Shown here one piece after another: positions 1 to 64,000 of a stretch of DNA of 64,000 bases (positions are counted from its first letter, which is position 1; each line of letters starts with the position of its first letter). The stretch covers positions 11,775,591 to 11,839,590 of the forward strand of contig OZ038469.1 of NCBI GenBank assembly GCA_964036295.1, read 5' to 3'. The stretch comes from Plumapathes pennacea. Its lineage: Eukaryota > Cnidaria > Anthozoa > Antipatharia > Myriopathidae. The position numbers and the translations under genes were made by a program. The notes under the pieces were generated by a model. That model was not told the DNA's origin and ran no database searches. It was given only the letters and a program-made list of their open reading frames with translations.

Positions 1-714
1 CTTTCGCCAAAAAGTAAGTGGGTTAGGCTTAATTTTATGTCAAAAGTCGGCCCATTTTGACCAAAAATGTAAATCCTTTGAATCTTTCACAAAACCTTTC
101 AGGCACTACAACAAAATTTCTTATTACTCACGGATCGTTTTAGATACAATCATTAATCGCATATCAGCGAAATTGCTCGATTGACGTTTCTCTCGCCCAA
201 AAATCGGTTATCCCGTGGATTGAAAAACACAAATTTATTTCGTTTAGGCACTATCTCTCAAAACTGTGACACCTCTGATAACTCTGTCTTTCGTTATTGA
301 AAAAAAAATTGATCTAATATAAGCTATCCGCATGTAAACAAACGTTAAAAATTTGCATATATATCACGAAAAGCGTCCACTTTAACAAGGCGAAACGTCC
401 TCCAGAATGATTTGTAGCTGAACTAGCGTTTGATTAAGTAGTAATAAACCGATACTTTACCTTTCCGGTAATTTAGCGGGAACTGCTATAAATGCCTCCG
501 CCTTTCAATCAACACTTTTGTGACACATTCCAAGCTCAGACAGCGGTCACGCACGTCATTCCTCACTCCGGTGACAAAGAAACACTCGAAAAAGGTAGTC
601 GCCACCTTACCATTAAAACAAAATTACAGTCTTCAAAAATAATGACAATTACGAGACACTGTGACAACCAGACATACCATATGCTTTTTACAGACATCCA
701 CTCTTAAAACATCA
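1..714. repeat. Left flank of the array: pieces related to the right flank
   Basis: 39-100 (GTCAAAAGTCGGCCCATTTT...) and 120-167 (TTATTACTCACGGATCG...) have direct counterparts at 32925-32990 and 33101-33150. 181-310 has an inverted counterpart at 32258-32379. 39-100 also resembles the CCGATTTTGGCCAAAA part of the monomer, so the flank is partly very diverged satellite. From 311 to 714 I see nothing recognisable; the open frame at 492-707 has no supporting features. Confidence 0.75.
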
Positions 715-3700
715 CTGAGATGGTCGAAAAATGACCGGATTTTGGCAAAATACTAAGACTATAGCACAGGGTTTTTTTTTTTTCATAAATTGAAAACTCT
801 TTAAATCTTCAGGAAACATTCTTTGGAAAGTCACAACACTTTTTGCAATACATTTGCTTTATCTATCTTCATCCGTTAGCAAGATACAGCAGCTTAAATT
901 TGGCTCCTTTGCTCGAAAGGTGTGATGTTTTAATTAGTGCATGATTTGCTCTAATTTGCTCTACTTTCTCACGACTCAAATCTATGCAAAACACGTCGGC
1001 ATACTCCCAGGAACGTTTCTTGAAAGTTTCATGCGATTCTGAGATGGTCGAAAAATAACCGGATTTTGATAAAATATTAAGGCTATAGCACAGGGTTTTT
1101 TTTGTCAAAAATTGAAAACTCTTGAAATTGTCAGGAAACATTCTTTAGACTATAAAAACTTTTTGCAATAAATTTGCTTTATCTATTTTTATCCGTTGGC
1201 GAGAAATAGCAGCTTAAATTTTGCTCCTTTGCTCGAAAGGTATGATGTTATAATTAGTGCATGATTTGCACTAGTTTGATCTAATTTCTCACGACGCGCG
1301 CGCTAAAAGTTAACAAAAACTATGCAAAACCCGTCGGCATAGTCAAAGGAACGAAAGGTGTGATATGTTTTAATTAGTGCATGATTTGCACTAGTTTGAT
1401 CTAATTTCTCACGACGCACGGGCTAAACGTTTACAAAAACTATGCAGGAACGATTCCTGAAAGTTTCATGCGATTCTGAGATGGTCGAAAAATGACCGGA
1501 TTTTGACAAAAATAAGGCTATAGTACAGGATTTTTTGTCAAAAATTGAAAACTGCTGAAACTTTCAGGAAACATTCTTTGCACTATAAAAAGACTTCTTG
1601 CAATACATTTGCTTCATCTATCTTCATTCTTTGGCGAGATATAGCAACTTAAATTTGGCTCCTTTGCTCGAAAGGTGTGATGTCTTAATTAGTGCACGAT
1701 TTGCACTAGTTTTGTCTAATTTCTCACGACGCGCGGGCTAAAAGTTTACAAAAGCTATGCAAACTCCATCGTCATAGTCCCAGGAACGTTTCCTGAAAGT
1801 TTCATGCAATTCTGAGAACAATCTTGGAATTTGACAAAATACTAAGGCTATAACACAGGGTTTTTTGTCAAAAATTGAAAACTCTTGAAACTTTCAGGAA
1901 ACCATCCTTGGACTATAACCAGACTTTTTGCAATGCATTTACTTTATCTAACTTCATCCGTTGGCGAGATATAGCAGCATAACTCGAAAGGTGGGACGAA
2001 TTAATTAGTGCATGATTTGCTGTAATTTGTTCTAATTTCTCACGACGCGCGGGCTAAAAGTATACAAAAACTATGCAAACTTTGTCGGCATAGTCTCAGG
2101 AACGTTTTCTGAAAGTTTCATGCAATTCTGAGATGGTCGAAAAATCTTGGAATTTTGACAAAATACTAAGGCTATAGCACAGGGTTTTTTGCCGATTTTG
2201 GCCAAAACTTGAAAACCCTTGAAACGTTCAGGAATCCTTCCTTGGACTATAAGAAGACTTTTTGCAATACATTTGCTTTATCTATCTTCATCCGTTGCCG
2301 AGATATAGCAGCTTAACTCGAAAGGTGTGATGAATTAATTAGTGCATGATTTGCTGTAATTTGCTGTAATTTCTCACGACGCGCGCGATAAAAGTTTACA
2401 AAAACTATGCAAACTTTGTCGGCATAGTCCCAGGAACGTTTCCTGAAAGTTTCATGCGATTCTCAGATGGTCGAAAAATCTTGGAATTTTGACAAAATAC
2501 TAAGGCTATAGCACAGGGTTTTTTTACCGATTTTGGCCAAAACTTGAAAACCCTTGAAACTTTCAGGAAACCTTCCTTGGACTATAAGAAGACTTTTTGC
2601 AATACATTTGCTTTATCTATCTTCATCCGTTGCCGAGATATAGCAGCTTAACTCGAAAGGTGTGATGAATTAATTAGTGCATGATTTGCTGTAATTTGCT
2701 GTAATTTCTCACGACGCGCGCTCTAAAAGTTTACAAAAACTATGCAAACTTTGTCGGCATAGTCTCAGGAACGTTTCCTGAAAGTTTCATGCGATTCTGA
2801 GATGGTCGAAAAATCTTGGAATTTTGACAAAATACTAAGGCTATAGCACAGGGTTTTTTGCCGATTTTGGCCAAAACTTGAAAACCCTTGAAACTTTCAG
2901 GAAACCTTCCTTGGACTATAAGAAGACTTTTTGCAATACATTTGCTTTATCTATCTTCATCCGTTGCCGAGATATAGCAGCTTAACTCGAAAGGTGTGAT
3001 GAATTAATTAATACATGATTTGCTGTAATTTGCTGTAATTTCTCACGACGCGCGCGCTAAAAGTTTACAAAAACTATGCAAACTTTGTCGGCATAGTCCC
3101 AGGAACGTTTCCTGAAAGTTTCATGCGATTCTGAGATGGTCGAAAAATCTTGGAATTTTGACAAAATACTAAGGCTATAGCACAGGGTTTTTTGCCGATT
3201 TTGGCCAAAACTTGAAAACCCTTGAAACTTTCAGGAAACCTTCCTTGGACTATAAGAAGACTTTTTGCAATACATTTGCTTTATCTATCTTCATCCGTTG
3301 CCGAGATATAGCAGCTTAACTCGAAAGGTGTGGTGAATTAATTAATGCATGATTTGCTGTAATTTGCTGTAATTTCTCACGACGCGCGCGATAAAAGTTT
3401 ACAAAAACTATGCAAACTTTGTCGACATAGTCCCAGGAACGTTTCCTGAAAGTTTCATGCGATTCTGAGATGGTCGAAAAATCTTGGAATTTTGACAAAA
3501 TACTAAGGCTATAGCACAGGGTTTTTTGCCGATTTTGGCCAAAACTTGAAAACCCTTGAAACTTTCAGGAAACCTTCCTTGGACTATAAGAAGACTTTTT
3601 GCAATACATTTGCTTTATCTATCTTCATCCGTTGCCGAGATATAGCAGTTTAACTCGAAAGGTGTGATGAATTAATTAGTGCATGATTTGCTGTAATTTG

Positions 3701-6700
3701 CTGTAATTTCTCACGACGCGCGCGATAAAAGTTTACAAAAACTATGCAAACTTTGTCGGCATAGTCCCAGGAACGTTTCCTGAAAGTTTCATGCGATTCT
3801 GAGATGGTCGAAAAATCTTGGAATTTTGACAAAATACTAAGGCTATAGCACAGGGTTTTTTGCCGATTTTGGCCAAAACTTGAAAACCCTTGAAACTTTC
3901 AGGAAACCTTCCTTGGACTATAAGAAGACTTTTTGCAATATATTTGCTTTATCTATCTTCATCCGTTGCCGAGATATAGCAGCTTAACTCGAAAGGTGTG
4001 ATGAATTAATTAGTGCATGATTTGCTGTAATTTGCTGTAATTTTTCACGACGCGCGGGATAAAAGTTTACAAGTGCTATGCAAACTTTGTCGGCATAGTA
4101 CCAGGAACGTTACCTGAAAGTTTCATGCGATTCTGAGATGGTCGAAAAATCTTGGAATTTTGACAAAATACTAAGGCTATAGCACAGGGTTTTTTGCCGA
4201 ATTTGGCCAAATCTTGAAAACCCTTGAAACTTTCAGGAAACCTTCCTTGGACTATAAGAAGACTTTTTGCAATACATTTGCTTTATCTATCTTCATCCGT
4301 TGCCGAGATATAGCAGCTTAACTCGAAAGGTGTGATGAATTAATTAGTGCATGATTTGCTGTAATTTGCTGTAATTTCTCACGACGCGCGCTCTAAAAGT
4401 TTACAAAAACTATGCAAACTTTGTCGGCATAGTCTCAGGAACGTTTCCTGAAAGTTTCATGCGATTCTGAGATGGTCGAAAAATCTTGGAATTTTGACAA
4501 AATACTAAGGCTATAGCACAGGGTTTTTTGCCGATTTTGGCCAAAACTTGAAAACCCTTGAAACTTTCAGGAAACCTTCCTTGGACTATAAGAAGACTTT
4601 TTGCAATACATTTGCTTTATCTATCTTCATCCGTTGCCGAGATATAGCAGCTTAACTCGAAAGGTGTGATGAATTAATTAATACATGATTTGCTGTAATT
4701 TGCTGTAATTTCTCACGACGCGCGCGCTAAAAGTTTACAAAAACTATGCAAACTTTGTCGGCATAGTCCCAGGAACGTTTCCTGAAAGTTTCATGCGATT
4801 CTGAGATGGTCGAAAAATCTTGGAATTTTGACAAAATACTAAGGCTATAGCACAGGGTTTTTTGCCGATTTTGGCCAAAACTTGAAAACCCTTGAAACTT
4901 TCAGGAAACCTTCCTTGGACTATAAGAAGACTTTTTGCAATACATTTGCTTTATCTATCTTCATCCGTTGCCGAGATATAGCAGCTTAACTCGAAAGGTG
5001 TGGTGAATTAATTAATGCATGATTTGCTGTAATTTGCTGTAATTTCTCACGACGCGCGCGATAAAAGTTTACAAAAACTATGCAAACTTTGTCGACATAG
5101 TCCCAGGAACGTTTCCTGAAAGTTTCATGCGATTCTGAGATGGTCGAAAAATCTTGGAATTTTGACAAAATACTAAGGCTATAGCACAGGGTTTTTTGCC
5201 GATTTTGGCCAAAACTTGAAAACCCTTGAAACTTTCAGGAAACCTTCCTTGGACTATAAGAAGACTTTTTGCAATACATTTGCTTTATCTATCTTCATCC
5301 GTTGCCGAGATATAGCAGTTTAACTCGAAAGGTGTGATGAATTAATTAGTGCATGATTTGCTGTAATTTGCTGTAATTTCTCACGACGCGCGCGATAAAA
5401 GTTTACAAAAACTATGCAAACTTTGTCGGCATAGTCCCAGGAACGTTTCCTGAAAGTTTCATGCGATTCTGAGATGGTCGAAAAATCTTGGAATTTTGAC
5501 AAAATACTAAGGCTATAGCACAGGGTTTTTTGCCGATTTTGGCCAAAACTTGAAAACCCTTGAAACTTTCAGGAAACCTTCCTTGGACTATAAGAAGACT
5601 TTTTGCAATATATTTGCTTTATCTATCTTCATCCGTTGCCGAGATATAGCAGCTTAACTCGAAAGGTGTGATGAATTAATTAGTGCATGATTTGCTGTAA
5701 TTTGCTGTAATTTTTCACGACGCGCGGGATAAAAGTTTACAAGTGCTATGCAAACTTTGTCGGCATAGTACCAGGAACGTTACCTGAAAGTTTCATGCGA
5801 TTCTGAGATGGTCGAAAAATCTTGGAATTTTGACAAAATACTAAGGCTATAGCACAGGGTTTTTTGCCGAATTTGGCCAAATCTTGAAAACCCTTGAAAC
5901 TTTCAGGAAACCTTCCTTGGACTATAAGAAGACTTTTTGCAATACATTTGCTTTATCTATCTTCATCCGTTGCCGAGATATAGCAGCTTAACTCGAAAGG
6001 TGTGATGAATTAATTAATACACGATTTGCTGTAATTTGCTGTAATTTCTCACGACGCGCGCTCTAAAAGTTTACAAAAACTATGCAAACTTTGTCGGCAT
6101 AGTCCCAGGAACGTTTCCTGAAAGTTTCATGCGATTCTGAGATGGTCGAAAAATCTTGGAATTTTGACAAAATACTAAGGCTATAGCACAGGGTTTTTTG
6201 CCGATTTTGGCCAAAACTTGAAAACCCTTGAAACTTTCAGGAAACCTTCCTTTGACTATAAGAAGACTTTTTGCAATACATTTGCTTTATCTATCTTCAT
6301 CCGTTGCCGAGATATAGCAGCTTAACTCGAAAGGTGTGATGAATTAATTAGTGCATGATTTGCTGTAATTTGCTGTAATTTCTCACGACGCGCGCGCTAA
6401 AAGTTTACAAAAACTATGCAAACTTTGTCGGCATAGTCCCAGGAACGTTTCCTGAAAGTTTCATGCGATTCTGAGATGGTCGAAAAATCTTGGAATTTTG
6501 ACAAAATACTAAGGCTATAGCACAGGGTTTTTTGCCGATTTTGGCCAAAACTTGAAAACCCTTGAAACTTTCAGGAAACCTTCCTTGGACTATAAGAAGA
6601 CTTTTTGCAATACATTTGCTTTATCTATCTTCATCCGTTGCCGAGATATAGCAGCTTAACTCGAAAGGTGTGATGAATTAATTAGTGCATGATTTGCTGT

Positions 6701-9700
6701 AATTTGCTGTAATTTCTCACGACGCGCGCGCTAAAAGTTTACAAAAACTATGCAAACTTTGTCGGCATAGTCCCAGGAACGTTTCCTGAAAGTTTCATGC
6801 GATTCTGAGATGGTCGAAAAATCTTGGAATTTTGATAAAATACTAAGGCTATAGCACAGGGTTTTTTGCCGATTTTGGCCAAAACTTGAAAACCCTTGAA
6901 ACTTTCAGGAAACCTTCCTTGGACTATAAGAAGACTTTTTGCAATACATTTGCTTTATCTATCTTCATCCGTTGCCGAGATATAGCAGCTTAACTTGAAA
7001 GGTGTGATGAATTAATTAATACATGATTTGCTGTAATTTGCTGTAATTTCTCACGACGCGCGCGATAAAAGTTTACAAAAACTATGCAAACTTTGTCGGC
7101 ATAGTCCCAGGAACGTTTCCTGAAAGTTTCATGCGATTCTGAGATGGTCGAAAATTCTTGGAATTTTGACAAAATACTAAGGCTATAGCACAGGGTTTTT
7201 TGCCGATTTTGGCCAAAACTTGAAAACCCTTGAAACTTTCAGGAAACCTTCCTTGGACTATAAGAAGACTTTTTGCAATACATTTGCTTTATCTATCTTC
7301 ATCCGTTGCCGAGATATAGCAGCTTAACTCGAAAGGTGTGATGAATTAATTAGTGCATGATTTGCTGTAATTTGCTGTAATTTCTCACGACGCGCGCTCT
7401 AAAAGTTTACAAAAACTATGCAAACTTTGTCGGCATAGTCCCAGGAACGTTTCCTGAAAGTTTCATGCGATTCTGAGTTGGTCGAAAAATCTTGGAATTT
7501 TGACAAAATACTAAGGCTATAGCACAGGGTTTTTTGCCGATTTTGGCCAAAACTTGAAAACCCTTGAAACTTTCAGGAAACCTTCCTTGGACTATAAGAA
7601 GACTTTTTGCAATACATTTGCTTTATCTATCTTCATCCGTTGCCGAGATATAGCAGCTTAACTCGAAAGGTATGATGAATTAATTAGTGCATGATTTGCT
7701 GTAATTTGCTGTAATTTCTCACGACGCGCGCTCTAAAAGTTTACAAAAACTATGCAAACTTTGTCGGCATCGTCCCAGGAACGTTTCCTGAAAGTTTCAT
7801 GCGATTCTGAGTTGGTCGAAAAATCTTGGAATTTTGACAAAATACTAAGGCTATAGCACAGGGTTTTTTGCCGATTTTGGCCAAAACTTGAAAACCCTTG
7901 AAACTTTCAGGAAACCTTCCTTGGACTATAAGAAGACTTTTTGCAATACATTTGCTTTATCTATCTTCATCCGTTGCCGAGATATAACAGTTTAACTCGA
8001 AAGGTGTGATGAATTAATTAGTGCATGATTTGCTGTAATTTGCTGTAATTTCTCACGACGCGCGCGCTAAAAGTTTACAAAAACTATGCAAACTTTGTCG
8101 GCATAGTCCCAGGAACGTTTCCTAAAAGTTTCATGAGATTCTGAGATGGTCGAAAAATCTTGGAATTTTGACAAAATACTAAGGCTATAGCACAGGGTTT
8201 TTTGGCGATTTTGGCCAAAACTTGAAAACCCTTGAAACTTTCAGGAAACCTTCCTTGGACTATAAGAAGACTTTTTGCAATACATTTGCTTTATCTATCT
8301 TCATCCGTTGCCGAGATATAGCAGCTTAACTCGAAAGGTGTGATGAATTAATTAGTGCATGATTTGCTGTAATTTGCTGTAATTTCTCACGACGCGCGCG
8401 CTAAAAGTTTACAAAAACTATGCAAACTTTGTCGGCATAGTCCCAGGAACGTTTCCTGAAAGTTTCATGCGATTCTGAGATGGTCGAAAAATCTTGGAAT
8501 TTTGACAAAATACTAAGGCTATAGCACAGGGTTTTTTGCCGATTTTGGCCAAAACTTGAAAACCCTTGAAACTTTCAGGAAACCTTCCTTGGACTATAAG
8601 AAGACTTTTTGCAATACATTTGCTTTATCTATCTTCATCCGTTGCCGAGATATAGCAGTTTAACTCGAAAGGTGTGATGAATTAATTAGTGCATGATTTG
8701 CTGTAATTTGCTGTAATTTCTCACGACGCGCGCTCTAAAAGTTTACAAAAACTATGCAAACTTTGTCGGCATAGTCCCAGGAACGTTTCCTGAAAGTTTC
8801 ATGAGATTCTGAGATGGTCGAAAAATCTAGGAATTTTGACAAAATACTAAGGCTATAGCACAGGGTTTTTTGGCGATTTTGGCCAAAACTTGAAAACCCT
8901 TGAAACTTTCAGGAAACCTTCCTTGGACTATAAGAAGACTTTTTGCAATACATTTGCTTTATCTATCTTCATCCGTTGCCGAGATATAGCAGCTTAACTC
9001 GAAAGGTATGATGAATTAATTAATACATGATTTGCTGTAATTTGCTGTAATTTCTCACGACGCGCGCGCTAAAAGTTTACAAAAACTATGCAAACTTTGT
9101 CGCCATAGTCCCAGGAACGTTTCCTGAAAGTTTCATGAGATTCTGAGATGGTCGAAAAATCTTGGAATTTTGACAAAATACTAAGGCTATAGCACAGGGT
9201 TTTTTGCCGATTTTGGCCAAAAATTGAAAACCCTTGAAACTTTCAGGAAACCTTCCTTGGACTATAAGAAGACTTTTTGCAATACATTTGCTTTATCTAT
9301 CTTCATCCGTTGCCGAGATATAGCAGCTTAACTCGAAAGGTGTGATGAATTAATTAGTGCATGATTTGCTGTAATTTGCTGTAATATCTCACGACGCGCG
9401 CGCTAAAAGTTTACAAAAACTATGCAAACTTTGTCGGCATAGTCCCAGGAACGTTTCCTGAAAGTTTCATGCGATTCTGAGATGGTCGAAAAATCTTGGA
9501 ATTTTGACAAAATACTAAGGCTATAGCACATGGTTTTTTGCCGATTTTGGCCAAAACTTGAAAACCCTTGAAACTATCAGGAAACCTTCCTTGGACTATA
9601 AGAAGACTTTTTGCAATACATTTGCTTTATCTATCTTCATCCGTTGCCGAGATATAGCAGTTTAACTCGAAAGGTGTGATGAATTAATTAGTGCATGATT

Positions 9701-12700
9701 TGCTGTAATTTGCTGTAATTTCTCACGACGCGCGCGCTAAAAGTTTACAAAAACTATGCAAACTTTGTCGGCATAGTCCCAGGAACGTTTCCTGAAAGTT
9801 TCATGAGATTCTGAGATGGTCGAAAAATCTTGGAATTTTGACAAAATACTAAGGCTACAGCACAGGGTTTTTTGCCGATTTTGGCCAAAACTTGAAAACC
9901 CTTGAAACTTTCAGGAAACCTTCCTTGGACTATAAGAAGACTTTTTGCAATACATTTGCTTTATCTATCTTCATCCGTTGCCGAGATATAGCAGTTTAAC
10001 TCGAAAGGTGTGATGAATTAATTATTGCATGATTTGCTGTAATTTGCTGTAATTTCTCACGACGCGCGCGCTAAAAGTTTACAAAAACTATGCAAACTTT
10101 GTCGGCATAGTCCCAGGAACGTTTCCTGAAAGTTTCATGAGATTCTGAGATGGTCGAAAAATCTTGGAATTTTGACAAAATACTAAGGCTATAGCACAGG
10201 GTTTTTTGCCGATTTTGGCCAAAAATTGAAAACCCTTGAAACCTTCAGGAAACCTTCCTTGGACTATAAGAAGACTTTTTGCAATACATTTGCTTTATCT
10301 ATCTTCATCCGTTGCCGAGATATAGCAGCTTAACTCGAAGGGTGTGATGAATTAATTAGTGCATGATTTGCTGTAATTTGCTGTAATTTCTCACGACGCG
10401 CGCGATAAAAGTTTACAAAAACTATGCAAACTTTGTCGGCATAGTCCCAGGAACGTTTCCTGAAAGTTTCATGCGATTCTGAGATGGTCGAAAATTCTTG
10501 GAATTTTGACAAAATACTAAGGCTATAGCACAGGGTTTTTTGCCGATTTTGGCCAAAACTTGAAAACCCTTGAAACTTTCAGGAAACCTTCCTTGGACTA
10601 TAAGAAGACTTTTTGCAATACATTTGCTTTATCTATCTTCATCCGTTGCCGAGATATAACAGCTTAACTCGAAAGGTGTGATGAATTAATTAGTGCATGA
10701 TTTGCTGTAATTTGCTGTAATTTCTCACGACGCGCGCGCTAAAAGTTTACAAAAACTATGCAAACTTTGTCGGCATAGTCCCAGGAACGTTTCCTGAAAG
10801 TTTTATGCGATTCTGAGATGGTCGAAAAATCTTCGAATTTTGACAAAATACTAAGGCTATAGCACAGAGTTTTTTGCCGATTTTGGCCAAAAATTGAAAA
10901 CCCTTGAAACTTTCAGGAAACCTTCCTTGGACTATATGAAGACTTTTTGCAATACATTTGCTTTATCTATCTTCATCCGTTGCCGAGATATAGCAGCTTA
11001 ACACGAAAGGTGTGATGAATTAATTAGTGCATGATTTGCTGTAATTTGCTGTAATTTCTCACGACGCGCGTGCTAAAAGTTTACAAAAACTATGCAAACT
11101 TTGTCGGCATAGTCCCAGGAACGTTTCCTGAAAGTTTTATGCGATTCTGAGATGGTCGAAAAATCTTGGAATTTTGACAAAATACTAAGGCTATAGCACA
11201 GGGTTTTTTGCCGATTTTGGCCAAAAATTGAAAACCCTTGAAACTTTCAGGAAACCTTCCTTGGACTATAAGAAGACTTTTTGCAATACATTTGCTTTAT
11301 CTATCTTCATCCGTTGCCGAGATATAGCAGCTTAACTCGAAAGGTGTGATGAATTAATTAGTGCATGATTTGCTGTAATTTGCTGTAATTTCTCACGACG
11401 CGCGCGCTAAAAGTTTACAAAAACTATGCAAACTTTGTCGGCATAGTCCCAGGAACGTTTCCTGAAAGTTTTATGCGATTCTGAGATGGTCGAAAAATCT
11501 TGGAATTTTGACAAAATACTAAGGCTATAGCACAGGGTTTTTTGCCGATTTTGGCCAAAAATTGAAAACTCTTGAAACTTTCAGGAAACCTTCCTTGGAC
11601 TATATGAAGACTTTTTGCAATACATTTGCTTTATCTATCTTCATCCGTTGCCGAGATATAGCAGCTTAACACGAAAGGTGTGATGAAGTAATTAGTGCAT
11701 GATTTGCTGTAATTTGCTGTAATTTCTCACGACACGCGCGCTAAAAATTTACAAAAACTATGCAAACTTTGTCGGCATAGTCCCAGGAACGTTTCCTGAA
11801 AGTTTCATGCGATTCTGAGACGGTCGAAAAATCTTGGAATTTTGACAAAATACTAAGGCTATAGCACAGGGTTTTTTGCCGATTTTGGCCAAAACTTGAA
11901 AACCCTTGAAACTTTCAGGCAACCTTCCTTGGACTATAAGAAGACTTTTTGCAATACATTTGCTTTATTTATCTTCATCCGTTGCCGAGATATAGCAGCT
12001 TAACTCGAAAGGTGTGATGAATTAATTAGTGCATGATTTGCTGTAATTTGCTGTAATTTCTCACGACGCGCGCTCTAAAAGTTTACAAAAACTATGCAAA
12101 CTTTGTCGGCATAGTCCCAGGAACGTTTCCTGAAAGTTTCATGCGATTCTGAGATGGTCGAAAAATCTTCGAATTTTGACAAAATACTAAGGCTATAGCA
12201 CAGGGTTTTTTTTTGCCGATTTTGACCAAAAATTGAAAACCCTTGAAACTTTCAGGAAACCTTCCTTGGACTATAAGAAGACTTTTTGCAATACATTTGC
12301 TTTACCTATCTTCATCCGTTGCCGAGATATAGCAGCTTAACTCGAAAGGTGTGATGAATTAATTATTGCATGATTTGCTGTAATTTGCTGTAATTTCTCA
12401 CGACGCGCGCGCTAAAAGTTTACAAAAACTATGCAAACTTTGTCGGCATAGTCCCAGGAACGTTTCCTGAAAGTTTCATGCGATTCTGAGATGGTCGAAA
12501 AATCTTCGAATTTTGACAAAATACTAAGGCTATAGCACAGAGTTTTTTGCCGATTTTGGCCAAAAATTGAAAACCCTTGAAACTTTCAGGAAACCTTCCT
12601 TGGACTATATGAAGACTTTTTGCAATACATTTGCTTTATCTATCTTCATCCGTTGCCGAGATATAGCAGCTTAACACGAAAGGTGTGATGAATTAATTAG

Positions 12701-15700
12701 TGCATGATTTGCTGTAATTTGCTGTAATTTCTCACGACGCGCGCGATAAAAGTTTACAAAAACTATGCAAACTTTGTCGGCATAGTCCCAGGAACGTTTC
12801 CTGAAAGTTTCATGCGATTCTGAGATGGTCGAAAATTCTTGGAATTTTGACAAAATACTAAGGCTATAGCACAGGGTTTTTTGCCGATTTTGGCCAAAAC
12901 TTGAAAACCCTTGAAACTTTCAGGCAACCTTCCTTGGACTATAAGAAGACTTTTTGCAATACATTTGCTTTATCTATCTTCATCCGTTGCCGAGATATAG
13001 CAGCTTAACTCGAAAGGTGTGATGAATTAATTAGTGCATGATTTGCTGTAATTTGCTGTAATTTCTCACGACGCGCGCTCTAAAAGTTTACAAAAACTAT
13101 GCAAACTTTGTGGGCATAGTCCCAGGAACGTTTCCTGAAAGTTTTATGCGATTCTGAGATGGTCGAAAAATCTTGGAATTTTGACAAAATACTAAGGCTA
13201 TAGCACAGGGTTTTTTGCCGATTTTGGCCAAAAATTGAAAACCCTTGAAACTTTCAGGAAACCTTCCTTGGACTATAAGAAGACTTTTTGCAATACATTT
13301 GCTTTATCTATCTTCATCCGTTGCCGAGATATAGCAGCTTAACTCGAAAGGTGTGATGAATTAATTAGTGCATGATTTGCTGTAATTTGCTGTAATTTCT
13401 CACGACGCGCGCGCTAAAAGTTTACAAAAACTATGCAAACTTTGTCTGCATAGTCCCAGGAACGTTTCCTGAAAGTTTCATGCGATTCTGAGATGGTCGA
13501 AAAATCTTGGAATTTTGACAAAATACTAAGGCTATAGCACAGGGTTTTTTGCCGATTTTGGCCAAAAATTGAAAACCCTTGAAACTTTCAGGAAACCTTC
13601 CTTGGACTATAAGAAGACTTTTTGCAATACATTTGCTTTATCTATCTTCATCCGTTGCCGAGATATAGCAGCTTAACTCGAAAGGTGTGATGAATTAATT
13701 AGTGCATGATTTGCTGTAATTTGCTGTAATTTCTCACGACGCGCGCTCTAAAAGTTTACAAAAACTATGCAAACTTTGTCGGCATAGTACCAGCAACGTT
13801 TCCTGAAAGTTTCATGAGATTCTGAGATGGTCGAAAAATCTTGGAATTTTGACAAAATACTAAGGCTATTGCACAGGGTTTTTTGCCGATTTTGGCCAAA
13901 ACTTGAAAACCCTTGAAACTTTCAGGAAACCTTCCTTGGACTATAAGAAGACTTTTTGCAATACATTTGCTTTATCTATCTTCATCCGTTGCCGAGATAT
14001 AGCAGTTTAACTCGAAAGGTGTGATGAATTAATTAGTGCATGATTTGCTGTAATTTGCTGTAATTTCTCACGACGCGCGCGCTAAAAGTTTACAAACACT
14101 ATGCAAACTTTGTCGGCATAGTCCCAGGAACGTTTCCTGAAAGTTTCATGAGATTCTGAGATGGTCGAAAAATCTTGGAATTTTGACAAAATCCTAAGGC
14201 TATAGCTCAGGGTTTTTTGCCGATTTTGGCCAAAAACTGAAAACCCTTGAAACTTTCAGGAAACCTTCCTTGGACTATAAGAAGACTTTTTGCAATACAT
14301 TTGCTTTATCTATCTTCATCCGTTGCCGAGATATAGCAGCTTAACTCGAAAGGTGTGATGAATTAATTAGTGCATGATTTGCTGTAATTTGCTGTAATTT
14401 CTCACGACGCGCGCGCTAAAAGTTTACAAACACTATGCAAACTTTGTGTGCATAGTCCCAGGAACGTTTCCTGAAAGTTTCATGCGATTCTGAGATGGTC
14501 GAAAAATCTTGGAATTTTGACAAAATACTATGGCTATAGCACAGAGTTTTTTGCCGATTTTGGCCAAAAATTGAAAACCCTTGAAACTTTCAGGAAACCT
14601 TCCTTGGACTATGAGAAGACTTTTTGCAATACATTTGCTTTATCTATCTTCATCCGTTGCCGAGATATAGCAGCTTAACTCGAAAGGTGTGATGAATTAA
14701 TTAGTGAATGATTTGCTGTAATTTGCTGTAATTTCTCACGACGCGCGCGCTAAAAGTTTACAAAAACTATGCAAACTTTGTGGGCATAGTCCCAGGAACG
14801 TTTCCTGAAAGTTTTATGCGATTCTGAGATGGTCGAAAAATCTTGGAATTTTGACAAAATACTAAGGCTATAGCACAGGGTTTTTTGCCGATTTTGGCCA
14901 AAAATTGAAAACCCTTGAAACTTTCAGGAAACCTTCCTTGGACTATAAGAAGACTTTTTGCAATACATTTGCTTTATCTATCTTCATCCGTTGCCGAGAT
15001 ATAGCAGCTTAACTCGAAAGGTGTGATGAATTAATTAGTGCATGATTTGCTGTAATTTGCTGTAATTTCTCACGACGCGCGCGATAAAAGTTTACAAAAA
15101 CTATGCAAACTTTGTCGGCATAGTCCCAGGAACGTTTCCTGAAAGTTTCATGCGATTCTGAGATGGTCGAAAAATCTTGGAATTTTGACAAAATCCTAAG
15201 GCTATAGCACATGGTTTTTTGCCGACTTTGACCAAAAATTGAAAACCCTTGAAACTTTCAGGAAACCTTCCTTGGACTATAACAAGACTTTCTGCAATAC
15301 ATTTGCTTTACCTATCTTCATCCGTTGCCGAGATATAGCAGCTTAACTCGAAAGGTGTGATGAATTAATTAGTGCATGATTTGCTGTAATTTGCTGTAAT
15401 TTCTCACGACGCGCGCGCTAAAAGTTTACAAAAACTATGCAAACTTTGTCGGCATAGTCCCAGGAACGTTTCCTGAAAGTTTCATGCGATTCTGAGATGG
15501 TCGAAAAATCTTGGAATTTTGACAAAATACTAAGGCTATAGCACAGAGTTTTTTGCCGATTTTGGCCAAAAATTGAAAACCCTTGAAACTTTCAGGAAAC
15601 CTTCCTTGGACTATATGAAGACTTTTTGCAATACATTTGCTTTATCTATCTTCATCCGTTGCCGAGATATAGCAGCTTAACTCGAAAGGTGTGATGAATT

Positions 15701-18700
15701 AATTAGTGCATGATTTGCTGTAATTTGCTGTAATTTCTCACGACGCGCGCGATAAAAGTTTACAAAAACTATGCAAACTTTGTCGGCATAGTCCCAGGAA
15801 CGTTTCCTGAAAGTTTCATGCGATTCTGAGATGGTCGAAAAATCTTGGAATTTTGACAAAATACTAAGGCTATAGCACAGGGTTTTTTGCCGATTTTGGC
15901 CAAAACTTGAAAACCCTTGAAACTTTCAGGCAACCTTCCTTGGACTATAAGAAGACTTTTTGCAATACATTTGCTTTATCTATCTTCATCCGTTGCCGAG
16001 ATATAGCAGCTTAACTCGAAAGGTGTGATGAATTAATTAGTGCATGATTTGCTGTAATTTGCTGTAATTTCTCACAACGCGCGCGCTAAAAGTTTACAAA
16101 AACTATGCAAACTTTGTCGGCATAGTCCCAGGAACGTTTCCTGAAAGTTTTATGCGATTCTGAGATGGTCGAAAAATCTTGGAATTTTGACAAAATACTA
16201 AGGCTATAGCACAGGGTTTTTTGCCGATTTTGGCCAAAAATTGAAAACCCTTGAAACTTTCAGGAAACCTTCCTTGGACTATAAGAAGACTTTTTGCAAT
16301 ACATTTGCTTTATCTATCTTCATCCGTTGCCGAGATATAGCAGCTTAACTCGAAAGGTGTGATGAATTAATTAGTGCATGATTTGCTGTAATTTGCTGTA
16401 ATTTCTCACGACGCGCGCGCTAAAAGTTTACAAAAACTATGCAAACTTTGTCTGCATAGTCCCAGGAACGTTTCCTGAAAGTTTCATGCGATTCTGAGAT
16501 GGTCGAAAAATCTTGGAATTTTGACAAAATACTAAGGCTATAGCACAGAGTTTTTTGCCGATTTTGGCCAAAAATTGAAAACCCTTGAAACTTTCAGGAA
16601 ACCTTCCTTGGACTATGAGAAGACTTTTTGCAATACATTTGCTTTATCTATCTTCATCCGTTGCCGAGATATAGCAGCTTAACTCGAAAGGTGTGATGAA
16701 TTAATTAGTGCATGATTTGCTGTAATTTGCTGTAATTTCTCACGACGCGCGCGATAAAAGTTTACAAAAACTATGCAAACTTTGTCGGCATAGTCCCAGC
16801 AACGTTTCCTGAAAGTTTTATGCGATTCTGAGATGGTCGAAAAATCTTGGAATTTTGACAAAATACTAAGGCTATAGCACAGGGTTTTTTGCCGATTTTG
16901 GCCAAAAATTGAAAACCCTTGAAACTTTCAGGAAACCTTCCTTGGACTATAAGAAGACTTTTTGCAATACATTTGCTTTATCTATCTTCATCCGTTGCCG
17001 AGATATAGCAGATTAACTCGAAAGGTGTGATGAATTAATTAGTGCATGATTTGCTGTAATTTGCTGTAATTTCTCACGACGCGCGCGCTAAAAGTTTACA
17101 AAAACTATGCAAACTTTGTCTGCATAGTCCCAGGAACGTTTCCTGAAAGTTTCATGCGATTCTGAGATGGTCGAAAAATCTTGGAATTTTGACAAAATAC
17201 TAAGGCTATAGCACAGGGTTTTTTGCCGATTTTGGCCAAAACTTGAAAACCCTTGAAACTTTCAGGAAACCTTCCTTGGACTATAAGAAGACTTTTTGCA
17301 ATACATTTGCTTTATCTATCTTCATCCGTTGCCGAGATATAGCAGCTTAACTCGAAAGGTGTGATGAATTAATTAGTGCATGATTTGCTGTAATTTGCTG
17401 TAATTTCTCACGACGCGCGCGCTAAAAGTTTACAAAAACTATGCAAACTTTGTCGGCATAGTCCCAGCAACGTTTCCTGAAAGTTTCATGCGATTCTGAG
17501 ATGGTCGAAAAATCTTGGAATTTTGACAAAATACTAAGGCTATAGCACAGGGTTTTTTGCCGATTTTGGCCAAAACTTGAAAACCCTTGAAACTTTCAGG
17601 AAACCTTCCTTGGACTATAAGAAGACTTTTTGCAATACATTTGCTTTATCTATCTTCATCCGTTGCCGAGATATAGCAGTTTAACTCGAAAGGTGTGATG
17701 AATTAATTAGTGCATGATTTGCTGTAATTTGCTGTAATTTCTCACGACGCGCGCGCTAAAAGTTTACAAAAACTATGCAAACTTTGTCGGCATAGTCCCA
17801 GGAACGTTTCCTGAAAGTTTCATGAGATTCTGAGATGGTCGAAAAATCTTGGAATTTTGACAAAATCCTAAGGCTATAGCTCAGGGTTTTTTGCCGATTT
17901 TGGCCAAAAACTGAAAACCCTTGAAACTTTCAGGAAACCTTCCTTGGACTATAAGAAGACTTTTTGCAATACATTTGCTTTATCTATCTTCATCCGTTGC
18001 CGAGATATAGCAGCTTAACTCGAAAGGTGTGATGAATTAATTAGTGCATGATTTGCTGTAATTTGCTGTAATTTCTCACGACGCGCGCGCTAAAAGTTTA
18101 CAAAAACTATGCAAACTTTGTCTGCATAGTCCCAGGAACGTTTCCTGAAAGTTTCATGCGATTCTGAGATGGTCGAAAAATCTTGGAATTTTGACAAAAT
18201 ACTAAGGCTATAGCACAGAGTTTTTTGCCGATTTTGGCCAAAAATTGAAAACCCTTGAAACTTTCAGGAAACCTTCCTTGGACTATAAGAAGACTTTTTG
18301 CAATACATTTGCTTTATCTATCTTCATCCGTTACCGAGATATAGCAGCTTAACTCGAAAGGTGTGATGAATTAATTAGTGCATGATTTGCTGTATTTTGC
18401 TGTAATTTCTCACGACGCGCGCGCTAAAAGTTTACAAAAACTATGCAAACTTTGTCGGCATAGTCCCAGCAACGTTTCCTGAAAGTTTCATGCGATTCTG
18501 AGATGGTCGAAAAATCTTGGAATTTTGACAAAATACTAAGGCTATAGCACAGAGTTTTTTGCCGATTTTGGCCAAAAATTGAAAACCCTTGAAACTTTCA
18601 GGAAACCTTCCTTGGACTATAAGAAGACTTTTTGCAATACATTTGCTTTATCTATCTTCATCCGTTGCCGAGATATAGCAGTTTAACTCGAAAGGTGTGA

Positions 18701-20707
18701 TGAATTAATTAGTGCATGATTTGCTGTAATTTGCTGTAATTTCTCACGACGCGCGCGCTAAAAGTTTACAAAAACTATGCAAACTTTGTCGGCATAGTCC
18801 CAGGAACGTTTCCTGAAAGTTTCATGAGATTCTGAGATGGTCGAAAAATCTTGGAATTTTGACAAAATCCTAAGGCTATAGCTCAGGGTTTTTTGCCGAT
18901 TTTGGCCAAAAACTGAAAACCCTTGAAACTTTCAGGAAACCTTCCTTGGACTATAAGAAGACTTTTTGCAATACATTTGCTTTATCTATCTTCATCCGTT
19001 GCCGAGATATAGCAGCTTAACTCGAAAGGTATGATGAATTAATTAATACATGATTTGCTGAAATTTGCTGTAATTTCTCACGACGCGCGCTCTAAAAGTT
19101 TACAAAAACTATGCAAACTTTGTCGGCATAGTCCCAGGAACGTTTCTTGAAAGTTTCATGCGATTCTGAGATGGTCGAAAAATCTTGGAATTTTGACAAA
19201 ATACTAAGGCTATAGCACAGGGTTTTTTTGCCGATTTTGGCCAAAAATTGAAAACCCTTGAAACTTTCAGGAAACCTTCCTTGGACTATGAGAAGACTTT
19301 TTGCAATACATTTGCTTTATCTATCTTCATCCGTTGCCGAGATATAGCAGCTTTACTCGAAAGGTGTGATGAATTAATTAGTGCATGATTTGCTGTAATT
19401 TGCTGTAATTTCTCACGACGCGCGCGATAAAAGTTTACAAAAACTATGCAAACTTTGTCGGCATAGTCCCAGGAACGTTTCTTGAAAGTTTCATGCGATT
19501 CTGAGATGGTCGAAAAATCTTGGAATTTTGACAAAATACTAAGGCTATAGCACAGGGTTTTTTGCTGATTTTGGCCAAAAATTGAAAACCCTTGAAACTT
19601 TCAGGAAACCTTCCTTTTACTATTACAAGACTTTTTGCAATACATTTGCTTTATCTATCTTCATCCGTTGCCGAGATATAGCAGCTTAACTCGAAAGGTG
19701 TGATGAATTAATTAGTGCATGATTTGCTGTAATTTGCTGTAATTTCTCACGACGCGCGCGCTAAAAGTTTACAAAAACTATGCAAACTTTGTCGGCATAG
19801 TCCCAGGAACGTTTCCTGAAAGTTTCATGCGATTCTGAGATGGTCGAAAAATCTTGGAATTTTGACAAAATACTAAGGCTATAGCACAGGGTTTTTTGCT
19901 GATTTTGGCCAAAAATTGAAAACCCTTGAAACTTTCAGGAAACCTTCCTTGGACTATAAGAAGACTTTTTGCAATACATTTGCTTTATCTATCTTCATCC
20001 GTTGCCGAGATATAGCAGCTTAACTCGAAAGGTGTGATGAATTAATTAGTGCATGATTTGCTGTAATTTGCTGTAATTTCTCACGACGCGCGCTCTAAAA
20101 GTTTACAAAAACTATGCAAACTTTGTCGGCATAGTCCCAGGAACGTTTCCTGAAAGTTTTATGCGATTCTGAGATGGTCGAAAAATCTTGGAATTTTGAC
20201 AAAATACTAAGGCTATAGCACAGGGTTTTTTGCCGATTTTGGCCAAAACTTGAAAACCCTTGAAACTTTCAGGAAACCTTCCTTGGACTATAAGAAGACT
20301 TTTTGCAATACATTTGCTTTATCTATCTTCATCCGTTGCCGAGATATAGCAGCTTAACTCGAAAGGTGTGATGAATTAATTAGTACATGATTTGCTGTAA
20401 TTTGCTGTAATTTCTCACCACGCGCGCTCTAAAAGTTTACAAAAACTATGCAAACTTTGTCGGCATAGTCCCAGGAACGTTTCCTGAAAGTTTTATGCGA
20501 TTCTGAGATGGTCGAAAAATCTTGGAATTTTGACAAAATACTAAGGCTATAGCACAGGGTTTTTTGCCGATTTTGGCCAAAACTTGAAAACCCTTGAAAC
20601 TTTCAGGAAACCTTCCTTGGACTATAACAAGACTTTCTGCAATACATTTGCTTTATCTATCTTCATCCGTTGACGAGATATAGCAGCTTAACTCGAAAGA
20701 TGTGATG
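715..20707. repeat. 334-bp satellite array, left part (about 60 monomers)
   Basis: Head-to-tail tandem array with a 334-bp period, all monomers in one orientation. Landmarks recur in every unit: GGCTATAGCACAGGGTTTTT, CATCCGTTGCCGAGATATAG, GAATTAATTAGTGCATGATT, a doubled TGCTGTAATT, a CpG patch CACGACGCGCGCG, and CCAGGAACGTTTCCTGAAAG. Units inside differ at few positions. The CpG patch is one of the most variable (GCGCGATA, GCGCGCTA, GCGCTCTA), as expected for hypermutable CpG. Units at the left edge (715 to about 2,000) are much more diverged, have indels, and include a partial duplication around 1340-1480. No coding function is supported. Confidence 0.98.
2641..5985. repeat. Duplicated 1,670-bp block (five monomers) inside the array
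   Basis: The five monomers at about 2641-4310 recur in the same order at about 4311-5980. Rare variants repeat exactly 1,670 bp apart: TGCAATATATTTGC at 3936 and 5606, GCGGGATAAAAGTTTACAAG at about 4053 and 5723, and AGTCTCAGGA at 2761 and 4431. The block boundary ends where the next monomer carries TAATACACG. This is higher-order structure from unequal exchange or replication slippage. Confidence 0.9.
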
Positions 20708-22915
20708 CATATCAAACTCTTCCCATACAAATGGGAACATTTGTTATTTTCTAGTCCCAATCTCACGCGGCCGAAAGCGGCACGATTGATTTCAAAATGG
20801 CGGATAGATTCAAGAGGACTGAGTAACCGAATTGGTTTGTTTAGAAGACAAAATCGGATAAAAATATCAGAAAACCTTGTGAGATTGAAGTAATTTATGC
20901 CAACAAGGTTCGCCAGCAGTTGGAGTTCCACTATAAAGACTGAACTTCGAAATTCGATGATTGGTGGCGGTTCGATGTGGAGGCTCTTCGGTGTTTCCCA
21001 TTCCAGCGTGTGCAAAAATGTTTGTCCTGAGCAGTGAGCCGTTTAATGATCAAGCAATATGATTCTTTGGTCAGACTTCCCGTGAAACTAAAATAAAGCT
21101 GTGGCCTATGACGCCATGTAGATTCAAACATGACATGCATGGCTGTTATCTGCATTTATACTGATCATGTTTTCTCTCTGAATTTTACAAGGAGTTTATA
21201 TTTAAAGAATGTTTTTCACGCTGGCTCGCAAACTGTCCACACAAAATGTGAGACAACTGATTTATTCTACCTATTTTCCCCTCCTTCCAATGTTTTAACT
21301 TGAATATAACAATAAATTGCAAGCTGTTTGAAAACAGAAATGTAGCACATCCTCCAATGTTTCACATTGCACATGGCTTCCATGTGCCATCCTATTCTAT
21401 AATGTGGCCAGAGATTAAATGCTTTGCACATAAAAAAGTGGAAACTATTGACAGATATACAGTTTACCCATTTGTCAGCTGCTGCTTCAAGAAACTAAAT
21501 TTCCTGTTTACAAAAACCTGTTAGAAGACAATTAACTCCATTATGATTTATAGGTCTAAAGTGTGTTTCTAAACTGTTTATCTCAGCCAACAGTATTTTG
21601 AAGATAAATTGATGTGTACAAAGTCATTCCATTTTAAACTAGTGCTAACTGAAATCCACACTCTGAGATTTTAACTGTTGGCTAAAACATGAGTATTTTA
21701 ACATTAAGTTTTTTTATATCACCTGCACCATAATTAATACTATATTAACTAAGACATACATTTTTTAGTATGTACAATTTATTAGTACAGCATTGCACTG
21801 CACTTCAATCTTTTAGTATTAGTGTATTCACTAGTTGGAAGTATACTGTACATTCTAAGCTTAGTTTGAAGTGTACACAGTTGTTGACATACAGAGCTAT
21901 ATCAATTTTTGACTGGAATATATGACAAGAAATACACTAAAATGTGGGTTGTGATTGTCCGAGTGACAATTTTCCTGAAGACTACTCTTACCCAGACAAC
22001 CACAATCTACATGCTGTTCAAACTCTGGTTCAAACCATGCAAATACACTCAATCTTCTGATTTGTGATATATGCCTCATTCTAAAAATATACCCATCGAG
22101 ACAGCTTTATATGTGTTCTTTTAGAGCCCCTTTCACACAAAATACAAAGAGGAACAAGTTTTCTATTTTTTATTGACCCAGCCATTTTCATATTTCATGT
22201 GCTTTACAAAACTATACATCTGAGAAATCAAAGCTATAATGGTTCCCCGCGAAATATGCCGGCGAGAGCATTTTCGGTGTATAAATACTGTATTAAAAAG
22301 TTATTGTTATCGTTCGAGACTCTCCGAATCACAAAACAGGAATACGAAATTCATTTACTTGCTTATTTTGTAGCCAACTGACCAAAGTTGTGCTCCAAAG
22401 GCGCCTTCCGAACCTTGATAAATCCTCTTCAGCTGCACCGTACACGACGCTGGCCGCTATCTCAACATCGAGCACATCTGGAGATTTGAATGTCGTTATC
22501 CCGCACCTAAATTTTACCGAATGTGCAAGTTTTATATACCAAAATGCGGGGAATTTAACCATCTTTCGCAATCCGTTGGTGCATCTGAGATACACGCTTG
22601 CGCAGAAGAACTAGAACCCAATGTTTGCGGCCAGTTGTCTCAAAACGCCAAAATGCCTTGTTAATTTCATCCAACTGATAGAAAATAACCTAAAAAACCC
22701 GCAGCTAAAATGTTGTTATAAGGGCCAAAAAATATATACTTGGAAAGCATGAAGATTACATTTTTCAAATCCGGAGGTGCATCGACGGATTTTTAAACGA
22801 GAAACGAGCGCGAGAAGAAAAAGTGCGAAAAACGCGATGATTCTGAGTGAGCCATTGTTATGGGCGTGGCAGTAGATACGTCATAAGACCTTTTGTTAAG
22901 AGTGAGTTTCATATG
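20708..22915. mobile_element. 2,208-bp insertion in the satellite, with short inverted ends
   Basis: Non-satellite sequence flanked by halves of one monomer. Its ends form an inverted repeat of about 12 bp with one mismatch: CATATCAAACTC on the left and GAGTTTCATATG on the right. Intact versions of the same monomer (for example near 24240, 26910 and 28920) show the empty site GATGAATTAATT; the filled site reads GATG, insert, ATTAATT, so one A is missing and no clear target duplication is seen. I recognise no transposase, so it would be non-autonomous. Inside: 20760-20890 GC-richer, 21180-22200 AT-rich with nothing recognisable, 22380-22620 GC-richer and open on both strands. Confidence 0.7.
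22390..22600 (-). other. Possible small exon inside the insertion
   Basis: A minus-strand frame here (open 22329-22595) encodes a non-repetitive peptide including DVLDVEIAASVVYGAAEEDL and RFGRRLWSTT, followed by a possible donor in TTTGGTCAGT. The opposite strand is also open over the same span. Composition is more gene-like than the surrounding AT-rich DNA, but I do not recognise a family and cannot link other exons. It may be a captured gene fragment or chance. Confidence 0.2.
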
Positions 22916-25900
22916 ATTAATTAGTACATGATTTGCTGTAATTTGCTGTAATTTCTCACGACGCGCGCGATAAAAGTTTACAAAAGCTATGCAAACTTTG
23001 TCGGTATAGTCCCAGGAACGTTTCCTGAAAGTTTCATGCAATTCTGAGATGGTCGAAAAATCTTGGAATTTTGACAAAATACTAAGGCTATTGCACAGGG
23101 TTTTTTGCTGATTTTGGCCAAAAATTGAAAACCCTTGAAACTTTCAGGAAACCTTCCTTTTACTATTACAAGACTTTTTGCAATACATTTGCTTTATCTA
23201 TCTTCATCCGTTGCCGAGATATAGCAGCTTAACTCGAAAGGTGTGATGAATTAATTAGTGCATGATTTGCTGTAATTTGCTGTAATTTCTCACGACGCGC
23301 GCGCTAAAAGTTTACAAAAACTATGCAAACTTTGTCGGCATAGTCCCAGGAACGTTTCCTGAAAGTTTCATGCGATTCTGAGATGGTCGAAAATTCTTGG
23401 AATTTTGACAAAATACTAAGGCTATAGCACAGGGTTTTTTGCTGATTTTGGCCAAAAATTGAAAACCCTTGAAACTTTCAGGAAACCTTCCTTGGACTAT
23501 AAGAAGACTTTTTGCAATACATTTGCTTTATCTATCTTCATCCGTTGCCGAGATATAGCAGCTTAACTCGAAAGGTGTGATGAATTAATTAGTGCATGAT
23601 TTGCTGTAATTTGCTGTAATTTCTCACGACGCGCGCTCTAAAAGTTTACAAAAACTATGCAAACTTTGTCGGCATAGTCCCAGGAACGTTTCCTGAAAGT
23701 TTTATGCGATTCTGAGATGGTCGAAAAATCTTGGAATTTTGACAAAATACTAAGGCTATAGCACAGGGTTTTTTGCCGATTTTGGCCAAAACTTGAAAAC
23801 CCTTGAAACTTTCAGGAAACCTTCCTTGGACTATAAGAAGACTTTTTGCAATACATTTGCTTTATCTATCTTCATCCGTTGCCGAGATATAGCAGCTTAA
23901 CTCGAAAGGTGTGATGAATTAATTAGTACATGATTTGCTGTAATTTGCTGTAATTTCTCACCACGCGCGCTCTAAAAGTTTACAAAAACTATGCAAACTT
24001 TGTCGGCATAGTCCCAGGAACGTTTCCTGAAAGTTTTATGCGATTCTGAGATGGTCGAAAAATCTTGGAATTTTGACAAAATACTAAGGCTATAGCACAG
24101 GGTTTTTTGCCGATTTTGGCCAAAACTTGAAAACCCTTGAAACTTTCAGGAAACCTTCCTTGGACTATAACAAGACTTTCTGCAATACATTTGCTTTATC
24201 TATCTTCATCCGTTGACGAGATATAGCAGCTTAACTCGAAAGATGTGATGAATTAATTAGTACATGATTTGCTGTAATTTGCTGTAATTTCTCACGACGC
24301 GCGCGATAAAAGTTTACAAAAGCTATGCAAACTTTGTCGGTATAGTCCCAGGAACGTTTCCTGAAAGTTTCATGCAATTCTGAGATGGTCGAAAAATCTT
24401 GGAATTTTGACAAAATACTAAGGCTATAGCACAGGGTTTTTTGCCGATTTTGGCCAAAACTTGAAAACCCTTGAAACTTTCAGGAAACCTTCCTTGGACT
24501 ATAACTAGACTTTTTGCAATACATTTGCTGTATCTATCTTCATCCGTTGCCGAGATATAGCAGCTTAACTCGAAAGGTGTGATGAATTAATTAGTGCATG
24601 ATTTGCTGTAATTTGCTGTAATTTCTTACAACACGCGCGCTAAAAGTTTACAAAAACTATGCAAACTTTGTCGGCATAGTCCCAGGAACGTTTCCTGAAA
24701 GTTTCATGCGATTCTGAGATGGTCGAAAAATCTTGGAATTTTGACAAAATACTAAGGCTATAGCACAGGGTTTTTTGCCGATTTTGGCCAAAAATTGAAA
24801 ACCCTTGAAACTTTCAGGAAACCTTCCTTGGACTATGAGAAGACTTTTTGCAATACATTTGCTTTATCTATCTTCATCCGTTGCCGAGATATAGCAGCTT
24901 AACTCGAAAGGTGTGATGAATTAATTAGTGCATGATTTGCTGTAATTTGCTGTAATTTCTCACGACGCGCGCGCTAAAAGTTTACAAAAACTATGCAAAC
25001 TTTGTCGGCATAGTCCCAGGAACGTTTCCTGAAAGTTTCATGCGATTCTGAGATGGTCGAAAAATCTTGGAATTTTGACAAAATACTAAGGCTATAGCAC
25101 AGGGTTTTTTGCTGATTTTGGCCAAAACTTGAAAACCCTTCAAACTTTCAGGAAACCTTCCTTGGACTATAAGAAGACTTTTTGCAATACATTTGCTTTA
25201 TCTATCTTCATCCGTTGCCGAGATATAGCAGCTTAACTCGAAAGGTGTGATGAATTAATTAGTGCATGATTTGCTGTAATTTGCTGTAATTTCTCACAAC
25301 GCGCGCGCTAAAAGTTTACAAAAACTATGCAAACTTTGTCTGCATAGTCCCAGGAACGTTTCCTGAAAGTTTCATGCGATTCTGAGATGGTCGAAAAATC
25401 TTGGAATTTTGACAAAATACTAAGGCTATAGCACAGGGTTTTTTGCCGATTTTGGCCAAAAATTGAAAACCCTTGAAACTTTCAGGAAACCTTCCTTGGA
25501 CTATAAGAAGACTTTTTGCAATACATTTGCTTTATCTATCTTCATCCGTTGCCGAGATATAACAGCTTAACTCGAAAGGTGTGATGAATTAATTAGTGCA
25601 TGATTTGCTGTAATTTGCTGTAATTTCTCACGACGCGCGCTCTAAAAGTTTACAAAAACTATGCAAACTTTGTCGGCATAGTCCCAGGAACGTTTCCTGA
25701 AAGTTTCATGCGATTCTGAGATGGTCGAAAAATCTTGGAATTTTGACAAAATACTAAGGCTATAGCACAGGGTTTTTTTGCCGATTTTGACCAAAAATTG
25801 AAAACCCTTGAAACTTTCAGGAAACCTTCCTTGGAGTATAACAAGACTTTCTGCAATACATTTGCTTTATCTATCTTCATCCGTTGCCGAGATATAGCAG

Positions 25901-28900
25901 CTTAACTCGAAAGGTGTGATGAATTAATTAGTGCATGATTTGCTATAACTTGCTGTAATTTCTCACGACGCGCGCGCTAAAAGTTTACAAAAACTATGCA
26001 AACTTTGTCGGCATAGTCCCAGGAACGTTTCCTGAAAGTTTCATGCGATTCTGAGATGGTCGAAAAATCTTGGAATTTTGACAAAATACTAAGGCTATAG
26101 CACAGGGTTTTTTGCCGATTTTGGCCAAAACTTGAAAACCCTTGAGACTTTCAGGAAACCTTCCTTGGACTATAAGAAGACTTTTTGCAATACATTTGCT
26201 TTATCTATCTTCATCCGTTGCCGAGATATAGCAGCTTAACTCGAAAGGTGTGATGAATTAATTAGTGCATGATTTGCTGTAATTTGCTGTAATTTCTCAC
26301 GACGCGCGCTCTAAAAGTTTACAAAAACTATGCAAACTTTGTCGGCATAGTCCCAGGAACGTTTCCTGAAAGTTTTATGCGATTCTGAGATGGTCGAAAA
26401 ATCTTGGAATTTTGACAAAATACTAAGGCTATAGCACAGGGTTTTTTGCCGATTTTGGCCAAAACTTGAAAACCCTTGAAACTTTCAGGAAACCTTCCTT
26501 GGACTATAAGAAGACTTTTTGCAATACATTTGCTTTATCTATCTTCATCCGTTGCCGAGATATAGCAGCTTAACTCGAAAGGTGTGATGAATTAATTAGT
26601 ACATGATTTGCTGTAATTTGCTGTAATTTCTCACCACGCGCGCTCTAAAAGTTTACAAAAACTATGCAAACTTTGTCGGCATAGTCCCAGGAACGTTTCC
26701 TGAAAGTTTTATGCGATTCTGAGATGGTCGAAAAATCTTGGAATTTTGACAAAATACTAAGGCTATAGCACAGGGTTTTTTGCCGATTTTGGCCAAAACT
26801 TGAAAACCCTTGAAACTTTCAGGAAACCTTCCTTGGACTATAACAAGACTTTCTGCAATACATTTGCTTTATCTATCTTCATCCGTTGACGAGATATAGC
26901 AGCTTAACTCGAAAGATGTGATGAATTAATTAGTACATGATTTGCTGTAATTTGCTGTAATTTCTCACGACGCGCGCGATAAAAGTTTACAAAAGCTATG
27001 CAAACTTTGTCGGTATAGTCCCAGGAACGTTTCCTGAAAGTTTCATGCAATTCTGAGATGGTCGAAAAATCTTGGAATTTTGACAAAATACTAAGGCTAT
27101 AGCACAGGGTTTTTTGCCGATTTTGGCCAAAACTTGAAAACCCTTGAAACTTTCAGGAAACCTTCCTTGGACTATAAGAAGACTTTTTGCAATACATTTG
27201 CTTTATCTATCTTCATCCGTTGCCGAGATATAGCAGCTTAACTCGAAAGGTGTGATGAATTAATTAGTACATGATTTGCTGTAATTTGCTGTAATTTCTC
27301 ACGACGCGCGCTCTAAAAGTTTACAAAAACTATGCAAACTTTGTCGGCATAGTCCCAGGAACGTTTCCTGAAAGTTTTATGCGATTCTGAGATGGTCGAA
27401 AAATCTTGGAATTTTGACAAAATACTAAGGCTATAGCACAGGGTTTTTTGCCGATTTTGGCCAAAACTTGAAAACCCTTGAAACTTTCAGGAAACCTTCC
27501 TTGGACTATAACAAGACTTTCTGCAATACATTTGCTTTATCTATCTTCATCCGTTGACGAGATATAGCAGCTTAACTCGAAAGATGTGATGAATTAATTA
27601 GTACATGATTTGCTGTAATTTGCTGTAATTTCTCACGACGCGCGCGATAAAAGTTTACAAAAGCTATGCAAACTTTGTCGGTATAGTCCCAGGAACGTTT
27701 CCTGAAAGTTTCATGCAATTCTGAGATGGTCGAAAAATCTTGGAATTTTGACAAAATACTAAGGCTATAGCACAGGGTTTTTTGCTGATTTTGGCCAAAA
27801 ATTGAAAACCCTTGAAACTTTCAGGAAACCTTCCTTTTACTATTACAAGACTTTTTGCAATACATTTGCTTTATCTATCTTCATCCGTTGCCGAGATATA
27901 GCAGCTTAACTCGAAAGGTGTGATGAATTAATTAGTGCATGATTTGCTGTAATTTGCTGTAATTTCTCACGACGCGCGCGCTAAAAGTTTACAAAAACTA
28001 TGCAAACTTTGTCGGCATAGTCCCAGGAACGTTTCCTGAAAGTTTCATGCGATTCTGAGATGGTCGAAAAATCTTGGAATTTTGACAAAATACTAAGGCT
28101 ATAGCACAGGGTTTTTTGCTGATTTTGGCCAAAAATTGAAAACCCTTGAAACTTTCAGGAAACCTTCCTTGGACTATAACAAGACTTTTTGCAATACATT
28201 TGCTTTATCTATCTTCATCCGTTGCCGAGATATAGCAGCTTAACTCGAAAGGTGTGATGAATTAATTAGTGCATGATTTGCTGTAATTTGCTGTAATTTC
28301 TCACGACGCGCGCTCTAAAAGTTTACAAAAACTATGCAAACTTTGTCGGCATAGTCCCAGGAACGTTTCCTGAAAGTTTTATGCGATTCTGAGATGGTCG
28401 AAAAATCTTGGAATTTTGACAAAATACTAAGGCTATAGCACAGGGTTTTTTGCCGATTTTGGCCAAAACTTGAAAACCCTTGAAACTTTCAGGAAACCTT
28501 CCTTGGACTATAAGAAGACTTTTTGCAATACATTTGCTTTATCTATCTTCATCCGTTGCCGAGATATAGCAGCTTAACTCGAAAGGTGTGATGAATTAAT
28601 TAGTACATGATTTGCTGTAATTTGCTGTAATTTCTCACCACGCGCGCGCTAAAAGTTTACAAAAACTATGCAAACTTTGTCGGCATAGTCCCAGGAACGT
28701 TTCCTGAAAGTTTTATGCGATTCTGAGATGGTCGAAAAATCTTGGAATTTTGACAAAATACTAAGGCTATAGCACAGGGTTTTTTGCCGATTTTGGCCAA
28801 AACTTGAAAACCCTTGAAACTTTCAGGAAACCTTCCTTGGACTATAACAAGACTTTCTGCAATACATTTGCTTTATCTATCTTCATCCGTTGACGAGATA

Positions 28901-30855
28901 TAGCAGCTTAACTCGAAAGATGTGATGAATTAATTAGTACATGATTTGCTGTAATTTGCTGTAATTTCTCACGACGCGCGCGATAAAAGTTTACAAAAGC
29001 TATGCAAACTTTGTCGGTATAGTCCCAGGAACGTTTCCTGAAAGTTTCATGCAATTCTGAGATGGTCGAAAAATCTTGGAATTTTGACAAAATACTAAGG
29101 CTATAGCACAGGGTTTTTTGCCGATTTTGGCCAAAACTTGAAAACCCTTGAAACTTTCAGGAAACCTTCCTTGGACTATAACTAGACTTTTTGCAATACA
29201 TTTGCTGTATCTATCTTCATCCGTTGCCGAGATATAGCAGCTTAACTCGAAAGGTGTGATGAATTAATTAGTGCATGATTTGCTGTAATTTGCTGTAATT
29301 TCTTACAACACGCGCGCTAAAAGTTTACAAAAACTATGCAAACTTTGTCGGCATAGTCCCAGGAACGTTTCCTGAAAGTTTCATGCGATTCTGAGATGGT
29401 CGAAAAATCTTGGAATTTTGACAAAATACTAAGGCTATAGCACAGGGTTTTTTGCCGATTTTGGCCAAAAATTGAAAACCCTTGAAACTTTCAGGAAACC
29501 TTCCTTGGACTATGAGAAGACTTTTTGCAATACATTTGCTTTATCTATCTTCATCCGTTGCCGAGATATAGCAGCTTAACTCGAAAGGTGTGATGAATTA
29601 ATTAGTGCATGATTTGCTGTAATTTGCTGTAATTTCTCACGACGCGCGCGCTAAAAGTTTACAAAAACTATGCAAACTTTGTCGGCATAGTCCCAGGAAC
29701 GTTTCCTGAAAGTTTCATGCGATTCTGAGATGGTCGAAAAATCTTGGAATTTTGACAAAATACTAAGGCTATAGCACAGGGTTTTTTGCCGATTTTGGCC
29801 AAAACTTGAAAACCCTTCAAACTTTCAGGAAACCTTCCTTGGACTATAAGAAGACTTTTTGCAATACATTTGCTTTATCTATCTTCATCCGTTGCCGAGA
29901 TATAGCAGCTTAACTCGAAAGGTGTGATGAATTAATTAGTGCATGATTTGCTGTAATTTGCTGTAATTTCTCACAACGCGCGCGCTAAAAGTTTACAAAA
30001 ACTATGCAAACTTTGTCTGCATAGTCCCAGGAACGTTTCCTGAAAGTTTCATGCGATTCTGAGATGGTCGAAAAATCTTGGAATTTTGACAAAATACTAA
30101 GGCTATAGCACAGGGTTTTTTGCCGATTTTGGCCAAAAATTGAAAACCCTTGAAACTTTCAGGAAACCTTCCTTGGACTATAAGAAGACTTTTTGCAATA
30201 CATTTGCTTTATCTATCTTCATCCGTTGCCGAGATATAACAGCTTAACTCGAAAGGTGTGATGAATTAATTAGTGCATGATTTGCTGTAATTTGCTGTAA
30301 TTTCTCACGACGCGCGCTCTAAAAGTTTACAAAAACTATGCAAACTTTGTCTGCATAGTCCCAGGAACGTTTCCTGAAAGTTTCATGCGATTCTGAGATG
30401 GTCGAAAAATCTTGGAATTTTGACAAAATACTAAGGCTATAGCACAGGGTTTTTTTGCCGATTTTGACCAAAAATTGAAAACCCTTGAAACTTTCAGGAA
30501 ACCTTCCTTGGAGTATAACAAGACTTTCTGCAATACATTTGCTTTATCTATCTTCATCCGTTGCCGAGATATAGCAGCTTAACTCGAAAGGTGTGATGAA
30601 TTAATTAGTGCATGATTTGCTATAATTTGCTGTAATTTCTCACGACGCGCGCGCTAAAAGTTTACAAAAACTATGCAAACTTTGTCGGCATAGTCCCAGG
30701 AACGTTTCCTGAAAGTTTCATGCGATTCTGAGATGGTCGAAAAATCTTGGAATTTTGACAAAATACTAAGGCTATAGCACAGGGTTTTTTGCCGATTTTG
30801 GCCAAAACTTGAAAACCCTTGAGACTTTCAGGAAACCTTCCTTGGACTATAACAA
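22916..30855. repeat. Large higher-order duplication, offset 4,677 bp (14 monomers)
   Basis: Monomers from 22916 to about 26180 match those from 27593 to about 30855 in order and in private variants: the CTTTTACTATTACAAG variant at about 23157 and 27834, the CTTACAACACGCGCG variant at about 24624 and 29301, and the GGAGTATAACAAG variant at about 25831 and 30508. After about 30855 the copies diverge. Part of the block (19560-20707) is also present before the insert, giving a third copy of about 1.15 kb. Confidence 0.85.
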
Positions 30856-32230
30856 GACTTTTTGCAATACATTTGCTTTATCTATCTTCATCCGTTGCCG
30901 AGATATAGCAGCTTAACTCGAAAGGTGTGATGAATTAATTTGTGCATGATTTGCTGTAATTTGCTGTAATTTCTCACGACGCGCGCGCTAAAAGTTTACA
31001 AAAACTATGCGAACTTTGTCGGCATAGTCTCAGCAACGTTTCCTGAAAGTTTCATGCAATTCTGAGATGGTCGAAAAATCTTGGAATTTTTGACAAAATA
31101 CTAAGGCTATAGCACAGGGTTTTTTGCCGATTTTGGCCAAAACTTGAAAACCCTTGAAACTTTCAGGAAACCTTCCTTGGACTATAAGAAGACTTTTTGC
31201 AATACATTTGCTTTATCTATCTTCATCCGTTGCCGAGATATAGCAGCTTAACTCGAAAGGTGTGATGAATTAATTAGTGCATGATTTGCTGTAATTTCTC
31301 ACGACGCGTGCGCTAAAAGTTTACAAAAACTATGCAAACTTTATGGACATAGTCCCAGGAACGTTTCCTGAAAGTTTTATGCGATTCTGAGATGGTCGAA
31401 AAATCTTGGAATTTTGACAAAATACTAAGGCTATAGCACAGGGTTTTTTGCCGATTTTGGCCAAAACTTGAAAACCCTTGAAACTTTCAGGAAACCTTCC
31501 TTGGACTATAACAAGACTTTTTGCAATACATTTGCTTTATCTATCTTCATCCGTTGCCGAGATATAGCAGCTTAACTCGAAAGGTGTGATGAATTAATTA
31601 GTGCATGATTTGCTGTAATTTGCTGTAATTTCTCACGACGCGCGCGCTAAAAGTTTACAAAAACTATGCAAACTTTGTCGGCATAGTCCCAGGAACGTTT
31701 CCTGAAAGTTTCATGCGATTCTGAGATGGTCGAGAAATCTTGGAATTTTCACAAAATACTAAGGCTATAGCACAGGGTTTTTTGCCGATTTTGGCCAAAA
31801 CTTGAAAACCCTTGAAACTTTCAGAAAACGTTCCTTGGACTATAACAAGACTTTTTGCAATACATTTGCTTTATCTATCTTCATCCGTTGCCGAGATATA
31901 GCAGCTTAACTCGAAAGGTGTGATGAATTAATTAGTGCATGATTTGCTATAATTTGCTGTAATTTCTCACGACGCGCGCGCTAAAAGTTTACAAAAACTA
32001 TGCAAACTTTGTCGGCATAGTCCCAGGAACGTTTCCTGAAAGTTTCATGCGATTCTGAGATGGTCGAAAAATGTTGGAATGTTGACAAAATACCAAGGCT
32101 ATAGAACAAGGTTTTTTGTCAAAAATTGAAAACTCTTGAAACTTTCAGGAAACCTTCCTTGGACTATAACAAGACTTTTTGCAATACATTTGCTTTATCT
32201 ATCTTCATTCCTTGGCGAGATATAGGAGCA
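22916..32230. repeat. 334-bp satellite array, right part (about 28 monomers)
   Basis: Continuation of the same array in the same orientation after the foreign insert. It resumes in the middle of a monomer at the point where the left part stopped, and the interrupted monomer has the same diagnostic variants on both sides. One unit near 31260-31300 has lost one copy of the doubled TGCTGTAATT. The last unit (about 32040-32230) reverts to the diverged edge type (GTTTTTTGTCAAAAATTG) seen at the far left. Confidence 0.98.
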
Positions 32231-32257
32231 AAACCGTTTAAAATTTCGCTTAAATTT

Positions 32258-32379
32258 TAATTTTCAATAACAAAAAACTGAGTTTCCTGTGATGTCACAT
32301 TTTGAGAGAAAGTGCGTATAAAGAAATTTGTGTTTTTCACTCCACGGTATAACTGATTTTTGGGCGAGAGAATCGTCAT
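32258..32379. repeat. Inverted copy of the left-flank segment 181-310
   Basis: Reverse complement reads CTCTCGCCCAAAAATCAGTT, then CCGTGGAGTGAAAAACACAA, against CTCTCGCCCAAAAATCGGTT and CCGTGGATTGAAAAACACAA on the left, and similarity continues to TTATTGAAAA at the inner end. The pair brackets the whole array at about 32 kb separation, with imperfect identity, so it is old. Confidence 0.85.
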
Positions 32380-33286
32380 ATCCTTGAAATGAAGGAATTT
32401 TGCTGACGTTTTTAGAAGAAAGGCTCACAGACCCCAGAAAAGAAAGTCGATAGTTTAAAAGATCAACATTCAGACTAACCACAGTCAAATGTCATAGTAT
32501 TTGAAATACCCGCGCATGGTGAAAACTCGCTTCATCTTAGACATAAATTATGAAAATGAAATGTGAATGAAATATTACCTCCGTTATTAATTTACCACTA
32601 GTTCACAGATAATGGTATTCATTGAACAATCTTCTGAGAAGAAAATAAATGCCTCTTTAACAATAAAAAACAATACAGAGGCCTTAGTGCATTTGTTTGT
32701 GAGAACGAGGTGATTTTCTTGACCCTCGAGAATCGTTGTTTTCCCTGAATCGGCCGAATTACGTTTCCCAAATTTTCTCTCAAAGGAGGTGAAATCTGAA
32801 CAAACTAACTACATCACGTTTTCTTACTTACTAATGCCTACAACTGACCAAAGTATGAGCGGTTTCGATTGTTTGAGTTTGGCCGCTCTTTGTTCGATGT
32901 TTACAGTCATCTGTTCTTACGTTTTGTCGAAAATCGGCCCATTTTGACCAAAATTTTAAATTCTTCAAAACTTTCAGGAAACCTTACTGGGGCTATAAGA
33001 AGACTACGTGCAACTGTTGACGAGATGTAGCTTTAAAACTACGCGTTTTTTATTTGTAATTTTGACCGGAAATGGCGGTTTGTTTTGCAAAGTTTGAAGT
33101 CTTATTACTCGCGGATTGATTTAGATATAATCATAAATTGTATACCAGCACATGTGTATGACACTCACAAACTTTCCCTGAACGTTTCATGCGATTGAAA
33201 TGATTGGCCGAAAACTAATGTAATCATAAATTGTTGACACTAATTAGTGAAGACCACTAACTCTTCATTTGATCGCGTAACTACTA
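32380..33286. repeat. Right flank of the array with a decayed monomer-like unit
   Basis: 32380-32924 has no feature I can name. 32925-33230 is a very diverged relative of the satellite: AATCGGCCCATTTTGACC, AACTTTCAGGAAACCTTACT, GGGCTATAAGAAGACT, GACGAGATGTAGC, then after an unrelated stretch CCTGAACGTTTCATGCGATT and GGCCGAAAACTAATG. The order matches the monomer. 33101-33150 is the direct repeat of 120-167. No gene seen. Confidence 0.7.
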
Positions 33287-33411
33287 GTCAAACCTGTATA
33301 AAGCGAACACCTCTGGAGAATAGTCAAGTGTCCGCTTAATACAGTTTATAGTATCTTACGAGTAGATTTTTGGGGCTTTGGCAACTGTCCGCTTAACTAT
33401 ACAAGTTTGAC
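33287..33411. mobile_element. Short TIR element with GTCCGCTTAA motifs
   Basis: Ends are GTCAAACCTGTATAAAGCG and the reverse complement of GTCAAACTTGTATAGTTAAG. The interior holds two copies of the TGTCCGCTTAA motif that also occurs in the 46711-46885 element and in the 84-bp tandem repeats at 48001-48252. MITE-like, no coding capacity. Confidence 0.6.
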
Positions 33412-33447
33412 TTTACGTATGATATATATACAGTCAATCCTGAAAAG

Positions 33448-33681
33448 GTTGTCCAGTTGAAATATATATTTAGGCAATTATATCTATCACGTGACCACTG
33501 AAAAACACCGTATAACTACAAAGAAATACATTAAGTCAGCATGTTTATATAATTTTATGGTTGCTAGTCATTAGAATGGTAAAACCAAGAGCCTTTGGAG
33601 TGTTTTCAGTTTAAAACACGATAGTTTTAGGTGGTCACGTGACAGATATATGTGTATATTTATGCATCTAGACTGGACAAC
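33448..33681. mobile_element. MITE-like inverted-repeat element
   Basis: Left end GTTGTCCAGTTGAAATATAT, inner arm ATATCTATCACGTGACCAC; the right side gives GGTGGTCACGTGACAGATAT and ends CTGGACAAC. The arms are about 60-70 bp and imperfect. Confidence 0.7.
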
Positions 33682-33971
33682 CATGTGTACATGATGCATG
33701 TGATTTGACATCTTGCTCATTTTCTTGATTAGCTGTAATTATCTTGGAATATAGACACAGCCATTTATGGTAAAACATAAAAATTCATCAAAATAATTTC
33801 TCGTGGAAATTTAAGAACATGAATTAAGAAAGATATACTTGCAGAAATCCGCATGTTCCAATGTCTTGCATCGATATACAGCAGTAAATAATATTGCATT
33901 AGATATAGATCGGATGCTTAGAAGCAAAAATATATGTCTACTAAACCGAAGAATGTGGCTATATAAAGAGG

Positions 33972-34319
33972 TTATTACACGGGAAGGAGTGCAATACGGC
34001 GGAGTATTTTTACGAGTCGGTTTTATTTTTTCGAGCCTGCTTCAGGCGAGAAAAAAAAAACTGACGAGTAAAAATACAGCCGTATTTCACAACTTTTCGT
34101 GTAATAAATTGTTTATTACACGACAAACGAAGCAGGGCAAACATTCTCGCCGCGCGCAAAATGGAACAAAAAATGACGCGTTCGTAAACTTTGCTTGCGA
34201 AAATTGGTCACGTAAGCTAATAAACCAGTTGATCTGGTTCCTGACGAGTGCAATACGCTCCCATCTTTGCACTCGTTTTGGCCCGTATTTGCACTCGAAA
34301 ATGTGAAGTCGTGTAATAA
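33972..34319. mobile_element. MITE-like element with TTATTACACG ends
   Basis: Begins TTATTACACGGGAAGGAGTG and ends with the inverse CGTGTAATAA. A perfect internal palindrome around CGTGTAATAAATTGTTTATT lies near 34098-34123, so the element may be two arms joined or a nested pair. Shared GTGCAATACG motifs occur near both ends. The 155-codon plus-strand frame through it (33839-34306) is not a convincing gene. From 33682 to 33971 I see nothing. Confidence 0.65.
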
Positions 34320-34377
34320 ATGAACAATATTAGACGGACACAAGGCGGCGCGAAGTGTCTTGAAGCCCCGGTGTAAA

Positions 34378-34383
34378 TTTATT
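34378..34383 (-). promoter_or_regulatory. Candidate poly(A) signal AATAAA for the annexin gene
   Basis: An AATAAA hexamer on the minus strand lies about 345 nt past the stop codon. If used, the 3' UTR would contain the short inverted-repeat element at 34405-34544. No other clear AATAAA is evident nearer the stop. Position is the only support. Confidence 0.3.
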
Positions 34384-34404
34384 TGTCTTATTTAAACAAA
34401 CTTG

Positions 34405-34544
34405 ACTGGAAAATAGACCACAAAACCATGCAAAAACGGAAAATGACGTAATCGATATACTCACTTGTGAGGATACGGAATATTAGTCACTCGATTGCAG
34501 GGGATGTAATTTCGCATGAATTTACGGGTGGTCTATTTTCCAGT
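34405..34544. mobile_element. Short element with perfect 17-bp TIRs
   Basis: ACTGGAAAATAGACCAC at the left and its exact inverse GTGGTCTATTTTCCAGT at the right, 140 bp overall. It lies just downstream of the annexin stop codon and could be inside its 3' UTR. Confidence 0.75.
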
Positions 34545-34726
34545 AAAACACTCGTGTTTATATAATAAAACATCGAATATTTCTGAATACAAATTATACT
34601 ATTTCCATACATGTGAAAGCAACAATGCATCACGACACACCGTATACTGTAGAACCAACTATGGCCGCGTGTGAATATAATAGCGATGATCACGCTGACG
34701 ACACCTATTGTTATTAATGTGGTTTC

Positions 34727-37700
34727 TCACGATGTCCCCAGGAGTTTCAGTAGCAGTTGCTCGTGGTCTCCCTTCAGCCTGTCTCGTACCGCGTCCGCTA
34801 ATGGTTCGCCAAACTTCTGCTCGTAAGCAGATTTGATTTCAACCAAATCAATCTAGAAGATATTAATAGATGTAGCAGTTTTAGCTGAAAGATTCGCAAA
34901 AACTAGCTCGCAGAAATTATTTCACTGCCAAGAACGAATCTGACTCGGCCCTGCCAGGCCATCCCGCAAGCGGCCCCTCCAATGAAGACAAGTAGAAATT
35001 AAACCTTTCCATTAAAACTGCCCGTTTTCCTCTTCACAACGCTCTTCGTTGGAGAGCATGCTCACCTTGTTTGAGCACCTAAACATTCATTGACTTTAAC
35101 CCAAGTTTGTTATTACTAAGATATAGTGTTATAAGACCTTCTGGACTAAAGTACTGCCCAAGACGGGCAGATGATCAGGCATAAAAGTAGCATAATTTAA
35201 CCCTGGATTTCACTCCCACGAATGATCAACTTCAATTTTCTCCTTCGGTTTTTTATCAAAGATGTATCATGCAGTATGGAGAAATTGGCGCCTGATAGGT
35301 GTAAGCTTAATAAACTACCAGTTCACTATCACTCATACATTTTCTACTTAAAAGGTTGGGAGAATCTGCATTTTGAGATTGGGAGCGACGTAGTTTAAAG
35401 GGAACACAGCCTTACCTCGCATCGTGAAACCACCACACGAGTGACCGTCTTCGTATCTCCAACCACACCGCTCATTGCTTTGTTGAGAACTTCAGCAAAG
35501 TAGAGTGGAGTATTTCTTGTGCAACGAACTAAAAAGAAAAGGCAATGGGTGATAAAATTAATTTCACAATACAGTGATTTTTTTACTGAAGGATTTCCTT
35601 TCAACTCTGACGCTGATGACGTAGCTTGAGTAGACACGTGACCTCGACATGTGATTGAGTCTTCATTCAGGTTTTGTATGCTTAGGCCTGGCACGATAAG
35701 ACTTTTCCAGAAGAAACTGACTAGTATAGGAGAGTAATCTGTGACCATTGTATTTTCAAAATGTACTTTTTCAGATTTGCTAAAGCCTGCTTTTCAAAAG
35801 GGTCGCAAACACAAGAATCCTTACTTCACAGTGAGAGTAAACTCCACACAGGCGCAAGTACAAAGTTTTAAAATATTTCACTTCCGTTCCACTTGCGTCG
35901 CCCGTTTTTACTGACGCATACCTAATGTGTGCTTGTGCTTGCCTCGCTCGTGAAAACGAGGCTTATGATCGCTTCAAACGTCGAACTTTTTATGTATCAA
36001 ACTAAATACTAATGAGCTCAAACAACGGATTTTGCTTAGTTGCTTTGACTTAGACACTTGAAAAGTTTGACGTTTGAGTCAGCCAGCCGCAAAGTTTCCC
36101 ACTGCGCACCGCGCGCCCCGCAATAGTAGGATCACAATACAGTTATTTTAAGCAATGCTTGAAATATATTTTGTGGGGTCCGACTCTCTTATTCCTCCAT
36201 GCTCGATTATTTACGAATACAACAGATTAATCTTCCTCAAATAGCAATAAATATGATGAAATGCAAAACTGAATGATGTAATCCTTACCTATAGCTTTAA
36301 CTGAATCTTGGAAATTTCCCGTTAATTCGTCGTCGACCGACTTCATGAAGTCAATATTTGCAACCTGTTATAGTGTAAACCAGCAGAGTTTTAGAAAACA
36401 TAACACATCAAGTGTTTGGTCAGATGAAGCACACCCTAAATGGATATACGTTAATTGGGAGCTACTGAACAAAGGTATCTTGGTAAACTACAATCACGGA
36501 CAAAAGTTCATGACACGCACTCTGCCATTTGAAAACAAATTTCTAAATCTATTTTAACAGTAGCAACCATTTCTTCGGGCTGAACATTGTTCCATCAAGA
36601 AAATGTATGACAAAATTTCTACATTGGATTGGGTAACTGGTAGCAATAGATCTAAGTGAAAAAATAAAAGCTTTAGTTCCTCAGCACGTCTGGCTAACTA
36701 TCCGAAAAGAGAAATAGTTTTCCTTGAAGCTTTCTTTCAGTCTGAAGTGGTAAACAAGGCCACTCTTACATGCGTGTACGCCTCAAATGTGGCCTTGAGC
36801 TGCATGGGACTTCTGGTTGTAAGAATAGTGATAAACGCACATTCATCAGTACCCCATTTGCCATCTCCAGCCTGAAGGGGAGAACACACAAAAAATATTA
36901 CTGAAGGACAAAATATCACGAATTACCGTGATGATTCTATTAAGCACCATGCTTCTAACAAGCGCCCAGTCTCCCATCAGAGGCACGATTTAGGGAATCT
37001 GTCCTCCCAAACGTAAGCCTTACTTTTGGGGTCTTCCTTACTTTTGATCCCAGACCCTTCAATCTTACAAAAGTAGGGTTTTTCATCAAAGGTAAGGGGT
37101 CCTGAAAAATGCCAGCCTTGATCTTTCAAAAGTAAGGTTTTTCATCCAAAGTAAAATCAAGACTGGAATTTTCTGTTCAAATTTCTGTGCCCTAAATCAT
37201 ACCAGGCATAACGTCTCCAATAAGCGCCCCAGGTTGAGTGTCTTTTTTTTTTTTTTTTTTTATATATTTTTCATGTCATATATTATAACTTATACGACTT
37301 TCTATATCATATCTAAGTATACTCACTCGTGATAACTACATGATTTCAAGGGTTTTGTTTAATGCTTCATTTGAAGGCTTTGTGTGTACCGTATTTAAGC
37401 ATTCCTTTTTTTATCATAATATTATAATTGTCTTAAAATCTTGCACCTAAAACGTTTGTCATCTAACCTCATACAGATGTGTTGCATCCTTGTAGGCTAA
37501 ATCTTCATCTATCGCGTTGGAAGTGTCACGAGTCGCCTGCGAAAAAATAACACAAAATCGACAGATTAGGGTTTGAGGTTGTCATTAAAGAAATGCATAC
37601 AGATAGGGCATGTGATCAACAACAGTACATTTCATGTAACTCCTAACCACCACTGCAGTTATCACTACCATTACAATCACTAAAACGACTACTATTACAG

Positions 37701-40378
37701 TGTTACTACTGCTACTTCTCATTTGCTACTATTACTACTACAACTACTGTTGCTACTGCCACCATTACACAACAACTATCTGTATAACCATAGAGTGATT
37801 TCAATAAACCCGTGAAACAGATACTACACTATTAGAGACTATTAGAGACACGTACACACTCCAAGTAGATGTCAGACTATACGGCAATGGACTATGTTTA
37901 TTTGCCACCGAAAATTCTTCTCAAAAACCCCTACACAAAACTCACAGTAAACTAGACTCTTGCCCATCTAATGTTTGAAAACAACGTGGGCACTTAATTG
38001 GCGTGTTGAGCTATGCGAAAGGAGCCTAGAATTGTCATTTTCCGCGTAATTTGCAAAACTAATGAGCCTGCATGCACTACTGACATTTGGTCGGTGAAAG
38101 GACAAGAAATTGCCTTGAGTTGACGTCGACTCGCATGTTTTTAGTGACGTTCCGTAGATATGCCTTCAATATATTTGTATCGACGCGGGCATAACACTTA
38201 CTAGCTGTCGGATCGCGGCCACTTCGGATATTCAATTCCAAATATCGCGACATCTTGTTTCGAATCAAAGATATAGACAACTACTCTCTACTAGATACTA
38301 GTACACCCTCACTAATAAAAACTGTTTCACGGGTTTATTAAAATCACTCTAGTACTTCTGAACTACTACTTCCCATAACCAATGCCACTACCAATTATTA
38401 CTACCAAACTAAAGTAACGAGGTCACATTTCTACCAACGCTTCCACGGACACCACTACCAAAAATAATACAACTACTACTATCACTGCCACCACTACTGG
38501 CTAAAAGTTTGGTGGTTCTATTTACCTCTAGGAGCTTCAGTAGTAACGTCTGAAGGTCTCCACTTGTTTCGCTGGACACATCTTCAACAAGATCTTTATT
38601 GTGAGCTGCAGCAAAAGTATAAACGTTATGGCAGATGTAGAAATAACTATCCTGGGCGGTTACCGCACTAAAACCTCACTTCTTGCCCAGACACACGAAA
38701 CTCGTAAAAGCATACCTTCTTTCTGTAAATTTAAAGTGTAGTCTATGATAGCACTCGCTTGTGTCTCCCAAGAGTGATCAACTTTAAATTTCTCCTTCAG
38801 TTTCTCGCTAGAGAGATATACTATACAGTATGGAGAACTTGGCTTTTGATAGCTTGGTCAAATGGTAGCTGATGAAACTATCAATTCTCACTATATCTTC
38901 CGTGTATTTTCTTCTGAAAGGTTGAGAGAAACTGCATTTTGAGCTTGGGAGTAAAAGGGTTAAAACGTACCTTTCTTGTATCTGGTCTTGATCGCTTGTA
39001 TTTCCTATAAAACCAAAACAGATATGATTACACATCAAGAAATACGAAGCAAGTATGTATGCACACATGTCCCTCAATCTTACCTCGTTACTTCGTGAGC
39101 ACAAAATCTCCACCAGAACATCTTCATTAGTTCCCAGACCCTGCAGGGAAGCAATCAAAACACACGCACAAGAAAGTTAACCAAAACACAACCATCACAT
39201 AGTCTATGAACTAAATTACAAATAGGTACCTTATAAATATAGAAACAATGACACCATTTTAACTGAGTGACTACGAAAGTCTTCATTAGATTCATTTTTT
39301 TACACAACTCAACCTACAACCACGTCCATTTGGACCAAACGAATTAAATCAGTCCCAAGGCCTGCAGTATACGCAAAGGAAACGCTTCTGACGTCACAGT
39401 TTGGTGACGTCACAGCGCGATATTGCATGCTACCTTCATGGCGTCTTGAAGAGAGTTGGCGTCGTACAGGTCCGGCGGTAGCATTACTGCAACGATCGCC
39501 TCCTCAAACTTTCCACTTAATTCCGTCTTCAGTTCTTCGACAAGATCCTGTAAAAGGATCAAATGTTTAAGTAAGCATCTCTTTATTATTATGCTTATGA
39601 TAATGCTGGGATATAAAGTAACACGAAAACTAAGGATTCTACTCTTGTTCTGACCCCAACCCTTCACATCGCCTCATGTACGTGCTTATACGCCAATTCT
39701 AGCTGGTTCACCTTTACAACTAAAGATCACTTCATGGCCAGTAAGTGCGCTCATTCCGAGGCGCCCGATCACGATGGAAAGCGGTCAGTATTCACAGACT
39801 ACTAATGGACCACTGAAATGCTGGCTAATATAAAATAGACTTTTAATATGCACTTACCTTATCAAATTTCTCTTTAAACTTGGCTGCAATTTGCTGGCGT
39901 TGCTCTGAATCCCGTCCCCCAAGAATTCCAAGTATGCGATCTTCATCGCTTCCTGTGTTACCAAGCATTTAACAACAACATTAACAACAACAACAACAAC
40001 AACAACAGCAACAACAACAACAACAACAACAAAGCATTTGAAGCAGAGTGATAAGCACTTTCAAAATAACTCGACAACAAATATATAGCTAGCTTCAATT
40101 TCCTTCTTGCAAACAAAACAGAACCCAAAGAACGCTTACAAAAAGGACAAAAGACTTTGTACCCTCAACACAAATCCCCAACCTTGACCCCACACCAAAT
40201 ATCAGAGAATATCACCAAGAAAAGAAGTCTCGTATTTGAAGTTGCGATCCAGGTAAACATTTAGCAAGGGTGGAAAAAAGTCTCTCTTACCAAATCCATT
40301 CATTGCTTTTTTCAGTGCTTCGGCGTCTGCGGCTGCGTCAAAGTTCTCCGCTGCCTTCAATGTACCGTGGTACTCAAC
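34727..40378 (-). CDS. Annexin gene: core D (repeats 1-4) and C-terminus
   Basis: Exons: 40291-40378, 39858-39952, 39434-39547, 39084-39140, 38971-39004, 38526-38605, 37468-37536, 36770-36871, 36289-36364, 35416-35528, 34727-34852. This is the most canonical core. It opens with an annexin-type lead-in (GTLKAAENFDAAADAEALKK) and repeat 1 keeps a loop, GFGSDEDRILGIL, with KTELSGK downstream. Repeat 2 begins GLGTNEDVLVEILCSRSN (SSETSGD downstream). Repeat 3 has KWGTDE (DDELTGN downstream). Repeat 4 lacks GxGT (VVGDTKTVTRVVVSRCEIDL). The protein ends KLLGTS. Three of four repeats can plausibly bind Ca2+. Because it resembles a free-standing four-repeat annexin in order and length, it may be close to the ancestral copy from which A-C were derived; that is inference. 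Confidence 0.95.
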
Positions 40379-43300
40379 CTAAAATAATTGAGCTGAGATT
40401 AGACCAAGGTATCGGAAAATTATGCGCAACGTTTTACGTGCACTTGAAACAGTAGAGAGCTATTTGTTCATGTGTCTTTTTTTCCCCCTTTTGGTTAATT
40501 CGACCCTTCTCTATTTTAACTACAATTTTACGTGCACTTGGAAAGTATATGAAAGGAGTTTATCAGCAAATAAAGAAAGAAAATTTACAGAAATCAATTG
40601 TTTACCTTAGTCACGTCAAGCTTTGGCCTGCTGTTTTTCTCCTTTTCTTCCACTAAATTCTGTTTAGCAAGCGTGGAAGGACACATAATGCTGTCAGTAA
40701 TAATAGTCATACAAGTTCATCTTCAAATTGAGGTTGTATGCGATGCGTCGAGCAGGCCCTGCACGTTCCCATACCTTTCTTTAGGTCGTGTACACGTTAC
40801 GGTTTCTAAAAGGGCTAAAAGTTGCAACTCCCACAAACTCCTTCAGAACAGGGTATAGTGAGACGTCCGGCTGCTATTACACTTTGTGAGGAAAACTTGC
40901 ATGAAATCTGAGACTGGGGCTTAAGTGTTCATGCCCTCTGTTTCGTAAAATTAGCTTCGTTGCTCTTTTTCCTTAGAAACTGTTTGGTGGAGCAGACTTT
41001 TTGCTAGTTTGCTGCCTTCATTTTCATAATTGACAATAACTGCATCTTCTCTTAACAAAACGACAAAGCAAATAACAATAAGTAGTTTATGGGCATTGGT
41101 CGGTAGGGCTACATTCATACCTGTTGCTCTTCCTCATCCAGGACGTTGTCTGCAAACAGCACGGTATTATTTCAAGTTAGTAGTTAATCTATATGATTAT
41201 TGGATTAAACGATTAATTTAAACGATGCGAATGAGATGATGACTGAAACTACAGTTGAGTACGGTGTGATTGTCAGGTTGAGGTGAGCTAGGGCCATGTG
41301 GTCAAAAGGAGAGAATCAAGTTAGAATAAACAAAAGTTATCAAATAATTAATTAAGCAGAGCATTCCTAAGATGGACAATAGAAGTGTTCAGGTGTGCAT
41401 TATCAAGTGGTCATCGTTAATTAATAATAAGTTAATTTTATTAGTAAGCTAATTATTAATAAGTTAATTTTATTAGTAAGTTAATTATTAATAAGTTTAT
41501 TTTATTAGTAAGTTTGACTTAGTTAGCTTGAATAATGTAGCTCAATCCAAGGGAAACTTAACTGCCAAACTGCAAAGGGCACTTACAACCTTTATGCCAA
41601 TCAATTTCTCGACTGATTGTTTCTGAGTTGATCACTGAATCAGTTCAATCAATGCATATTTCATGGCTGCAGGATTGAGAAGAATGTCCAATGTCAAGCC
41701 GTTTGCAAAGCATATTTCTATATTTGCGTAATATAATGTTACCCAACAAACTATGAAAGCAAAATGACTTTGAATGAAAGAACTGTACTCAGGGATAAAG
41801 ATCTTGAGCACAACAATATGAATTCTTGGAATGGGTTTGACTTTGCTGTCGTTGAAGCACTAAAAAGGGATAAAAAGGGACAAAAAAATTAAGCGAGATA
41901 GGGAGAAAATATAGTATTTTCTCTATGTGTTATTCCAAGATCTTTCGGCATCACGAATATGTATGGTGCGTTGACAAAAAATACAATTCAAGCGGCAACT
42001 GCGTGATTATCTCTATATTTTAATTACTTTTATAAGTAACTGAAGCAGCATCACTGTCTATGTATTATGTTTTTTGCTCTCAGCACGACAAATACATAAA
42101 ACTATTCGTTTGCTTAACAATGACATCTTTCTCTTGTCCGCTAGATATTGAATGTTCCAAGATTCGCTACTAAGCCGTGGAACTTGGAGATACTGAGAGC
42201 TGTGGAGCAGTCTATCCATCTCCGTAGTTTACAATTTCAGAGTTTTATAGATTTAACTTACTAATCATATCATTTCTAATATTTCTCTTCGTCATGATTT
42301 TTCCAATAAATGGAATATTGAAATTAAGATAGCAATTTAGTTATCGTAATTTTAATCATGGTATTGCAATTAGTGTTGAATTTAATTAGTAATGTAGATA
42401 CATCTATAATTATAAATCAGATAGTAGAATTTGTCTAATAGAAGGCTTTTTAAGAGATACATTTACTAGGAATTTTATATACACGATCGTATTTTGAACG
42501 AAATGCTTTTAGCTCTTGGGCGACTCGTGTATAAATAAAGGATTGATTGATTGATTGATTGATCGTCTCTCTTCTCAGCTAGACTTCATCATTGTGCCAA
42601 GTCTCCCTTTCTCTTCGTCTTTCTGTCTGCCTATATCTCTGTCTCTATTCTTGTTACTGTTTGTCCTTCTGTCCGTATCTTTTGGTCTCTGTATCTACTT
42701 TTCCGTGTCTGTCTGTCTGTACACTGTGCAACATCACAAAACCAAAGCCACAGTGCAGGAGCTCAGAGTGCATAGTTCGTAAGGTGCAAGTCAAAATTGC
42801 TTCTGTTGCGGGAGGGCTGGGCCCGGTTTTTCGAAAGCCGATTAAGCTAATCCAGGATTAACGAAATTCTTTCTCTCGACCTCTCTGCCAATAAACTGCA
42901 GAGTTTTGTTCGAAGATGGATTAAAAAGCTTGTTCCAGCTTAAAAGCGCATAAAGGAAGTTGTGGACGAAACGTTCACATTTTCAGGCATATAAATGCCA
43001 TGAAAGTTTAGACCTAATCCAGGATTAGCCTAATCGTGCTTTGAAAAACCGGGCCATGTGCACTACCAGATGCCTTGAGCAAGATAAGGTGCCAGGTGCA
43101 ATAAATGTACCTCCTTCCCGCACCTAACGCTGAGCAATTCTTTGTTTGTTAAGTCAGTTGTAAGTTTCAATCTGTCCCCGAAATGGAACATGCCCGACTA
43201 TGCTTTGCGTCATTCATGCAGTTTTCAAAGGCCCCGTCCACACTAACCCGGTTAATTTTGAAAACGGAGGTTTTGTATGAAAACGCATCGAATGTTTTCC

Positions 43301-46300
43301 ATCCACACTACCGTTTTCGAGTCGTTTTTGCTGTCCACACTAATACGTGTTTTCAAAAATATCCATTTTCGGTCACCGAAAACGCGTCTTAGTGTGGACG
43401 GGAGGCCAAAACGGATAAATAAATATCCGTTTTCAAATTTATCCGGATTAGTGTGGACGGGGCCAAAGTCTCGATATCATTCACTTCACGTTGAGTTTTT
43501 ATCGAAAAATATCTATATCTTTCCCGGATGAAATTCTGAAGAATCTTGATACTCCTCGTGACGCCCAGAATCGGATGAATGAACAGATGGACAGAAGATC
43601 GAATGAGAATGAATGAATTAATAAATGGATAAATAGATGAAGATGAATGAGAATGAAGGAACGAACGAATGAACGAACGAACGATTGAAGAAGTAATCGA
43701 TAGGGTTGAATTGGTGAAATAAAGTGCTTTTCCGTTTTGATTTGGCCGTTTTCGTCCTTGTCTTTGAGTTGGTGTTCATATGAATGATGGTTTGCGTATT
43801 CACTGGTGTATGGCATTGACGCATGGATGACGACAAAGCGTAAGTGGAGGATGTACCGAGGTCAGTTTTCCTCATTCTCTACCTTTCAGTTTTGGTAGCA
43901 TAACACTTTTTAGAACATCACTGCATCTTTTTTCCACTTCTTCAGCAAGCGTTGGTTTGTAAAAATAATTGTAGTTTCCCTGAATCTCTTTCAGCTCATC
44001 CTAAAACAAAGAGAATTACGCTGCTGAGTCAGTGTTGAAGACAGGGCATGCAATGGGAAGTCTACATTAGAACATGTTCACTCTTACTTCGAAAAACAGT
44101 ATAGTCATACCGACAAAAACATATCGGCCCTTATGTTTAACATCAAGAAAATACACAAACTCAATAAACGGCCAGTAAAAGCACAAACATAAACAAGAAC
44201 TAAGTACTGTATGGGTATAAACACAGAAACGATTTAGGCAAGCACATGGAATGAACATGGGCCCAATCAAACGGTAGACACCAAAACACTGGCCTAAGTA
44301 CAAGCACAGACGTCAACAGCAGTACGGAAACGAACAAATACTACGGCAGACAAACACAAAAGCCAAGAAATGTATTGGTATGCAAGAAAAAAGGGCTTGA
44401 CTTCGATTCAAGTCGAACTGTTTTCGTTCGAGCTGTTATTGGTGCTGTACTTTGGTTTGGATATTTGTTTATGAATCTATGTGTAGAAAGTTCAACTTAC
44501 CCCTTTTGCTCCCAGCACGATTCTGACGGCTGTCTTGGTATCCCCACCCTGCAGACACGTGTGGAGCTTGTCTACTTTCATCTTGTTTGAGTCCCGGATG
44601 CAAGCGACCAATGCCTTCAATCCGTCCCTCAGGTTACCGGTCATCTCGCTATCGAGAGAGTCTTCAATGTCGCACTTGGCCCACTGCATAGCGTCCGAAA
44701 AGTAGAGAAAAACGTTGTGAGTAAAAACACTGATAAAAGGATGCAAGTAAAAACTGGTGCTCACTGCAGATGGAAGTCGAAACACAATAGCACAATGGCA
44801 TAATCATCATCCTGCAAACTCTTTCTCAAGGAGGGAAAAGTTTCGTCTTTTAGCTAACCTGTCACCCCTGAACTCATTATATAAATGTAAGTTCTCCTAA
44901 TCATTCAGGAAGAAACGGCATGAGTGCCGTAGTGAGAAATGACAGCTTAATCAGTTTTAGCTAAGCAAGCTATCAAATACCAAACTCTCCTTGCTGTGTG
45001 ATACATCGAGAGATGGAGTAAGAAAATTGAACTTGATCACTCTCAGGGGTAAAAGGGTTGAACCTTCTGTACGTGTCACGTGGGTTGATCACGTGCTTAC
45101 CTGCTTGTACTCTGGCAGCATGACCTTCAACTGAGCGATACTGCGGACAGTGAAAATTTCAACAAACTTTTCTTCGTTGGTACCCCATTGTTTTATGCCA
45201 GCCTGTAAAATACAAAAGTAACAAAATATAAGAAAAAAAATGCTTCCTGTAATTTGAGAAGTCTAATAGTTCTCTAGTATCTCAGAGCCCAGTTGTTCAA
45301 AGGATAATGAAACTAATCCTGGATTAACTCAACACGACTTCCTCGATATGAGCCAGAGCAAGTCATTGTCCCTCGCCCTCAGTCTCTTCTCTTTCGAAAT
45401 ACAAAATGGCGGCATTGCGAATAAACGTGTGTTTCACCCGCAGCCAGTAAAGACCGCCAGCTACAAGGCTAATATTTGGTTAAAACTCTGAACTTTGTTG
45501 GCTCAGACAAACCGGAGCAGACGATTACGTGTTTGTTTAATAATTTCATGTGCGCCTCTCAAAATTGATCAATGGTGTTTCTAATCGAAGCCACTTTCAA
45601 AATTACGCGCAGTTGCCCGACCATCTGATGATAAAATTGGTAGGCAGAGTAAAGCTGGTGTTACACTGGTCGATTCGCAACGACGATTTGCAACGCCGAT
45701 TTGCTCCAAATCCACGCAACGGCGTTGCAAGTTTTTGAATCGCTTTCAAAAACTTGCAACGCGTTGCAGCACTGCAAACATCGCGAAAAATCGTTCGCAA
45801 TGGGGTGTTACACCTCAACGATTTTTAGCGCAACATCGCATCGTTGCAAATCGTCGTTGCAAATCGACCAGTGTAACACCACCTTAAAGGACTGCTTCTT
45901 TGGTCAATAACGCAAATATGTAGAAACAAAAGCAAGCTGGGCAAAGAGATTTAGTTGATAGACACTCGTCTATACCGGAAGTAAAAATTACTATTCGCTA
46001 CTGCGCATGACTGTGAAAGTGACCAGCGTTTCTCTTCATGACGCGCGTTTTGATGCGGATGCGGATACATACAGTCAATTGTATTTATCATTCGATGCTT
46101 TTCCCCCTCTCTTTCGATTGGCCGAGAGACTACTGCGTCACCTGAAAGTAAGTGCCTACAAGTATGTGCCTGCTCATGCGTACTACTGTTTTCGGCGTGT
46201 CAACTGCAAGTAATATTCTACTCATGCGCAGTTTTCATGAACAAGGCAGCTCGTTTTCGCTACAACGCGCGCTTCCCAACGTATCTTATGCCAAATAATT

Positions 46301-49300
46301 TGTGAAATGCAAGCTCACTCCAATGATAAAACAATTATTAAACTCGGTTATCGCAAAATATAGTGAATTGCCAGTGTCTCGCAGATCATTTATTTGCCGA
46401 TTACGGATCTGCTCGCCACTGGCAAATCACGATATTTTGCTCAACCTCGTCCAATAATTGCTTATCATCGCGCGTTTATGACTTGTGTCTAAAGTTTCTG
46501 ACTGACCTCTAACAAAGCTTCAGCATCCTTATGAGCCAGCATTTCGTTCACGTCCTTCGACTCATCTCGTTGACCCTGTGATTACACAACAACAAAACCA
46601 AAAGAAAGTAAACTTGATAAGCTGACGTTTTAAAAACGTTTTCCCCTTTAATCCTTTTTCTCAATTTCAGCAAGTACGAACGGGACCTTATTTCAAAGTA
46701 GTTTGTTATACAGTCAAGTCCCTCTTAACGGACACTCCTCTAAGACTGACACCTGTTAGGAGCGGTCCCTGCCGTTTCTTCAGTCATTTACTCCAACTGA
46801 ACTCTCTTTTAAGACACCTCTTTAAAACGGACAGTTGGAGCTGGTTTCGAGGGTGTCCGTCTTAGAAGATCTTATACAGTTGAATGTAATCAAAGTTCTA
46901 CAAATAGTCCTGGGCATTCCGTACTCTTGTTTAGAATGTTTGGTCGGTAAACTGATTCCTCGGTTTAGAACTCACTCGAATCAAGATGTGTGGACAGCTT
47001 CTGTGAGGCAGTAAAGGTATTCAAACCCAAGATGAACTGAAACTTTTCCCAAAACAAGAAACTGTATGGGCTCTTTCAGTTATTCCTATTCCGGGATAGA
47101 CGCAAACAAACGCATCCTTAAGGTGCCGAGTCACGTAGCAGGGACATGTACAGCAGCGACAAAATCGGGCTCCGTTCATACGCAGGGACATGTACAGCAG
47201 CGACAAAATCGGGCTCCGTTCATACGCAGGGACATGTAGCGGCGACATGCAGCAGGGATAAAACCACAACATGTACATACAAAAGGAAATGTAGCTGGGA
47301 CATGTCCCCGGGACAAGAGGTGGCGACCTGTCCCCTCGTCTGAACTAGTATGTTTCAAATAATGCAACAAAAATTGTGTAGCAGTTTTGTTCCTGCGACA
47401 CAACCAGTTGACTTTCACTGGACATGTCCCAGGGACAGATTTTGTGGAATAGTTGCGTCCCCTTGTGTGAACGGCAATGCAACTTGTATCCGCAACATGT
47501 CCCTATAAAATGTCCCTGCTAAATGACCGTTTTTGGCGCTGCTTCATGTCCCTGCTACATGAGCCCTAGTGTGCCGGCACCTTTATAATTACCTTGCAGA
47601 GTTCAACTAATAGTTTCTCAAACTCTCCGTGAGTTTCGTCGCGTATGTCTTCTTCCACAGGCTTGCCATATTCTGAAGAAAAAAGAGAAGACAATGTAAG
47701 TCAATGTGAAGAAAGTCTCTTGTCTCAATATAATTCAACTTACTCTTCTGATATTCCTTTTTCATTGCAGCTATTTCCTGCGAAAAAAAAAAAAAGAGAA
47801 AAATTACGTCATGTAAACGGGATAAACGACAATAAAGTAACTAATTAGACTGTGAAGCAAACAATAGGATCCCCCTACAATCTTCAGTACACTTAGGGTC
47901 TAAGTACCAAGTTCTTCGTTAAGATAATTTAGATCACATAATCATAGTCTTTAAATAAGGACACCTCGGGAAGCAGAAAGAGTGTCCGTAACTGGAACTG
48001 TCCGCTTACGAGAATGAGTAAATACAGAGTTTGACTGAGCTTGAGTTTAAACGGGGTTTCGTAACGGTGTCCGTATTAGAACTGTCCGCTTACGAGAATG
48101 AGTAACTAAAGAGTTTGACTGAGCTTGAGTTTAAACGGGGTTTCGTAACGGTGTCCGTATTAGAACTGTCCGCTTACGAGAATGAGTAACTAAAGAGTTT
48201 GACTGAGCTTGAGTTTAAACGGGGTTTCGCAGCGGTGTCCGTATTAGAACTGTCCGCTTACGTAAGTGTCCGCCCGAGAGAGCTTCGACTGTAGTATATA
48301 TCACTTACCGCGTTGCTTAACGGACACAACATCTCAATCAGCAGTTGTTCATTGGTACCCACTCCCTGCAAAGTAAAGAATTGACGATACAACGCGTTAA
48401 TCATCCCTCGTTTGACAAAGTCATGCAAGAAAGTTCCACGAAATAGAAAATAAAACAACAGAGCAGAGCCACCCATAACAACGTTCCAAGAAAGTGAAGA
48501 CCGTGGCGACGCAAAAGATGGAAAGACGACAAGAACGACACAAACTAGCAAAACAGCAAAATCAGGAGATGACAGAAAACTACCTATAAATGTAGATTGT
48601 AAAAAGGCAGCTTTTATTATCGAACTGTACCCAACGCAAGTTGGTAGTAGCTTCAGCTTTATTTGGCTTTAGTAGTTTCTGGACATGTGTTGCATCTTCA
48701 TACCTTTTCCCATCTAATTTTGGATACCGGCTTTGAATAAACGCAACTATAAACTGAGCTGAAACTGCAATGAATTTGCGTTTTCCTTTTTCTTTCTTTT
48801 TTTTGTTTTACTGGATGCTGCTGCTAGAACCCAATTTTATTACCTGCTTCCTGATTTTCTAAGACGCATCACCTTAACTACATGTAACTTGTCTAAATAA
48901 TACTCTCCTACATCGCTATAGTTGTCTCACAGTAGGTTGGGTGCCTGTCAAAAGTCGACTTTTTTTCTTACCTTCATGGCCTGGTATATACTCCTCGCGC
49001 GGTATTGGTCTGGGGACAAGAGCTGAGCAGCCACGGCTTCGTGAATGTCCTCCTCGACTTTCTGTTCCAGTGCTTCGAGTAACTCCTGAGGAAAGATTCG
49101 TTTCGTCCTATCAGCTTCACGGCTCAAACTGGAGGGGTCTTAATTTTCTATCAGTAGCTTTTCTCTCTAACCATTTTACAGCACGGTTCCGAGGAGGTAA
49201 CAACAACAACACAAGTTTATTTATACTCATCAATTGCACGAAAGTTGTTCAAGATAGGAACCTCTACACAACCGTTTGATTTCCTGTTGAACATTTGACA

Positions 49301-52300
49301 TTGCGGACGCACATCGAACCAGCGGATGCAATCAGCTGGCTCTTAAACAACCAGGGGCCAATTCAATAAACATTTACAAGTGTATTTTACAAGTTGGACC
49401 ATTATTCAAACACCACTAAATCTGCTCTAATCAGACGAAAGTCCGCAAAATGTTGCAGAGAATATCGCATATGGATAGCTGCAACAGTACTTGGAAATGG
49501 TATTGAATTAAAGTGCATTTTAACGTGTGCAAAAATTTGTCCAACACTTGTACAGTACACTTGAAAATGATTTATGATTGGCCCCAGCAGTATGAACTCT
49601 GTGACACACACATAAAACTTTAAATTTGTAAAATACAGTTGGCTACTTGTCCCCAAGACATCAACTAAAGGAATTTCTGGCCATCATTCATCATTATTCC
49701 ATTTCCTCAGCGTTTTAAAACAAAGTCATTGTACGTCCTTCTTACAGCTAGTCAACAAGACGTGGGAATTCGGTATATATATTTTTTATTAATTGTCTAG
49801 GAAGCGATGGCTTTGAAAATGCCCTTCTTAATTACCTGCTTATTTCTCTTGTTGTAGTTGTCAGCCAATTTTTTCAGCTTTGCCTTGTCAGTGAGATTCT
49901 TTGATATGATTTCTTTGATCTGCTCCCTTTTGTTATCTGAGACACAAAAAATGCGTTCAAAGTATTCGATTGGTGAAATGTTCACCAGACTAACCAATGA
50001 AATGTAAAGTGACGTATGTAACTGTTTACCTTCGATTGCAATCTGAAGCTGGTCGCACTCGTCGACTTTCTTGTTCGCTGCAGCTTTGTTCTTGTCTCCT
50101 ACTCCTTTACTGTCTTTCTTTACAGTTGATGACTTAGAGGCGGCTGGTTTGGCCTTGTTATCCTTACCCTTAGGAAAATAAAATAGATCCCTGAGCTAAG
50201 AGTGTAAGGTGCACATAGATTAGTTGCCCTCATGAACTTGGACTAAAAGTTGTTCAAAAAACGATTAGGCCAAAAGTAATCCTGGAAAAGGTATTTTTAT
50301 TGTTTTGCTTACAGCCAAAAACTTCTTTTGCTTATATCTTGAGTTTGAACGAGCTCTCTAGTTGGTCTTCGATGAAAACCCTTCATTTTCTGCACAGGAG
50401 GATGGGGGAAATAATTATGTGTACTACTGCATTAGGTTTTTAAGAAAAGATAGGAGTAAATACCTACAAAGTTTAGAAACTAAGAGAGCTGCAACTGATA
50501 AAAACCCACCCTCATCCCCCACCCCCACCCCCACCCTCATCCCTCATCCCCACCCCCACCCCCACCCCCACCCTCATCCCCACCCCCCACCCCCAACAAG
50601 GGTCACAACCTGCACGGAACAAGGTGGAACGAGTGGGTATTAAAAGTTACTTGTACAGTCTTACCTTCGGCTGCTTCCGTTTATCGTTCTCTAGAATTAG
50701 AAGAAAGCAAAGATTAAGACAATTTCGTCAAGTTCCAGAGTGTATTGACCTAGCCACATAAACTTCAAGGTATAGGGCCCGTACGTAAGAGGAATATTTA
50801 CATGAAACAAAACATGTTTCCAAAGGTCTCAGAAAGATTCACTTGGTTTGTACAGAATAGACAGTGTTAAAAGTCAATCCCCATGATATATCTTTCTATT
50901 CAGGCAGTAAGTGGGATCAAAAATATACGGGAACTGACAAGCAGCATGTCTTAACTCAGCTGTCAGCATAACAAAATCAGTGTTACTTACCACCTTTTAG
51001 TCCCATTTTCGCCCTCAGCAGTTTCTTCATGTGTTCACTACACTTCTCATCCAATTCATCCTCCAGATTTTTCTCATGGTGCTTCTTGTAAGCTGCAACT
51101 ACCATTGCCAGTTCATCCTGCCATAAATAAGGACGCAAAGGATGTGAAAAAGGAATCTGAGTTTACTTTGGCAACTGATCAAGGAAAAGTAAACCATTTT
51201 TCTAACTGACAAATTTCTTACTTAATCAATGGGGTCAGTGAATGTCGGTCAACAAATGAGTCGGATGTTTCTCGACTCTGTGCCGGATGTCTCTCGGCTG
51301 TGACTCGGGTGTTTCTTGGCTCCTTCAAACCAACGAGTGTTGCAAAACACACTGAATTATTACTCAGATTGTGGGATGGTTTGATATCGTAATACATCAA
51401 AATCGGGCAATTACCGGAAACTGGTTATAACATTGCAGTAGTAAACTCAGTGATGTTTGTCTTGTTGCGACTTACTAACCTTGCTGATGCTGAGGATGAC
51501 TCGCGCCAGAGAAGCAATATCTCCGCTAACAACAAACCCATGGAGCTTGTCAGCGTAGAATTTGGACGGGTCACGAGAACATTTCACTGAAAAGGGGGAC
51601 AAAAGTACGGAGTTCAAAGCAACCTAAGTTTCTATCCTAAACGTACTTTTAATGATAATGATTCAACAGAAGTAACCACTTCACGAGTAAGGCCCTGTTT
51701 ATATAAGAAAACGTTGGCCCGGGGAACCGAGTCATTCTTCTCCCCAAGTCACGCTGGGCGCGCCAACTATTCATACATTTATTTATAAATCGAAGCGAGC
51801 GTTTACACGACAAACGACAACTTGTCTCGGGGAACAGGGTGACCCTGGCGGCAGGGTGGTGGGACAACTTTTTGCCATGTAAACACTTTGGCTCGGGGGT
51901 GGGGAGGGACAACTCGCATTTACCGAAGCCTGTTAGAAACAATTTCAGCATAATCGAAAACACAAGAGTACAGAAATCAACGATAAGACCTTTTTCCTTC
52001 AGTCCGTCATCCGTGGGCTTTATAAATTGAGTTTCAAAAATTTGACCAGGTTTACCCGGGACAACATTTTTCCATAAAAATAAACGCTCGGGTGGACGGG
52101 TTGTCTCGTACAACTTTTCTCCACATAAACAGGGCCTAACACACAGGGCGGTCCCGTTTTTCAAAGTTCGATATGTTAACCTAGGATTAAACAAAACTCT
52201 GCGTTTCATTAGTCGCTATTCTGGACCATTTTCTAAGAAAGCATGCATGTGGCGATCCTATAGCTCCCAGAACTTCTCAGTCGCTCCCACCGGGAGCAAG

Positions 52301-55300
52301 AGGAGCCAAGGAGTCAAAATGTCAGTCAACAGTCCTGGAGAGTACTCAACCCCAGGCTCAAACTATTTACCACAGTTTCATTATGTTAGTCATGAATATC
52401 TTCTCATTGTTCATTTACCTATGGCCAGGAAACCTTTCTCCAGATCTCCACTCATTTCTTTTAAGATAGATTCGTCGAGATCTTCACCAGTCAGCTGCAA
52501 GAGAAACGTTGCAATGTTTCATCACTCCAGGCAGTTGAAACATTGTGTTAACTTTCACGCATAGCAGAGAGAGCTCTTGGATTCCCAACTGCCCAACCAA
52601 CCCCTTGTTACAATATTCCCCTCTCAGCCAGTGCAATTAAAGCCTTTCATTCCTGAGCTGATAATACAAATCTATGAATCATTCAAGAAAAAAATCTATA
52701 AGTAATGTAGTGAACATTGGTAGCTGAATCCATTTTCATCTGAGCGAACTATCAAGTGGCAAATTCTCAATACTGTGGGATATATCTGTGGGGAAAGACT
52801 GAAGGAGAAAATTGCAGTTGATCACCCTCAGGAGTGATTGGGTAAGCTCTGCCACTGTTATCTTAATATGTGGATCACAATAGAGGTGTGCCGTTGTTAC
52901 CTAAAACGTAACAATAGCTTCGCGGGAAAAAAATGGTTTCCCTGGTATAAATTACAGAAATGGACAAAAGGCAATGGGAAAACGGAGGAGAACTACTTGT
53001 TGAGTTAATAGAATCGCGTACCTGTCTATACTCGATGAACACGGCGTGAAGGTGGTGCCTACTGCGGGCAGTCAGTATTTTTACGAATTGATCTTCATCA
53101 GTACCTATCGCTTTTAGTATGCCAGCCTACAGATCAAATGCAACCGATACTTAGAAGAAACGAACGTCATACAAAGACCGAGAGAGACAAAAACCGAAGA
53201 GAATAATAATTACCTGTGCCAAAGCTTCGGCGTCTTTCTTTACCAAACCTTTGTCCACTTTCGCCGATTCGTCTCTCTTGCCCTGTGCGTTAAAAATGAA
53301 CTATAAGTGACAGAAGAAAAGTACGGGCCGTAACAACTACAACAACCTAATACAAACTCAAAGGTTGATGTGGGTAAAGTTAACGCCCTGAAGGAGGCTT
53401 TACGCTGAAACCAGTATAGCAAAATAAACAATCAAAGAGAATACTCTATCTATAGTAAAAGGTGCTGGCCAAACTATTACCATGCAAAGAGTAACTAGAA
53501 AATCCTCAAAGTTTCCCGACGTATCTCCTTTGATGTCACTTTCCAAAGAACTCTTGTATTCTGTAAAGGATAGAAAATTCGCGTGTTTACTTGTGAATCC
53601 AACGTTTCAGGATAGGTTTTATTGGTGCAGTTTGTTTTTACCAAGACGTCGAGACTAAGCGACACACAAAAGACATTGTTAACATACTAAATCAATGGTT
53701 GATCATAAAATGCGGTCTTACCCCAGAAATATATAAGCTTTTATAAACGCGAAGTGACAATTCATGTTTTGACTTCATCGCGGTTAATTTACCTCGTGTA
53801 CAAATCATCGCACTATCTCGTGTTACTATGTTTGTTGCTTATGGCTTGAGATTTCAGAGCCGATAAAAAAATATATATATCAACAGCGCACTCTCCTTAA
53901 CTAAATAAAAGGAAGGTAAACTCGGTGATGATAGATAACCGTCAACGTTAGAGCGGTTTTCCGATGACTGTCGAAAACCAAAACCAAAGTAATCACACCA
54001 CCAATCAGTTCAGCCAATCGGAAATCAAAGTAATTCGCGTTTGGCCTTGCATTTGGTTTTACTTTCCAATCAGCAATGCGAGTACACGCCATCGCTAGCG
54101 TGAGAAGTGTTTGGTTTTGGTTTTGGTTTTGTTTCTGATTGGCTGAGCATGTTGACAAACTCGTGTGGACCAATCCAAAAGCGTAGCAAACGCAAAACCA
54201 AAGCAATGACATAATTACTTTCGACAGTCATCCGAAAACGGCTCTATACAACACTCTGGTTATTACAGTTAGCTTACACCATATTTTACGTTGTCAGTCA
54301 TAATTTATTCGTGTTAAATGTGGCTAAATGTGGTGCTAAATAAATTATTTGTCACACTACTTACGCTCAGAGTATTTCTGTTTAATTGCAGCAAGTTCCT
54401 AAAAAAAGTACAAAAAAAACGTTGGTTTTCTTTGTTTGTTTAGTTTCTTTTTTAAGTTCCAATTTTGTGATACAGCTCAGTAGCACATCTTCCTAAGCAT
54501 ATGAGATAATCTGTAGACAACTGACCTACAAATACAAACATATTCACAAACACACACCCACAAAATCATCCACACTTGCACACGTACACATTAACGAACC
54601 ACGCGCAAATATTTAGCTCTAGCATAATCACTAGTAGCATCACAGCACCAATAACCTACACCCACGCGCAAACATACAACTTTAACATAATCACTAGTAG
54701 CATCACAGCACTAATAACCTACACCACACCACGCGCAAACATACACTTTAGCATAATCACTAGTAGCATCACAGCACTAATAACCTACACCACACCACGC
54801 GCAAACATACAACTTTAACATAATCATTATAGTAGCGTCACAGCACAGCATTCTTAGAGCCAGAAGGTATGGACGGCTTTACAACACCAAAGTTCACAAC
54901 TTACATCGTTGGTCCTGGAGCACAAGACTTCGACCAGCATGTCCTCATCAGTTCCCAGGCCCTGAAGACGACCATGAGATAAGGATCTCGTTAACACATA
55001 AACTAGTCAGATAAACTCAATGTCACACACTTGACAAAGTAAAATTCCTAAAAGGACTTGTAAAAATTACAAATGCAATTACAGAAAACTTTATAACTCC
55101 TGACGGAAATTTGCGTTTGTCACTCGTACCTTGGTTGCGTTGTACAGACATTTGGCGTCATAGCATGCACTATCCAGCAAGAGACATTCCACGGCATCGT
55201 GCAGCTCCTCGCCCAGTTTGATTTTGAGTGCTTCGAGAAGAATCTGATGATCGAGAGACGCAGATGAAATAGGTACATATGCTTTACAAACATCAGCGAC

Positions 55301-58300
55301 ATCAGCATTACACGAAAAACGATACGACGACCGTATGGCGTGGTAAGATTGCCAATACAGTGAAGTGCAGATGTAGCAAAGTGCAAAGGGGACTGAAACG
55401 ACCAAAATTATCGGCTTCGTTATATCAGGATTCAGTTCGTTTTTGACTAATAACTTGCATTATGCTCATCAAGAGATCAAGAAAAAAAAAATTATCGAGC
55501 TTTGAAACACTGGGCGCCAGCGTATGGGTTGTAGGACGTCTTCAGTGTGCAACTTTCTCGTAATGTAGGTGCATTTACGTATTTAAGGGTCATAACCATA
55601 TAACCATGCGCAAGAAGCACTTTGCTAGACTCGAGATATCAAGAGCATTTATAAGACAGACATCATAGAGTGCAATACGTTACCTGCTGATACTCTTGCT
55701 CATATCGGTCTCGAAGTTTCGTCGTTTTAGATTTTTCATCGCAATTTCTCGCCAGTATATCTACGATGTTGTCTTTGTCGGTTTCTGTAGGTTGAGAAGC
55801 AGCAGTGAGTGAAAAGTTGGTCGTATTATAAATTGTTTCAAAATAATGAATTAACAACAAGAATATTAATGATATATAATAATTCTACAAAAACTGTGTC
55901 TGAACTAATTCGTACAATCTTCGAGATCACCATAATTTCTAAGTATAGTTGCATATAATGTTAGCAATCACGTCACGTTACAATCAGATGGTTCAGAGAT
56001 GAGAAGTTATAAGAACAGCTACCATTAATAAACAAATTCCCTTTATAAACAGTTTTTTTTTTTTCACCTTGGATGGCCTTATGCAACTCGTCACAATCCA
56101 CCTTGGCATTGTCTGTTTTCTTTGAATCCTTCTTTACAGCAGTTTCTTCTTTCTTCTTTTTCGGTGACGCCTTTGCGTTGGTATCCTTTTTACCTTTTTC
56201 CTCCTGTCCGTACATGAAACAATACAATTGACATACCAACTTGGGGTGAACGCTCAAATATGTTTAAATAGAAATAAATAATAATTAATCATAAATAAAC
56301 TTTAAATTAGCACTAAAGAAAGAAAAATATCTTCTAAGGGGTCGGGGGTTCAAACACTGATAAGGTTTTTGCGATTATTAGGAAGACCAATAAAAAGTGA
56401 ATGAAATACTCAATTAGGACTACAAACTCACCTTCTGTTTCTGCTTATTGGTTTTACCTGGAAAGAAAGGCGTAGTTTGTTATTTTAATTTAGAACAAAT
56501 GCGTAAAGGAATGGAGTCAAAAAAGGCGGAAAAAGAAATAAATAACACAAATTAATGAATGCAACAAGGAGTGAGAAAAAGAGGTTGAGAGAGATGACAA
56601 ACGAGAGAGAGTCCAACAGATAACCAGGCAGGTGAACTAGGAAAAAATAAAATAAAAAATAAAAACTCTCAAAATATTACTTTAAGGTTCCTCTCAAACA
56701 CAGTCAAATTTGAGCAACAAAACCCTCGGTCCGGCCTTTTTAGGTGCCCGTTTGAGAAAACAATTAAATTAATTTGGCCGGATGTTGCTATTTATTAATC
56801 TTGATACATCACGAGTTTTGTTAGGAAAAACCAAGTTCAGCTTTCAATTTTATATGCATTTCCAAATAAAATATGAAAATAACATCAGATTGGCTGAGAG
56901 GACCCTTAACAAAATGCTTTTGAACACTCCATGTAACACTATATTAAAGTGACCCACCAAGTTTAGCCAGTAACAGCTTTCTTGTGTCCCCACTGCAGTA
57001 TTTATCAGTATCGTCCGCAAGTTCACGCTTGTGTTCCGCTTTGTAACTTGCCGTAAATCTATCCAGCACATCCTAGCAAACAAGAAACAAGAAACTTTCT
57101 AAATCAGCCACAGGGCAGGCATCATTCACTAGCCAAGATACATCCTCGGAGACCCAAGAGGCAGATCTAAGGGCGGCGGGTCCCCCCCTCCCCTCCCCCC
57201 TCTTTTTGCTGCCTGTCGCCCCACGATCTGCCCCTGGGTCTTTGAGGATGGCCCAGATTGTTCAAACAAGAGCAAGTTCTCGGGAAAAAGGGAAACTCTA
57301 CCAGCCCGACGCAATTCGTCGCTCCTGCAGCCATGGCTATTGTAAAAGTGGTTCTAAAGATATTTAAAGAATGACAAATTCTGAGACACGATGAATATAT
57401 TCCTTTTCGATTCCCTTGCTTCTTTGTTTGTTTATTTGTTTATTTGTTTGTTTGTTTGTTTTAAAGGAAATTTAGAAATAGAAGTCTCTACAACGTGTCC
57501 GTGCTAAAGCTGGTCTTACTTTGTCCTTTCCAAGAACAATCCTGCTAACAGCGACGTTATCACTTTCCTGGAGGGCCTGGTAAAGTTTCTTCGCGTAAAA
57601 CTTCGAAGGATTCTGTGCACAGCTCACTGCAAGAGGAACACGAATAAATGATAATGAGATGCATTATATTATGTGTGTATGTGTATGTATACGTGTATAT
57701 ATATGTAGTGTACTGTTCGTTCGGCTGTGTTTGATATCGTCTATGAGTTGTTTGTAAGGTGAAGGGAATTGCTGGCCTCTGTTGAGAGGTTTCCGCCTTT
57801 AGTATGTGTTCCTGGAGACTACTTTAACCTGGACGATCACAACTAACGCATTGTTCACGCTCCTAGGTACAACTAACAATTTGTGCACGACTGTTAATAC
57901 AATATGGTATGCTATTATGAGACTCAGAAAAGGTTTACTAATAATGTGCAAAAGATGTAAAACTAGCCTAAACTAACCTCTGGTTAAATCTTGATTAGAC
58001 GTATTTGAAACATTATTCACTAAGCAAATGTGTACTGATTTTTATAGTTGAAGTCAGACACTCTTTATAGTTACCTAGCGTAAGAAAAGCCTTCTGTAAA
58101 TCACCATCCATCTCACTGTCAATCGACGCTGCTATTTCGACCTTGGCTAACTGCAGTGGGCGTAAAAACAAGGTAATGATCAGAAGTATGCATCGCGCAG
58201 TGAAAGTGCTTTAAAGGGTTTTACTACTTCCTGGAAAAGTTCTCATCACAAACTGCTACAAAAAGAGCGGCAAACGATGTTTAAAAAAACGTGGGAAAGC

Positions 58301-61300
58301 TGAAAGCTGTAGATTGAAATAAGTATTAGCCGGCGCTTCGAACGTTAGCCCTTCGTCGGAGCAAGGGCTGGGCTAACGCTGGATACTTCAGCTAACACTT
58401 ACCTGTACGGCTTTCAGATTCCCACGATTAGCCTTGATTCACCATACGTTCTTTTATTTTTATTTTTCACCACGCCGACGCTGTGCTCAATCTGGCTCTT
58501 ACAAGCACTAGCACTACATTGTGTTTTAAATTTAAAATTTGTCTAAAATTATCCGGATTATCAACTCTGAACTACTTGACACCTTTGAAAAATGTCACCA
58601 CCTTCCATATTTTTGTCAATTCCAAAAATTAAAGTTATCATACCCAAATATAGTATACGGTAGGTACCTATAACACCACTATCTTGAACCCGGTTATCTC
58701 GAACTCCCCGCTATCTCGAACAGAATCTGATTTCTCTCGGAAATGATCTTGGTAGAAATTTCCCTTGGTAGAACCCCACTATCTTGAACTCGGTTATCTC
58801 GAACTCCCCGCTATCTCGAGCAGAATCCGATTTCCCTCGGGAATGAACTTGGTAGAAATTTCCCTTGGTAGAACTCCGCTATCTTGAACTATTTCTCTCT
58901 TCCCTTGAGAGTTCGAGATAGCGGGGTTCTACGTGGCCACAGTCATATTACTTGCCATGTAAAGCTAAAACTCCTGGGCCCGTTTTTCGAAAGTTTTTCG
59001 TAAGCTAATCTAGGATTAACGAAATTTTTTCTCTCGACCTCTCTGCCAATAAACTGCTGGATTTTGTTCGAAGATGGATTAAAAAGCTTGTTCCAGCTTA
59101 AAACGTTATCAAGAAAGTCGTTGTGGACGAAACTTTCACGTTTTCAGGCTAAAAAATGACAAGAAAGTTTAGACCTAATCCAGGATTAGCCTAATCGTAC
59201 TTTGAAAAACCGGGCTCTGGGCACGATTAGCTAATTCAGGATTAGCCTTATCGTGCTTTGAACAACCGGGCCCTGTAGCATATAACATGGGGAAAGATAT
59301 GTTACCTTTTTGTATTCAGGGAACATGGGTCTGAGTTGAGGGAAGCTCCTCTGAGTGAAGACCCGGATGAACTGTCCTTCGTCAGTGCTCCAGGTTTTGG
59401 CCCCAGCCTCCCAAAGGTCTTTTGCGTCACTTTTTGCAAGTTCTTTATCAACCTTAGAAGTTTCATCTCGTGCTCCCTGGGAATCCAAAATGTAATTGAA
59501 GCGATTTCTTAACTTTTTCCCAAGAACGTAACTTCCGGGGATGAAGGGTACGTCGCATTGCATTTCATAATATTTTACCTTGCACAGCTCAATCAGTAAA
59601 ACTTCCAAATCGCCACTAAGGTCTCCCTTGAGGTCCGCTTCGAGGGTTCTGCCATACTCTGAAAACGAGGCACAGTTTCAGTTAAAGAGTAGCAGCGAGC
59701 CAAGCAGGTGAAATGTTTGAAATATTGATTCACTGTTCAGCTGTCTTTCAGCTAGATAAATTGCGATATGTCATGCATAGCTTACTTTTATTGTAAACTT
59801 CTTTTATTCTTGCCATTTCCTAAAAAATGATGAAAAAGACGGATCAAAACCATATTAAAACGAGACAATTGGAAAAGCCAACTCACTGTAGGCGAAAGAA
59901 TAGAAAAGAGAAATTACTGATAAGTGATGGAGGTAGGGGTGATATGAGTTGCATACAGTTGATATATAGCCGCAGTATTTACTTACTGTGTTCGATCTTG
60001 TGCACAGGATCTCAATGAGTTCATCTTCATCAGTCCCAAGGCCCTGAAAGAGGGTTGGTTTGAAAACTTAATTCTTTTGTCCAAATGTTTTTCTTTTTTT
60101 CTTTTTTTCTTTTTTTCTTTTTTTTTTTTTTTAATAAAGAGTTAGACTAAACAGAAGAAGACAGAAGTTGGAATTTGAAGATCGAGAATGACAAAACGCG
60201 AACCTCCCTATTTGAAGAAAGGAGAGGGGTGTGATGTTAGCGCCCAGCCTGTGGAAGTGGAAATAAAGTTTCCTTTACCTTCATAGCTTCGTACAACCGT
60301 GTCGCGTCATCTTCGGCTGAGCAATCGAGCGCCTTCAAAGCTTTCTGTGAATCTTCATCCATATATTTCATTAAAGCTTCTATCAGATCCTGCCACAAAG
60401 AAAAGTCACACGTCTTTGCGGGTTTCCATTACAGTTTCTCGAGTATTGATTACGATAAACGGAAATAATTATTGTCTCGAGATAATTAACTTGTTATGGT
60501 ATAGATATTTTTACCACTTCGTTGAGACCTTCTTCCATCGAAATTTAATGACAAAAAATACAACTTGCAAAACTCTCTGAAAAACAGCACGATGAATGTT
60601 CCTATCAAACGTCTATTTTTTCATAAATTCTCAAATAATCTATCCACATCTCAAAAATGGTCTGTTTGGTTGATGATGGGCTGCGATTGAAAGTATGGTA
60701 TCTTACCCCATCGTGCATTTCTTTGTATTTCTTCTTAACCTTTTCAAGTTTCTCAGAAACCTTGCCCGTGATTTCTAAAATTCTGTCCCTGTCTTCCCCT
60801 GCAGGAAAGATAAAAAAAAAAAAAAAAAAAAAAAAAAACAAGGAAAGATTAGAAAAATGCGTTTTCGAAAATATTCGTTTTCGGTCACCGAAAACTCGTC
60901 TTAGTGTGGACGGGAGGCCAAAACGGATAAATAAATATCCGTTTTCAAACGAAGACGGATTAGTTTGGACGGGGCATGGCGGATCAAGGATTTCGGCGCG
61001 CAAAGGACTGTGGTTGAGAGGGACGCTTCATCGCCGCCCCAAGAGAGAAAATCCAAGGAAAGGGGAAAGTGAACATGCAGGAGCATAGAGAATAGAGAAT
61101 TATATTTATGTCCTCACTCTGAAATGCATCATGAAGGTCCTCCACGTGCTGGCAGAGCGCGTCCTCTGACAGTAGGTCGTTGCTCATGTCTTTTCCTTTC
61201 TTCTTTCCGTCTATTGGGGGTAGATTGACCTTTTCTTTTTCCTTTCCCTTCTTAGTGCTCTTTTCTTGCTGCTTTTTCTTGTCCGTCTGTTAGCAAAATG

Positions 61301-63958
61301 AAGTGATAAAACTAAACAAAGAACAAGTTCTATACCGTAAATTATTCGATGTCGTGGGAAAAGAGTGGTTTTTAGATGACTGTTAAAAACCAAAACCAAA
61401 GTAGTACACTTTCAACCAATCAGAAACTAACTAGTAATTTGCGTTTGGTTTTACTTTGAAGAAACCAATCAGCAGTGCGAGGAAACGCCATCGCCACTTC
61501 CTTGCTTGCGTGAGAACATCGCAATCGTTTCTTTTGTTTGTTTGTTTTTTGTTGTTGTTGTTTTTTTTTTTATGTTGTTACTGATTGACCAAGAATGTTC
61601 TTAAACTTTTGGATGAATCTAAAAGCGTAGGAAAGTAACGCAAACCCAAAGTTCACACGATTACTTTCAACAGTCATCCGAAAACGGCTTTACTACCATT
61701 TGGGGAACAAACCGCAAGTTTTAAATCAAGAAGATGGAAATAATTGAAAGCTTGTTTTAATTCGGGACATTTTAAAGAGAAGCTATAATTAGGATAGAAC
61801 ATTCATTTTGTTCATTTCGCTTGTTTAAAAGAAGAAGACAAAGAGTGTGGACTTGTCAAAAGGATTAGACTAATCGTAATCCTTTTTGAGACATTTCTCA
61901 CCAAAGGAGGTAACTTGTCTTGAGGTTTCTCAGTTTCGTCTTCTTCTTCTGTCGCTTCAACTTCCTCTTCGTCGCTGGAATAACTTTCCTGTAGAAAAGA
62001 AAATCCTATTAAATACACTGACAAATACCTGTCGATCCATTACATTTTAGACATAAGACAAACCCCAAAAGGACGAATTCAAAAGGACAAGCCGGTCAAT
62101 AATCTCGGCCACTTCCTCAATGAACTCCTTACCCTTCGCTCGTATCCTTCATCTACTTCGTCGTAGTCCTTCGTCGTGTTTCCCATCAAAGACAGATAAT
62201 ACAGGTGTTTTTCATAGTCTCTCTCCTGCAACAACAAAGCTGTTGTAAGTAAACAACTTTGACCCGTGTTGATAAGCCAAAATTTTAAAACCGATATCGG
62301 TAAAAAATTAACCCAAAATCGCGACGCGTCAAACAGGGCACATACTTAGGAAACCCTAAAAGTAACATACATCGTGTAGTAAGCATAAGTAACTGGTATA
62401 ATGTAGTAATCTATCGCTTCTATTTTCTATTTTAATCTCAGCCTTAATTTCGCAAAAGTTTTCAGTCAGCGATGAAACTTGCCTGTATCAATAATGTTAT
62501 CGTGTTTTTATGTTTTTTGCTAATCGGTGGAAGGCTTATTTACAGTCAGTTAATCAACTCATTAAGGTCTAATAATTTAGAACGAGTTTGGCCTACAACT
62601 AAGAAATGTGCCTTTCTAAGTCCCACATTATTCTTCTTGTTGTCGAAAACCCCAACCAAAACGACATATACAGTGCCAATCACAAAGGCTGTACGAAACC
62701 ACTACAACTAGAATCCAATAGAATTTGCAATTGGTTTCACTTTGAACAGCGGTCCAATTTGCAGTGCCAAAAAAAAAAGCCATCGTCATTTCCTTGCTTG
62801 CATGACGAGAACATAAGCAGGTTTTCCTTTTGTTCCTGATTGGCCGAGAATGCTGCTAAACTTGTGTGGACCAATTAAAAAGTGCAGCATAATACATACA
62901 CGTAAAGACTAGCTAGATCGTATACAATCTGCTGCAAGAAGTGTGGCTAAAATATGGGCCCTGCTTAATAGCACGTTAATAAAGTTGGCAGACTGTTCCA
63001 AAGTATGGAAGCGATTAACACAAACGCTCTATCTATCTATCAATCTACAAGTTGAAGCACGTCTAAGTGAAAGCCATGTTTACAGTCCTCTTACCCATTC
63101 TCCCAAATCGTAATAGGGCTCGGTATTTTGTATTCTCTTCTCCATCAACTGCAGGTGATGAAAAGAGATTACATAAATATTTAGCACACATAAAAATACT
63201 TAGAACTGAGATGTACTTTAAGATTGCATCGGCAAGGAGAAAAACGTATAGTAAATGGACTAGGGGTTGATGTGTGAAAACTGGACGCCGTTAAAGAGAC
63301 CCTGTCACCGTAGATGCTTTGCGCGCCCAGTGACTGATGGCGGATTCTCATGTTTTTCTACGTTTTATCGCAAAATAAATTAGCAAAAACTCAGAAAGTG
63401 TATTGAATATGGCAAGTAGCGATAGTCAAATCGATCAGTCGTAACGCGGGCGCCTCAGGAAAGTCGAGCTCCGGATGCAAATATAAACATGGGCGTGCAA
63501 AGCATCTAAGGTGAGAGGGTCTCTTTAAGAAATTTGAGCTGACGTTTTAAACGTTAGCTATCAAGGGTGTTCTTTAAGGGAGGTTTCACTGTACGCTGAA
63601 AAGGAACCAACGAAGAGGTGCGCGAAAATGTAGCCACGTGACATACCCTGTTTTCTCTGTTAATCACTCTCATCCTTCTTTCTCTGTATCTTTTTAGTCT
63701 GTCTTTCCTGGGGAAGAAAAAAGAGGTATTTCCAATTCATTTCCATTTCAATGACATCAGTGGCCAAAATCCAAATTCCAGATTGTTAATTAGAAAAAAT
63801 TTCACCACACGTGATCACTAAGTGCAGTTGAACACTTACTTGGGTTTGTACGACATGTTCTGATGGTCGACTCTCGCTGGTGACTGTTTTATTTCGACGA
63901 GTTTTTCCAGGATCTGTTGATTTTGCCGCGCGATTTCCGCCTGGCGCTCTTGCTCCAA
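34727..63958 (-). CDS. Giant 16-repeat annexin (four annexin cores), 51 exons seen, 5' end open
   Basis: Annexins are cytosolic proteins that bind acidic phospholipid membranes in a Ca2+-dependent way. Here 51 exons on the minus strand splice with GT/AG borders and matching phases into 4,518 nt (1,505 residues plus stop, TGA at 34727-34729). Layout in residues counted from the first exon seen: 1-175 coiled coil and charged region; 176-475 core A; 516-820 core B; 862-1160 core C; 1189-1505 core D. Each core has four repeats of about 70 residues. The strongest hallmarks are the GLGT/GVGT loops of repeat 2 (residues 263, 602, 947, 1288), the following LCxRxN-type helices, and acidic partners such as KGDLSGD and SSETSGD about 40 residues later. 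Exon coordinates are given under the segment entries. The first exon is open at its 5' side and preceded by a splice acceptor, so the true start is likely outside the window. Family assignment is certain; the single-transcript model is strong because every junction keeps frame. Confidence 0.94.
35205..35397. repeat. Dispersed repeat family X, copy 1
   Basis: Shares with copies at 38735-38962, 44860-45062 and 52630-52852 the motifs TGATCAACTTCAATTTTCTC, GCAGTATGGAGAAATTGG and a TTGGGAG end. It is in the same orientation as copy 2 and opposite to copies 3 and 4. It lies in the intron between the last two annexin exons; the rest of that intron (34855-35204) shows nothing. Confidence 0.6.
35942..36078. 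repeat. Inverted repeats in an annexin intron
   Basis: A hairpin CCTCGCTCGTGAAAACGAGG at 35942-35961, and arms TCAAACGTCGAACTTTT (35974) and AAAAGTTTGACGTTTGA (ending 36076). Probably a decayed TIR element. Confidence 0.45.
37640..37790. repeat. Trinucleotide-rich (ACT/ACC-type) tract, left half
   Basis: Irregular ACTACTACT/ACCATTACC-like repeats. The tract resumes at 38352, so the TIR element at 37791-38351 was inserted into it. Confidence 0.7.
37791..38351. mobile_element. MITE with 30-bp TIRs and TA target duplication
   Basis: TIRs TAGAGTGATTTCAATAAACC... (37791-37820) and its inverse (38322-38351) differ at one position in 30. Both outer ends are TA, consistent with the TA target duplication of Tc1/mariner-type transposons. 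The 500-bp interior has no convincing coding frame. Near-identical TIRs suggest a recent insertion. Confidence 0.8.
38352..38515. repeat. Trinucleotide-rich tract, right half
   Basis: ACTACTACT/CCACTACC-like repeats continuing the tract that ends at 37790. It stops close to the annexin exon at 38526-38605. Confidence 0.7.
38735..38962. repeat. Dispersed repeat family X, copy 2
   Basis: Contains GAGTGATCAACTTTAAATTT, CAGTATGGAGAACTTGGC and the end TTGGGAGTAAAAGGGTTA. It ends about 9 bp from the annexin exon at 38971-39004, on the donor side. Confidence 0.65.
39965..40032. repeat. (AAC)n microsatellite
   Basis: About 68 bp of AAC units with few interruptions, ending about 13 bp from the acceptor of the annexin exon at 39858-39952. 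Confidence 0.9.
40606..41149 (-). CDS. Annexin gene: linker C-D (mini-exon plus one exon, alternative splicing likely)
   Basis: Two in-frame solutions exist. In the preferred one, a 29-nt mini-exon (41121-41149, DNVLDEEEQQ with the split codon) is followed by an exon at 40606-40659 (NLVEEKEKNSRPKLDVTK). In the other, the mini-exon is skipped and the next exon begins at 40652 using a second AG 7 nt downstream. Skipping and the acceptor shift compensate exactly, so both keep frame and differ by 12 residues. The mini-exon has good borders (TTTGCAG acceptor, CAG/GTATGA donor) and sits where the 26-nt linker exons lie in the other linkers. This linker is shorter and more acidic than A-B and B-C. 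Confidence 0.72.
41150..42530. other. Long intron stretch with a 32-bp minisatellite, otherwise featureless
   Basis: Part of the 2.7-kb intron between exon 43883-44000 and the mini-exon. At 41416-41520 a 32-bp unit (GTTAATTTTATTAGTAAG...) is repeated about three times. The rest is AT-rich with no frame or motif I can name. 40660-41120 is likewise empty of recognisable features. Confidence 0.6.
42440..42566 (+). mobile_element. Possible 3' end of a non-LTR retrotransposon with (ATTG)n tail
   Basis: GTATAAATAAAGGATTGATTG followed by ATTG units is the type of ending seen at 3' ends of some L2/CR1-like retrotransposons. No reverse transcriptase frame is visible upstream, so it would be a truncated copy. 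Inference from the tail only. Confidence 0.3.
42595..42722. repeat. Pyrimidine-rich (TCTG/TCTC) low-complexity tract
   Basis: Imperfect CTGTCTGTCT and TCTCTGTCTC-like units. The open frames over it have Ser/Leu/Cys-rich low-complexity products and are not credible genes. Confidence 0.75.
42820..43055. mobile_element. MITE family P, copy 1 (GGCCCGGTTTTTC ends)
   Basis: Begins GGCCCGGTTTTTCGAAAG and ends CTTTGAAAAACCGGGCC, with TAATCCAGGATTA near both ends. Its interior (CTCTCGACCTCTCTGCCAAT, GAAGATGGATTAAAAAGCTT) matches the copy at 58976-59273. Short fragments of the same ends occur near 45290-45335, 50250-50285 and 52155-52210. Confidence 0.85.
43230..43464. mobile_element. MITE family Q, copy 1 (GGCCCCGTCCACACTAA ends)
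   Basis: TIR GGCCCCGTCCACACTAA at the left and TTAGTGTGGACGGGGCC at the right, perfect over 17 bp. The interior is made of further short inverted pieces such as GTTTTCGGTCACCGAAAAC. A truncated copy lies at 60858-60975. Confidence 0.85.
43560..43690. repeat. Tetranucleotide (GAAT/GAAC-type) repeat
   Basis: GAATGAATGAAT, AAATGGATAAATAGATG and GAACGAACGAAC-type units. It explains the repetitive frames on the opposite strand at 43499-43875. Confidence 0.8.
43883..49936 (-). CDS. Annexin gene: core C (repeats 1-4)
   Basis: Exons: 49836-49936, 48972-49085, 48309-48365, 47744-47777, 47593-47672, 46507-46575, 45101-45202, 44501-44683, 43883-44000. Repeat 1 lacks GxGT (DNKREQIKEIISKN). Repeat 2 begins GVGTNEQLLIEMLCPLSN, with a Pro-Leu in place of the usual Ser-Arg after the cysteine, and has RDETHGE downstream. 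Repeat 3 begins KQWGTNEEKFVEIFTVRS, close to the WGTDE form common in repeat 3 of annexins, with LDSEMTGN downstream. Repeat 4 (QGGDTKTAVRIV) lacks the loop. The exon at 44501-44683 is 183 nt, exactly 76 + 107, which are separate exons in cores A and B: an independent intron loss. This core has the most element insertions in its introns. Confidence 0.93.
44860..45062. repeat. Dispersed repeat family X, copy 3
   Basis: Inverse orientation to copies 1 and 2: GAAAATTGAACTTGATCACT, then CTCAGGGGTAAAAGGGTTGA at its end, and ACCCCTGAACTC at its start. Confidence 0.6.
45651..45889. mobile_element. MITE with arms of about 45 bp, rich in GTTGCAA motifs
   Basis: Left arm GGTGTTACACTGGTCGATTC and GCAACGACGATTTGCAACG; the right arm is the inverse, with the same order of motifs. 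The arms are nearly identical. The interior repeats TTGCAACG/CGTTGCAA. Both-strand open frames here (45603-45910) are by-products. Confidence 0.85.
46323..46468. mobile_element. Palindromic MITE-like element
   Basis: Arms AATGATAAAACAATTATT..., GCAAAATATAGTGAATTGCC and, inverted, GGCAAATCACGATATTTTGC..., CCAATAATTGCTTATCATCG. GCAGATC/GATCTGC lies near the centre. Confidence 0.7.
46711..46885. repeat. Element fragment with GTCCGTT/AACGGAC motifs
   Basis: TCTTAACGGACACTCCTCTA, AAAACGGACAGTTGGAGCTG and GGGTGTCCGTCTTAGAAG form loosely inverted pieces. It relates to the GTGTCCG motif of 33287-33411 and 48001-48252. Confidence 0.5.
47120..47583. mobile_element. MITE with AAGGTGCCG ends and CAGGGACATG repeats
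   Basis: The left end AAGGTGCCGAGTCACGTAGC mirrors the right end (inverse AAGGTGCCGGCACACTAG), and CAGGGACATG/CATGTCCCTG pieces recur throughout. At 47139-47245 a 44-bp unit is tandemly repeated about 2.3 times. The element ends 9 bp past the last base of the annexin exon at 47593-47672, close to its splice donor. Confidence 0.8.
48001..48260. repeat. 84-bp tandem repeat, about three copies
   Basis: TCCGCTTACGAGAATGAGTA recurs at 48001, 48085 and 48169, with a partial fourth at 48253. Each unit contains TTTGACTGAGCTTGAGTTTA and GGTGTCCGTATTAGAACTG. Units 1-2 and 2-3 are almost identical. It lies in the intron just beyond exon 48309-48365. Confidence 0.9.
49354..49585. mobile_element. MITE with GGGGCCAATYCA ends
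   Basis: Left end GGGGCCAATTCAATAAACAT; right end ATGATTTATGATTGGCCCC, its imperfect inverse. The arms extend inward through ACAAGTGTATTTTACAAGTT and its partner. Confidence 0.7.
50030..50690 (-). CDS. Annexin gene: lysine-rich linker B-C (two exons)
   Basis: Exons 50665-50690 (26 nt, NDKRKQPK) and 50030-50168 (139 nt). The second encodes a Lys/Ala/Ser-rich stretch including SKSSTVKKDSKGVGDKNK and ends with the first helix of core C (VDECDQLQIAIE). Composition and exon lengths mirror linker A-B. The intron between the two exons carries a CCCCAC-type microsatellite. Confidence 0.88.
50505..50602. repeat. CCCCAC-type microsatellite
   Basis: Runs of CACCCCCACCCCCACC with CCTCATCC interruptions, in the intron between the two linker B-C exons. 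The Pro/His-rich plus-strand frame over it is an artefact of the repeat. C-rich/G-rich strands may fold. Confidence 0.9.
50991..55784 (-). CDS. Annexin gene: core B (repeats 1-4)
   Basis: Exons: 55684-55784, 55130-55243, 54905-54961, 54365-54398, 53481-53560, 53214-53282, 53022-53126, 52419-52494, 51480-51586, 50991-51117. Repeat 1 lacks GxGT (ETDKDNIVDILARN). Repeat 2 begins GLGTDEDMLVEVLCSRTN and has IKGDTSGN downstream, so it keeps a plausible Ca2+ site. Repeat 3 carries KAIGTDEDQF with one extra residue (105-nt exon instead of 102) and KEMSGD downstream. Repeat 4 (VSGDIASLARVI) lacks the loop. The last exon could end at the GTAAGT donor used here (exon end 50991) or 5 nt earlier in the transcript; both leave a one-base remainder but differ in length, and the GTAAGT version is the better consensus and stays in frame. 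All introns are kept, so this core shows the fullest ancestral exon pattern. Confidence 0.93.
51690..52137. mobile_element. MITE with AGGCCCTGTTTAT ends
   Basis: AGGCCCTGTTTATATAAGAA at the left and CCACATAAACAGGGCCT at the right. The interior has GGGACAAC/GTTGTC and CTCGGGG motifs in both orientations. It sits between annexin exons 51480-51586 and 52419-52494. The 186-codon minus-strand frame at 51649-52209 is inside it and is not annexin. Confidence 0.75.
52630..52852. repeat. Dispersed repeat family X, copy 4
   Basis: Contains CATTCCTGAGCTGATAATAC, GAAAATTGCAGTTGATCACC and CTCAGGAGTGATTGGG. Same orientation as copy 3. Confidence 0.55.
53950..54245. mobile_element. MITE family R, copy 1 (AGAGCSGTTTTC ends)
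   Basis: Left end AGAGCGGTTTTCCGATGACT; the right end is the inverse of AGAGCCGTTTTCGGATGACT, and both continue GTCGAAA. The interior contains AACCAAAACCAAAG and GATTGGCTGA-type motifs. Related copies are at 61361-61690 and, decayed, at 62637-62880. Confidence 0.8.
54595..54845. repeat. Tandem repeat of about 66 bp, nearly four copies
   Basis: CACGCGCAAA marks unit starts at 54600, 54663, 54730 and 54796. Units contain ATAATCACTAGTAGCATCAC and TAATAACCTACACC. A CA-rich stretch precedes it. Confidence 0.85.
56068..56457 (-). CDS. Annexin gene: lysine-rich linker A-B (two exons)
   Basis: Exons 56432-56457 (26 nt, KTNKQKQK after a split codon) and 56068-56203 (136 nt). The second is dominated by Lys, Glu, Asp and Ala, with runs such as SPKKKKEE and KKDSKKTD, and ends in the first helix of core B (VDCDELHKAIQ). 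The pattern of a 26-nt exon followed by one of about 136 nt recurs in the B-C linker, so the linker was duplicated with the core. It is low in hydrophobic residues and probably disordered. The basic runs could bind acidic membrane or act as localisation signals; neither can be decided from sequence. Confidence 0.88.
56958..61286 (-). CDS. Annexin gene: core A (repeats 1-4)
   Basis: Exons: end of 61118-61286, then 60707-60798, 60279-60389, 59987-60043, 59786-59819, 59579-59658, 59306-59476, 58075-58150, 57520-57626, 56958-57072. Repeat 1 (residues about 176-262) has no GxGT loop; REDRDRILEI stands in its place. Repeat 2 begins GLGTDEDELIEILCTRSN and ends with KGDLSGD, so a type II Ca2+ site is plausible. 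Repeat 3 has TWSTDE where WGTDE is expected, so the loop glycine is a serine. Repeat 4 (QESDNVAVSRIV) lacks the loop. The exon at 59306-59476 is 171 nt, exactly the sum of the 69-nt and 102-nt exons found separately in cores C and D, so one intron has been lost here. Its repeat-1 exon is 111 nt against 114 nt in the other cores. Confidence 0.93.
57141..57250. mobile_element. Short palindromic element (CATCCTCGGAGACCC ends)
   Basis: CATCCTCGGAGACCCAAGAG at the left and the inverse GGGTCTTTGAGGATG at the right, with GGCAGATC/GATCTGCC inside and a C-rich centre. About 110 bp. Confidence 0.7.
57415..57465. repeat. (TTTG)n microsatellite
   Basis: TTTGTTTGTTTATTTG units. A second simple repeat, TGTGTATGTGTATGTATACG..., lies at 57670-57708. 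Confidence 0.85.
58318..58425. repeat. Hairpin repeat with GGGCTAACG arms
   Basis: ACGTTAGCCCTTCGTCGGAG and GCAAGGGCTGGGCTAACGCT form a stem around 58341-58380. Weaker outer pairs (GAAAGCTGTA, TACGGCTTTC) extend it. Probably a dispersed repeat. Confidence 0.6.
58671..58932. repeat. 100-bp tandem repeat with an inverted end
   Basis: CTATCTTGAAC recurs at a 100-bp period (58676, 58776, third partial near 58876), with GGTTATCTCGAACTCCCCGC in each unit. The right end (GTTCGAGATAGCGGGGTTCT) is inverted relative to the units, as in a TIR element whose left arm was amplified. Confidence 0.75.
58976..59273. mobile_element. MITE family P, copy 2
   Basis: Same order of motifs as 42820-43055: CGTTTTTCGAAAG, CTCTCGACCTCTCTGCCAAT, GAAGATGGATTAAAAAGCTT, TAATCCAGGATTAGCCTAAT, AAAACCGGGC. 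It carries an additional terminal piece (TTAGCCTTATCGTGCTTTGA, ACAACCGGGCCC), so the right end is duplicated. It ends 33 bp from the annexin exon at 59306-59476. Confidence 0.85.
60090..60134. repeat. Poly(T)/TTTC low-complexity tract
   Basis: TTTTTCTTTT units ending in a T run, in the intron between exons 59987-60043 and 60279-60389. Confidence 0.8.
60811..60838. repeat. Poly(A) run next to a splice acceptor
   Basis: More than 20 A on the plus strand. On the transcribed strand this is a T run directly upstream of the acceptor of exon 60707-60798, so it may act as its polypyrimidine tract. Confidence 0.8.
60858..60975. mobile_element. MITE family Q, copy 2 (5'-truncated)
   Basis: Matches the right half of 43230-43464: GTTTTCGGTCACCGAAAAC, TCTTAGTGTGGACGGGAGGC, GGATAAATAAATATCCG, ending TTAGTTTGGACGGGGC. 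The left terminus is missing. Confidence 0.8.
61118..63958 (-). CDS. Annexin gene: N-terminal coiled-coil and charged region (exons 1-6)
   Basis: Exons in transcript order: 63840-63958, 63647-63707, 63095-63148, 62133-62225, 61902-61988, 61118-61286. Exon 1 encodes a Glu/Gln/Leu-rich helix (starts LEQERQAEIARQ, continues ILEKLVEIKQ) typical of a coiled coil. Exon 2 is very basic (RLKRYRERRMRV). Exon 3 carries a PYYDLGEW motif. Exon 5 is strongly acidic, including SYSSDEEEVEATEEEDE. Exon 6 is a lysine-rich linker leading into the first helix of core A (LSEDALCQHVEDLHDAFQ). An in-frame ATG at 63854-63856 could start a shorter protein, MSYKPK..., but the frame is open through the whole exon and an acceptor AG sits at 63959-63960. 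I therefore treat that ATG as internal. I do not recognise a named domain here. The acidic stretch could bind Ca2+ or basic partners, but that is a guess. Confidence 0.85.
61361..61690. mobile_element. MITE family R, copy 2
   Basis: Ends AAGAGTGGTTTTTAGATGAC and ACAGTCATCCGAAAACGGCT; interior AACCAAAACCAAAG, CCAATCAG and ACTGATTGACCAAG in the order seen at 53950-54245. Confidence 0.75.
62637..62880. mobile_element. MITE family R, decayed copy 3
   Basis: Retains TTGTCGAAAACCCCAACCAA, TTGGTTTCACTTTGAA, CATTTCCTTGCTTGCATGA, CTGATTGGCCGAGAATG and TTGTGTGGACCAATTAAAAA, but the ends are lost. Confidence 0.5.
63291..63528. mobile_element. MITE with TTAAAGAGACCCT ends
   Basis: Left TTAAAGAGACCCTGTCACCG with TAGATGCTTTGCGCGCCC; right GGGCGTGCAAAGCATCTA and GAGAGGGTCTCTTTAA, the imperfect inverse. 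It lies in the intron between the second and third exons seen. Confidence 0.8.
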
Positions 63959-64000
63959 CTGTTTTCAGTAAAACAAAAAAAAAAAACAATCAACTATAGG

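Follow-up and report, generated by a model that had tools for sequence, protein, structure and literature searches.

The question raised by this locus is whether a long run of annexin exons, on the minus strand of a 64,000-nt stretch of Plumapathes pennacea DNA (the window), encodes a single protein, and what such a protein might do. The initial annotation had proposed that the reading frame is kept from position 63958 to a stop at 34727 over 51 exons. We compiled an exon list of our own by a splice-aware profile search, followed by manual curation on splice signals and frame, and this bore out the proposal. The minus-strand chain from 63958 to 34727 consists of 51 exons encoding 1505 aa and is open throughout; its sole stop is terminal, ending at 34727, and the internal junctions carry AG acceptors and GT donors. 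Downstream of the stop, at a distance of 344 nt, there is an AATAAA motif (34383). A tblastn search of the window with the 1505-aa product (E ≤ 1e-3) returned 57 hits, every one of them on the minus strand and not below position 34000, and Rfam gave no matches at gathering score.

Automatic gene search was less clear. A loose run divided the annexin region into five genes, and two stricter runs yielded one gene apiece, with 47 and 50 exons, a few of which were zero or one base long. Exons A1 and C1, which are coding and lysine-rich, were missing from the stricter runs, and between the second and third annexin cores these runs placed a micro-exon other than the curated one. The weight of the one-gene case therefore lies on tests of the individual joints.

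Beside the annexin gene lie two arrays of a 334-bp satellite, at 1667-20707 (57 copies, 97% matches) and 22916-32229 (27.9 copies, 96%), together occupying about 44% of the window. Outside the exon chain, seven open reading frames of the window were scanned against Pfam and gave no families at E ≤ 0.01. This outcome covers two of the nine open reading frames that lie within or near the 2.2-kb interval separating the arrays, and a 186-codon open reading frame within an intron of core B (51649-52209, minus strand), which is perhaps part of a repeat.

The upstream end of the chain encodes a CFAP97/Hemingway domain, overlooked in the initial annotation and typical of axonemal doublet-microtubule proteins, followed by an acidic tail and the first annexin exon:

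62133..63958, minus strand: CFAP97/Hemingway region, exons N1 (63958-63840), N2 (63707-63647), N3 (63148-63095) and N4 (62225-62133)
61902..61988, minus strand: exon N5, acidic tail ESYSSDEEEVEATEEEDETEKPQDKLPPL, coding-like, acceptor 17.6 and donor 5.6 half-bits
61118..61286, minus strand: exon A1, a coding-like lysine-rich prefix and the start of core A repeat 1

The Pfam model Hmw_CFAP97 (PF13879) scored 37.7 bits on N1-N4 (cutoff 25.6) and was matched over profile positions 33-100 of 100, with about 32 profile positions upstream of N1, outside the window. NCBIfam gave no matches on the N-terminal part. Among solved chains this part matched 8snb (9.8e-7), 8otz (CFAP97 domain containing 1; 2.9e-5), 9e78 (9.3e-5) and 9v10 (CFAP97D1, which we take to be identical to C17orf105; 7.6e-4), with 9e2g (KIAA1430 homologue) reaching only 0.2. 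Similarity to 8snb extends 47 residues beyond the PF13879 stretch, and the alignment pairs residue 1 of N1 with residue 59 of the 8snb chain, which indicates that 63958, the first base after an AG, is an internal exon boundary and that the gene starts beyond the window. Position 63958 does not hold as a start.

Downstream of A1, the chain continues through four annexin cores, designated A to D:

56958..60798, minus strand: remainder of core A, exons 60798-60707, 60389-60279, 60043-59987, 59819-59786, 59658-59579, 59476-59306 (two fused exons), 58150-58075, 57626-57520 and 57072-56958
50991..56203, minus strand: core B with its lysine-rich prefix, exons 56203-56068, 55784-55684, 55243-55130, 54961-54905, 54398-54365, 53560-53481, 53282-53214, 53126-53022, 52494-52419, 51586-51480 and 51117-50991
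43883..50168, minus strand: core C with its lysine-rich prefix, exons 50168-50030, 49936-49836, 49085-48972, 48365-48309, 47777-47744, 47672-47593, 46575-46507, 45202-45101, 44683-44501 (two fused exons) and 44000-43883
34727..40378, minus strand: core D with the stop codon, exons 40378-40291, 39952-39858, 39547-39434, 39140-39084, 39004-38971, 38605-38526, 37536-37468, 36871-36770, 36364-36289, 35528-35416 and 34852-34727

That these are four successive annexin cores, as initially annotated, is confirmed by the Pfam annexin model PF00191 (cutoff 25 bits), which scored 181 bits on core A (with A1), 176.5 on B, 148.2 on C and 266.7 on D. When the repeat stretches of the translation were counted singly at E ≤ 5, 15 passed on their own (four each in A, B and D and three in C). 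Exon boundaries fall at matching profile positions across the cores; core-specific intron losses have fused exons 7 and 8 in A (59476-59306) and exons 9 and 10 in C (44683-44501).

The cores differ in their relationships. Cores A, B and C are mutually 40-43% identical and each shares 33-37% identity with D, which is itself 45-46% identical to three ordinary annexins. A nine-row tree groups A, B and C in a clade (100/100) apart from D and five ordinary annexin rows, indicating that the array is a set of three diverged sister cores and one canonical core, not four equals. Repeat 4 of cores C (44683-44501) and D (35528-35416) carries an unusual GDTKT motif at the position where ordinary annexins have a calcium loop, even though D in other respects falls with the ordinary annexins; its presence in both cores could stem from common descent or from gene conversion. 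Relatives of the cores were detected at one locus in a viral and seven in a prokaryote collection, with best segments of 28-45% identity. The virus-collection contig (L001, 9530-10288) holds a frame with one annexin-like repeat, ELYDAMKGLGTDEEAIYRIL, after a proline/lysine/glycine-rich stretch; the other matches (L002-L008) are in seven contigs filed as bacterial, including Myxococcales and rumen bins, some of which could be eukaryote contamination.

The CFAP97 domain and the four annexin cores appear to be encoded by one animal gene. The sequence itself shows the exon chain, the domains and the inventory of calcium sites; beyond these we infer a single transcript, and for its product we favor, at a probability of roughly 0.45, a ciliary protein that sits on doublet microtubules, contacts the ciliary membrane through its annexin cores and acts as a calcium-sensitive tether. 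To judge from its family, the N-terminal CFAP97/Hemingway domain would dock on the outer surface of the axonemal doublets, and the lysine-rich linkers could add binding to the acidic tails of tubulin, while the four annexin cores would extend to the ciliary membrane. The principal calcium-switched membrane binder would be core D, in which three of the four calcium sites are canonical or close to it, and cores A-C, left mainly with their repeat-2 site, would serve as spacers and as weak, graded binders. The outcome would be an axoneme-membrane tether, sensitive to calcium, that stabilizes long cilia or alters their beat. The initial annotation had suggested a protein bridging several membranes or a membrane-bound rod; given the CFAP97 domain, a link between axoneme and ciliary membrane seems likelier than one between membranes.

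By analogy with known proteins, a ciliary location is reasonably likely overall, and more so if the CFAP97 region is joined to the cores. Proteins with a CFAP97 domain have been reported to be required for axoneme assembly or stability (PMC7444823, PMC10425847). In mouse sperm, CFAP97D1 is placed on the doublet with TSSK6 and EFCAB3 (PMC13066092), and it is among the proteins listed for the outer surface (PMC13406575). Annexins have been described among the markers that the ciliary cells of oyster, flatworm and sea urchin larvae have in common (PMC10396302). Given one gene and a ciliary location, the odds of calcium-dependent tethering would be better than even.

Type II calcium sites follow the pattern G-X-G-T-D-38X-D/E (PMC4863580). 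Scored by alignment to 1yii, the 16 sites comprise six that are clear, one near-canonical site (repeat 1 of core D, GFGS), one that is ambiguous (repeat 3 of core B) and eight that are lost. The repeat-2 site is canonical in all four cores and the repeat-4 site in none; cores C and D have a canonical repeat-3 site, A an altered one and B one interrupted by a one-residue insertion, and a repeat-1 site is found in core D only. Two residues of the calcium loops of repeats 1 and 4 have been lost in each of cores A-C. About six or seven of the 16 sites look intact, and the loss of about half argues against four equal membrane-binding cores and, on these site patterns, weakens the case for a calcium switch.

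The eight clearly lost sites would suit a structural rod that sits on the axoneme and works without calcium, its cores binding tubulin or each other in the manner of alpha-14 giardin, a protein reported to interact with tubulin and to self-assemble (PMC4863580, PMC3499766). We consider such a rod unlikely. The retention of the repeat-2 sites throughout, together with the three canonical or near-canonical sites of core D, hints that the binding of calcium and lipid is under selection, and the ANXE1 fourth-repeat model (annexin E/alpha-giardin) matched core A only, below its cutoff (20.6 vs 27 bits), with cores B, C and D unlisted.

Returning to a calcium-sensitive tether encoded by one gene, we consider the joint between the CFAP97 region and core A. 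Codon scores were trained on 1204 core-exon codons and compared with those of 1500 stop-free intron windows of equal length. None of the 1500 controls reached the score of N1, N4 or N5, 3.4% reached that of N2, and the signal of N3 was weak (8.9%). The lysine-rich prefixes of A1, B1 and C1 are likewise coding-like (0/1500 each). In A1, 33 of the 36 prefix codons precede the first ATG of the exon and an in-frame stop lies just 5' of the acceptor; if coding, the prefix is therefore spliced from upstream. The N5 donor fits the A1 acceptor in phase at a distance of only 615 nt. The joint is favored by this coding signal ahead of the ATG in A1, which is absent from the tails obtained by reading through the donors of N4 and N5, both non-coding-like (reached by 89% and 70% of controls, respectively).

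The same data bear on a pair of neighboring genes, in which a short CFAP97 gene ends after either N4 or N5, and the A1 ATG is the start of an annexin gene of 12 or 16 repeats whose product would be cytoplasmic and link membranes through several cores, much as an enlarged annexin A6 would. Such an end would agree with four of the five solved CFAP97-family chains, which are 158-164 aa long and finish 12-24 residues beyond their match to N1-N4. The best point for separate neighbors is an ATTAAA at 61761, past N5, that could end a CFAP97 transcript reading through N5; together with the weak coding signal of N3, it counts against a single-gene ciliary protein. Against neighbors stand the coding-like A1 prefix, the non-coding-like tails and the short, phase-matched step from N5 to A1. 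We regard two such genes as improbable, and the CFAP97 region as very probably joined to the protein that contains cores A, B and C.

The three gaps between cores share a common plan, consisting of a phase-1 donor, a micro-exon of 26, 26 or 29 nt and a phase-0 acceptor:

56432..56457, minus strand: A-B lysine micro-exon, 26 nt, GKTNKQKQK, best chain 6.9 (runner-up single exon -35.0)
50665..50690, minus strand: B-C lysine micro-exon, 26 nt, ENDKRKQPK, chain 2.0, mean codon score 0.61
41121..41149, minus strand: C-D micro-exon CD1, 29 nt, DNVLDEEEQQ, top of 136 in-frame single-exon bridges
40606..40659, minus strand: possible second C-D linker exon CD2, NLVEEKEKNSRPKLDVTK, weak acceptor (1.1)

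The best chain through each gap was compared with those of 400 random gaps generated from the trinucleotide statistics of the gap itself. The observed score was reached by 0/400 for A-B and by 6/400 each for B-C and C-D; in an initial, smaller test with 40, 40 and 12 controls the corresponding counts were 0, 1 and 0. Codon scores, which for these micro-exons and for the stretch from an ATG at 40686 cover only 8-9 codons each, were reached by 0.8% of controls for A-B, 2.3% for B-C and 0/1500 for CD1. A rival B-C micro-exon at 50609-50584, the one chosen by the automatic runs, has a chain score of 3.5 but is non-coding-like, with a mean codon score of -0.73. Cores A, B and C almost certainly lie within one protein. 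The lysine-rich linkers of the initial annotation are present at A-B and B-C, two of the three inter-core joints, whereas the C-D linker is acidic, with a net charge of -4.

The C-D joint is the weakest. Its donor, in exon C11, ranks third weakest of 50 (2.7 half-bits), and an in-frame stop follows within 12 nt, as would fit a three-core CFAP97-annexin protein (12 repeats) that stops just after C11, with core D forming a separate four-repeat annexin from the ATG at 40686, which is in frame with it. The acidic linker, unlike the two others, and the canonical position of core D in the tree also speak for two genes; its grouping with ordinary annexins instead of A-C is what would be expected of a once-separate neighbor, and tells against one gene. 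CD1, however, ranks first among the 136 bridges both in splice score (16.7, next 2.4) and in codon score (0.97, next 0.63), is first of 24 candidates when chained to 40659-40606, and is similar in size and phase to the 26-nt micro-exons at A-B and B-C. The nine codons from 40686 to 40660 are non-coding-like (reached by 37% of controls), and past the C stop the first ATTAAA lies at about 1.5 kb (42386) and the first AATAAA at about 2.4 kb (41506), compared with 344 nt for core D. A split at this joint is a poor prospect in our judgment, and core D is probably part of the protein as well. As to CD2, it is coding-like (reached by 0.6% of controls), but with it the chain score falls from -11.4 to -23.6; it may be skipped or absent, and the frame is kept with or without it.

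Assigning cores A, B and C to genes of their own was rejected, given that each bridging micro-exon keeps phase and that nearly all randomized gaps score lower than the observed chains; a false duplication in the assembly was rejected because the cores are only 33-43% identical.

To our knowledge, annexins have no accepted role in animal cilia, and the largest annexin array that we know of has eight repeats. If the protein proposed here is real, its axonemal anchor and four annexin cores would give the link between annexins and cilia a molecular form, raise the direct question of whether calcium makes doublets grip the ciliary membrane, and take annexin arrays from eight repeats to sixteen. Annexins are present in ciliary gene lists (PMC4300403, PMC10396302). 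In the literature searched, the phrase "16 annexin repeats" was absent, and the three papers mentioning both CFAP97 and annexin have titles that concern breast cancer or extracellular vesicles. The phrases "sixteen annexin", "four annexin cores" and "sixteen repeats" did not occur in the first 15 of 61 matching papers. Automatic annotations may exist in public protein databases. Tentatively, and with the odds against it, a calcium-sensitive ciliary tether of CFAP97 and tandem annexins might be conserved in animals and have been overlooked through split gene models, in which case the Nematostella models 240545, 96324, 96179 and 34056 could be pieces of one such gene.

Among known systems, annexin A6 resembles the predicted protein in having more than one annexin core, and it tops the solved matches to core A, with a score that sums two cores. 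It differs in having two cores and eight repeats, in place of the four cores and sixteen repeats found here, and we know of no CFAP97 domain in it. In the tree, core D falls outside the clade formed by A5 and the two halves of A6, and A-C are further off. None of the best 60 of 76 solved-chain matches to core A is named as an axonemal annexin. With CFAP97, CFAP97D1 and Hemingway the likeness lies in the PF13879 domain; the five solved chains of this family that we found are 158-231 aa long, too short to hold an annexin core besides.

The diplomonad flagellar annexins offer a parallel in that they are annexins tied to flagella. The outer axonemal doublets are labeled by Spironucleus annexin 3, and for alpha-14 giardin binding to both tubulin and lipid is reported (PMC4863580). 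They differ in being described as four-repeat proteins, with no mention of a CFAP97 domain.

Also comparable are genes of the Nematostella apical organ, of which 78 were confirmed by in situ hybridization (PMC4300403). Among these are three "Annexin A" models, ao37, ao44 and ao167 (96324, 96179 and 34056), with a single sea urchin homologue, SPU_019139, and the KIAA1430 model ao161 (240545, C17orf105); all four are marked X in a column that we read as "ciliary" (PMC4300403). KIAA1430 is another name for CFAP97 (PMC10425847), and the sea urchin annexin is expressed in the apical organ and ciliary bands (PMC4300403). These genes are consistent with a ciliary role for the Plumapathes protein, though not proof of it. 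They are given as separate gene models, which sets them apart from the present locus, and they resemble it in their expression in an apical organ with long cilia (PMC4300403).
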